From Sipunculus nudus (lineage: Eukaryota > Annelida > Sipuncula > Golfingiida > Sipunculidae): DNA of 64,000 nt. A program made the translations under genes and the position numbers. Shown here piece after piece: positions 1-64,000 of the stretch; the first letter of the stretch is position 1; the number at the start of each line of letters is the position of its first letter. Below the pieces are notes generated by a model. That model saw nothing but the letters and a program-made list of their open reading frames with translations. It made no database searches and was not told the DNA's origin. The stretch is taken from positions 39,313,558 through 39,377,557 of the forward strand of contig CM049310.1 of assembly GCA_026874595.1 (NCBI GenBank), written 5' to 3'.

Positions 1-440
1 AATATTGTAAACTACGATTTGAATATTGTAAACTACGATTTGGAATAAGGTATACAATGATTTGGAATATGGTAAGTTACGATTTGGAATATGGTAAACT
101 ACGATCTGGAATTATCGTAAACTACGATCTTGAATATGGTAAACTACGATCTGGAATATAGTTAACAACGATTTGGAATATTGTAAACTACGATTTGGAA
201 TATTGTAAACTACGTTTTTGAATATGGTAAACTACGATTTGGAATATGGTAAACTACGATCTGGAATATGGTAAACTACGATCTGGAATATGGTAAACTA
301 CAAAGTGCGTTCTTGAATATGGTAACCCACGATCTGGAATATTGTGAACTACGATTTTGAATATGGTAAAGTACGATCTGGAATATGGTTAACTTCGATC
401 TGGAATATGGTAAACAACGTATTACGAATTGAAATATGGC
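1..440. repeat. 22-bp tandem repeat, running off the left edge
   Basis: About 20 imperfect copies of a 22-bp unit, approximately TTGGAATATGGTAAACTACG plus two bases, lie in direct tandem. Variants include TTG for ATG, GATTT for GATCT and occasional small deletions. The array enters from outside the window, so its full length is unknown. The open frame that starts inside it has no coding character. Confidence 0.9.
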
Positions 441-792
441 AAACTACTATCGGACACACCAGGATCAGTTACACCAAACTAGCTGCTACACCAAATAGCC
501 TCCGCAAGTGGTCAATATCGTATCACAAGGAATCTTTGCAGAAATCAGGGCCGTCTATACATGGAAACGGGGGGGGGGGGGGGGGGCGGATTGATCATTT
601 AACGGGGAGAAGACGCTATTTTTCGTGTTACCACCAGGTTAGGTCCCTGTAACAATATTTCTAAAAATACAATAAAAAAAGTGTGTATTGTACTAACTTG
701 AATAACCTGGCTGGTGAATGCATAAGAAAATTTAAGTTATATGGCCCATGGGCCTCCTTGTTTTTATGTTACATAATATTCGTGTCGTTACA
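441..792. other. Non-coding stretch with poly-G tract
   Basis: No gene, RNA or element end is recognised. A run of about 17 G lies near 570-587. The short open frame crossing it includes the poly-G tract and the edge of the 22-bp array and is judged spurious. Confidence 0.5.
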
Positions 793-905
793 TGTTTAAA
801 CATTATGTGGGTTTGAGGAAATCGGTAACGGTCAGTGACACGAGCAAACTTTCGTATTCTCGGTCTCAGCCATAATTTCATTTTGGACGCTTGTCTCTTG
901 CAACG

Positions 906-938
<33 letters not shown>

Positions 939-1233
939 CAAAGCGCCTGAGTGAGATTTCGCGCGTCACAGACGCTTACACTAGCGTTCCTGAAAGTTGT
1001 AATTGTATGCTCTTTATCCATCCTTGTTCCTTGTTACTAAGCGATAATTACTACCTGTGTGGTTTCTCGAATATTTGAAAGTATAGGTAACAAACGAGTC
1101 CGCTCAGCTACATATGATATGGTATCTAATTGAGTAAACCAGGCTCTATAAACTGCTCTGAATTCTCTCCTATGCATAATTCACATGTATATATAGTCAT
1201 TTTTTTAATTCAAAGAGTTCTCTCTTCTTTCAG
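793..1233 (+). promoter_or_regulatory. Upstream block of gene A, duplicated before gene C
   Basis: This stretch matches the sequence before gene C (about 52600-53011) along most of its length. Shared blocks include TTCTCGGTCTCAG, GCTTACACT, CATCCTTGTTC, AAGCGATAATT, TTTGAAAGTATAGG and CCAGGCTCTATAAACT. A TATAAA at 1147-1152 lies 99 bp before the gene A ATG, and its counterpart at 52917-52922 lies 107 bp before the gene C ATG, so it is a candidate TATA box. The alternative is an upstream 5' UTR exon spliced to the CTTTCAG acceptor at 1227-1233. Sequence alone cannot separate these models. A poly-C run of about 26 (907-932) is present in A but not in C. Confidence 0.5.
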
Positions 1234-1245
1234 AAGCTTGAAGTC

Positions 1246-1467
1246 ATGCGATCTGAAGATGTTTTGTTGAGGCAATGTGTAATATTTACCTTGTTCGCAA
1301 GTATCAATGGTGAATTGATAGTTCTCAATGTGATCATTGCATGTTTGTTTGTGTGTGTGTGTTTGTGTGTGTGAGAGAGAGACATGTTTCAAGATTGATT
1401 GTAGTACGACTTCTAGATATAACAATATTGTTGAGAGGTGAAGAGGAAATGGAATGCAAATAGAAAG

Positions 1468-1538
<71 letters not shown>

Positions 1539-3439
1539 TCAATCAATCTGTGTAATCAGTCATTTCATGAAATGCCTATACATTTAGCCATTTTGCGTAA
1601 TGCCTGTGGCCATCAGTATTTAGGTGAAATGACTAACATTTTGAGTCATTTCATGAAATGACTGAAAATGATGGGGTATAATTACACAGATTGTCTGACT
1701 GCAGATGATCAGGCAATTTGTGTATAATAGGTAAAACTGTGAGAATTGAGCAGATATTTGTCAGGAAGTTACTTAACCAGCTGGCCAATTGTTTCACAAC
1801 TGAGTTGGGGGATAATAGGATACCATCCACAATAGTCTAGTCATTTTACTTGATTTTAAGCAAAACCCGTAACAACATGCCTCACAAATGATTTCTGTTG
1901 TATTATGGCCAGAACGTTTTGGAGAATAATATATCAACAGTCGCAAAAAGTCCCATTTGGATAAAGTTATTTAATATTATGATTTTAATTGGCAAATAAA
2001 CTATAAGTTTTACTTTACTTATACATGCACATCGTCATATTAAACTTGGTCTTTACCCCTCTGATTGACAACTAATTTGATAGATCTGCTCATTGCGTGT
2101 CCATTGAATCTGACTGAGATATAAAATTAACCAATAATAACGATTTTAAGTCCATGTATATTAAAAGGGTAGGGCTCGACAATATTACTTTCCCTCTTGC
2201 CTGAGGGGTTGGGAATATTGTGATAAACAACTTGCCCCATTGTCTGAAAGATACAGTCCATGGGAATATCACAAACAGGATAAATCATATCGAAATAGTA
2301 GTAAATTATGTTTTTATATCACAATATGTATCGTGAGGAATATAGGCTTATCGGCATCAGAGGATATTTAACATTTAAATGGTGTTCAACCCTATTTAAA
2401 TAAGGAGCAATAAAATATGTGAAACCTTGCTAATTCGCCCCTTAAATAAAAAACTGTGTGTTGTACCAACTTTAACAACTTGGCTGGTGAATGCATAATA
2501 AAATTAAAGTTATATTAAAAGTCTTATAAAATACGTCATTCGTGATACGTCATAATGATCATAATGGTAAGCATAAATTATTACGTCACAATTGTAAAAA
2601 AAATTAAGGCATGTAACTGGGTTTACATCCAATGTTAGCTTATTGAAACAGAGAGTGGTCTTAATCTGTTTATGTATAGCTGTGCGTCATTAGCAAGTCA
2701 CGCAAAATTCGCATCATTATAATCCAAAACAGAACAAAAGCCAAATTCCAAAGAATGCTAGGATTTTCTCACTGCTTGCCGACGTCAGCACAAGCATAGA
2801 ACACAATATCCTGTACGTGAAGACAGATCTCATAAGTAAGGAATGATTATAATAGCTAATTTATAGAATATTTACTACTTATAAATAATTCAAGTACACA
2901 ATTTTGTTAGGCTCTTACTTTTGGCTGTTACCAACAGGGATCGGCATTAACAGAAAAGAAAAACTCCCCTGACGACTAGTAAAGCTAAAAAAGATGTAAT
3001 CCACAAAACGTTATTTATTCAGTGATAAATTAAAAATATGAAGGCCAGCTCGATTAATTGAATGCATCTGTCCTGTCGCATAGCTGAATTAAATAAATAT
3101 TATAGATATATTTAAGGCATCACAACATATACCAATCATGTAAATGGAAATTAACTGGATATGAGTAACTGGTTTGAAATATTGCGTCGCATGCAGCCAA
3201 CAGAATGGTGGACAGACACACTAAGATCTGGCATGTATTATATTTGCAATTGTTTGCTTAATTGAATGTATCCTTTCATATAACTCTTGGGATCATCACC
3301 ATTTTCCCTCTTATTTTAAAATTAAGTTGTTTCAGGACACAAATTATTACACAATGCAAGGTAAATTATATTGTTTAATAGACTTTTAATTCAGTTAATA
3401 AATAAAGCATGTTTTATCACATTTTGTCTTCACTTTCTA

Positions 3440-3507
<68 letters not shown>

Positions 3508-4846
3508 TGTGTGTTATATATATTTCAAGGATGCACCCGCTGTGTTTGCTATACACCATGGTGGTTTCTTTTTTAAATAAAACACCGGCATTTTAATCTA
3601 CACGTAATAAAGCGCTATATACTTTTCGTGCCTGAATTTAATATCTAAATTGAAATATAACTGACTGTGCGATTGAAAAAAGCGATATATGTAAGAAAAA
3701 TTATAAGTATGTGCACTAATAATATGATGTTTGCCGTTGATTTTAGGTCTTCCAAGGGTCTCGACAGGATCCATCAGTCTCAGAGCACCATTAGACAACA
3801 CTCCAGAGGTACTCGGCAGAAACAGAAGCCTCCAGTTCGAACATCTTGGATTTTGTCACAGAGTATACAGGCATAGATATTTAAGAGAAGGTCTCTATAT
3901 GAGCTCTCGAACTACAAATAAAACATGTAATCAACGAAGTCCAACGAGCTGGTTCATTTATACTTCCTTCGTTGACAGAGCGTATAGGTTGGGTATTCAT
4001 TTTACATCTAATAATGCCTTAATATACCTATCGCTTGGACGAGGAGAGAACGGAAGCTATATTCACACATTCATGGCCTTGCCAGGTAGGAAGATATATT
4101 TATACTTTTCTGCTATATGCCTATTTTTATACATCTTCATGATTGTTTTTCTAAAGGCTACTGTATATACTACGGTGTCTCGGTTAAGCACAACAATTCG
4201 CATTTTCATGACAGTCAGACAGAGACATTTAATGTTGTTACCTTAATACAGTTTCAGAAGCCAAGACGGGAAAACGGAGGCTCTTAAAAACGTCAACTGG
4301 TGATGCAAATGGTGAGCCAACATCCCGAGGAATCGTGGGTCTCATTATCAGCGGATTAACCATACTGGCAATCCTTCCATTTCTTCTTCTTCATGTCTGG
4401 AGGTTAGAATTTTATAAGTTTATATGGATGTGTCGATTTTTATATAATTTATACCGGTATACCAAAACTGGTATTATCTGTATGTCAGCTCTATTAAATC
4501 ATTTTTTTATCTAGTAGAACATTTACAGCTCAGGTAAAATATAAAATAAAACAATTAGAGGTAGTCATTTGCACCCTCTGAGCGTTTGAACTTGAACACA
4601 CACATTCAGTTTTTACTCAAATCTCATAGCTTGTTTAAAACTTACAGGCGCCAGATTAGACCATTGGAGGAACCATATTCCGAACTCATGCCAATGCAAG
4701 GGATAGACGGACCAACTGACGTAGATGAGAATGTGGATATAACAGATGATAGCCAATCAACCAGCGGTCAAGCAAACTTGGACCAATCGGCAATCGCTAC
4801 TGATCATATGACTTCCTCTGAGGATCATGAATCTGATTCAAAGTGA
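1246..4846 (+). CDS. Gene A: small type I membrane protein, unknown family
   Basis: Spliced model: 1246-1309, 3747-4085, 4252-4402, 4648-4846, giving 250 residues. All introns are GT-AG with phases 1, 1 and 2. Residues 1-21 are a signal peptide with hydrophobic core CVIFTLFASI. Residues 22-134 form an ectodomain coded by one symmetric exon, with Cys58, Cys82 and N-glycosylation sequons at 47, 79 and 123. A basic stalk (KTGKRR) leads to a transmembrane helix at about 161-184, then a tail opening with IRPLEEPY (188-195) and rich in Asp, Ser and Gln. The start is chosen because the ATG lies exactly 12 nt after an acceptor-like CAG in all three paralogues. Compared with gene C, a 1-nt shift near the end replaces the C-terminus and truncates it. 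No known domain is recognised. A cell-surface receptor role is inference from topology and ectodomain divergence. Confidence 0.68.
1471..1534. repeat. TA microsatellite
   Basis: About 32 uninterrupted TA units in intron 1 of gene A. The open frames reading it as Tyr-Ile repeats are artefacts. Confidence 0.95.
1544..1693. mobile_element. Short palindromic MITE in gene A intron 1
   Basis: The ends are inverted: CAATCTGTGTAAT at 1544 and ATTACACAGATTG ending at 1693. Internally, TCATTTCATGAAATG near 1560 is repeated near 1646 (itself palindromic). There is no coding capacity. It sits immediately beside the TA tract, as expected of an element that targets TA-rich DNA. The superfamily is not assigned. 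Confidence 0.7.
3443..3514. repeat. Compound TA/TG microsatellite
   Basis: A TA run of about 32 bp passes directly into a TG run of about 38 bp with one A interruption, in intron 1 of gene A. Confidence 0.95.
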
Positions 4847-5019
4847 TGATAATTTGGAGGTGTAAGGCTCTTGTTTGATGATATTCCTACTTATTAACAG
4901 GGATATAAAAGCATCTGTTTACAGAAAAGCATAACTCACAGCCACTGGCCGCAACTGCTTGCCAAAATCAATAAGCACCACGTATGTAGTCGTCATTGTT
5001 TTATACATTCCCGAGATAT

Positions 5020-7230
5020 AACTAACTCACTCACTCACTGGACTCTTAGGTACCGGAATGTACTTAACGCCGTCACATTCCCTTTCCACTGCTCTCGGTC
5101 CTGTGCTTTTGTGGTGATGATATTCCATGTCATCTTTAGATCCTTTATGTCCTTGTCCACTCTTCGCTTCCAAGTCTCCTTGGGTCTGCCATGGCTCCTC
5201 TTTCACGTCGGTATCCGGTATACTTATTATTCAGCATATAAAAATTTATACATAATATTCAGCTACTCTGGAAATTGCTCCTTGCTCCATCCAGTATACA
5301 TGAACTATCTATTTGCTCCTTGCTCTAACCTCTGCCACTACTTATCTTGTGCCTGTACTCTGTCTCAGTCCTCATTGCTGATCTTCTTATGCCATCGAAT
5401 GCCTAGTTAACACAGCAGGCCCTAATTTTGAAATGCATCCAGTTTTTTAGTGATCTTGTTTGTCATTTTCTGTTGTACCGATGTTCTTTGCTCTCCAGAT
5501 CTTCTTTAGGATTGCAAATGCGTACATGACTTTCCCCATTCTGGCCTTAACGTCTTTCTTTGCATCCCCATCCTTGGCGACTCTGCTACCAAGATTGTCA
5601 AAAGCCTCTACCTCATCTAGTGGCTCATTTTCAACCTTTATTGTTTCCTAAACCTTGCTGTTAAGCATCACAACATTGCTCTTCTTTTAGAGGGTAGCCC
5701 AACATTATCCACATTGTCTAGGCCTTCAAGAGTTGTTTTTATAGACCATCTAATGCCACTTTTCTTTCCTTTGGTCGTATCTTTCAAAATCATCGCCAGG
5801 ATAAAGAGGACTGTTGACAGCAAGCACCCTTGCTTCACGCCAGTTGTCACCTTAAAACTGTCCAACTTGATGTTTCCACATACTACCCTGCACTGCTGTA
5901 CAACATTTTCACCAGGTTGACTACTTTATGTGGAATACTATGGTACCTCTGAATTTTCCAGAGAGAGTCCTTGTAGATGCTGTCGAATGCTTTTTCAAAA
6001 TATATGAAGTTTACGTAGACTGTGCTGTTCCATTCGACACTTTGTTCCAGGATTTAACGCAACGTGAAGATCTGGTCGGTACATGATTTGATTCTGCAAA
6101 ATATCTTGTGTTATACTGGGAGAAGTGTTATGCCGCACCAGTTGTTACAGTCCGCAAGAACGCCTTTCTTAGGGAGGTTTATTATAAGACCTGTTTCTCA
6201 GTCCTTTTGCATCTCTTCTTTTCCCATATCCTAACTAGCATAGAATGCAGCATGAGAACCTTTGCCTCGCCTTTCGGTTTTATCATTTCTGCACAAATAC
6301 CCTCTTCTTTTGGTGCCCTTCCACTTCCAAGAGCTTTGATTGCTTTTCTCTTTTCTCCTACCAAAATGTTGCCGAACTCTATGTCTAAATTTTCTTCTGC
6401 TTCTGAGTTTTCTTTGTTTCTGTAGGATCTAGTCTGTTTAGTATGGGACTGAAGTACTCCCTCCATTTGTCAAGTTTCTCCTTTTCTCCCTCATGATCTT
6501 TCCTTCTTTGTCCATTCCTGTTGGTACTGGTTCTTGCCGGATAGCCTCTTGGTAATTTTTGTACAAATTCTTCATATCCTTACTCCTCGCTGCTTCTTCG
6601 GCTTTTCTAGTGATAACCTTGATGAAGTTCCCCTCCTTCTAGGCACTATTCTTGACCTTTTTGTCCTTTACTCTGTGTCCTTTATCTAGTCTCTCTTTCA
6701 GACGGGGGGGGGGGTTACTTTACTTTCAAGAGTTTCTTCTTTATCTCCTTCCTTTTGCTGATTTTGCTCAATGTTCCGGGTGATATCCATTTATTTTTGT
6801 CTTTTTCTATAGCCAAGGACTGCTCCCTTCATAGCCTGGTGGAAATCTGCTATTGTGGTGTCCCCGATTGTGTATCTAATACACTGAACCTGTTCCGCAG
6901 CATCACACTGCAAACTCTTACCTTGGATTTAAACCTTTCCGTATCAGACTTCTCAGCCTTATTCTTTCCGATCCTCACACTCCTCAACTTCAAACCAACT
7001 TCTGCCACTACTAAGTTGTGGTTGCTGCCGACATCAGCCTCTCTCTTCACCTGCACATCTCTTAGGGAGCGCCTCCACTTCAAGGTGAGTTTGTTCACCC
7101 GTTTGTATATGAATACACTTCCTTCTATAATGAGCATAACTCCACAAACCGCTCTTTGTGGGTTTTCTCTCTGTCCCTCTGTCTGTCTGTCCATCGTTCA
7201 GGTTTTCGTTTCCGTGCAATAACTTTCCTA
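5020..7230 (-). pseudogene. Decayed non-LTR retrotransposon (LINE) on the minus strand
   Basis: Read on the minus strand, pieces of a LINE polyprotein appear in order. At 7194-6850 there is an endonuclease C-terminal segment with VGSNHNLVVAEV, a decayed SDHH-type motif. At 6466-6182 lies the reverse-transcriptase entry region (KAIKALGSGRAP...GICAEMIK). At 5865-5668 is the RT segment with TTGVKQGCLLS...LFILAM. The terminal Arg/Lys-rich region with GRPKETW-like sequence lies near 5210-5050. Frames are broken by indels and stops, and the catalytic YADD-type box is degraded (GLDNVDNVGL). A poly-G run interrupts near 6705. It is an inactive remnant, probably of an RTE-like clade, though that assignment is uncertain. 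It lies about 170 bp downstream of gene A, tail to tail. Confidence 0.8.
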
Positions 7231-8152
7231 AATTTTATCCGATTCTATTCAAATTCGGGTCAGTGATTGTTCTCATGCTTACCTTGGTTGGGATTGGTTT
7301 GAGAGTGACTGTCTCTCAAGATAATAATAAAATATGACATTTCATTTTTATATGATGAATCAGCACATATAGTTTTACTAATCACCCACAGGTGGCGCTA
7401 GCGGTGGACATAAAATTCTGAATTTTTCGCAGTAACTGCTAGATGCTGCTATTTTTTTTATCGTGGTTAAAACTATTTGTACTTGGTCACCACAGACTTT
7501 AAAAAACATCCTGGACTTGAAGGCGGAAGGGAGGGACATAAATTCCTTGAATTTGCTGGTTTCACATGATTCAATTGTGTCTCAAGTCATGCATTCTGAT
7601 AAGAGCCCGCAAGCCGAGTTAGGATCAAGCCGAGCCGAGTTTTATCACTAGGCGTCGTCGATATTTTATCAAGCCGAAGTGAGCCGATTTTGTGCAGCTC
7701 AGTAGGACGAGATAAAAAATAAAACAAAAAGATAATCTTTAACACTTAAATATTGCCCGAAACAAATGTTCAGGTTTTGTTATTTTTTTTTTGTTTCCTG
7801 TCGCTGAAAGGAAAAATTTGTGATTGTTTAAGTGTGAAAGTGTTGGCTCATGAAACCATCAGGATTAACTATGCTCGATATTTAATCATAAACGTGTTAA
7901 ATGTAAATTGAATGTAATATGTCACCCGTAATACAGATAACTTATTTAAATACAAAGGGTACTTCGTAACTTCGTCAAATGAATAGGCTTTCAGGTCAGT
8001 TTAAGCCCAGCCGATTTGCATGATATATGGAGGGAAACTCATCCAAACCTACTAGATGTAAACACAGACCATATTCCGTATTTTCAAGATTAGACTATTA
8101 TCACTGTGACTTATTTTATCACACACGCAAGAAATAGTCCATGGGCTAGGAG
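7231..8152. other. No gene recognised
   Basis: AT-rich sequence. A cluster of GAGCCGAG/CAAGCCGAG motifs lies near 7613-7700. There is no convincing open frame or element boundary. Confidence 0.45.
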
Positions 8153-9108
8153 GGGTATTTTACGAGGTCAGACATTCAACAAACGTGCGGAGGGATTTAC
8201 TAATATGCTGATATTTACGAGGTCAGACATTCAACACACGTGCGGAGGGATTTACTAATATGCTTATATTTACGAGGTCAGACATTCAACAATCGTGCGG
8301 AGGGATTACTAATATGCTGATATTTACGAGGTAAGACATTCAACACACGTGCGGAGGGAATTACTGATATGCTGATATTTACGAGGTCAGAAATTCAACA
8401 CACGTGCGGAGGGATTTACTCATATGCTGATATTTACGAGGTCAGACATTCAACACACGTGCGGAGGGATTTACTCATATGCTGATATTTACCAGGTCAC
8501 ACATTCAACACACGTGCGGAGGGATTTACTAATATGCTGATATTTACCAGGTCACACATTCAACACACGTGCGGAGGGATTTACTTATATGCTTATATTT
8601 ACGAGGTCAGACATTCAACACATGTGCGGAGGGATTTACTAATATGCTTATATTTACGAGGTCAGACATTCAACACACGTGCGGAGGGATTTACTAATAT
8701 GCTTTTATTTACGAGGTCAGTCATTCAACAAACGTGCGGAGGGATTTACTAATATGCTGATATTTACGAGGTCAGACATTCAACACACGTGCGGAGGGAT
8801 TTACTAATATGCTTATATTTACGAGGTCAGACATTCAACAAACGTGCGGAGGGATTTACTAATATGCTTATATTTACGAGGTCAGACATTCAACACACGT
8901 GCGGAGGGATTTACTAATATGCTTATATTTACGAGGTCAGACATTCAACACACGTGCGGAGGGATTTACTAATATGCTTATATTTACGAGGTCAGTCATT
9001 CAACAAACATGCGGAGGGATTTACTAATATGCTTATATTTACGAGGTCAGACATTCAACACACGTGCGGAGGGATTTACTCATATGCTGATATTTACGAG
9101 GTCAGATT
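8153..9108. repeat. 55-bp satellite, about 17 copies
   Basis: The unit runs TTTACGAGGTCAGACATTCA, then ACACACGTGCGGAGGGATTT, then ACTAATATGCTKATA. About 17 head-to-tail copies are highly similar, differing mainly at CACACG/CAAACG, GATA/TATA and CTAAT/CTCAT. Most units carry a CACGTG palindrome. Short open frames inside it simply read the repeat. Confidence 0.93.
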
Positions 9109-10389
9109 TATGTAAAGTAACAGTGTTATTGTAGATCATGAGGCGTTTTCAGAAAAAAAATATCTTCATATATGGCACTCATCCGTAGTACGGCACAGTA
9201 CGCTGGTCGTAGAATGGTCTAGAATGTCAGAGGACGTCACGAGATGGCGCTAAATTAACACACGCCTTTCCAAACTCACGAAGCTGCCCGTAATATGATT
9301 TACACTACAGCTGCTCATGAGAAAAATCATCTTTAACCTCAAATAATAATGGATACAGAAAAGGCAACACATCCCCACTCCACAACTGGATCCACATACA
9401 TAGAAGTTCATTTTATGATAAAATAATACGTTAAACATCATATGAGGCACCGTAGAAACAGAGCTTATAAGCCAGGCCAATCTAGTTTAGTGTTCAAACA
9501 AAAACGCGAAAAACCTGCTTATCTACCGGACACATCTTTTATTTACCCATATACATCAGTCTGGGGAAAGTCCAAATACGTGCTGTAGGAGTTTTGTGTA
9601 CGCATGCGTCGGTTTTGTGGTTTACCGCATTGATCAGCAAATGACCTTTTTTCGGGTACTAAAAGTTCCATATTTTGTTACATATCTGAGGTTATGGTTG
9701 CCCGTGGTTTTTTTTTATAAGTTGACACAATTTTATCCATAAATTAATTATTATAGTAATTATTTAAAAAAGCAAAGTGCATGCATTTATATTTGTGCAC
9801 AATTTAAGAGATATATTTAAGTTCGATCTCATCGGGCAGCCATAACCACCCCCCCCCCCCCCCCCAACCTTACCCAGCTTTTCATGATTTCAGCACATGG
9901 CCCGAGGCCGAGAGCAAACAATACTTGCGGAGGGACTGTTGGCTGGGTGAGGGTGTAAAAATAGTTGTATCGCGAAAATTGCATATTTTTTAGATGGCTC
10001 AGATAATATTTTATGATACAGTTAACAAATTAAAGGCTGGTTGGACCAAATATTTTCAACTTTCTCGAAATTAAGCACAATCAATACGTGGCTGTATTTG
10101 TTTTTGTTTGTTTTTTTTTCTATATAACATCTGATAAACAACTGAAGTCTGGGCCTCTTTTATGCAATTTTAAAATAAATTCTGAGATTTTGTTGTTTCT
10201 ACCGTCCAAAAAGGCCAAAAAAAAAACACGGCTTTTGTATCTCATTTCCTCACATTCCTGGTCCGAACGCAGTGAAGCCAAAAGTATTGTGCCAAACAAG
10301 CATTTGGACAGCATGACTTTGATTGGTCACAGATTTAAAAAAAATATTTGACTGAGAGCATCGCGTTTGAGATTATGCTATGCATACAT
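9109..10389. other. No gene recognised
   Basis: Unique AT-rich sequence with a poly-C tract of about 20 at 9847-9866. Open frames are short and overlap on both strands without coding signs. Confidence 0.4.
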
Positions 10390-11545
10390 AAAACAAGTGT
10401 CCCATGGGTCATGACGCTCAACTGACTAGGAAGACATTTAAAAAGGGATTTTTAATCATCTGAATGCCAAATTTTGTAGGTGGTATCCTCATTCAACTGT
10501 AGATATTAAATTTAAAAATCAACATGAAGAAAAAGTTTCTTGATAATATGTCCAGCCATTCCCATTAAATCTCAATTTGAAGGGCATCCCTAGATGTCAA
10601 GACAGTAGATTCTATTGACTGTTTGGGTGCTTAAAATGGTTTGGGCCAGTAATATAGGTCATCATGACCTAATTTCAGGTTTCCATGAAAATTTCCAAAG
10701 ATATTTTGGCCGGAAGCACGCAAAATATAGGTCACCATATCCTACTTTCAGGTTCCCATGGAGATTGTCCAAACTTCCCTGTATATAATATTGGAACATT
10801 ATAGGGTTAGCTGATACAATTTGTGCCTATCGGATTTTCTGGGTGCCCATAGTTCACAAAAATATAGGTCACCATGACCTAATTTCAGGTTTCCATGCAG
10901 CTTTCTTCAAGAACTGCTTGAATATTATATTAAAAGATTCTAGGCCAAGCGGATACCATTTTTTCCCCGTCTGACTGACTTGGTGCTCAAACCTGTAGTT
11001 CGCAAAATATAGGTCACCAGGGCCTAATTTCAGATTTCCAAAACTGGCCTAGAATCCCGCTGGATTTACAGTTGGAAGTTTCTAGGTCTAATGGTTACGA
11101 TTTGTGCCCTGTTTACAGACAAACTTCTATGAAGGCCCAAAAGAGAAAAATGCGTAAAAATAAAAAAAAAATACAATGACACCACCAGTCTTCAGGAAAT
11201 AGTGAAACGCTAATTGATTAATACATATGGAAAGAATCATGGCAATCGATGCATTAATTATTTAGATACTGGAGCTTTTGTATCAAATTTTTAATTATTC
11301 TTGGGCGTACTAACGATCGCGAGCCCCATTGCTCTGAAGATATTGGTCACAGTGACCTAATTTGAAGTTTCCAATGAAATTTTTTTGGACCTCAATTGGT
11401 TTTCAGTTAGAAGTTTCTAGGTCCAGCGATTAAGATTTATGCCCTGTAAACGGACAGACGAGCGAATAGACGGCACGACGGACAGACAGACGGACGACGA
11501 ACAAAGATTGATCGCTATAGCTCAGATGACTTTCAGTCAGCTGAG
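10390..11545 (-). repeat. Dispersed repeat family, 1.15-kb member on the minus strand
   Basis: The left end is TCCCATGGGTCATGACGCTC (from about 10396). The right end is AGCTCAGATGACTTTCAGTC followed by AGCTGAGCT (to about 11547). The same ends, in opposite order and strand, bound 50060-52205. The interior contains at least five diverged blocks of AGGTCACCATGACCTAATTT followed by CAGGTTTCCATG (near 10658, 10725, 10865, 11010 and 11345), and a GACGGACAGACAGACGGACG tract near 11474-11503. It is non-coding. Transposition mechanism unknown. Confidence 0.7.
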
Positions 11546-14512
11546 CTAAAAATCAAAATAATAATTAAGGTGGTTTTAAAGGCCACCTGGCATAATGGCT
11601 AGAGCCAACAAGCAAGCAAAACCATTTACGTTTTTGTGACCCCAGGTCAGGTAAACAAATAGGACCATGTGACCAAAGGCCTTTTGTTTTTACTTAGCCG
11701 AAATGGTTTCAAATTTGCTCATCGCCTAACGCTAATCCACTGCAGTCGTTCCGGTTCTCTTGTCCACCCTTGCCACCAGATATCATGTCGATACTCTTGT
11801 GAGGTCGAGTCTGCACAGTGTGATCTCTTTCGTGTAACCGCTGCTTTGTATAGCAAGGTTCTCATAGTGCAAAAAATTAAATCATACCAGTGAGAGTATA
11901 GTGTCAAATTGTACATCCAGCTCAATTTTCTTTTAACAGGCGGTACTAGCGGCAGCCTGTCACCCAACCGTATATTTTTAATTACCTGAAGACGACATTG
12001 AAGTGGCAGTACAAGATATAGGGTCCGGATCGATTCTAGTAATAGAAGCCCATTTCAAACAGTACTTTTTCATCTGTTTGTCGAACTGTCATTTTAATGA
12101 GGTAAGACAAAAAGCGACATTCTATTGGGAAAATTAATAAATATTACATTCATGTTGACATACATGTATTTATGCAGCAGTTAGAAATAACGAGGCTGAT
12201 TTTACTCGGAAAGCTTGTACCTCCTTCCGTCATGACGGGTTTCATTATTTAGCATATGGAACACGGCCATATAAGCCTCTGATATGAAGTACTACCTAAC
12301 AGCAAATAGCATATATTTTGCTCTAAGCCTTAGATTAAGGGTTGTGTTATGACTTTTATCATGACTCGCAGACCCCTATCAGTTTATTTTAAACTTAATG
12401 TCATGTTGTCAAGCCTAAAGCGACAACCGTTCTCGATGGTCTGACAATACCGAGACACCCGCTCTCGTTAGTCCGGTTCTTGGCCCTGTGACAGACACGG
12501 TTTGTATAAAGAAATGTAATTTTTATAAGGCCGAGGCGAAGTGAATGACTCGGACTCGTTAGAGCAGAAACGATATATTGCGAAAGGGACGGACAAGCGT
12601 CCCATCAGCTTGCGACATGTTTTGGCGATGATAAAGACTATTTGCATCATACTATACGGACATACATTCTTGCCTTCATCAGGTTTGTTGCGTTTTATTC
12701 ATTTGATTGACTGACATTCATTTCCTATAGCATACGAAATGCAAAATCTTTTTGAAACTCTCTGACAAGTACACAGTAGAACCTGAATAATTATTCATGA
12801 TATAGCAAGAGTATGCTCGTGAACCAATATCCAACTGGGAATCTTCAGAAGAGTGATCCTTAAGCAGTGATACACAGCACGCTCAGTTTCATACACGCAG
12901 ACATTTTTCTCAGCAATTGGTTCATTAAACCAGCCAGACACCCCAAATTTTTTAAACATTTTGTCATTAAAATATATTCATAGGTCTTTGTAGTTTTCAT
13001 TGATTCTAAACTTTAAGAGCTAATATGTAGACTCAGAAATAGTCAGCATGGGGAGGAAGACCCATTGACAGTTTCTAAAAATAACCAATAAAAATATAGC
13101 TTTTGTGTGTGAAAGAAAAACCAAAAGCCGGTACAAACGGGGCCCGGACCGGCCAAGAATTTGCTTTAGGACCCCAAAATGTGGAAGTCTTATTTTTTTA
13201 TTATTTATTTTATTGCATGGATTCGGGCCCAGGAGTTTCCGAAGGTACAAAACAATGTATGAACAAAAAAACAAACAAAAAAACAGGAAATCTCATTTGT
13301 CTTAAATTGTGTGAGTTAGCTTGTGTATATAGGTTTGAATCCGGTGGGCATAATGACCTAATAAAAAATTTGAAAATATGGAAAATTTTTAAATTAGATT
13401 AGAAACCATTGATTATTTCATATATACTGGCTTGGTAGACTTTTCGGACTGATATTAAAGTAAGCGGTACGACAAATGTCCGTGAAAGAAATTATCCTAT
13501 AAATCATATTTAATTGCAATTATCTTTCTGGGCACGGAAAGCGTACAGTCTTTTCCTTTGATCTTTTAATTTGAATATATTAATTTTATCTTATAAAAAT
13601 AAATATTGATATAATATATAATAATATTATACTATATATATAATGTTATATTTACAACTTAAATGTTAATATCACATTTATGTTAGACGAATACCTAATG
13701 ACATGGAGTTTATCATGATTTATCATGGAGAAATTACATGGATGAAAACATATTTAAAATACATAATCTAAAATACAGAAAAAGGTCAGTCCTATTTATA
13801 CCTCCCCTATAATGCATTGTCTGTTAACCTTCCATATGTAACATTGCTTCGGCCAATCAAATAAAAATTTGAATGAACCCATATAACTGAAGGGACATGG
13901 CCCAGAAGGGTGGGGGGGATGGCAGGAACCTTCTTGTACCGCCTCAAACTTTTCCTCTCGGAGGCCTGGGTCCAGTGGGTTGACCTGTTGAAGCAGTCCA
14001 GGCAATTTTATAGATACTACATACCTTTTCATTTAATTTGAGAAAATATTAAACACAACCGATAATCACACACAGCAGACCAATATTATGCATGTCTTCA
14101 TACACAATGTATGTAATATACTGTCATCAGTGAATCTGAATCACAGTGGTCAACCATCTATTATTCCTTGTCTTTTCGGAAAAAATATTGTTAGGAAATG
14201 AAATTCCAGTGGTCAAAATATGGAGGCAGGTTGATCTTTCGATATTGTTTTTTGCAAACATATTATAACATGTTTTATTATGTGTATCTATTAAGCGTAC
14301 AGGGGTAACCATGCAGGATTTTTTTCTGAGTGGGTCGTGATCATAATATTTTGGACCTTTTTCAAGGGCGGGCGCAGGATTTTAGCCAAAGGGAAGGGGG
14401 GTGGGGGGGGGGGGGGGCTCACATGTTAAAACGAGAAGTATCAGAAAGCTGGAAGCCCCTCCCAAGGTAATTGGGTTAAAAAATTTGCATTATCTTTGGA
14501 CAAGTTTAAGCT
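11546..14512. other. No gene recognised
   Basis: About 3 kb of mostly unique AT-rich DNA. A TA-rich low-complexity patch lies at about 13605-13650. Open frames are under 100 codons, often overlap on both strands and show no domain. Confidence 0.4.
14395..14417. repeat. Poly-G tract
   Basis: G-rich run, nearly uninterrupted, following GGCGCAGGATTTTAGCC. Similar poly-G or poly-C tracts accompany several elements in this window. Confidence 0.85.
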
Positions 14513-15007
14513 CAATGTAAATTAGGGTTACCAGCGATCAGGGAATTGTTTTCAAGGTCAGGGAAAAGTCAGGGAATTCTTTGATATTTCGGGAAGTCAG
14601 GGAATTTTTAATGGCTGTGGCGATCGCATTTGGTTATCATGTTTTAATTAAGAGATGGGCATCTCTCATAAAATTGTTGTAAGTTTGAAGGATTTTCTCT
14701 TGTTTTCTTTAAATTTTTGTACAAAAATCTAAGTTTGATGATGTACAGCATGGAAACACAACATTTTACACCAACAATTAATGATGGACCGATTCTGTTC
14801 ATGAGCAATAATATAAAGAATGCAGGATCTGATGTATGATTCTGATATTCCATACATTTTTCCATTGAAGCTTTCGCTGTAAAATGACGTTTTTGAAACT
14901 AAATTAACAATTTTGCGATGATTTATACTTGAAAACCAACTGAAAGTCAGGGAAAAGTCAAGGAATTTTGTCAGAGTTGGCTGTTGGCAACCCTATTATT
15001 TACATTG
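14513..15007. mobile_element. MITE with CAATGTAAAT...TAGGGTTGCCA inverted ends
   Basis: The left end reads CAATGTAAATTAGGGTTACC. The right end, reverse-complemented, reads CAATGTAAATAATAGGGTTG. Subterminal direct repeats of CAGGGAAAAGTCAGGGAATT lie near 14558-14580, with relatives near 14590 and, at the other end, near 14947. The interior (about 14650-14870) has small open frames with no transposase features. It is non-autonomous; superfamily not assigned. Confidence 0.65.
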
Positions 15008-15271
15008 ATACATGTCTTATATATTACTTATTTTCTCATTTCTCATGAAACATTTTCATGTTGCCCAATTGGCATTTTATGTAAAATGTTATTCACGCGA
15101 CCACCCCTGTAGATTTAATAGTCGAAAGTTGACAGATTAATAAATAATAACATCTTTAAAGTTTTGTTGTCTGTAGCTCAAAGATAAACATTATAAACAT
15201 GTAATATCGGTATACGCGTGGGTTTAAAGATTTATCGTGTTCCTCATATATATACACATGTTTGCCATGGA

Positions 15272-15274
<3 letters not shown>

Positions 15275-15327
<53 letters not shown>
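15275..15327. repeat. TA microsatellite
   Basis: About 26 uninterrupted TA units. Confidence 0.95.
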
Positions 15328-15330
<3 letters not shown>

Positions 15331-16529
15331 TTCGATTGTATGCAAAACAATATTGATTGGCCTTTGATTTTCTTTTAGTAAAATAAGTTAGCAGGGACAA
15401 TGGTTCGCCAACTACCCGCAGTTTTTGCTGTTGACATATTAATGTGTTGTCATGTAATTCTTTTGAAAGATAATTTTTTTACATTTCATATGAGGATAAT
15501 TTAGCAATAAACAGGTAAAAAATCATTAGCCAAATCATATTTTTATTAAGTCACAACGATGTGTTGAAAGGGTGTTCGTAAACTAACTCCAGCCCTGCCA
15601 CAGGCCTGTCAATCAGTGTGCCCCAAGCCATCACCTGGGTCAGTCGATTAATAGCTCTATAAACAGTGATTGATGAAAAGTCCAGCTCACTGAACAAGTC
15701 TGCTACTTTAAAAGGTGTGATTGTAGTCTGATTTGAGAGGATTATAGATAGAGAAGAATGGAATTTATATTTAGGCCATATTGCTTGTCCGAGTTAGCTT
15801 GTTAAGATATATTTTGGGTTTTAGTATTTATTCTGTGTTTAAGTGTTAGTTCTATCATGTTTATCACATTTATACTGATTCTCCCGCTTTAGGCTTACAC
15901 ATCGTCGATTTCCCCGCGATGTGTCCAAATATGCTGTTCCGATGTATTCCTGATGCCAAGTAGATGTAACCCCGATATGTCCTGGAGTGACTCCGACACT
16001 AAACATTTTTGAAAATGTTAAAAAATATCCAGATGTCGACCCGATATGTCCCGAAGTGTCCAAAAGGTTAAGCTAATGTTACTCCATGTTAAGTCGATGT
16101 CATGTCGGGGGCGACATCGGCGATGACAAACTTGTATATAACTACGTATAAGTAATATGCAATGTCTTGCAATAACCACGCTTGGCTCGATTGGCTATGA
16201 CATTGACATGGGAAAAAAACTGGCTAGGACTCGTACCTGACCTAGTTATGCTGTGGACTTTGCCTCGAACAGGAAGTGCGCCAAAAAAATCAACTGATGT
16301 TCAACTGCTTCGCCGCTTCAGTTTCTAGTGTATTTTAGTAGCCAATGAGGATTATGTTGCTAATTTGTTCTCTTGCATTGATTTCTTAAAAAGAAATCTT
16401 AGAGATTTTGAAAAATTACTATTTTGTGTAGATTACATGTACCATTTATTGAATTGAATTGAATTTTGTATTTTTCCTGATAAGCATGCACATTTCCACG
16501 CAAATTGTATCCCAACCGATAATAAACAA
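15328..16529. other. No gene; diverged repeats near 15900-16135
   Basis: Between 15900 and 16135, variants of CGATATGTCC, GATGTGTCC and CGACATCGG recur in both orientations. This suggests an old element with inverted subterminal repeats, but I cannot fix its ends. The rest is unrecognised. Confidence 0.4.
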
Positions 16530-18110
16530 CTGGCCCATAGGCCATGACGCTCAGCGAAATTTGACGAACGGGCGATGGATGTATTAATTATTATATTATT
16601 TTATGTTATGATATGTGGAAAATATTTGTTAAAGATAGAATGACTTCCAGAGTGCTCAGAGTCAGTCGTTTTGCCCATAGGCCTTAGGAAATATGATACA
16701 GTGACCTTATATAGGGTTTCCAAGAAGATTTTACCAAGAACTCCCTAGATGCTAAGTTCTATGTATATTGCTACGACTTGCACACATCTAACTTATAGGA
16801 TGCTAAATGCTCACATAATATGGGTCACAGTGACCTTATTTAGGCTTTCCAAGAAGATTTGACAGGACTCTCCCTCGATCTTAATAAAATTATAAGTTTC
16901 TAGGTCCAACTGTTAATATTTGTGCCAAAATGCCAAAAATAATTATGTCTAGTGGTGGGCCGATCATCGAGTTTTATCGAAAGTCAGTCGGTTTGCTGCC
17001 ACTTTCAGGCACTCTATTACCAAAGGCAACTATCGATTACAACATCATACTGATTGTTTTCTTTCCAGAATGCCTTTATGTTATAGGCAAAAATTATTCT
17101 TCCATTTTTTACCACATTCCGCGCTTCATATGATGAGTTTGCGTTCCCAAATAACCTCCGTATGTAACTGAGTATGACACGGTAGATGCGAGAACGGAGG
17201 ACTTTTTAAACTTATTATCTGTGAACTCGCAGGGAGCTGCAGATTTAGCGGAGAAATTTCTAACGAGATGTACATTGCAAAATATGGGCGGGATGGCGTT
17301 AAAAAATTCCATGAATTCTCAAGGTCTAAGCCCATATTTTCTTAGAAATAATATATTCAACCGATGCCAGGTGCATCTGTTTAGGCAGTCCGTTAAAAAA
17401 TTCTTTGTTGGAGCTAACCCGGCCGGTCGAGTATTTGGATTTTGGTTGGATTTTTTGGGGGCTAGTCTCAATTATTTTTTTTGGTATGATCTGCCCCCAG
17501 CGTACCTGGGCCCGTAAAATCTGCCTTCATGTGCTGGAAAAAAGGCCCCTCTATAGGCCTAACATTCTTAGATGCTCTTAACTCCCATATAGAAAGATAT
17601 TACCCGACGTTGCCGATCGTTTAATTTGATCCTTAAAATTAGTCTGATTGTATCTTTAGGAAGGATTGTTACACTCGTGCGCGAGAGGAGAATACCTGCC
17701 GGGGAAACGCATGTAGAGTTTCACAGATAATTGCATATTTCTTTGATAATTGCATATATTTGTCTGAACCGTTTAATAATCGATCATTCTTCGGTTTGCT
17801 CAAACCGATGGTCGATTACGAAAAAGGAACCGACTCCCACCACTAATTATGTCTTTTGCCTATCTCACAGAATAGGTGATCTTTTCCCTATAGCTCCACA
17901 GTGACCTAATTTCATGTTTCAACGGACCTTTACGCAGGACCTCCGTTAAGATTACATTAGAAGATTCTAGGCCCAACGGATACAATCTGTGCCCTGTCTG
18001 GGTGTTCTAAATCATGCATGTCTTCGGCCTGTAGGTCCCAGAATATAGAACACCATGACCTAATTTCATTTTTCCAAAGAGATTTGCCTGGAACCTCCCT
18101 CTGTTGCGTT
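16530..18110 (-). repeat. Second minus-strand member of the dispersed repeat family, interrupted
   Basis: The left end GGCCCATAGGCCATGACGCT (about 16532) resembles the end at 10396. Internal blocks of GGTCACAGTGACCTTATTTA and CACAGTGACCTAATTTCATG recur near 16690, 16825, 17890 and 18050, as in the copy at 10390-11545. The repeat is split by the hAT element at 16950-17845. The right end is not clear. Confidence 0.55.
16950..17845. mobile_element. hAT-type non-autonomous transposon, 896 bp, perfect 8-bp TSD
   Basis: The element begins TAGTGGTGGGCCGATCATCG and its reverse-complemented right end begins TAGTGGTGGGAGTCGGTTCC. The flanking 8 bp ATTATGTC are identical at 16942-16949 and 17846-17853. 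Terminal TAGTGGTGGG plus an 8-bp duplication is the hAT signature. Poly-pyrimidine and GGCCGG-rich sequence lies inside. The open frame at 17221-17517 shows no transposase or zinc-finger motif, so the copy is probably non-autonomous. It inserted into an older repeat of the family above, which gives a relative date. Confidence 0.85.
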
Positions 18111-18416
18111 TGGAGATTCTAAACCCAAACAGATAAAGTTTTTGCTCGTATGACATTCAACGCGCTAAAAACATATTTTAGACACAAAGGTTGCAGATAA
18201 TTAAACCAGGTAAAAATCTTACCCTCTCAGAGATTGTGTGAAGAAGTGTAAAATTTTGTTTTTCGATATTCTATTTTCTCAAACAATACATATATACATT
18301 CTTTAAACTGGCGCAATAACTAGGAAAACTAGCTACTTGTGACCAATGGTTTGCCCAGGCTGTTCTCATGCTTTTCTGTATATCGTGTTCAACAGTTGTG
18401 CATGAAATGTGGCTTA

Positions 18417-18443
18417 AACCCCCCCCCCCCCCCCCCCCCCCCG
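18417..18443. repeat. Poly-C tract
   Basis: A run of more than 20 C. The Gly-rich open frame on the minus strand is an artefact of this run. Confidence 0.9.
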
Positions 18444-18589
18444 CGCAAGAAGGCAAAACCAAGCTTGCCTAGGTCACAGGTCCAATGTTGTTGATCAAAA
18501 TACAAAGCCTCAGTTTCTCCTTGTTTTGCCTATGCATAGAGTTAGAACTACTTAGCTTCAGGGGTAAGAATCACTGCATGACGATTGGT

Positions 18590-18777
18590 CAGGTGCGGAT
18601 CCAGGGGAGGGGGTCTAGACCCCTCCACCCCGCCCCCCCCCCCCCCCCACGCTCTCAACCATCAATATTCTTTGGATCAATTTTAAACCATGACAGGTTA
18701 ATTTCTCGGAATAATCACCCATGAGACCCATTGACCCCCCCCCCCCCCCCCCGCAAAAATTCCCGGATCCGCGCCTG
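18590..18777. mobile_element. 188-bp MITE, GCGGATCC ends, 5-bp TSD
   Basis: Left end CAGGTGCGGATCCAGGGG; reverse-complemented right end CAGGCGCGGATCCGGG. The 5-bp flanks TTGGT (18585-18589 and 18778-18782) are identical. Two poly-C tracts lie inside. It belongs with the copies at 24191, 31881 and 38991. The 5-bp target duplication suggests a hAT5-like mechanism, an inference. Confidence 0.75.
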
Positions 18778-18889
18778 TTGGTAATGTGTCTATTCGATCA
18801 AATTATTATGATGTATTTTAAATCAGTGATGTTTGAGTATAGAAAAGATATATTTTATTCAGTTTCCTGGAGATAGTATGTTGACGTTC

Positions 18890-19690
18890 TGAGTGTCACT
18901 TAAATTAGATAAACCACGACGGAATTCAACCCCACACACTGACCTTATCTGAACCAATTACAGAACCGGTATCTAATACTGCCGTGCCCCATGCATAACG
19001 CAACATGACCTATGCATGAGCAGCAGTACGCTCCCGAGGCAGCGGATATCTTGCGCTTCTTGAGAAACAAATGATTTTCACGCTGCCGGCTTTGACCGTT
19101 TTATGATATATTTAGACACCAGGTGGCGGTTCGTTGTCCGCTGAAATAAACGTGCGTATGATGTGACAAGCAGCCAATCAGATGCCAATAAACAAACACT
19201 CGACAGGCATCCTGGCTCCGCCCATTGCTGCGCTTCAAGCGCCGCTTGATGAGTTTCCGGTCGAATTTAAATTGCTCCCTCTGCATTCTCGCATCATCGA
19301 CCGATTCGATTATGACATTATGACTGTGTTAACGTAGCCAAGTATCTGTTGTCTGCAGAACTGAAACAAGCCAGCGAGGTGTGCACGCAGCCTTTGTTGT
19401 TACGTTTCGTTTGAATTACATCTCACCGGCCGAGCATCCTATGTGCCCAAGGCCCCAAGCAAACCACGTCAGGGGTAATTCTCTCTGAGCCTGTGGCCTG
19501 TTCAGACGGTTACGCGGGGCGATGAGCTGTCACTCAAAACGAAATAAACATGATTGGCTCCGTTTATTCCTCGCTTGGTTTTGGCTTCCAGCACAAGGTC
19601 TCATCTGATTGGACAAAAATACAGTGCTCCCCTCTGGTGTAGCAATTCAGAATACAAGGTCATAATAAACAGCGCCTTACGATATAGGTA
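18890..19690. promoter_or_regulatory. Less AT-rich patch with several CCAAT motifs; possible promoter
   Basis: This patch is visibly richer in GC and CpG than its surroundings. It holds AGCCAATCAG near 19172, a GC box CTCCGCCCA near 19215, TGATTGGCTCC near 19550 and TGATTGGAC near 19605. A stretch near 19030-19065 (CTCCCGAGGCAGCGGATATC) recurs inverted near 32168-32200, so part of it is dispersed repeat. No gene was found adjacent on either strand, so promoter function is speculative. Confidence 0.25.
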
Positions 19691-20991
19691 GTGGCCCTAT
19701 AGGTAAAGCGCTGTGTAAAGAGCGTAGAGCAGCAGCTTCCAATGAGGATTTTTTTTGGTCCAACATAGCTATTAGAGGGTGTCATCCTATACTGTTACTT
19801 AATTGAAACAGTTTTAACTAGGACCTGCGCCTTACAAATACAAATACGACTGTTGCGCCCCCTCTATACACGCCCCGGTTTTCACAACGAGTGCCACCAG
19901 CTTGGAGCGGATGGCTGAGTTTCAGAATTGCTGGACTTGGGATAGATTTACGTCATCCAGTTGGCAAGGTCTTTAGACTCATTGCTGGTACTTGATCAAT
20001 GCTTTTTCATTTATGTCATTGTAAAGTTCCTTTGGAAAAAAATGTGGACCTTTTGTACGACCCTCCCGCCCCCCCCCCCCCCCTTTGCATACACTCATGG
20101 TGTGTACCCCTTCCTACTGATGATATTTTTTATTATAAATTTTATAATTTTGATACAGTGTTAAATAATATGTAACATTGCAGAATACCATGTAATTAAA
20201 CATATTTACCTAGTAAAGAATAGTGTGCAATATAAAAAAAACAGTGCATGCATGTTGAGAAGTGTATGGTCGGTTGCATGCCTGTAAACGTGGGAAACAA
20301 AACGCCCGCTGCCAAAATGTGTCAACAGGATGAGTGTGGGGAAACAAAAAAAATATATGAGAAGATCCTACCCTAGCACTTCAATGGCATTTAGGAGCTC
20401 AGGGTTTCCATGAACGACGCTTAGATAATTTGGATTTGACAGCCAGTAGTGTTTTGACATCAATATGTCACATAACCAATTGAGGCTTGAACATTATAAA
20501 GGTATCATTCTGCAACAATTACTGATGCTTGAAAATTTTTATTAACCGAGCTTTTTACTCAGGTCTATACTCTATGTCAGTTTGGAGTCTGGTATCAATA
20601 TTGTTATAAGGGACAGGCGGGGAATTACGCGGCGGGAGCGACCTCTGGTGGAGATTGACTGTCAACACCAACTTTTCAGGACGTATTAAGACAACATCTA
20701 TTGACAGGTTGTATTTATATCTAAATACAATCCATTACGGCATACATACATTAGCCACTAGTGGCGCGCGATATTATCGATATATCGGTTATATGGACAT
20801 TGCGTAATGATACAGTTTTCAGATATTCGATATTGTGTTAAAGTGCCTAAAACTGATTTTTTGGTAGTAAAAATAATGTCTGTTACAAATTTAGACATCT
20901 AAATGGGTTGAGATTAATGAAAGGCATTAAACGATGTCTTCAAACATTTAGTATAGGCAATTTTCAAGTAGGGCTATGGTATCCAAAGATA

Positions 20992-20995
<4 letters not shown>
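19691..20995. other. No gene recognised
   Basis: Unique AT-rich DNA with a poly-C tract near 20071-20083 and a small palindromic AT patch (CGATATTATCGATATATCGG) near 20769. Open frames are short and lack domain signs. Confidence 0.4.

Positions 20996-20997
<2 letters not shown>

Positions 20998-21058
<61 letters not shown>
20998..21058. repeat. TA microsatellite
   Basis: About 30 TA units. Confidence 0.95.
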
Positions 21059-21061
<3 letters not shown>

Positions 21062-21195
21062 ACAGGCGCTTGAATTGCTTTAAGTGTAGATTTCGGACAA
21101 ATTTGTTACATTTCTCGGTCATTTCCTTATAACTATTACTTATCGGACATTTTCCTAGCGTGTGTCACACAATATGGTCAATCTCTTTATTATTT

Positions 21196-21706
21196 AAGGG
21201 GCCTTTACACAGAATGACGACCTTTGTGCCTCCTGTGTGCGACCACAAAATGTACCAGGTCGTCGTTGGAGGCTCAAAGAAGGCAGAATGGTCGCCTGGG
21301 TCGTTCAAAGGTGGTACACAGGAGGTTCAGACGTCGCCGTGGACGCCATGGTCGCCGTGAATTTTTGAACATGCTAAAAACAGTCGCACAAAGGTCGCCG
21401 AGGAGGTTGGTTGCTCAAAGGTGGCCCAAGGGAGGCAAAAGGGAGGCACAGGCATTGCCGTGGTTGTAGAATGGAGGCAGAGTGGTCGCGCTGGTGGCAC
21501 AGGGTAAGCAGAGGGAAGGCAGGCATGAAAATGCCCTAATGCTGCATTTTGGGAGGTTCAAGGGAAGCACAAGTATCGCTGAAACATATATGGAGCATTT
21601 ACACAGAAACAGGATTTTCTGGGGTTAGGCGACCATTGAGCGTCCTGGTCATTTTTTGATTGCTCCAAGGTGGCACAAAGGTGGCAGCCCTGTGTAAAGG
21701 GGCCAT
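21196..21706. mobile_element. MITE with GGSSCCTTTACACAG inverted ends
   Basis: The left end GGGGCCTTTACACAG (from about 21197) is mirrored by CTGTGTAAAGGGGCC ending near 21706. Flanks ATTATTTA and ATTACTTA agree at 7 of 8 positions, compatible with a worn 8-bp duplication. The interior is built from short degenerate units such as AAAGGTGGCACA and GGTCGCC, giving strong purine bias on one strand. The 66- and 81-codon open frames inside are shadows of these repeats. Confidence 0.65.
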
Positions 21707-21840
21707 TACTTATTGGAAGTGCTTATTGCCACTCCCCCGGCACACCCCTTAAAAGTTCCCAATCCCCATGTTAGATGGAACAGATGGGCGTTTGTTTGAG
21801 CAGATATTCAATTACAGCAGCTCTGTAGGATAACATTGAC

Positions 21841-21841
<1 letters not shown>

Positions 21842-21901
<60 letters not shown>

Positions 21902-21911
21902 CACACACACA
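21842..21911. repeat. TA microsatellite with short CA tail
   Basis: About 55 bp of TA with one G interruption, then ACACACACAC. Confidence 0.93.
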
Positions 21912-23884
21912 ATAAAAATGAATTATTGGACCTACCTTTGAGATGCATATCTATCTTATCAGTAAAGCGACAGTGGACTTATAGCATCATATGTCACATT
22001 TACAGTTTTAATTTTTCTTTCAATCAAAGTTCTAGTAATTTTTCACCTATTTTGACACCACAGTAACATCACTGAAAATGTTCAAGATGAAATCAGTGGT
22101 ATGGTAAATTACTGAAACAACCTACCAGGATACAGGTGCCAGTCCAGTTTAACTGTTTGAGCCAAGAGCTGATGGCACCAGTCTGAGCATATGGACACAA
22201 AACCAGAGCTCACTAATGAGGTGCTAACAGTACTGATGAGGACTCTCTGCCAGTTAACAAGTAATGTTAGTTCTCATGTTCCACATATAATTTTCAAGAT
22301 GATTAAACATTAACTAGACCGACAAAATTTATTTAGCACTGCAGAAAAATATAAATTTAAATATCTTTGAATTTTTTTGGCACATATAATTATAAATGTT
22401 ATATAAATGTCAGCGGTTATTCTGCAAATTATAAATGTTAAAAACTTTAATGTTAAATGCATTAAAATGAAATGCATTTCAATATAAAAACTGAAAAATT
22501 TGATTGTTTAAAGAACTTGGTTCTATAAATGTGTAACTGTCTGACCCTATTCCGTCTATGGAACTAAATGAGAGAGGATTTGTAAAGAAAAGCAATTATC
22601 CAACTCACTTTATCCCTGGAAAGAATGAGCACCAAGTTTTGGTCACTTTAACTGCCAAAATACTCAAGACTGTACCAGCTTTTATCATAAGGGGGAGTGG
22701 AAATAAGCATCTCTAATTACTACTCCCCCTAGGGGGAGTGGAAATAAGGAATGCTTATTTCCACTCCCGAGGAGTAGAAATAAGGCCTGCCTTACTTAAT
22801 ATTTGGGATTAGGCAGTCAAGATGCCTCGTCATCATGTCACATCGGTTTTGGGCTAAATGTGGCGTACGTGCGTGATTGGCTGGACCGTTGTTACATCAA
22901 CGGTGCCACCATCTGAAGACTCCATTAGTAAACCTATTAACCAATCAGAAAGCGTGTCCTCGGTTGCTATGCCATGGGTGTCGTCTTTTCGTAACAGAAT
23001 GAGACATGCTCAACTTTAGTACCTGCTGACGGCATATTATTTTGGCTAATTGTGCAAGGAATCGTTGTCACTAGAAAAAAAAGACCTGGAAAGATTAATA
23101 ACTTCCTGTAAAAATGCTATAATTGAATACAATGAAAATATCACAATACGTATCGCAATACGCTACATATCGCAATATATTGCAATACGAATTTTGTAAT
23201 CGATACACAGCCATATTAGCCACTAATACTGTGGCCTTGTCTTCTGTTCAATACTCAAAGCCACGAAGAACAATAACCACGATAATTTTTTGGTGCCAAC
23301 AACTACTGCTACTATCTAGTGGACAATGTCGCAACTCATACGAGTCACAACATTGACGAAGACAGCAGCAACTTTTGCTTGGCTAATGAGAAAAAAAAAT
23401 GTAATATGAGAATCTGCAGTATACATATAGATATGTATATCTGCAACCGCATGGGAAGTACAGAACATCTTATAGCATTCCATTAGCCTCACACGTGATT
23501 TGCTCTGTGCGCTTGCGTCGCTCTGTTATTTGCCACATAAACAGGGACAGCGAGCTGTTCTGACCAAATCTCAGGACTAGGTAAGCTTGCCTTGGTTTTA
23601 TCTCTGCAAGCCGACATACTTCCCACTACTTTGACATAATATTTCTGTAAATTAAGTCTAAAACGATTATATTCAAGCGGCACGTTGGTATTTACTGTCA
23701 CTAAATCAGTGCTGCAAGTAAAAGTCAAATTCAAGTGATACACAGCATTTGTTTTTAGTCAGGTTGTAACCACTGTGTGGCTGTAACCAGGATAAAACCA
23801 TGAATGTACTGTCCTCTTCCGAACATGTTCCTGATATTGTTCGCACAAAAAAATATAAGAACAGGATCATTGTTCACATACACA
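21912..23884. other. No gene; short inverted repeat at 22690-22790
   Basis: GGGGGAGTGGAAATAAG occurs at about 22690 and again at about 22733, with the inverse CTTATTTCCACTCCC near 22760, so this piece can form a hairpin and may be MITE debris. An AT-rich block with ATAAATGTT repeats lies near 22390-22445. No coding sequence is recognised. Confidence 0.45.
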
Positions 23885-24190
23885 GATTTCTGGATTTTGC
23901 CAATCTAGATTGTTTGTGGATCATTTCTGGTTTTTGCCAATCCAGCTATCATATGGATCTTATTAGGTTTTTGTCAGGCTAAACTTGCTTATGGATCTTT
24001 AATACTGTTTTTTTTAAAGTTGTTACGTTGCTGTTTGCAACCTAATGAACAGAACACGTTCTCACATTTATTACATTTAATTCAGTTTTACATATACGTC
24101 TAGGCAGGAGCCCGATACACTTAAGAATGCCTGTGCATCACACCCTGTAGACCGATTGCGTCGAGACGCTACCTGAATTACAAAACTGAG

Positions 24191-24388
24191 CAGGGGCGGA
24201 TACAGGATTTAGGAAAAGGGATGGGGGAGGGACTAATGATTATCCTGAAAAAAGGTCATCAGGTCCGGAAAAGGGGGGTCCAGGCCGCAAAATTTCGTCT
24301 AAAACCCTTTAAGAAAGGTTGCTTCGGGTAAAAAAAAGGGGGGTGGTCCGGAACCCTGGACCACCCCCCCCCCCTGGATCCGCTTCTG
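24191..24388. mobile_element. 198-bp MITE, GCGGATMC ends
   Basis: Left end CAGGGGCGGATACAGGATTT; reverse-complemented right end CAGAAGCGGATCCAGGGG. Flanks CTGAG and ATGAG agree in 4 of 5 bases. A poly-C tract lies near the right end. Same family as 38991-39127. Confidence 0.7.
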
Positions 24389-24689
24389 ATGAGGCTGGAG
24401 CAGTCCTGCATGTGTGGTGCATCCAACCCGTGGACGGGGTGCTGCCTCGGTCAGCTTGGCCACCAGATGTTTGACACGTCGCCCAATTAATCATCAATAC
24501 AGTAACGTATCGCGTATTGGTGGTTTTTGTCAACAGACAACAGAGCTTTCTTATGGATCTTAACCGGTTTTTGTCAATTGAACTTGCTTATGGATCTTAT
24601 GAGTTTTGTCAATCTAGCTTGCTCATGGATCTTTTCTGGGTTTTGTCAAACTAAACTTGCTTGTGGATCATTTTCTTTTCTCAATCTAG

Positions 24690-25025
24690 TAGAGGTGCGG
24701 ATCGGACCAGACCATCCCAAAACTTACACTTTATATATACTAATTATACTTTTGCAGCTGCCATTGCTTTAAATAAATTTTCTGAGCTACAGTCTTTCTT
24801 TGAGAGGTTAATTACACCCTGTTCATAACCAGATTTGTGTAGAAATTATGTAGAAATTAAATCCATCTATTTAAATCATTTGTTCAGCGTAGCTCTTTAC
24901 AAATCAGGTAGAGCTGTCCGGACCGGTTCGGTCCAGGGATAAGCGGTCCGGTATTTTGTCCTAACTGTCCGGTCCGGCCCAAAATTGTTGACCGAACTGG
25001 CGAAGCGGTCCGGTCCGCACCTCTA
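24690..25025. mobile_element. 336-bp hAT-like MITE inside the minisatellite
   Basis: Left end TAGAGGTGCGGATCGGACC; reverse-complemented right end TAGAGGTGCGGACCGGACCG. Both are flanked by CAATCTAG (24682-24689 and 25026-25033). That 8-mer belongs to the minisatellite unit, so the empty site can be read from neighbouring units: one CAATCTAG, duplicated on insertion. Subterminal CCGGTCCGG-type repeats lie near 24915-25018. No coding capacity. Confidence 0.85.
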
Positions 25026-25595
25026 CAATCTAGCTTGCTTGTGGATTTTATCCGGTTTTTATCAGTCTAGCTTGCTTATGGATCATTTCTGTTTTTTTTT
25101 TCAATTCAGCTTGCTTATGGATATTACCTGGGTTTTGTCTGTCCAGCTTTCATATGGATCTTATCAGGATTTTGTCAGTGTAAATTTGCTTATGGCTTTT
25201 ATCTTGTTTTGTTAATCTAGCTAGCTTGTGGATTATTTCCTGTTTTTTTTTTGTCAATTCAGCTTGATAATGGATCCTAGCTGTGTTTTGTAAGTCCAAT
25301 TTTCAATATGGATATTATCTGGTTTTCTTCAATCTATACTTGCTCATCAATCTTATCAGGTTTTGTCAGAGTTCTGCCGATCTAGCTTGCTTGTGATCAT
25401 TTCTGCTTTTGTCCATCCAGCTCGCATTTGGACCTAATCTGTTTTTTGTTAATCTATAGCTTCTTGTGGGTCATTTCTGATTTTTTTCAATCCAGATTGC
25501 TTAAGGATCTTAACTGGTTTTGGCAATCTTAACTTGCTTATTGAATTTTATTTTTTTTTTAATTTAACTTGTTTATCGATCTTATCTGGTCTTGT

Positions 25596-27310
25596 TTATC
25601 TAGCATGCTTATAGATCTTGTCTGGTTGTGTTTGTCTAGCTTGCTTTTGGGTCTTGTCTGTTTTTGTTAATCTAGCTTGGTAATATATCTTATCTGGTTT
25701 TCTTAATCTAGCTTTCCTATGGATCTTCACTGGTTTTGTTAATCTAGCTTGTTTATGGGTCTTCACTGGTTTTGTTAATCTAGCTTGTTTATGGGTCTTC
25801 ACTGGTTTTGTTGATCTAGCTTGTTTATGGGTCTTCACTGGTTTTGTTGATCTAGCTTGTTTATGGGTCTTCACTGGTTTTGTTGATCTAGCTTGCTTAT
25901 GGGTCTTCACTGGTTTTGTTGATCTAGCTTGCTTATGGGTCTTCACTGGTTTTGTTAATCTAGCTTGCTTATGGGCCTTCTCTGGTTTTGTTAATCTAGC
26001 TTGCTTATGGGCCTTCACTGGTTTTGTTAATCTAGCTTGCTTATGGGCCTTCACTGGTTTTGTTAATCTAGCTTGCTTATGGGCCTTCACTGGTTTTGTT
26101 AATCTAGCTTGCTTATGGCTCTTCACTGGTTTTGTTAATCTAGCTTGCTTATGGCTCTTCATTGGTTTTGTTAATCTAGCTTGCTTATGGCTCTTCACTG
26201 GTTTTGTTAATCTAGCTTGCTTATGGCTCTTCACTGGTTTTGTTAATCTAGCTTGCTTATGGCTCTTCACTGGTTTTGTTAATCTAGCTTGCTTATGGCT
26301 CTTCACTGGTTTTGTTAATCTAGCTTGCTTATGGCTCTTCACTGGTTTTGTTAATCTAGCTTGCTTATGGCTCTTCACTGGTTTTGTTAATCTAGCTTGC
26401 TTATGGCTCTTCACTGGTTTTGTTAATCTAGCTTGCTTATGGCTCTTCACTGGTTTTGATCATCTAGCTTGCTTATGGCTCTTCACTGGTTTTGATAATC
26501 TAGCTGCTCATGGCTCTTCACTGGTTTTGTTAATCTAGCTTGCTCATGGCTCTTCACTGGTTTTGTTAATCTAGCTTGCTCATGGCTCTTCACTGGTTTT
26601 GTTAATCAAGCTTGCTCATGGGTCTTCACTGGTTTTGTTAATCTAGCTTGCTCATGGGTCTTCACTGGTTTTGTTAATCTAGCTTGCTCATGGGTCTTCA
26701 CTGGTTTTGTTGATCTAGCTTGCTCATGGGTCTTCACTGGTTTTGTTGATCTAGCTTGCTCATGGGTCTTCACTGGTTTTGTTGATCTAGCTTGCTCATG
26801 GGTCTTCACTGGTTTTGTTGATCTAGCTTGCTCATGGGTCTTCACTGGTTTTGTTGATCTAGCTTGCTCATGGGTCTTCACTGGTTTTGTTGATCTAGCT
26901 TGCTCATGGGTCTTCACTGGTTTTGTTGATCTAGCTTGCTCATGGGTCTTCACTGGTTTTGTTGATCTAGCTTGCTCATGGGTCTTCACTGGTTTTGTTA
27001 ATCTAGCTTGCTTATGGCTCTTCACTGGTTTTGTTAATCTAGCTTGCTTATGGCTCTTCACTGGTTTTGTTAATCTAGCTTGCTTATGGCTCTTCACTGG
27101 TTTTGTTAATCTAGCTTGCTCATGGCTCTTCACTGGTTTTGTTAATCTAGCTTGCTTATGGCTCTTCACTGGTTTTGTTAATCTAGCTTGCTTATGGCTC
27201 TTCACTGGTTTTGTTAATCTAGCTTGCTTATGGATCTTCACTGGTTTTGTTAATCTAGCTTGCTTATGGATCTTCACTGGTTTTGTTAATCAAGCTTGCT
27301 TATAGATCTT
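25596..27310. repeat. 36-bp minisatellite core, about 47 units
   Basis: The unit is TCTAGCTTGCTTATGGCTCT followed by TCACTGGTTTTGTTAA. Higher-order blocks are visible: GGGTCTTC units with GTTGATC, GGCTCTTC units with GTTAATC, and TGCTCATGG units at about 26505-26995. Because 36 is divisible by three, the minus strand reads as open frames of 284 and 223 codons with a 12-residue period (KSHKQARLTKPV). These lack a start context, splice structure or composition change and are judged artefactual. Confidence 0.93.
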
Positions 27311-27435
27311 ATCTGGCTTTTGTCGGACATCTGTACTCTGTTCGGTCATTGGTATAACCATCTTTAAGGGATTTCATTTCAACACAGTTTTCTATTGTTT
27401 ATAAACAGTTGTTCATTTTTCAGATCCAGAGGGCC

Positions 27436-28210
27436 ATGCAAGCTCACGGGACTTTGGTGCGAAAATGTATCCTGCTGGCAGCTTTCACAAGCATTACTGG
27501 TATATAAGTATTTTCAACATGATCAATGTATATTTTTTTTTCGTGAGAGTAGGAGAAAATGTGATAGTGTTCAGTTGGATAGTCGCCTTGAAATACCACT
27601 TCTGTTTAAAGGGTGTGAAGGTGATATGAATTCCCCGTCCTCTTCGCCAATGGGGCTTCTCTCTAAAAAAATATCTCACACACACATATGCAACCATTCA
27701 TGTAATAACTAATATAAACACTAAAGTGTTTTTGACTTAACTTATAAAAATGATGATGAATAAATGATGATGTCTGGCAATATTCATGAAAATAAACATT
27801 AAGCTAAAACATTCCAGGAACAAGTACACGTGCAAAAAACTAGATGCCAATGGGTCACGACGCTAAGCTGCTGTTTATAAGGAAAATTTTTAAAAACTAC
27901 AAAAGAGGATGTTATTTTTTTTTTTACCTCAAATAAACAGGGTTCTTCCTTTATTACAGGTTATGTGTATACATATGAAAGATGGAAGGTTGGGTATTAC
28001 AAGGTTTGGCTTAAAATGTGTCTACCGTGTTTTTGAAGATGGGTTTCTGTGACCTTTATTAACCTTTGACATTGTTATCTCAAAACAAAAGGGTTTTTTC
28101 TCCAATCAGAAGGTGATCATTATGTAAAAGATTTGGGATGAACATTTAGCTACAAATGTGTCCGAGGATTTCAAGAATGGGTTCCTATGACCTTGACCTT
28201 GTGACCTCAA

Positions 28211-28259
<49 letters not shown>

Positions 28260-31081
28260 TATATCATTTCTTTTCCTTCGACAGGTCTAACAATCATCGA
28301 GATCGGCTCGTGCAAGTCCAATTTCGTAAACGACACGACTGTGATTCTTGTAAAAGCAAGAGGCCACCAGATGGCGCATCTTGGCTGTGGCTGCACGGCT
28401 TACGTCAATGGTTTCCTCAGCGCAGATTTCAACGTAAGCTTCGCAACAACAGACAAATCATGTGATGAACAAATTTCAATGACCTGTAACGGAGAAACCG
28501 GCTTCCAGTCTTGCTCCAGCTTGGACAGTAACGTTTCACAGACATACGGCATATCGAATGTTCCATGTAACATGAGCATAAATTACACATGGCGGGGGCA
28601 AGGAAGGAATCGAGGATACGTCCACACTATCTTACAAGGTAAAAATTGATTTTTAGAATCACACGTTCTTATAAGATACATGCGAGGCCACATCTACATT
28701 ATCTAATCAGCAAATGAATCTTAGATATGTTTCATTGTCCGTTACACTTTTTAAGTAATCTTTCTTTCGGAAAAGACTACAATATAGTCTGACACTTGTC
28801 GGACAGACAGGCACTAAAATTCGTGTTAAGAGTCCCAGGACACTAACATGAATCGTGCTTCTCCTCAATCATTATAAAAGACAGGCTTCACTACAAAATG
28901 TTAGTGGAGTCAGTAAGTTTGAAAAGAATCCAGATCTTGCTAATGCACAAAAATAAAGAAACCCATCCATATGCAACTTGGCAGAACAGGACGGTGTGTC
29001 GGCATATTTCTGTCTCTTCCTTGTTACGAGCTTCAAGCTTACAGTATCAGATTCCTCCGCCTGAGGTCAGTGTTCATGGTGACTGGTAATCTTTGGGACA
29101 CAGGCGTACATATTATAGGTTGGTGACTTTTTAATTATCTTATACACGGTATCCTTTGAACTTCTTGGTTAATTTCCTGATCAGTCAACCGAGTACAAAA
29201 CACAAGGTTTTATACCTACGTTCGCCGCATTAAGTTCATGTATAAAATGCAAAGTTTGTGCATGGATTGCTGTTTTGCACATGCAATTTTACCCTTATAA
29301 ATTCTGAAACTAAAATATAGTTTTTCTCCCCAGGAAATCGAAGCATGTTTATTTTGCTTATATCCCAGTTCTCGCTCGATTATTAATGAACCCTAATGAA
29401 CCTTGCCTATCACTCTCACACCTGTATAAGTGTGCGTATGCCCACCATGCGTGTCTTGTAAACCTCACATAATATACCATACCCAGTCTATACTTTATCT
29501 TAGATCATACCAAATATATACAGGATCAAAATCTTGATAAGGCCGGCTGAAGGTATTGTTCGCAGCCAACCAGTTTTCACCGAAACCACTGAATGCTTTA
29601 CCCCATGTAACTTCTCTACAGTCTCTTGAATAGAACTTTTCCACGTTCACTGCCTGTAACGATTTTCGGCAATGTTTGGTTCAAATTGGAAAATCAAATA
29701 CAAATCGGTAAGAATACTCCGGTAAGAATATCGCCATTAAATCTAAGGTATTATTATTATTATTATTATTAATCATCTTAGATATAACAAAATATGATCT
29801 TTTTTTTTTTTTGCTATAACGCACCCGATCACTCAGTGTCAATGGTTGCCGGTAGATATCGCAACTTTGGTGTGAAAGGTTTATTGCTTCGACAATCAGA
29901 CGATCTGCCGGATATACGAATACAGCGTATACACGTTGAATTATGTTCCACTGGGTAATTTTAACTGCTTTGTGACAACAGGGAGCAGGGCTGTGAGGGT
30001 AATTTGCAGACCAACAAGTAAGAAGGCCTCGGGTCAGCTTTCATCAGGGACTGTCGTGGTCCTCATCATCAGTGGAATAAGCATTTTGGTCATCGTCACA
30101 GTCGTCGCTCTTCACTTGTGGAGGTGAGAAGAGTGGGTCACATGGTGCTTCTATAATAAAATAATGATACTCGGTCACTGTAATGGAAACTGCTCTGGAA
30201 TCAGATGCAGATCCAAGGGGGTCCGGAACAACCCCCCCCCCCCCCTATCTTTTTTTCAAGTTTTAAGACTATTTTTAAGGCCTAGACTCTCTCTTTTCCT
30301 GACTAGTTCATTTTGATTTAGGTTTAGGTATTAGTTCTCCAGGATTAGACCTCTCCTTTTTTTTCGAAATCCTCGATAAATCCCTGGGAATTCATATTCA
30401 GATGATATTTAGTCCCGAATGTACAGGTATTTACCCCGTTAAATATTTTCTACCCCTTATAACTCAAATGTCCTAATAACTATGTTAGACCAAAAGCTTG
30501 CCATTTTAACAAGTGTGAAGTGTTAAGTGCAGCTCCTTAAACCTTTGGTCCAAGAAACATGAATACAAAATTTAATATAATCTCTTTATAAGGAAGGGAC
30601 TATACTTGACACGGTGTATATATTTTCAATTAAGGGTCCAGTTACTTTGCAAAACCATGAACTTTTATTAAAGTGTTATTCAAATTTTAATGCAATCAAC
30701 TGTAACAATAGTTTTAATTTAAAGATGTGATTATTTCGTGGACTGTCTCTGTGGTTTGTCTTTCTCTATGCATGATGTATAAATGTGTGTATTAACAGAA
30801 TATGTAGCAGTCCAACATCCTTGTGTGCTTACACTATTTGTTAGCGCACACATGTAAACAAAATATTTCTACAAATTATCACTTTGTTTTAACTTTAAAG
30901 GCGCCGGATAAGACCGCTGGAAGAACCGTATTCCCCACTCGATGTAGATACAACCAATGACCAATCAGACAGCGGCCAAACAGGCGCTGACCAATCACCG
31001 AGTCCTTCTGGTCAACCAGTGACTGGAACTTCGAATGAGGAGAATGGAACTGTTGATGACCATCTTATATTACAGGACTAA
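27436..31081 (+). CDS. Gene B: small type I membrane protein, paralogue of gene A
   Basis: Spliced model: 27436-27499, 28285-28638, 29982-30123, 30901-31081, giving 246 residues. All introns are GT-AG with phases 1, 1 and 2, identical to gene A. Residues 1-21 are a signal peptide (core CILLAAFTSI). Residues 22-139 are the ectodomain, with Cys31, 56, 58, 81, 89, 98 and 116 and sequons at 37, 71, 104, 117 and 121. Cys148 in the stalk makes eight cysteines, an even number suited to disulfides. The transmembrane helix is at about 163-186, preceded by KKASGQ. The tail opens with IRPLEEPY (190-197) and continues rich in Gln, Ser, Asp and Gly. Residues 53-81 (HLG...C) align without gaps to gene A 54-82. 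AATAAA follows at 31271. The family is not recognised; Ig-like or CUB-like folds are possible but unsupported. Confidence 0.75.
28217..28262. repeat. TA microsatellite in gene B intron 1
   Basis: About 40 bp of TA just upstream of the ectodomain exon. It is preceded by TGACCTTGACCTTGTGACCT-type repeat sequence (about 28020-28215). Confidence 0.9.
28639..29981 (+). other. Intron 2 of gene B
   Basis: The donor is GTAAAA and the acceptor TTTGTGACAACAG. Sequence at 29876-29981 is also open in the transmembrane-exon frame and holds three cysteines, but no AG in that stretch other than 29980-29981 gives the phase 1 entry needed. It is therefore left in the intron, with an extended exon as the alternative. 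An ATT trinucleotide run lies at 29750-29770. Confidence 0.5.
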
Positions 31082-31270
31082 CACTGATTTAAAATCCTAC
31101 TGCTGCCAGGGGTACAATCACTAGGATAAAACCGAAGACTTTTCCGGATGAAAAGTATAGCGGAGGACCACTAGAAGGAGATTACCCAAGAAAATTGTGT
31201 GTTTAATGAATAATCAGAACAACCTAGAGAATTACTGATTTAAAGCACCCAGACGAAGAGTTGCCATAGA

Positions 31271-31276
31271 AATAAA
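31271..31276 (+). terminator. Polyadenylation signal candidate for gene B
   Basis: AATAAA, 190 bp after the gene B stop codon. Cleavage site not determined. Confidence 0.5.
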
Positions 31277-31880
31277 ACGATACAGGTGGTACATATCTGA
31301 TTATACTAACTAGATCTTAATATAATATGTTCATATAATAACCCGAAAAAAATAGAAAAAACTCACGTAAACTATAGGTACCCGATGATACTGATATTTC
31401 ATAGTTACTTATATGCCATAAATCTAAAGCCATTTAAAGTAACCCATTACTTAAGTATCTGCATGTGTACCACATATGGCTGTGCCAGGACAGAGTTTTG
31501 TAATAACGTCGGTATCTCAGTTTTGTTTGCTATTTCGATGTATTGACACTGTAATATTGCATTTGTTGCTAAATGCCGTCCTGTGTTCATTCAGTGAGAG
31601 ATGTTAATATATTATTTATGCTTAATTCATCTTCAATAACTGAGGGATTAATTACAAAGGGAGGTGACATTTTTTTATCTTTTATAAACAGAAATATTAT
31701 TTTATTTCAATTCTGATATTATTAAGAAAAGTGTAAAGTAAAAATTGTTCCCGGCATTGTGGGCAATATACACGGCATTGCAAAACCATAATCGTATAAA
31801 CGTATAAATGTTATTCTCGTTGTTGCCTTTTGTACTTGTTGATAAAGATTTTACTGAATATTGTAGTGCATGTATCTATG

Positions 31881-32029
31881 CAGTGGCGGAGCCGGAGGGG
31901 CTCTTTTTGAGCCGCACCCACCTTTTTCAGGGGTTTGAACCAATTTTAGCCCGCCTGGGACCCTTCGTTTTAGAATCAGGGAACCTTTCTGGTTAGACAA
32001 TCCCCTTTCCAAAATCCCGATCGCCACTG
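31881..32029. mobile_element. 149-bp MITE, CAGTGGCG ends
   Basis: Left end CAGTGGCGGAGCCGGAGG; reverse-complemented right end CAGTGGCGATCGGGATT. Flanks CTATG and TTATG agree in 4 of 5 bases. Similar single ends occur at 35825 (CAGTGGCGGATCAAGAGG) and, inverted, ending at 36727 (CTGGCTCCGCCACTG). Confidence 0.6.
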
Positions 32030-32422
32030 TTATGTGTGTGTATGTAATATAACGTTAAGCGAAGGTTAATAATTACAGATGATAGGTTAAAAAGAAAATA
32101 AACCATAGAAAGAACAAGTCGTCTGAGGACAATAGAGCTCGCCGGCACTTACGTTCTTTTAGAAGCGCAAGATTTCCGCTGCCTCGGGAGCGTAGCCGGC
32201 ACTGGGCATTCAGAAAAGAAAGAGCACCACGATCAGTTACAACAGAAAGTTTACAATTATGCGGGAATTATTAATGTGTGACAGTTTGTAGAACAAAGCA
32301 TGCATGCATGCAGTACAACGTGTACCGGCCGGGCCATTGAGGTCAACTATAGGCAGTGTAGCTTGCCCTCCAGCGTGAATTCTGGGCTTAAGCGATACCC
32401 GATACGTATTGACGATATATAT

Positions 32423-32474
<52 letters not shown>

Positions 32475-33080
32475 CGTCATATCAAGCTGGCGTATTCTTA
32501 TGTTTCGCTCAAACGATCGAGCCACATGTCACAATATACACTTCAGTGTTGGAAGGCACTCATTTCGTTTCATTAATGCCATAAGATATGTAATATTTAG
32601 ATATGTAATATCTTTCTTTTCTTTAAACTCACATGCTTAACCATGTCACTCAGTGCTAATTAGCAGCTAAACCTATAATGCATGCCTTCGCGATAACCAC
32701 TGGTAATGGATTAGTCGGTAACCAACTACATTGCTGTTTCAAAATATAAACTTCGGTTTTTCTTCATTAAAACTCATATTTGACAAGCTTGGTATAAGGT
32801 TGTGAGCACATAGATATGTGAACCAACGTAAGTGTAGATGCAGTTTTATGATAAGGTGTCGTCTGCAACTGTGCTGAACATTCGGTCTCTTAGTTCAAGG
32901 TAAAATCAATGGTGAATTCTGTCCTCGGATATGGGGCTATACTGTTCAACAATTGATCTGTAGTAAAGGCGAACAAACTAGAAAGTGTTAAGCGCAAAGG
33001 TATGCTATTGTGCACTGGCGCAACACAGTGTTACAGCAGCACACAACTGTTAATAAACTTGGTTGGCCTACATCGTATGG
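32030..33080. other. No gene; TA tract at about 32421-32472
   Basis: A stretch near 32168-32200 is an inverted copy of sequence at 19030-19065. A TA microsatellite of about 50 bp follows at 32421-32472. The remainder is unrecognised. Confidence 0.45.
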
Positions 33081-34012
33081 ATGAAGAAAGTAAAAATTAT
33101 CACAATTTTCTATAACATTATAAACAATCTGGGTCCTCCTTATCTGATAGAGACATTATCGGGCTTTAAATGCAAACAAGTCTCGTATAACCTTAAAAAT
33201 GCCAGCTAGTACAGAGTACCAGTATTCAGACTCAATGCCGGACAACACTCATTTATTCCTAAGGCAGTTAAAATTCGAAATTCCTTACCAGAAAAGGTGA
33301 AAACAATTACTTCTACCACTGCATTCAAAAATGCTCTTTGCGCTATGTTTTATAAAAAAGCCCCTAAATTTTTTCTTCGGTGGCATACGACGTGATAATA
33401 TCCTATACACACGCGGTTATGCACTGACTGCACCACCCTAAACAGTATTGTTTAAGGTCAACTGAACTGAAAAGCCAACTCGTGAATTTGATCTCGCCGA
33501 CGAAACTGTTGTTCATTATTTCTTAGACTGTCCACTTTATATTGAACAGACGCTCACTTCTTGCTATAGTTTGCAGGAATTTTGCTGTTTTGCATTTCCC
33601 CATTTAACTGAAAATTACTCTAGGAAAACTAAGTTAGAAATAGTTAGGATTTTACTTTGTGGCTGCTGCTCCCTGACTACTATAGATAATTTTAAACTCA
33701 TATTTCACTTTTGCAGATACAAAAGGGACACAAAACGATTTTGATTTTGATAGTAATTTCATTTCAACTGTCTGATACTTTTATCGATCTGATGTAACTA
33801 TGTAATAGGCACTTTGAATGTGCAGTATGTGTGTGTGTGTGTGTGTGTGTTATTTTATTATGTTTGTTCACATTATGTCAGTGTTACTATGTTCACTTTT
33901 CATCACTATGTATTTGTACTGAATCTTTGTGTGTTTATATGTTTCCCAGAAGAAAAACATTAACATTAGCCTAACGGCTATTTTTGTAATCCTGATTAAA
34001 TAAATATGTTTA
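33081..34012 (+). pseudogene. 3' end of a LINE, plus strand
   Basis: Conceptual translation, with frame breaks, gives a typical LINE C-terminal region: IINNLGPPYLIETLSGFKC, PKAVKIRNSLPEKV and then HEFDLADETVVHYFLDCPLY, in which the E..VHYFLDCPLY pattern is the common end motif of CR1/L2/jockey-like proteins. A TG microsatellite at 33828-33850 and AT-rich 3' sequence with ATTAAATAAATATG follow. The 5' part is missing, consistent with a truncated insertion. Confidence 0.7.
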
Positions 34013-34097
34013 AACCAAATATATGTTTAAACTACTTGCGTCTTACATAATCTGACCCTCTGTGTTTTATCTCACCATTTACAACTTATTGGCCGGT

Positions 34098-34345
34098 TGT
34101 GGAGCGTGGTGGCGGAATGGTTAGTGCGCTGGACTTGAGAACGCAAGGTTGTTGGTTCGCGTCCCGTTCAGACTCCCGTCTGGGCGAATGCTCATAGCCT
34201 TAGTCTTTCCGGCAAGGATGCACTCTCTTGGCCCAGGAGTGAATGAGTACTGGTCATGGGCGGCAGGCAAATGTAGAACGAATAATCTTGGGTTTTACAA
34301 GCTACACGGATATCTATCAACCTATGATTGTTGAATGAAATACTG
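34098..34345 (+). mobile_element. tRNA-derived SINE
   Basis: The head carries a pol III A-box-like TGGCGGAATGGTTAGTGCG (34109-34127) and a B-box-like GGTTCGCGTCCC (34154-34165), spaced as in a tRNA with a longer arm. A non-tRNA body follows (to about 34345), then AT-rich sequence. It is not a tRNA gene: no acceptor stem closes and the body continues. The source tRNA is not assigned. Confidence 0.6.
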
Positions 34346-34584
34346 GAATTGTTTCTTGTTCAATAATAAAATCCTGGCTAAATGCCGATTCTCTCCCAGA
34401 CCAAGGAATGCTCTCAATCAATGATAGATTTACTTACTCCTATAGACCACTTATACTCGGTTATATGTAAGTTTCTTATCAAATTATCATATCTTTGAAA
34501 AAAAGCTAACCGCCTATTCCAGATATATCTTTAACATTACGTATTCCTTTATCCAATCAAAAACGATGAAAATGATTTTTAAAA

Positions 34585-35605
34585 CAATGACTGGTGTAAT
34601 ATAACACAATATAACAATGACTAATGTAATATAACACAATATAACAATGACTAATGTAATATAACACAATATAACAATGACTAATGTAATATACCACAAT
34701 AAAACAATGACTAATGTAATATAACCTAATATAACAATGACTAATGTAATATAACACAATATAACAACGACTAATGTAATATAACACAATATAACAACGA
34801 CTAATGTAATATAACACAATATAACAACGACTAATGTAATATAACACAATATAACAACGACTAATGTAAAATAACACAATATAACAACGACTAATGTAAT
34901 ATAACATAATATAACAACGACTAATGTTATATAACACAATATAACAATGACTAATGTAATATAACACAATGTAACAACGACTAATGTAATATAACACAAT
35001 ATAACAACGACTAATGTTATATAACACAATATAACAACGACTAATGTAATATAACACAATATAACAACGACTAATGTAATATAACACAATATAACAACGA
35101 CTAATGTAATATAACACAATATAACAACGACTAATGTAATATAACACAATATAACAACGACTAATGTTATATAACACAATATAACAATGACTAATGTAAT
35201 ATAACACAATATAACAACGACTAATGTAATATAACACAATATAACAACGACTAATGTAATATAACACAATATAACAACGACTAATGTAATATAACACAAT
35301 ATGACAATGACAAATGTTATATAACACAATATAACAATGACTAATGTAATTTAACACAATAAAACAATGACTAATGTGATATAACCAAATATAACAATGA
35401 CTAATGTAATATAACACAATAACAATGACTAATGTAATATAACCCAATATAACAAGGACTAATGCAATATAACACAATATAACAATGACTAATGTAATAT
35501 AACACAATGTAACAATGATTTATGTAATATAACACAATATAACAATGACTAATGTAACATAACACAATATAAAAATGACTGACGCAATATAATACACTAT
35601 AGCAC
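34585..35605. repeat. 30-bp AT-rich satellite, about 34 copies
   Basis: The unit is AATGACTAATGTAATATAAC plus ACAATATAAC, repeated with AATGA/AACGA and GTAAT/GTTAT variants. Copies from 34621 to 35400 hold register almost perfectly; the ends are more diverged, with small deletions near 35420. The 30-bp period opens three minus-strand frames of up to 316 codons with ten-residue repeats (CYITLVVVIL). These are artefacts. Confidence 0.93.
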
Positions 35606-35710
35606 AAGGGGAAACCCAAAGGAAAATCCAGTGATCATCGTGACAGCGGTTTCAATAATATTAAACTAGTGTTCCTACTTGCCGTCCTTTCGGTATGTCA
35701 CTTAATCTAA

Positions 35711-35712
<2 letters not shown>

Positions 35713-35798
<86 letters not shown>

Positions 35799-35804
35799 TA
35801 TATG
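35713..35804. repeat. TA microsatellite
   Basis: About 90 bp of TA with a few interruptions (ACTA and TGTA). Confidence 0.93.
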
Positions 35805-36582
35805 CATTAAATTGCCTTTGCTATCAGTGGCGGATCAAGAGGGGGCGCCTTTGGCGGGCGGCCCCCCGTTGAGCTGCAAGATCTCTCATTTTATCCAATT
35901 TCCCAATATTTGTGATTAATTTTCGGGGGTTTTTTTTATATTTTTTTATTAATGATCAATTAGATTTAATTAAAGTTATCTGCACTTTATTACTTTCAAA
36001 TTTATTAGTTGAGTATAGGGATCTTTATGAACAGCTGCAGAACAACTGCAGAACAACAGGCCCTGGTTGGGGTCGACGGTGAACAATCTCACGGCTCTGG
36101 TGATACCGGTACTCGAACTCGCGGTCTGTGCTCTTAGGAGTCCTGTGTGCTGACAAGACCACGAAACCCGGTAAAATGCAAAGTTTAACATAAGACTTCA
36201 ACATATATGTTATTTCACTCCGAGCATTGATTTAAAAGATAATGTTTTGCAAGTTACTGAAATTTTATATCCTAATTTTGAAGAAATATAAATATTAAAT
36301 ATTGAACCTCTCTACAGTTTGACTACATAACGCAAAGATATAAGGAAACAGTTTTTCAGGAACAGAAATTCCTCTTTTTTTGTGAAAATTGCCTTAAAAT
36401 GTCCTTTTTACATTGCATATTCAAAGAGTTTCCCAATATGGGAGGGGGATACCCTCCCCATGTACCTGTAACTAACCTTAATGAAACCATGGTTCATAAG
36501 TGAAAATAATAAAAAAAATCATATTTTCATATCCTAAAACATATAACGTATAGTAATAATAATATTATTAATAAAAGTTATA

Positions 36583-36619
<37 letters not shown>

Positions 36620-37060
36620 CGTGCATATACTGGTATATATAACTGTTTATAGTACCCATACATGCATATTAGCGTCCCTACCCCCCCCCCCCCCACTCCC
36701 GTTTTCAAATTTCTGGCTCCGCCACTGATCATGGCCCCCTCCCCTCCCTCAATCCTGGCTACGCATCTGCTTTTTCTATACACCGTTATCAAATCAGTTT
36801 CCTGGTCCATTTGGTAATAGTACCGACACCCAGCTCTGAGTGGATTACGTTAAAATAAGTTGGATATAGTTTTTTTAAGTTCCTATATATATAATTAGGT
36901 GACACGGTCTGCCCCGTGCAGTAGCCAGACTCAGGAGTGATTGTTGGCTTTGTGCCTTAATTGTGGTTAGTTTTTAAGGTTTAGCAGAAAGCTGTTTTCT
37001 ACATTATATGTACAGTGATACGGTGGTACCAACTCAATGTATGTATCAGTCGGCTAATGA
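35805..37060. other. No gene; MITE ends, possible SINE, microsatellites
   Basis: On the minus strand about 36175-36080, CGTGGTCTTGTCAGCA and GAGTTCGAGTACC resemble pol III A and B boxes, so this may be a second, different tRNA-derived SINE. TA-rich tract at 36580-36622; poly-C at 36681-36694; inverted CAGTGGCGGAGCCAG end at 36713-36727. No protein gene. Confidence 0.45.
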
Positions 37061-37064
37061 TCTG

Positions 37065-37505
37065 GTTGCCTTTTTCTTTGCGATGGTTTTTATTTCGCGA
37101 TATTCGCGAATGTGAAATAATTGCGAATATGAAACCCTCGGGAAAAAGATGCCCTTTACACTAAGATGAAGAAGGGGTGTTGCATCTGCACAAACAGATT
37201 AGTTATCACACAACTTAATCAACAAACTAATCTGAACATGTTGTCAAAACAGGCATATGCATACAAGCATTAATTATAGTAAAACGCGGTAATCCAGGGG
37301 TAAATCGACCGTGACACAATTCATAAGTTAATGACTAAACCAGAATTGGGTGAGGTATTGTAGGATTTATTCTAAATTTAAAATCAGTACAACTACTACT
37401 GTATTTTACAGGTTAGGGTGCAATCGCGAAAATGAAACCCTCGCGAAACGTTCAAACTGAAGAAATCGCGAAATTCCAGCCTCGCGAATATAAAGCCAAC
37501 CACAG
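37065..37505. mobile_element. MITE with TTCGCGA-rich inverted ends
   Basis: The left part reads TCTGGTTGCC...TTCTTTGCGATGG...TATTTCGCGATATTCGCG. The reverse-complemented right part reads TGTGGTTGGC...TATTCGCGAGGC...AATTTCGCGATT. GAAACCCTCG occurs on both sides (about 37131 and 37434). The arms are diverged but colinear. No coding capacity. TA-flanked ends would fit Tc1/mariner, unproven. Confidence 0.55.
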
Positions 37506-38075
37506 TATATAACAGGGATTTTTCCAGGAGCTGAATGACATATATGTCTTTCTATGAGTATAATGCATCAGGTTTATTATTTAATTTATCATACATTAAA
37601 TCTGTTGTACCAGTGTATATGATTGCTTCTCGAAGTCTACATGCAATTAAGGGAGTATATATCAATAATTTTTTTTAACTGTATAATTATAGAAAGTCTT
37701 GCTGTCGTGGCCTTTACTATCCAGGGACCGGACACATGGAGGGTTGTGGGCTTTGCCTGTTTTCCTTTGCTAATAAGCTGTATTAGATCAATACAACACA
37801 TTCCGGTGTAAAATATCGGTTGGCAAAATTATCCAGCTTTGAACTGGTTATAACAATGAAAATAAACCAATGCTCGTTGTCGATATTACTTTATTATCTG
37901 TTAAAAATTGTTGAATGAAGCAAGATAAGTATTTCTTTTATATACAATTTAGTCGGGCTTCCCTCGTAATATATTTATTTTATTTATTTTTCCGTGTACT
38001 ATAATGAAACGCTCTCACAAAACTTGGTTTGACGGTACTTATCTAATGAAATACATGTATGTATTTTACTGCAAC

Positions 38076-38080
<5 letters not shown>

Positions 38081-38134
<54 letters not shown>

Positions 38135-38152
38135 TATATATATGAATATTAA
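38081..38152. repeat. TA microsatellite
   Basis: About 70 bp of TA, one G interruption. Confidence 0.95.
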
Positions 38153-38299
38153 TCATACTTGAAAACAAATTAAAATTTTGTAATAAACTTTTCATGTAAA
38201 TGTGAAAAAAAATTGTATTAATTGGTCCGGGGTTTCTCGTGACTGGTGCCGGGTGCCCTTCACTCTGGCTCGGGACCAAAAAAAAAACATTCAATATAA

Positions 38300-38620
38300 T
38301 AGTGGGCCAGCCAAAGTTGATTTGTCACTTTGAAGGGCATTGCTTGTTAATAGCAGGCATCCATGCTAGATCAATCAGCCAAAGAGTGAAGAAAATTTCA
38401 AGGTCATTTTCAAGGTCAAACTAAAAAACGGGCCAGTCAAAGTCGATTTTTCACTTTTGGGGACATTGTTTGTTAGTTATCAGGCATCCATGCCAGATCA
38501 ACCAAGAAATAGTAATTGGATAAAGTGTAGGTGGATGCCATCCTACATTTTAACTTTTAAGGTCATTTTCAAGGTCATTTACAAGGTCAAATCGAAGCAA
38601 ATTGAACCTGATCGGGTACA
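38300..38620. repeat. Two to three diverged copies of an AAGGTCATTTTCAAGGTCA unit
   Basis: The blocks GGGCCAG[CT]CAAAGT[TC]GATTT, GGCATCCATGC[TC]AGATCAA and AAGGTCATTTTCAAGGTCA occur near 38302-38418 and again near 38431-38590, a tandem duplication of about 130 bp. Related TTGATGACCTTCACAATGAC sequence lies near 41160. Confidence 0.6.
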
Positions 38621-38990
38621 GGGTTTCTCCATCAATAAAACCAAGTTAAACGTATATTCGGCAACCTTAAGCTTTAGAGATATTTTTGTGTCAAGTGCAA
38701 CGTACCTAAGCCACGTAAAAAAAATGTTCATTATTTCTTACACTTAAAAGTATGCAAAGGACAACTTAAAAGTGTAATTCTGTTTAGACAGTAACGTGTT
38801 AACTACCCTGAATCAAGACATATGGAAGCGGTGTAAAGTGTTCCTCAAAGTGTCGTTATACACTTCATATGATATATATGATAACAGAATAAAACATGGC
38901 CACATTTTATAAAATGCAGGATAAAGGTCCATGAATAACGGATATCTGCTTATAATAATGATGTGTTGGAACGAGTTGTGGGTATCAGAA

Positions 38991-39127
38991 CAGGGGCGGA
39001 TCCAGGATTTAGGAAAAAGATGATTCCAAATCAGGAGAACTAGTGATAAAACCTGAAAAAGGTCCCCAGGTCCATAAAAGGGTGGGGGGTCCCAACCCCC
39101 TTTACCCCTCCTCTGGATCCGCTTCTG
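38991..39127. mobile_element. 137-bp MITE, GCGGATCCAG ends, perfect 5-bp TSD
   Basis: Left end CAGGGGCGGATCCAGGATTT; reverse-complemented right end CAGAAGCGGATCCAGAGG. CAGAA flanks both sides (38986-38990 and 39128-39132). This is the clearest copy of the family. Confidence 0.78.
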
Positions 39128-39132
39128 CAGAA

Positions 39133-41546
39133 AACCCTGGATGGAAGTTTCACATTTAAAGTTAAAAGGCATACTGAAACATTCAGAATGGCTCTAAAAT
39201 AGCTGTCACAATGACGAAATAGGCGACTTCTATCATTATATTTTAGTCATAAAATATAAATGTTTTATTAGGCCATTATGTTCAAGTTCAAATAGGATCA
39301 TTCGATGGCATTTATCGCCAACACAAGCTCTTCAGACACCCACACGAATGTTGTAACTGATCCATGGGTCAGTTCATGCTTAACATAAGGGAATTTGACA
39401 CAATATATAAGACGGTAAGATGACAAGACGGAGACACAATATATGCTACCATGCTTGCACGAGGCACTTGAGGAAACCAATTTTTCAGGGTTCACCACAC
39501 TGTCATTGGACGCCGGAATAAATTTGAAAAATTATAATTGCCTTGTTAAATCCAAGATGGTATCCAATTTACCCATTATATATGGTAAAAGCAGGCTCTT
39601 TATTTATCTTTTGATGGTTACATGTTCACGGTTTTAATAGATGCTCCTTTAAGGTTACAGTGTTAATTTTCCTATTATTTATTTGCTGAAAGGTGTTAAA
39701 ATGACTATAGGTATAAAGGATGTATAATCCATGGATGGTTATCAGTGGTGTTTTTTCTGTAAAACATCACAGTATACATTCCGGTGTAATCCAAGTACAC
39801 ATCCCAGATGAATGCTGCACAATACTGTTGAACAACAGGTCACACATTGTGCTGAACAAAAAAAGTTACATCTCTTGGTTGCAGAAAAAAAACAAAGAAA
39901 AAACAAAACAAAAACACTAAAACATAATGTAGGAGGCAGCATGTATATATCGTATATGATTATAAAACTTCTCTTGGTGACTAGTTGAAACGGCAGATTT
40001 TTAATTTAGTACTAATCCTAGCCTGAAGTGTACGCTCCATCACACCGTGCCAATCTCTGGCCATGTACAATAAGGACACAGATGCCCACATCTGTCTCTT
40101 CTTATATGTCTGTGGAGCCTGCTAAGAATGTACCCTTTTTTATTTCCTAATTATGGCACATCAATATTGCTTTCAAGGGGATTTAATTGATTGAAGCAAC
40201 TAACGGGTCCTAGCCTTTCATGTAAGTGATTATATTGTACCTTACCTGGCCGAAGTGTCATTGTATATTAACATATACATTATCGAGAAAAAGATATCTT
40301 CCATCTGGTACGGCCTTTTGCCCTAACCTAAAATTAATTTACAGGTAATTGAACAGATAAAGAGAAGAATTAAAGAGTAAAACCGACATAAAATAACAGA
40401 CTAAAATTTATGTCCGATTAAAGAATCTGTATAACACCTTTAGATCTGTCTTGAAAGCTTCAAATAAGAGCACCAAGGTTTGTATCTCAAGATTTTAACA
40501 GCTTATATGAGGATTGTTTAACTCAAATAAACACAAAATCTTACATAAACAGCATCCAGTGCAGGTCGACTAATAATCAAGTTAAAAAATAGTGGATAGT
40601 ATATTACCAAACCTGCTAGATAATATATTTGAATAAGCTTCTATCTAATAATAGGTATAGCTCTGGAGGGCAATAACAGTTAAATTACCAAGTAATTAGC
40701 ATTGTTATTTTTCACTATTACTGTCATCATATTACCAAATTGACATCTATAACAAAACAAAACGTAGCCGTGTCATAGTCGCCAGCGCCCCCTGGTGGCC
40801 ACAGTCGTAATGCAAACAATAGCTTGCTAATGTGGCCCATGCATGAAAAAGTGATTAAGTTTTAAGTATGTGCATTCAGACGTCTCAGTGATGAGTGAGA
40901 GACAAAACACAACCCCACGGACAGGACTATCTGACTTTGTACAGTGCAAACACACGGTTACAAATTCAGTGAAATCACAGTCCTGTATAGTAAATTATCT
41001 ACATTTTATATTCATTAAGCCTACAAGTTTATCAGTTTGCAATATTAAATTTTCATTTGCAATCAACATAACAAGTTGATATATGGACATTTTAAATGAA
41101 ATAAATGGTCAATGTTTCAAGAAACAAGGGGGAAAAACCAAATTGTATACCTTGAGACCTTGATGACCTTCACAATGACCTTCAAATTCAAATCTTGCGA
41201 TGGCATCCACCCACATTTTATTTACCACCTATCACAGGTCAGATCCCACATGAATTGCTGCTAGTAACATGCGATGCCGTAAAAATTAATTCTAGAGAAA
41301 TTTTCAGAGTTTGGCTGGCCAACTGTAAGTTGGATAATAATAAAATTAAAATTTTCAGGGTAATCGGTAGAAAGACATATAAATTAAAAACTTTTCATTA
41401 GTTTAATATTGAGTTATTATAAAGGGGTTATCTTGTATAAAATGTCTTTGAAAGACACCACACTTTGGTTCCGACTTGGTCCCAGGTTTTTGTGTGTCCC
41501 AAAGGGAACAAAACACAAGGGGACCTCCGCACAGGATTGGTTTAGG
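39133..41546. other. No gene recognised
   Basis: About 2.4 kb without a supported gene. Open frames are short. GTGGCGCTGGCG-type sequence is absent; GCCCCCTGGTGGCC near 40789 resembles a CTCF-like core but is a single chance-sized match. Confidence 0.4.
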
Positions 41547-41754
41547 GACATATCGGCCGCCGTCGACATCGGCCGCCGGCCTCAAATGGACCATATCGGC
41601 CGCCGGCGCCCAGCGGGACGCAATATCGGCCGCCAGCTGCAATTGCCCACAGGCCTGTATTAACTCTGTCAAGTCAACCATATCGGCCGCGGAAAGAACT
41701 AGGCTACCATATCGGCCGCCGCTTCCTCATTATACGTTTCATTAGATAATCTAT

Positions 41755-41822
<68 letters not shown>

Positions 41823-42022
41823 TGTAATATATATTTTTTTATTCAGTGTGACCACGAGCATTTTGCAAACGTTTTCAACTCCACCTCAAACACGCACAAA
41901 CTCCCAATCGGAAAAACGACAAATTACAGTAAATACACATTTATTAACAGAAATGACATTAACCATTACAAACACTGACCAAAACTACTGCATGATAAAA
42001 GCATCACAGCAACATCTCAATA

Positions 42023-42074
<52 letters not shown>

Positions 42075-42223
42075 TAATACTTCTACGCTAAAATCCAACC
42101 CAATAAAATCTAACTAAAACGTGTGAACAAAAGAAAAACTTGGTACTAATATTTACAAAGAATATTTACAAAAAAATGTAACAATATACATGGAAAACAT
42201 TAATCTCATTTAAATCCAAGGAA

Positions 42224-42293
<70 letters not shown>

Positions 42294-43443
42294 CTAACTA
42301 AAACAAACTTACTAATACGCATCATCATCACCTCTACATAAAACTAATATAAAAGCACATGAGAAAAAAAGATATCACAGCGAATATTTATACATGTATC
42401 TCACAAGATTAAAAAATATAAGAAAAACAATAGCTCAGGCGATCACTTGCTGGTCCTCTTGCTGCTGCGGCTCGTCCGCGGGTTGCAGACTTGGTTTTGG
42501 GCAAACCAATTTGCTACCAGCAGCCAAGAGAGAGGTTGCGCTCCGCTCCCCATCCCCATACTCTCTACATAAAGCAAAGAGTCGATTGTTTACGTCACGG
42601 CTTCTGTGTGACAATATCCTGGAGACTTGCTCCCTTGACACTAGTTCGGCTGTCATATTCACAACCTGTGCCTCCTTGTGCAGCAACTTGACCAAACGGC
42701 CAATTCCCTTTCTTCCAGTGCTGAGGGTTCGTGGAAGGAACCGAGGTCTTCTGCGTACAGACTGGCGTCCTGTGCCTGTGTTTCCTCTGGGGCTGCATTA
42801 ACTGCTTCCTCCGGGGCTTCCTCCACGGGTTCGGGCTGATGCATTTCTATGGGGGCTGTAGTAGTTGCTTCCTCCGGGGTCTCGTCTACAGGTTCGGTCT
42901 GAAGCAGATCTAGGGGGGGGGGGGCAGTAGTTGCTTCCTCTGGGGTCTCGTCTACAGGTTCAGGTTGTTGTTCTTTACCTTCGGCGGAATTCTCGGCTGG
43001 CGATGTCGCCATCTGTCGGCAAGGCTGGCACATCCATTCAAGCCACCCTTCTCTGGTCGCCTCTTCATATTCCACAACTGACACTCCTGTATTACACTTG
43101 AGGTGCTGCCAACCATCACAGCAGTCACACTGGAGGGCGTTTTATTCAATATTATCTATCTGGAAGATAACCCGATGTATACTTGCATAATTAGTATGTT
43201 TATATATATATATAATTTATATAATTTATATAATTTATATAATTTATAATTTCGAAATACATTAATATATTTTTATATAAAATAAATTCATGGTAAGCCT
43301 TGATTTATTATATTCGCTTTATTTGGAAGATAAGTCGGTGATTTGGTTTATAAATTTATTTACATTTTTATTATAATGCTTTAGTAGGCCTATTTATGTA
43401 GGTATGTGTATATATATATATTTATACATACATTATATATACA

Positions 43444-43510
<67 letters not shown>

Positions 43511-43723
43511 AGACTATAGATTATCCAATGAAACGTATAATGAGGAGGCGGCGGCCGATATGGTAGCCTAGTTCTTTCCGCGGCCGATATGGTTGACTTG
43601 ACAGAGTTAATACAGGCCTGTGGGCAATTGCAGCTGGCGGCCGATATTGCGTCCCGCTGGGCGCCGGCGGCCGATATGGTCCATTTGAGGCCGGCCGCCG
43701 ATGTCGACGGCAGCCGATATGTC
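41547..43723. mobile_element. 2.18-kb inverted-repeat element with CGGCCG iterons
   Basis: The outer 200 bp at each end are near-identical inverted repeats beginning GACATATCGGC. Each holds about six copies of ATATCGGCCGCC or close variants. Each arm then continues into a CT/GA microsatellite (41758-41819 and 43448-43505) and CATATTGTA, so the arms span about 280 bp. The interior carries a PHD-finger-like frame on the minus strand, TA tracts at 42028-42073 and 42227-42292, and no recognisable transposase. Flanks GGTTTAGG and TGTTGAGA match only partly, so the TSD is unproven. Likely a non-autonomous DNA transposon; MULE-like is possible from length of the repeats. Confidence 0.8.
42435..43141 (-). 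pseudogene. PHD-finger fragment with acidic repeats, frame-shifted
   Basis: On the minus strand the frame 43141-42659 reads QCDCCDGWQHLKC ... WMCQPC, the second half of a PHD zinc finger (C-x2-C-x4-H-x2-C ... W-x-C-x2-C). The first Cys pair is missing upstream of a stop, although CGCCCTCCAG just before TGTGAC could be a splice acceptor. The finger is followed by three units of about 21 residues starting EPV[DE]E[TA]PEEA, acidic and Pro-rich. A second frame, 42695-42435, continues with LVKLLHKEAQVVNM...SREQVSRILSH. The two are joined either by a frameshift or by splicing at CCACGAACCCTCAG near 42720. It lies wholly inside the inverted-repeat element. PHD fingers occur in transposon proteins of marine invertebrates, so it is probably element cargo or a remnant, not a host gene. 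Confidence 0.6.
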
Positions 43724-44336
43724 TGTTGAGACAATGATAGATCCCTGCGAGGGGATGTGCACACGACATGGAACTACAGCGGGTTTGACCTGGATTGCTG
43801 GGGCAACCACTGTATACAAACATGGCGGATCACATGCACCTGGACGTAACCAGTCACCCAAGAATCGCGCCCATTTACCAAACATGCTTAAACCGTGTGG
43901 CACGTGCTATTGTTTGTATATATTTACACCACCACTTCACCGATATCGCGCGGCATTGTAGTTCCCCGAGTTATACAATTTGTAAGAAAACAGACAATCA
44001 TTTATGCTTTATATCCGTAACATTTGAAATGGATGTTGTCAATGTATGTTCTATATTTGCTCCAATGCCTTAATAATTGTAATTTTCAATTCTCAGGCGA
44101 TATAGCTTGCATTCGACTGAAAAAGTGCCTTGTGTACATTGATTGGCAGAGATCTATCCCCTTCATGGACGAGATCTCGCGTGAGGAGAATGAACACAAC
44201 CTAAAAAAGACATAAACAGTGTTGGCTGGATTCGTTGGTTAAGGTTAAGACGAAAACCAACAGCAAGTATATGAATTCTGCATGTTAAGGAGAGGACGTA
44301 AATACACTTAGTTTGTAGTTATTGAATAGCCTTCCA
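43724..44336. other. No gene recognised
   Basis: Unique sequence between the inverted-repeat element and the palindrome. Two overlapping open frames of 86-92 codons begin inside or beside the element and show no domain. The frame at 44024-44215 (63 codons) is also unremarkable. Confidence 0.4.
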
Positions 44337-45157
44337 TGACTTCACCCACGCCCGGCTGTCAGCAAGTCGGCTGAAGATTAGCTTCTTATGGTCAAGCAAA
44401 TTCAATTAAAAACCATTATCAGTGTTGAAAATTTATGCTGTATTCCTCTGTGGATTCATAAGCATTTGACTGTATATATATAATGGTAACACCTGATCGA
44501 CGGATCGTCAAACGGCATATATCAAATAGCTAATGCTTCTTTGTTTCATGGCACTTGCATGGGCGTTTTTATGCGTAATGCACCAATTTATCATCAATAA
44601 AAAAATTTATAAGGATGCATAAATTGGAATTTTTGTCCTCTCCGTATTAAAAAAAAATCAGGATAATATATAAAAGTTTAAAGTTTAATTTTCAGATAAA
44701 AACAGCCATCGGATTTTGGATTTGAATCAAACGTTAAACCACTGTTCAATTGTATTTGATATCGATGTTTTGTTTTGTCGCCCCGTATTATCATAAAGAT
44801 TACAAAAAAAAAAATGAAAGGTGTAAAATATGAAGAAATAACTGCATGCACCATGAATAGATTTCAGCTGACGCAAAGAATTAGAAACTCCCACAGAACA
44901 TCAAAAGTGAACACTATGTTATGGTTGTTTCTTGTTAATTAATGGATTAATGGGATTACGAGTAACCGTGACCAATTGATTGTTGTAACGACATCAGAGT
45001 AACTGACTCATCATGAGTATTTGGTAATTATGTTCACTTTAGGGCAACAATGTGACAGAGATAATATTGAGAGAGCGAGAGAGATAACACTATGACAGAG
45101 AGAGAGAGAGAGGGAGAGCGATTAGTAAAATATGAGAGAGAGACATATATTATTATA

Positions 45158-45206
<49 letters not shown>

Positions 45207-46886
45207 AGTATAATATTATGAGAGCAATATAATATTATAAATGGGAGAAAAAAGAGAGAAAGCGATCAGTGTAATAAAAGAGTGAAAGAGAGATCAATAT
45301 ATTATTATTATTATGAGAAATAGATATAATATTATAAGGGAGAAAGGTCGCGTTCAAAATAATACGCTTTCTTAATAAGAGAGAAGAGACGAAGTATTTT
45401 AAAGAGAAAAGTATATATTTTTATATTTTATACAAGAAATATTATATGTTGTGTACATATTAAGATATATATATATATATATATATATATAATAAGAAAT
45501 ATATATATATAATATATATATAAAATATTTTATTAAATATACATTATTTGTAAGAGAGGAATATTTGTGTATTAATGTATATTAAAATATGCATTAAGTG
45601 ATGAAGATAAACACATGTATAAATTTATATATCGTCAATCGTTTAGTCGATCAGCACCTTACACCAAATATCAGTATTACATTTCTCATGTTAAAATCAC
45701 TTCACCATGCATCTCATTTACCCTTATGGCTTGTATTGTCCAATCTATTTGCATAATCACTAATGATCTGATTCATTATATCATTGTCTTTGATGTCCTT
45801 CTGACCCTACCATTAAAACATATATATAGAGGTCTTACTCATCTAAATTTTACATTCTTTTGTTTCTCTCTCTCTCTCTCTCTCATAATATAATTATGAT
45901 ATCTCTTTCTACATATTATAATACACATTAATGAATATATATTCCTCACTTACAAATGTATATTTAATATTATAAATAATGTTAATATGTCCACAACATA
46001 ATCTGTCTTGTATAAAATATGGAATTATATACTTATTTATATAAAACACTTTTTGTCTCCTATCTAACAATTAATACGTATTATTTTTATCGCGATCTTT
46101 CTCTCTTATAATATAACATTTAATTCTCGCTCTAATAAAATCATACTGATCTCTCTCTCTTTTAAAATTATACTGATCTCTATCTCTTTCTCTCTCTCTC
46201 ATTTCATGTTTCATTGATTTCGATCTCTCTCAATCTTGAAACTGCTCTCATGGAATAAGGAATATGTATCGGAAAAGGATTTATAAATTATCGTTCACCT
46301 TCAGTGAACATGGCTATCGGTTGTAAACGATAAATCAGTTACTCCGTTGTTGTTTCAACAATCTATAGGTCATGGTTAATCCTAGTTACCCTCCCATAGA
46401 TCCCCTAATTAAGTAGAAACCCCGATATCAAAGTGTTTCCTTTTGATGTCTATATATAGACTGTGTCGGAATACAATGACAACTAAAATAAATTCATTGT
46501 ACAGATAGGCCTAATAATAATTTTAAAATTTTTGTATCTCATAATATTATATATCATCATGATACTATGGAACGCTTACACAATATATCGAACTTAAATT
46601 CAAACGAACAGTATGTTCATGTTTGTGACACATCCAGTAGCCGACCGTTGATTATTAAAGGAAGATGTAAATTCGTAAAAATTAAATGAAATTATAACTT
46701 TCGTTCCACGATCAGTCTAACTTTTCTTCCACATATTTTGTCTTATCGTATTTATGCTTCCATAAATCAAACAAAATGTAAAATATGACCAATAATAACG
46801 GTTTCATTTGTCTGAGAGAGCCTGCCTTTCACATGTTGACCGTTGTCTTCAGCCGACATGCAGACTACCGGGCGTGGGTGAAGTCA
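44337..46886. mobile_element. 2.5-kb imperfect palindrome (foldback element?)
   Basis: The left and right halves are inverted and colinear. TGACTTCACCCACGCCCGG at 44337-44356 faces CCGGGCGTGGGTGAAGTCA at 46868-46886. GTAACCGTGACC...GATTGTTG near 44961-44989 faces a diverged inverse near 46350-46390. GA-rich tracts (45065-45204) face CT-rich tracts (45868-45884 and 46150-46200). TATTAAATATACAT...GAGGAATAT near 45532-45561 faces its inverse near 45930-45965. The loop is about 45600-45920. Arms are diverged and indel-rich. No transposase. The open frame at 46785-47060 covers the right tip and is not considered a gene. Confidence 0.7.
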
Positions 46887-48214
46887 GTCGGCCATGACGC
46901 ATGGGCCCGCCATGCCATTGCCGAGTCCTGCATTGCACCTTCAAATTCCAGCCTGAGATACAATTATTTTCTCATATTTTACATACAACATAATAATTTT
47001 AAGTCATTAGCATGTATTTCAAGCATCATATGCCGAAACCATCATCATATTACAGTTTAATTGTTACAGTCGGCAAACCAGTGTTTCGGCAAAAAGGAAT
47101 CGGCAAGGTGGTAGTCGGCATTCCGGTTTTCGGCAATCAGGAATGACACCGACCTAAAACCCGGAACAGAACGCGGAACAGGGGCCTAATTTACGAAACG
47201 GAACGGAACACAAATATTTAAAGTTTCATTACTTTTAAATGGATGAATGGATTTTGACCACATTTGCTCTAAATAAGATTATTAGTAATAAGTTGTCGGA
47301 TGGATTACTTAAAGAGACATGTCATGCATGGTATATTTTGCCGAAATAAAGGTACGCGTATCATTGTTTTGTTCCGTGTATTAGGCCAGATGGAGTGCGA
47401 GACGTGCGATGTAATACAATTTTGATTTCCCGTAATGATTTGCACTTTTTACGGTGTATTTGTAGATTCTGTCGGCTAAACTTTATACCATAACAGTTAT
47501 AACACTGGTTTTAACAATTCCAACTGGTTTATCAATATATCAATATTCCAATGGATCGATCGCTCGGTCAATCGAACTGTGCCGGGGGGGGGGGGGGGGA
47601 TTTACCTGACTATGCGGGCTGTTCCGTTATCTTTCATTTGACGTTGAGATCATAATTTGTCCGATGTTATAAACTGCTTTGCGATGAATGAAAATTGGAT
47701 GTCTGGAGTTTATCTTGAAATGTAAAGATTTATATTCTCATAATATAGGGAAATGTAAATGTGGGCCTGTTCATGTAAATGCCCCCAACCCACCCAAGTC
47801 CTCTTGGTCGGTACTCCTGGTCCTCCGGGAATTTCATCTAGTATAATGATAAAATTAAAAAAAATAATGAAATTCCTAAAACATGTATTCTCAGATTTTG
47901 GACTTATTTCAATATAAAGTTTTTTAAATGAGAGGAGTTTAGTTCAAATCAAATTTTTCCCTCCGTATTATTTGGGAATGAGAGACTTACTGGGATGGCA
48001 CTGATTTCAGTGCACCGAGACATTGAGCTCGATCCTGAGGATGCAATATCGGAGTTTGCCAGGAGACATCACAGGAAACGTGAGCCCAAAAACTTATTAG
48101 AGGGCAGAAGTGTCTGAAAAACGTGCAGTAATCAATGTAGGACTTATGGTTTACTGATAATTCAACACTGGAAATATATTTATATATTTTCTATTGATTC
48201 ATCTTGTTGTGTAG

Positions 48215-48268
<54 letters not shown>

Positions 48269-49159
48269 TTTATGAATAAATTATCAATTGTCTTTGCCAA
48301 ATTTTTCGGCCCCCTTCCATTCCTCAATCCTGGCTAACCCCCTAAAATTTCAGTGTAATATTATACATTTATATATACTTATCTAATTATTTTATGTTAT
48401 TTTTAATAAATCAAAATATCCAGAAATGTCAAATGATTTTACTAATATATTACCCATGGTATATATAATTAAAACTCAAGTGGCTTTATTTATCATCATT
48501 GAAAATACATTTACAGAACAACGCAGTCTCATTATATATGACGTGACTTTATAAAGTATATTTATTTGACAAAGAGTGCACAAGTATAAGTCAAAAGGGA
48601 CCCAATCACCTATCTGACTTTTATAAACTAAAAGCAATCCCTTTCGTTTTTTCATTTATAAAAATAGGCCAGAAAACGTGGATATCACTGAACACAGGCT
48701 GCTTGTTTTTGTTTAAATCAATATTTATATAATATGTGGGGCTCGCTATAAAGAATCATACAAATTCAACAAGGGCATCTGGTAGCAAGTCAGATAAGCC
48801 AGAGCTTTGCAAATAGCGTTTTGCAACAAGTGACCTTTCTATCTCCGCATATATGCGACCTACCACCTTAGGTTACATGTTTTTTTCCCGTTTATCAACA
48901 TTGCTATGTTTACAAACATGTTATTGAAAAACAAGTTCATACATCATCCTTCACGATGGGTTTGTTAGAACTCTTCTCGACCAAAATTTCCCTTAGATCA
49001 TTTATATACAAGTATAGACAGAGAAAGCCAGAAATCAGATAAATGCTTTTCAAAAGGTAGGTGAATGGGCACCTTTATAATAACTTATCGAGGTACTCTC
49101 AATGAATATAATAAGGCGGGAGATCCTGGAGAAAACCACCAGCCTTGCATGAACGAGCC

Positions 49160-49242
<83 letters not shown>

Positions 49243-50059
49243 ATCAATATCATCAAAATGAGTGTGATAGTGTTTTAATCAAGTATGCTTCCCAGTTATT
49301 ACGTTACCCTCATTATCATGAGGTAAACTCCGACCGTACCTTCTGATGTAACATTGTTACTAATTGAAACTTGGCTGTGTGTTGTTCATCAGGTGTGACA
49401 TGTATAAGGATTCATACATGCGGTGACTGTTGATCATAAAAATCACAATGCCAAAATTAAAGGGACATAATTAGGAGCAATATGATGCCTGTTCTTTCAC
49501 ACTATTTCAGTATTGTTTTATACAGAAGTTTCCCAACAAAACCCTCCGTGCCTTCACATGGGCTCAGTACCTCCCTTTCAGTTTGTTATGGTTCTGCGTG
49601 TGAGTAAACACGGTCTGAGTGTGACACTTTACCATAAAAGGCCGCGGGACTGGATGTCCGATTTTGTGCATGCGCGACAGATCCCAACAAGGAGTAGTCC
49701 AAACTAGTTCATACATACATCGTCATGTCCTCTATATCTTTTGTTGGATGGTATTACGGTTCATGGGCCGATTATAAATTTATTGTGAACCAGCCCAGGA
49801 GGGTCAACTGAAATGACATACTAAACACAGTGAGATCCGGTGTATTTGGTCCATGAGTCACGGCACCACGTAACAGCGGGAACATGTATTAATTTACATT
49901 TCTTAGGGTAAAATCAGTCAGGGCATCTCTTGGTTGACAGGCGCTGTGGCCTGAACATCAACATGAATGTTTATGACAACATTAATTGTTAGCCTGAAAA
50001 AAAAACGGGCAACGGATTTGGCGTTGGCGCTATGTTTATATTGGCACCAGTGACCGTTT
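46887..50059. other. No gene; two TA tracts and a poly-G tract
   Basis: CGGCAA-type short repeats lie near 47070-47140 (TCGGCAA[ACG] variants). Poly-G at 47584-47600. TA microsatellite at 48219-48262. TA microsatellite of about 75 bp at 49165-49241. CCATTCCTCAATCCTGGCTA near 48318 resembles the sequence near 36738-36762, so it is part of a dispersed element. No protein gene found. Confidence 0.45.
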
Positions 50060-52205
50060 TTTTTAGCTCAGCTGACTGAAAGTCATCTGAGCTATAGCGA
50101 TCACTCTTTGTCCGTCGTCCGTCTGTCCGTCTGTCCGTTAACCAAACACAAATAGTAACCGCAGGATTTAGAACCTTGTAACTTGGGATTCTGGGAGGTC
50201 CATGAAAAATCTCCTTGGAAACCAGAAATTAGGTCTCTGTTACCCATATCCTTCGAGCTATAGGGCCCCAAAGTACCCCCCCCCCCCCCAGAAAAGTAAA
50301 AAAAAATTCATACAAAAACTTCAATATCTCATTAACTACTTGACTGATGGTCATGATTTTTGGCATACATATTGATCATTAGATGTTCCATCACTTCCTG
50401 CAGACTGGTGGCGCCAGATGTATTTTTAGATTTTTTACGAATTTTTTTCTCTATTTTTGAGACCTTTAAATATAAGAACATCTGTTAACAAGGCACAAAT
50501 CGTAAAGACTGGACCTAAAATCTTAATTCTTGACACACTGAGAGGTCCATGAAAAATCTTCTTGGAAACCTGAAATAATGTCTCTGTTACCCATATCCTT
50601 TGAGCTGTGGGGGGCTCCCAATAACCCCCCAGAATAATGGAAAATTTGATAAAAACAAACTGCAACATCTCAATAACTACAACACTGATGGTCATGATTT
50701 TTGGCATACGTATTGATCAAGAGGTGTTCCATCAGTTATTGCAGACTGGTAGCGCCACCTGTATTTTTTCAAATTTTCACAATTTTTTTTCTCTATTTTT
50801 GAGACCTTTAAGGATGTAGTTATCTGTCAACAGGGTACAAATCGTAACGACTGGACCTAGAATCTTCATTCTTGACACACAGGGAGACCCATGATAAGTC
50901 TACATGGAATTCTGATATTAGGTCTCTGTTACCCATAACCTTTGAGCTATGGCACTCCAAAGTACAGCTCAGAATAATGGAAAATTTGATACAAAAGCTG
51001 AAGTATCTGAACAGCTAATGCAGAGATCACCATAATTGTTTGCATGGATATTGATCATGGAGTGTTTCATCAGTTTCTGCAGACTGGTGGCACCACCTGT
51101 ATTTGTTCGGGTGTTTTTTACGAAATTTTCTATATTTTTGAGACCTTTAAAGATATGAACATATCTTTACCGGGTTCCTCCGCCGCCACCACGTTCATTT
51201 CCAGAGAGCTCCTCTGAGACTAATGGACCGATTTTTTCCGAAACTTACACCAATTATCGGGTCACATGTGAACTGGTGCCTAACCAATTTGCGTTGACGT
51301 CTGACCTTTCCTCTCTATCCAGCGTCCATTAGTGCGTCTGTTTCCACTCTCATATCTCGTGAACCGTTTGACCGATCAGGAAATAAAATTTATACAAATG
51401 TAGCCCTTGCTTTATAACATACACAAAAAATGGTGGCGACACCTGTAACCATGTTTGCACAGTGTCCATCTGTTCATCTGCCTTGGGTTAAAATCACTCA
51501 TATCTCTGCAGTTAATTGACTAATTCACCTGAAATTCGGCATGTGTATACATCCAGGATAGCTTTCTTGATTTTATGAACGGTGGCGCCACCTACATTCT
51601 AGTTAACGCTGCACACATCCAAGCTCATATCTCAGGAACAATTTGACCGATTGGACCAAAATTGTGCATATGTTTAGATCTCACATAGGTCTTTATCATA
51701 CACAAAACTCGAGGGGCCACCTGCAACCATTTTTGCACAGCGTCTGTCTGTTTGTCTGCCGTGGGCTAAAATCACTCATATACATGTAGCTGTTTGACTT
51801 TTCTGCCTAAAATTTTGCATATGTATACAACTTGGACAGCTTTCTGGATTTGTTGTAGGTGGCACAACCTACATACACATTTAGGCTGTAGACATCCATG
51901 CTAATATGCAACATACCTCACTCTATTTCCCCTTGCCACCAATCAATGCCTCACTTCACCCGTTCCACTCTGATTTTGGCGGGTACACGTAGTCACTTGT
52001 CGGCTTGCCCGTATTCTAGTTTTTAAAGTTTACACATTTTTTCTCTATTTTTGAGATATATAAATACAGACTAAATCTTGGCCTGTTGGTTAATCTGTTT
52101 GACGCTTCAGTTGAATGGGTATATACTACCATTCTGATGATAAAATTTCCTTTTGCGAATCTCTTCCCAGTCAGCTGAGCGTCATGACCCATGGGTCACT
52201 TGTTA
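50060..52205 (+). repeat. Dispersed repeat family, 2.1-kb plus-strand member with ~340-bp internal repeats
   Basis: It begins TTAGCTCAGCTGACTGAAAG and ends near CAGCTGAGCGTCATGACCCA TGGGTCAC; both ends are found inverted at 10390-11545. Inside, a unit of about 340 bp is repeated about three times. Landmarks are CAGACTGGTGGCGCC near 50400, CAGACTGGTAGCGCC near 50742 and CAGACTGGTGGCACC near 51079, each followed by TTTTTCTCTATTTTTGAGACC or a variant. A second repeat type with ATTTTGCATATGTATAC and GGTGGCGCCACC fills 51330-51900. No coding capacity. Confidence 0.7.
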
Positions 52206-52599
52206 TACTCACGTACAGAATTTTAAGCCAACGGTGTCAGGGTATTATTGTGACAGGTACCATTTTATTTCGGAGAGAAGACGAAAATTTAAGTGTTCAT
52301 TTATCATTCTTTCATCTTTCATTCATTAGGTCCCTTAAACAATTTTTCTGAGTCTACTATAAAAAATAGCCTTACTCCAGGTAAGAATTAATATAAATAA
52401 AACCTCCCTTTTTACCCTTGTACATGGTTGTAATATCTAAAATAGGGCTATATTAAGGTTCATTGAGTGAAGAGTCCGGGAAGCTCGGGTCAAAATTTGA
52501 GAGCGTCACTACGGAATATAGCGCAACCCAATGGGAGGTGATCTGTAATAAATGTTGGAGGGTTTGGATAAAATTTAAAATGTTCGTATCATTACATGA
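52206..52599. other. No gene recognised upstream of the gene C duplication block
   Basis: Short overlapping open frames on both strands (52453-52705) run into the duplicated block and have no domain. Confidence 0.4.
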
Positions 52600-53011
52600 T
52601 AAGATATCGCCAGGTAGTTGGCGATGGTCAGTGTCTGCTTCAAAAGCCAACTTTGATCTTCTCGGTCTCAGTCAGAATTTCCTGTTGGACGCTTCGTCCC
52701 CATAACCGAGTGTCCCAATAGAAATTTCGAGCGTCACAAATGCTTACACTGTACTTGCATTCTTGAAAGCTGTGATTGTTTGTTCTTTCACCATCCTTGT
52801 TCTTTGTTGCTAAGCGATAATTGCACCTGTAATGGTTCCTACTATATTTGAAAGTATAGGAAATAGAGAGCGTATATAGCTAATTATAATATAGAATTTG
52901 ATCAAAACCAGGCTCTATAAACTCCACTGAATTCCCTCCCGCATGTGCATAATGTGTGTACATATCATGATGTGTTTTACTATTTCAACGTGTTTTCCTC
53001 TCTTCTTTCAG
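52600..53011 (+). promoter_or_regulatory. Upstream block of gene C, duplicated from or with gene A
   Basis: Matches 793-1233 in order. A TATAAA at 52917-52922 sits in the shared CCAGGCTCTATAAACT. The pyrimidine tract and CTTTCAG at 53004-53011 precede the signal exon exactly as in gene A. No poly-C tract is present here. Confidence 0.5.
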
Positions 53012-53296
53012 AAACTTGAAGTCATGGAATCTGAAGATATTTTGTTGAGACGACGTGATATATTTATTTTGTTTGCAAGTATCTGTTGTAAGTTTATAGT
53101 TCCTAATGTGATCAATGCACGTTTTTTTCTGTGTGTGTGTGTGTGTGTGTGCAGTACATACATGTGTGTGTGTTTGTGTAAAAGAGAGAGAGAAAATTGC
53201 ATCAAGATTGTTTGTAGAACGACTTTTAGATGGAACAATATCGTTTAGAATAGGAAATGGGAACGTGGAATAGGGTTGCAAATAAAAAGTGATATA

Positions 53297-54224
53297 CAGA
53301 AGAACGCCTGCTAACGGCCACGCCTCAATAACGGCCAATACGTCTATAACGGTCAGATTTTCCGGTCCCGAATTTTCGACCGTTTTATTTCATAATCATT
53401 TTGTTGTCAATTACGGTCACTCATCTATTGCGTATTACGGCCAGGTCGCTCGGTCCCGCAGGCCGGGAAACGCCTCAATTACGGTCAGGTGCAGTGACTG
53501 CCTGACATAGGCTCAACTAATCGAGTGGCCACTTCTGACCTAAATATCATTACACAAGTGTCCGCTCTCACATATTCCTGTCTGTGCCTAAATAAAGGTA
53601 ACCACTCGACCGTGGCTGCATGAGTTGTTTGACACGTAGCCAGCGTCGTACCTCCCAACTCAGCCTCTTTAGTGTGCACAATGGTATAAGGCATGTGTCC
53701 CCACCTGCGTGTACGTTTGGCAATCAGTCGTGCGAGCCGGATCTTAATCAGGGTATTGGTCAATTAATTAACGAATGACAACCAGCGGGTCCCGATAAAT
53801 ACGTCATCAGAAAAACGCCAGGCGGTGGATCTTTAAACTCTCTTCATTGTCCTTGTGAACACGTACATCAAACGAAAACAGTGCGGCAAACATTGCACAA
53901 TTTACCCATACATGAATAATTATGAATGCAAAATAAACATTGTAACATGTATAAAATGTTACGCATACTCTGTCTAAATCACTTTGACCATTATGGCTAC
54001 CAATAAAAGACAATAAGTAAATATTTTATTCTTTTTATTGATAACAGTAATTATACAAATACTCTGTATATACGTTTATTTTGTTGATTGTATAAAGATT
54101 TGAACTTGGTTTCGTGTTACATTTTAAACCCCCTCTCCTGGTCAAGTCCTGTATCACGGCCACTCCTGTATTAAGGCCAAATTCATCAAGTCCCGATGGT
54201 GACCGTAATACAGGCGTTCTACTG
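53297..54224. mobile_element. 928-bp pogo/Tigger-like non-autonomous transposon in gene C
   Basis: The left end CAGAAGAACGCCTGCTAACG and the reverse-complemented right end CAGTAGAACGCCTGTATTAC are inverted repeats of about 28 bp, flanked by TA (53295-53296 and 54225-54226). CAGTAGAAC-type termini with TA duplication point to the Tc1/mariner-pogo group. Subterminal AACGGCCA/TTACGGTCA repeats occur at both ends. Open frames of 92 and 68 codons on the minus strand show no DDE transposase motifs. It sits about 210 bp after the gene C signal exon. Confidence 0.8.
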
Positions 54225-54659
54225 TATATATATATATATATATCATGCATGACCCACTGATACCTAAAATGTTGTAACACAGCCTATAGTTTCAGTAGCC
54301 CCTCCTAAGGCTGGGTATCTTGTGGGATAGGGTTGGCAAGCCAGAGGCCAGACTATTGAAGAGGGTGATGCGGAAAATTCATGTGCTCTTTAATGTATGA
54401 CATAGGGAACCTTGCTAGAGTTAGCATTTTCTTGACTGCATGGGTAAATAGTCAAGACCCCCAGTTCCTGTAGTTCAGGTTTTTCAGGCCTTCTTCAGAT
54501 AGAACCTGGACCCCAGTTATAATTATTATATTGTGTCATAAACTTACACGACGGTGACACTTTCAGTTTCATTACTGATGTATTATTGTTGTATTTGCTG
54601 TATCATTTTTAAATTCGTTAGCTATTATATATTCATTTTATTGCAGTTTTCATTCAGAT

Positions 54660-54880
54660 TTTCTGGCAGAGCCAATGGCAGAAAGATATTTTTTCTGGCG
54701 ACCTGGCAGCTGCCAGGGGACAGAGTTTTGGCAGCCTAGCAGTTGCCGGGATTGAGAATTTTGCCGGCCTGGGAGTTGAATGGCCGCCGAATTTTGACGC
54801 CCTGGGATTTGCCGGGGTGCAGAATTTCGCCGCCCGGGGAGTAGGATGTTCTGCCGTTGCAGCTGCCGCACAAAATCAAT
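54660..54880. repeat. Degenerate ~30-bp repeat abutting the gene C transmembrane exon
   Basis: Six or so imperfect units around GCCAGGGAACAGAATTTTG (forms such as TTGCCGGGATTGAGAATTTT and CCTGGGATTTGCCGG) of about 27-33 bp. The minus-strand open frame reads as LPGRQNS repeats and is considered a shadow. This repeat replaces sequence expected upstream of the exon by comparison with gene A. Confidence 0.6.
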
Positions 54881-55388
54881 TGCCGTAATGGCAGAGGGAG
54901 AAACTTGCCAACCGTGTCGTTGATGCAAATGGTCAGCCAACATCCCCAGGAATCGTGGTCCTCATTATCCGCGGATTATACATACTGGCAATCGTCCCAT
55001 TTCTTCCTTTTCTTCATGTCTGGAGGTAGGAATTTTATAAAGTTCACTAGGCTGTGTCGATCTTTATATAATTTCAATTATTACTCAAATCTTATAGCTT
55101 GTATATAATTTGCAGGCCCCCTATTAGACCATTGGAAGAACCATATCCCGAACCAATGCCTATGCAAGAAATTGACGGACCAACCGACATAGACGTTAAT
55201 ATGGATATATCAGATGTTGGCCAATCAATGAGCGACCAAGCAAGCTATGACCAATCAGCAGTCGCTTCTAGTCAACCCACTGAACACATGCCTTCCTCGG
55301 AGGATTATGAATCTACTCAAAGTGACAGTATTATACAGGTATAAGGGTCCTGTTTTGATGTTATACCTACTTACGACGAGAGATATAT

Positions 55389-55394
55389 AATAAA
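55389..55394 (+). terminator. Polyadenylation signal candidate for gene C
   Basis: AATAAA, 45 bp after the gene C tail stop codon. Confidence 0.45.
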
Positions 55395-57529
55395 TTTTCA
55401 CATTTTTTTTGTAGAAAAGCGTAATTGACAGGCAGTGACAGAACTGCATGTCCTATCTATAAGTACCACTTTATATATACATATAATTAATGTATAAATA
55501 ACATAAAGTAGTATTTCTTCGGATTGATGCAGTCCATGAAGTATACGGACCAGTGGAGCGGGGTGCCCCACGCAGCTATGAGCCTGGCTTTCGGGAATCC
55601 TATAGCAGGTACTTTCTGTAAAATTATAAACACGTTGGGCTGAATGCTGATGATCGGACTTCAATTAGTCCGTGTTTAAAACGCGGATTTAGTCCAACAA
55701 ATTTAGACCTGCTCAGGGGGTAGTTTAAGGGTGGACTAAATTCAGAGTAGACAAGAAGTCAGTCAAAATGTCGCTATTAGAAGAACACAATAGCAATAAT
55801 AAGATGCTTTTAATTATCAAAAGCATGGCTGAAGATATACAAATGGTGAAAATAAAATTACTCGCATCTTGCCTATTAGGTTTTACCACATGGAAAATAG
55901 GGTTTTTTTTTTTTTTGGGGGGGGGGGGGGGGTGTTAAGAGACTATAATATATTTATCATTGATAAAAGCACTATCATTATCAAAGTATATGTTTTGCCA
56001 ACTTCTTTTGTTCATTTCAAAATGGAAAATATTTAAAAAATAGGTGTTCTGGTCATGAGGAAAGTTGACTGAATGATACAATAATAAATTTAAACAAGGA
56101 AATGCTGCTCTTTCACATAGAGATAAAATGATAATTGCTATTAATAAGCAGTAGTCTATAATAATGGTAATACATAATGGACAGATAAACAGTGACAAAC
56201 AATATAAAAAATAGTTATCACTGCACAAAATATTAAAATTAAAAATGACAGAGTGGGGAGATTTTGCAACACTGAACTTGCCAAGAGTAACATAATGTGA
56301 TTTACAGATAATATCACATTAGGTCAACAGACCTGATTTTTCGGATAGAAATTTTCACTTATCTGATCTAAAAATGTCACACGGTGTATATGTTATGATA
56401 CAATACACCAACATGTTATTCAAGGTTTGTATTATGCCTACGCTTGGGAGGTTTGCAGGTTACTTACAGACAGATGTCAGTATCGGTATTTTTCTTGTGT
56501 ATATATAAGTACTACTGCAGCAGGTGAACTAGAAAAGTAGGTCTCATCTAGGGGTCTGAGGTGTAGGGTCCTTAGGATGCGGAGTATATTTATATTAACA
56601 AAGCTTTCAGGAACGCGGGGGTAAGCGTCGCAGACGATGGGAATCTCTTACGGACGCTCGGTTCTAAGGGTGCAAGCATCCGATGGTACGCGCGAATTTA
56701 TGGCTTTAGCAACCTTGTAGCTGTCACTGGCCATTACCGGCTGCCTCAAACAAACCCGTCAGCTGTGTAAACATCGCACTGATAACTTAGGCTTATATTT
56801 CGCTATAAGCAAACATTCATATAATGACACGTTTTCTAATCATATAATATAATTGCATAAAATACGGAAAAGATTAAATTTCGCATAACTTTTCAAAATA
56901 TCATCTCCCCTTGGGACACTCTAAACTCAGATGGAACTCTCCAAAATTTTTAAATGAGGTTCCCGGACTCTTCAAATTTTCTTTCTATTGAAAGCCCTGT
57001 TTATATGTATATAAGGCGAAAAGAAATATTTACGAAGGAAAGCTCGGCTAAAAGGAAGCCACGTTTTCAAGGGAGCTCATTTCTTGTTAATATAATGATT
57101 TCGGTTCATTTATCCTATGTACATCAATATATGATTGGCAAATTTCTGGGAAGGGATGGCGGATAGGAGGAAAAACATACTATTGCCTCCCGCAGGAAGA
57201 AAAAAATATACTATTGCTCCCGCAAACTTTCAGGTATTTGGGTTGGTGTTGGGGGTATTGGCATTCGCCCCTTCTCCCCTCTCTGAGTTCCCACGCCTAT
57301 GTTTATCATAAAATACGTCGAACTCCGCCAGCATACGTTCACGCTCTTTCGACAGCACCGAAAGATACAACATAAGGTAAAAGCACCACCACACAGACAG
57401 ACTGGTCAATTGACTTGCCAGATAGTGGATAGCGCGCCAGACAAATGAAAAGGTCACATTATTAACTGTTGTGGAATATATGCACAATGCGAAATTTAAT
57501 TTATATACTGGCGTTAACTTTACTTAACT
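55395..57529. other. No gene recognised
   Basis: AT-rich with a T/G homopolymer tract (TTTT then a run of G) at about 55903-55933. Short overlapping open frames only. No element ends identified. Confidence 0.4.
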
Positions 57530-58130
57530 AATTGCAACATATCATTTTTGGCCATATATCCAAAACTATAAACCTAAATTACATAAACTAAAGCTTATTT
57601 TCCTACCCTGAGTCTTCTCCATAACTTGGTCAAGTCATCTTGTCTCAACCTTGTGTCACTTTGTCAGTATGTCTGTCTGATTGTCAGTTCTCCATTTAGC
57701 CTGCTTGCTTGTTCTTGCGTCTTATATATATATAGCATTCCACAGGCCACAGTTTTTCAGGAATCCTTTTGAAATTGTTACATCTTATGTCATACACCTA
57801 ATATCTCGAAGGTGATTTTTCGTTTTCGGGATATGGCCACTAGGGGCGCTGCACTCAAAACACTACAACATATCATTTTGGGCCATATCTCAAAACTGTA
57901 AACCTTAATTACTTAAACTATAGCTTATTTTCTTCCTGTGGGTCTTCTTCATATTTGAGTCAGTTTTGTGTCACTTTGTCACTGTCTGTCACTTCGAAAC
58001 ACTTTTCCTCGTAACTTTGTCAATTCTGGTCATATTTTCACAAACTTTGGCATTGCCCAGCAGCCCACTTCTGGTCACTTCAGCCCTGCCTGGGTTAACT
58101 TATAAGTAATGCAACACTGGTTGAGCACCC
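57530..58130. repeat. Tandem duplication of about 330 bp
   Basis: AACATATCATTTTTGGCCAT...AAACTATAAACCTAAATTAC near 57536-57596 recurs as AACATATCATTTTGGGCCAT near 57867-57925. Both are followed by AGCTTATTTTC, then a TGTCACTTTGTCA segment. The second copy is shorter and diverged. Confidence 0.7.
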
Positions 58131-58149
58131 CTGTTGTCACAGGTGTAGA

Positions 58150-58665
58150 GTAATTATCATATCACCCATATTTCGAATTGTGAATCAACTTATATATCCA
58201 GATATATATGTTATATGTAATATTACAAACTTATAAAATTTAAATACTTGAAAAAGATTTTATATAATAAGAAAAAAAATTGGGATTTGATGCAAAGATT
58301 TTTTCATTATTTCGCTGCCTCTGCAGGTTGGGAAAATGATCTGTTTGTTTGTTTGTCTCTCTGTCTATTTTTAAATATTTAATAATCATAAATCATTTTC
58401 CCCCCTTTAAGCAATGAAGAATTAAATTTCATATCCTGTATGTATATGCGGAGGTTTCGTAACTCCCACAATCCCAGATTTGTGAATCAACTTATATATT
58501 CAGATATATATGTTATTTTGCAAATTTATAAAACTTAAAAACTTAAAAATGATTTGATATAACAAAAATATGAGGATCTAATGCAAAGATTTGTTGCATT
58601 ATTTTTCTGCCTCAGCAGAGGTGTTGTAACTCCCACCATTGCATCAATAACTGGTTTCAGGCCAC
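58150..58665. repeat. Second local duplication, about 320 bp apart
   Basis: TGTGAATCAACTTATATAT[CT]CAGATATATATGTTAT occurs near 58179 and 58482, each followed by AAAGATTTGATATAA-type sequence, GATGCAAAGATTT or CTAATGCAAAGATTT and CTGCCTCWGCAG. Non-coding. Confidence 0.7.
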
Positions 58666-58698
58666 AAGTTTCGTATATTACACCGTGCAGATGGAATG

Positions 58699-58893
<195 letters not shown>

Positions 58894-59449
58894 AAATGGC
58901 TTCTTTTAACTTGCTTCTCAAATTTAGTTTATGCTTATTTAAAAATTGACATTTTTTATAGCATTTTATTTCATTTAATTAATTAAATGTGTATTATTAT
59001 GCTTCAGATCATGGCCATTATTCTAAAATTTACAGGGTTTCGTATGTTCCCTGTGGATATACTTACATTTATTATTACAGTCACTCAGTTGAAATACTGA
59101 AACTTTTATAAATACAAGGTATGTGATCATGAAAGCTGCTACATCTTTTATGTAGTCACGTGCACAGTCAACACTACCACTATTATCTTTTATACAAATA
59201 TTCTCAGAATCATTTACAGCTGAACGCCGTGACCTAGAGGTCCTTTGTTTTTTATGATGTCTGGAGACTGTCAAGGATTTTTATTCGCTGACACAACAAC
59301 CACGTGGAGAAATCGTACATAATATGGAGGTTAAGTGTTATGCATTTCATAAAGTTTGAGATTATATGTTTTAATGAGGAAATTGGTAGGAAAATTGAGA
59401 AGATTATTTACTTGAGTGACTGAAATAACATTTTGTTATCTGTTTTAAG

Positions 59450-60835
59450 GGGTTTTAATTTTTTTATTTTTAGCTTAGGACTCATTTTTGTTACAGATGT
59501 ACCAGTTAGTCTGAAGGCATTTGTCTTTATATGTTTAATAAAATGTTGTTTTGTTTAGCAAATCAATCCTTGAAGACTTTGAGTGAAGATTATGTCAATA
59601 ATAATTTCGTTGGTCAAATTTATGATTGTTGGTGTTTTTTTTATTAGACATTTGTCTGCTATCTTAGTTCTGGTTTTATCTGCAACAAGAGTACCTCCCT
59701 ATATCTGAGTCATGTTTACGCGTCATTGTCTTTGTTGCAAAATTAAATGTTTGTGGAAATTGTGGCAGGACTTCATTGCAGTATTATAGTAAAGTTTTAT
59801 TATATTTTGTCTGAAAATGTCATTTATTTTTAGAATTGTAATGAGTTATAAAATGGTTCGGTGTGGACTTTGTATTTGCTATCTGTGATAATTATTATGT
59901 TTTTTTTTTTAAGTTTTTCTAGTCTATTTATATTAAAGCCCCATACAAAAATTCCATAATTTAAGTGTGATAGAATAAGTGTATAATATACAATTTTTAG
60001 TATATGAACAGATAGATAATGTTATAATTTATTCAGAATTCCAAATTATTTCGATATTTTGGTTTGAAACTTTGTGTGAGTGCATTTGCCATTTCATATA
60101 TTCGTTCAGTGTTATACCTAGAAAGTGTGAAATCTGAGACTTTATCTTTGGGTATATCAGTTATTTTTGGTTCATGGGTTCTGTCTAGTATGTTCTTCTC
60201 TTGAGTGTGAAACATTGTCATCTTTAGATAATAAAATTAAAGAAGTTACTGCAATGTTGTATGTCGTTCATGAATATTTGGTATAGATAGACCTAAAACT
60301 GATCCCTGAGATACTCCATTGGTTATAAAGTATTTTCTGGTTTTGTGTCCTTTAAAATCAACATATTGTAATCTTTTGATAGAAAATTTTTTTAGCCAAA
60401 GTAGTATTTTTTTCCCTTTAATTCCATACGATTCTAGTTTTTGAAAAAGTATTTTTTTCTGAATCCATATTTGTTATTATATAGAAAATTATATGTGTGA
60501 AGGTATTCATATTATTGACTGTTTATTACTTTTTTTTTTCCAATATTTTTGTGACGCTTGGTAGAATTAAGGGAGATTGGCCTATAATACTCAGGTAAAT
60601 GAATGTTTTCTTTCGTAAATCAGGATTATTTTTGCTATATTTTACTTTATCTGGAAAGATTCCTGTGGTAATTGATCTATATATGAATAAAGATTTCGTT
60701 GCTGGCTTGAATATTTGTTAATATTTAATTTTTTCACAAAAAGGTTCAATATACCTCTCGTCCAGAAACAAGTAGTGGAAAGAATGGGTTGTAAAATTAT
60801 GTTCGATGATTGAAAGGAAAGACGATTGATCATTA
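59450..60835 (-). pseudogene. Decayed LINE reverse-transcriptase fragments, minus strand
   Basis: Reading on the minus strand, in order: SITTGIFPDKVKYSK near 60690-60640; YYRPISL near 60580, a worn RPISL motif; KKFSIKRLQYVDFKGHKTRK then GVSQGSVLGLS near 60400-60270, the RT GxxQGSxLG motif; MTMFHTQEK... at 60221-60033; and ILSHLNYGIFVWGFNINRL near 59990-59920, the typical SH[LI]NYG...WG motif. The catalytic FADD box region is missing or deleted. Frames are broken throughout. Likely CR1/L2/jockey-related, different from the LINE at 5-7 kb. Confidence 0.72.
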
Positions 60836-60839
60836 ATCA

Positions 60840-62064
60840 ATTAATCCCCCCCCCCGTCTTGGCACCAACCGTAGTCTTTCACTTTTCGGCATTAGGACCC
60901 CGCCTCTTTTCAGAATATTTGCATTCCCTAATGTATTTCCTTAAATATCGAGCCAAATGCTACAATGACTTAGACTATTAAAAGTATAATTGTGTTAATG
61001 TTTATTATTCGCCGCTTTTTAAATCAGTGTTTGTTTCCTGCTATATAGAACGGTTAAACCGTTTGCTGAGGACCAGGTAATATCCTCTCGTAATTACACC
61101 TATTTGCATCTGTTTGAAAAACAAACAACAAATCAAATGAAATACGGGTGAAAAAGTAAACTCTTTATTGCTTGGGATCATTACAACCAATGGTTTATCT
61201 TATTTGGTAACATTTGTAATTCATAGGTTTCTCAAACTTATATTATTATTTATTTTAAAAAATCACGAGAATGGGTATTGGTATCTAGGAAAATTAAATA
61301 CTATTGCGGGGATATAATATGCAGGTTAGGGCTGCCATCGAAGAAATAACTGGTAATTCTTTTAGGCAGTAACACCATCAGTTAATACACTGCACAATCA
61401 AGTCTCATACACACAAGACCGTCTCAACAATCAGATTTTACTCCCACTGGACCCCTAGATTATTGGACAACGTCCCATTAAAACATGTAACATGATTGAT
61501 TGCAGTTTTCATTTATTTTGAATTTAAAGTGTTTAATGTGGATTCAGAAGTGTAGTAGTCATTATTTGACAAGGAGATGCATGGACAGTTTCTAACAATA
61601 ATCAATAATAATGCAGCTTTAATGTGTGCGTTTTTATTTATGAATTTCATGAACATCCATAAGATTTTTGGTGAGTCATTACGGCTCCACTGGTCTGGAG
61701 ATCTCTTGACCTCATAAAATTTGCATGGATTTTGCTGGGAATCAAACTAAGGCAAGATATTATAATGATTAATATTTCTGTTGGGTTTAATCAAAATCCA
61801 TCATATTCCTGATATCTTATCTTGGTGAAACAACAAATTAGCCTTGTGACCTCTGACCTCATTAATATGGGTGGATTTTGCCTGTAATCGTACTCAAGTG
61901 AGATAATCAATTGGTAAGTAGTTGGGAGCTTCGTAAAAATCCATCGAAGCCCTGGTATGTTTGTGCGGCGACAAAAAAAGTTAACGGAAGGACAGACAGA
62001 CCGTGGGTAAACCACAATACGTCCCGTCATGGACGGGCGTATAATAAGAATATCAATTTATTCT
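60840..62064. other. No gene; diverged short repeats near 61670-61930
   Basis: Poly-C near 60847-60855. TTGACCTCATAAAATTTGCA TGGATTTTGC near 61707 recurs as TGACCTCATTAATATGGGTG GATTTTGC near 61854, a duplication of about 145 bp, ending near GGACAGACAGACCG. No protein gene. Confidence 0.45.
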
Positions 62065-64000
62065 ACTGAACGGGAAGGTAGGTGGCGCCACCAGTCTTGT
62101 CTACATGAGAACTATCCAAGATGGATAGACAATAGAGCTCTGCGCGGGCCCCAACCCGCCTCGCGGGCTGACTTTTGTAGGATTTTGTGGGGCAGGGCGC
62201 TCCAAAAAAAAAAATTCCTACCGGGCGGGGGGGATGCGGGCTTAAAGCTGGAATTTGCGGGGCGAGGCGGGTTACATGATATTTCTGTGGGCCGAAAACA
62301 TAGTTATAGCGAGGAGTTGAATACATTTACTTTAATGTAAAGCACTGTAGCCTGTAGGTCTGTTTATATGTTCCTTCGATTATTCCATGTTCTGATTTAC
62401 TATATTGCACCCATGAAATATAAATTCCCGCAGTTTTTAGACAGATTTATCTTTGTAGGGCCACTGGTCAGAATATTGACATGTACAAATGTACCTGGGT
62501 ATAGTGTTGTATATTTAGACTTTCAACACTGTATAGGCCTGTACTTGTGGCCAGTAGTTATCTCAGATAACATAACATGGCTGAGGGTAGAGCACCAGGA
62601 TTATACCTGTGATCTTATAAGTTATAATAGTCGATGCATTGGGTGCATCTGGTCCTGTCACCAGCTGGATATAGTTTTACATAACTCACAAAGACTGAGG
62701 TGTGCTTATCATGCATGAGCCAAAGAGCACTGGCCAGTTTAGAGGACTGCATTGGCATAGCAGAATGAGATCAAGAGCATGGCGCACATTTGAGATCTTC
62801 TCTTGTGTACACAACCATAAGCTGACTCCCTCTGCAGTTCCACAGCCTTCCTCTTTCAGCTAATTAGCTTATCATCACTGAACAGGATTAACCTCTTTGT
62901 CAAATAAAAGGTGTGATCTGTGGTGAGCAAGTACTGTCCTCCAGCTAGTGCAGCTAGTGACGAGTAGTGTTACTCTAGGCATACAAACTTAATTGATTGC
63001 TTAATGCTTGAGTTTTATTTTATGTTTCCGTATAACAGCATATGCATGGAAATATGTTAAAACTGTAATTATATGTTGTTAGCTAAATATCTTAGTATGT
63101 TGAATTTATATTTACTTTAAATATTTAAAGGGGACACAAAGGCAATATTTGATTAGTGTGTCCCAGTTACTGACATTTCCACTTATATGACGGTAAATAA
63201 TTATTTTTGAGAAGTGGTTATTCTTTAAATTAAATAACTAACCAGTGAAAAAACTGTAAACGTCACACCATCAGCAAAACATGGTAACGCTATCTACTCA
63301 CAAAAGGTGGTCATTCATTATAAATAAATGAAAATTAATCATATTTTTTTTAGTTGGCTACCTTTTAAGTTGTCTCCTATCATGTCTTTTATTTGCGGGT
63401 TGAATGCGGGTTGACTTTTGGTAAAAATGCGGGGCGGTGCGGGCTGAAAACTAAATGTGCGGGGCGGGTGCGGGTTTTATTTATTTTTTATAGGTGCAGG
63501 GCAGTGCGGGGTGGGTTTTCACATCTGCCAGGTGGGGAGGTTGCGAGCCTGAGGTTAATTTTGCGGGGCGGGAACAGGCTCTTAATTCCGGCCCGCGCAG
63601 GGCTCTAATGAAGAAGCCAAACTTTAGACTGGTCAGTATATTGAACCACTCCAGACATAGGAGTAATTTTCAACCAAAGCAAATGCACGGATAGATTCCA
63701 TGTGAAAATGATTGCAGATGGCGCCACATGTAGGAGATGGAGGTATCCCACATCTATCGAAGATTGATGGACATGCAACATTTCAGACAGATACTTCAAA
63801 CCACTCACACTGTTGAGCGATGTGCACAAATGCATGCAACCCCGAAACAATTGTAGGTGGCGCCACAGGTCTTCCATACAACAAATCTATCAGAGTTGTA
63901 TGAACATGCACAATTTCAGGCTTAAATGCTGCAGCACTCCTACCAAATAAGCGGACATACACTGTGCAAAAATCGTTATAGGTGGCGACACAGTCTTGAA
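62065..64000. repeat. ~125-140-bp tandem repeat with GGTGGCGCCAC, split by a hAT-like element
   Basis: Units begin at GGTGGCGCCACCAGTCTTG (62081), GATGGCGCCACA (63718), GGTGGCGCCACAGGTCTTC (63856) and GGTGGCGACACAGTCTTG (63981) and share ATGAACATGCA-like internal blocks. The array is interrupted at 62133-63607 and leaves the window on the right. Confidence 0.65.
62133..63607. mobile_element. 1.48-kb hAT-like element, TAGAGCYCTGCGCGGGCC ends
   Basis: Left end TAGAGCTCTGCGCGGGCC; reverse-complemented right end TAGAGCCCTGCGCGGGCC. Many subterminal TGCGGGGCGG and GCGGGTTGAC motifs lie within 160 bp of the left end and 220 bp of the right end, typical of hAT subterminal repeats. The flanking 8-mers ATAGACAA and ATGAAGAA match at 5 of 8, so the TSD is worn or absent. 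An open frame at 62368-62718 (116 codons) shows no BED finger or hAT dimerisation motif. Probably non-autonomous. Confidence 0.72.

Follow-up and report, generated by a model that had tools for sequence, protein, structure and literature searches.

Two intact genes, A and B, and a broken copy, C, lie on the plus strand of the window, by which we mean the whole 64,000-nucleotide stretch of the Sipunculus nudus genome analysed here (C5, positions 39,313,558-39,377,557; the searched genome comprises 1.43 Gb in 153 contigs). Protein searches revealed a further copy, D, outside the window and 10.4-14.2 kb 5' of its first base; it is intact, with 253 open codons and the tail IRPLEGPY. The features are collected in Table 1.

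Gene models in the window and in the flanking copy

Splicing of the four exons leaves 250 uninterrupted codons in gene A and 246 in gene B, and the introns of both genes follow the phase order 1, 1, 2, as the preliminary description of this DNA, made from the sequence alone, had proposed; each of the six introns is of the GT-AG type. That description also assumed a common exon order at three loci, which fails at copy C: neither blastn nor tblastn found any trace of exon 2 between the remaining exons, and the 5' portion of exon 3 is missing. Copy C is a broken copy and not a third full gene. The 12-nt gap between an acceptor-like CAG and the ATG, claimed for three loci, was recovered at all three and also in D; given this spacing, a non-coding exon upstream of coding exon 1 is likely in A and B. 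Similarly, the tail motif said to unite the three loci proved specific to them: a degenerate pattern coding for IRPLEEPY has three matches in the 1.43-Gb genome, all within the window at A, B and C, and its reversed control has none.

The intact genes are predicted to encode small, single-pass type I membrane proteins, with the signal peptide and the helix called from hydropathy peaks, and NxS/T sites lie N-terminal of the helix in both A (three) and B (five). Of the surface receptor or adhesion protein suggested previously, the type I anatomy therefore stands in this hydropathy-based form, and the role of receptor or adhesion molecule is a step that we infer.

Table 1. Features of the window and exons of copy D (window positions, except for copy D, which is given in C5 positions)
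Feature	Position	Strand	Description
Gene A coding exon 1	1246..1309	+	signal-peptide-like, with start codon and phase 1 donor; ATG 12 nt 3' of an acceptor-like CAG
Gene A exon 2	3747..4085	+	divergent ectodomain, most family cysteines gone, phase 1-1
Gene A exon 3	4252..4402	+	stalk and transmembrane helix, phase 2 donor
Gene A exon 4	4648..4846	+	acidic tail with IRPLEEPYSEL, stop
Tandem arrays	8159-9106 and 50191-51162		55-bp and 342-bp units
Minisatellite	25444-27323		36-bp unit, about 52 copies; long frames stay open on both strands owing to the unit length
Gene B coding exon 1	27436..27499	+	signal-peptide-like
Gene B exon 2	28285..28638	+	canonical family domain, phase 1-1
Gene B exon 3	29982..30123	+	transmembrane helix preceded by the last domain Cys (VRVIC) and a short stalk
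Gene B exon 4	30901..31081	+	acidic tail IRPLEEPYSPL, stop
Tandem array	34583-35601		30-bp unit, 34 copies; long open frames on minus strand
Transposon-like element	41547-43723		272-nt inverted repeats, 98% complementary, flanking a minus-strand PHD-finger-like frame
Copy C exon 1	53024..53087	+	A-like
Copy C exon 3, 3' remnant	54921..55025	+	A-like; helix region longer by one codon
Copy C exon 4	55116..55344	+	tail IRPLEEPYPEP
Copy D exons	C5:39299310-39299373, 39300555-39300908, 39302065-39302206, 39303005-39303206		spliced open frame

Apart from these genes, simple repeats and tandem arrays abound in the window, and the element bounded by inverted repeats looks like a DNA transposon; its PHD-like frame matches PF00628 at an E value of 0.0016, with 18.8 bits falling short of the cut-off of 24.

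Duplication and constraint

Within a 114-kb stretch of C5 compared by blastn, D matches B in four blocks (75-84% identity, offsets 40.1-41.5 kb) and A matches C in three (77-87%, offsets 50.5-51.8 kb). The order on one strand is D, A, B, C, and this order together with the pairwise similarity indicates a duplicated two-gene block, so that the simplest reading would be one duplication of such a block followed by decay of copy C. Expansion of a tandem family by duplication, as previously proposed, is thereby borne out and is further upheld by homologous same-phase exons across the genome; what could not be seen from the window sequence is that its genes form a minor branch of a far more extensive family.

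Comparison of B with D gave a dS of 0.19 and a dN of 0.078 (dN/dS 0.41; Fisher p 5.6e-4 from rounded counts). Constraint is strongest in exon 2, which encodes the outer domain (dN/dS 0.17; Fisher p 1.5e-4, again from rounded counts), and weaker elsewhere, with ratios of 1.07 in exon 1, which has few sites, and 0.52 in both exon 3 and exon 4. This pattern supports the view that B and D are real coding genes. In neutral simulations, in which indels were not counted, about 1% of 5000 runs remained stop-free at 0.2 changes per site and 7-14% did so at 0.08-0.1 changes per site; openness alone is thus weaker evidence for B and D. Taken together, the constraint, the intact copy D and the homologues elsewhere in the genome rule out a chance or artefactual origin of the gene models, in agreement with the earlier argument that the splice boundaries are unlikely to agree by accident.

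A genome-wide family and the identity of its domain

A search with the ectodomain of gene B returned 36 rows at E<=10, namely 34 domain places and two other B exons, and a relative on C7 used as the query returned 44 rows at E<=1. The union amounts to 47 domain places, 31 of them found by both queries; when neighbours less than 200 kb apart are counted as a cluster, 41 places fall into seven clusters and six are single, distributed over C5, C6, C7, C9, C12 and C16. An E value of 0.001 or better was reached in at least one search by 17 of the 47 places, the queries' own places included, and for the other 30 the support consists of the alignment and the position in clusters. From the 47 places we built a 39-row alignment, leaving out eight (five not retrieved and three partial or degenerate), and from this a 28-row subset that excludes gene A, four rows without the conserved cysteines and six close copies.

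In the numbering of B exon 2, Thr55 is invariant in the 39 rows, and C9, C34, C36, C59, E61, S77 and Y100 are present in at least 90% of them. Within the 28-row subset C76 does not vary; the invariance of its cysteines applies to that selection alone, from which rows lacking conserved cysteines had been left out. The best-scoring donor is in phase 1 for 38 of the 39 domain exons and the best-scoring acceptor for 35; the choice of domain ends, made before the phases were scored, had already taken phase 1 into account. Downstream, a [VIL]x[VI]xC strand followed by a helix was found at 14 of 21 loci, 13 of them clear and one (L066) unclear; at the other seven, no such exon was detected within the sequence scanned. 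An upstream signal-peptide-like exon with a phase-1 donor was present at 7 of the 18 loci scanned, and some of these may be chance occurrences; the scan is insensitive, because it missed the real first exons of B and D, which are within range but score below the donor threshold.

A tree of the 39 rows groups them largely by cluster, as is expected of birth and death, with 11 of 36 inner branches strongly supported. Its longest end branch, 4.41, belongs to gene A, which keeps a single family cysteine (C59), and B and D keep the whole set. A search with gene A itself returned 64 rows, 11 of them in the array; the remaining 53, at E values of 1.3-6.9, were treated as chance matches. Most of them share one score and one stretch of the query and so look like copies of one repeat. 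Gene A may be a neofunctionalised member, a decaying one or a decoy. That the entire C5 array is a decaying cluster, in which receptor genes survive as remnants that no longer function, seems to us quite improbable: the broken copy C, the lost cysteines and long branch of gene A, and A/C dN/dS values of 0.63 in exon 1 and 0.50 in exon 4 would fit such decay, but B and D are intact and constrained in exon 2, and gene A is still open although stop-free neutral runs are so rare at 0.2 changes per site. The best reading is instead that the window genes carrying IRPLEEPY represent a short-tailed subgroup of a large, expanded family of predicted type I receptors.

The preliminary description had not recognised the family, and neither did the domain libraries. 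No Pfam family reached its cut-off in the spliced proteins, the match of gene B to DUF2561 (E 0.026) included. Among the domain exons, of which 19 and then all 39 were searched, 19 families matched, none of them above cut-off and none in more than two members; the best is DUF5884 (E 0.0031), and RIG-I_C-RD (E 0.012) is another example. PDB searches with the proteins and the family profile gave a single match, at E 2. No immunoglobulin domain was found: the only Pfam Ig match is to Ig_2 in one member of 39, with an E value of 1.1 and 10 bits against a cut-off of 27. An AlphaFold model of two window exons, made from two sequences, is mostly beta, at a pLDDT of 35 and hence without confidence.

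A rival candidate is a very divergent CUB domain, in which case the family would consist of CUB receptors beyond the reach of Pfam. Both are extracellular domains of about 110 residues, and an hhalign comparison of the 28 family rows with 14 CUB rows from the same genome spans 92 columns at an E value of 0.0057 and keeps the four cysteine positions of CUB in register, at a probability of 6.4; with all 39 rows this probability falls to 3.4 and the E value rises to 0.013. After gaps had been stripped from the profiles, none of 300 column permutations reached the real score of 18.8 (best 18.0), and the reversed profile scored 9.3. In one member of the 39, L075, the CUB model matches at E 0.039, colinearly over profile positions 1-77, and another CUB model at E 0.064, but the 14.7 bits of this member against PF00431 are below the gathering cut-off of 21.4, and the unrelated DUF5884 and RIG-I_C-RD fit single members as well or better, which places the CUB match within noise. 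The domain closes with TGY or TGF in many family rows, a loose counterpart of the GF near the end of CUB. Unlike CUB, however, the family stays below every Pfam cut-off, has CxC in place of CxW, carries an extra cysteine in the next exon and lacks SPxYP, a motif seen in the CUB rows; furthermore, none of the 150 CUB matches listed, the strongest of 745 candidates in the genome, falls on a family place, as judged by eye. Because a single member supplies both weak CUB matches, and families without any relation to CUB do equally well, we hold a CUB origin to be possible but somewhat doubtful, and describe the domain as perhaps CUB-like without filing it as CUB. Dense arrays of true CUB exons occur away from the family places, at C1:50.67-50.92, C17:22.14-22.20 and C5:25.68-26.04 Mb.

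These results point to an undescribed family of putative cell-surface receptors. Our literature search found no account of it in titles and abstract openings, a scope that is no proof of absence from print.

Cytoplasmic tails and possible functions

Tyrosine-bearing tails were predicted in 10 of 12 gene stretches, with exons called by script and by eye; the exceptions are L028 and L066. Motifs in the relatives include VYAEP (L011), IYAEP (L021), YAQ (L013) and YEEI (L018), and L014 has three SxYxxL motifs (SQYEEL, SQYEKL and SPYEEL). The ITIM consensus is [SIVL]xYxx[LIV], and YxxPhi in a cytoplasmic tail is a sorting signal. In L014 with L089 (C6:46.946 Mb), the predicted tail repeats YEELN-like units, three of which fit the ITIM consensus. 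The window genes and D have short tails of 60-67 residues with a membrane-near YxxPhi, namely YSEL in A, YSPL in B, and YSPL and YIPI in D; the tail of copy C reads YPEP and has lost it. None of the three intact tails conforms to a strict ITIM, position -2 being E or G (EPYSEL in A, EPYSPL in B, GPYSPL in D), and in the second motif of D, PEYIPI, the residue at -2 is P.

We consider it probable, at roughly 0.7, that the tandem array encodes type I single-pass surface proteins forming a subgroup of the 47-place family. The predicted protein would comprise a signal peptide and one beta-rich, disulfide-bonded domain of about 115 residues, with six family cysteines, the last of them encoded in the transmembrane exon, and this would be followed by a short stalk, the helix and a short acidic tail bearing a single tyrosine about 11 residues past the helix (YSEL or YSPL). 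Displayed at the surface in this presumed form, the domain may bind an extracellular ligand on other cells or on microbes, and the tail tyrosine could serve in clathrin-adaptor sorting through YxxPhi, in SH2 docking once phosphorylated, or in both. Longer-tailed relatives with several tyrosines would be the stronger signallers. The same short tails and their YSEL, YSPL and YIPI motifs would also suit adhesion proteins or endocytic cargo, with a tail for sorting only and no receptor signalling; we rate this as credible but less probable than not, and against it stand the relatives with several tyrosine motifs, among them the SxYxxL-bearing L014.

Immune receptors with ITIM or ITAM tails, such as CEACAM and FCRL, are type I proteins expanded in tandem. 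The present family resembles them in its predicted topology, its tandem expansion and the tyrosine tails of several relatives, but no Ig domain was found in it and the window genes depart from the strict ITIM. Allorecognition loci, for example Botryllus fuhc and Hydractinia Alr, provide surface proteins from a gene cluster, and the family is likewise one of clustered genes for putative surface proteins. Botryllus fuhc is cited as an invertebrate allorecognition gene (PMC12065747). We speculate, as a rather unlikely proposal, that these genes make up a polygenic superfamily of recognition receptors that has not been described before. Its members would share a new six-cysteine domain and tyrosine tails, would be arranged in birth-and-death clusters on several chromosomes, and would serve immunity or allorecognition without being related to Ig receptors.

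Such genes escape the domain library tried in this genome. If they are expressed on immune or epithelial cells, they would provide many candidate recognition receptors whose domain, exon structure and tail motifs are already defined, and the 39-row domain alignment offers a starting point for the search for orthologues and for analyses of the age and variability of the family.
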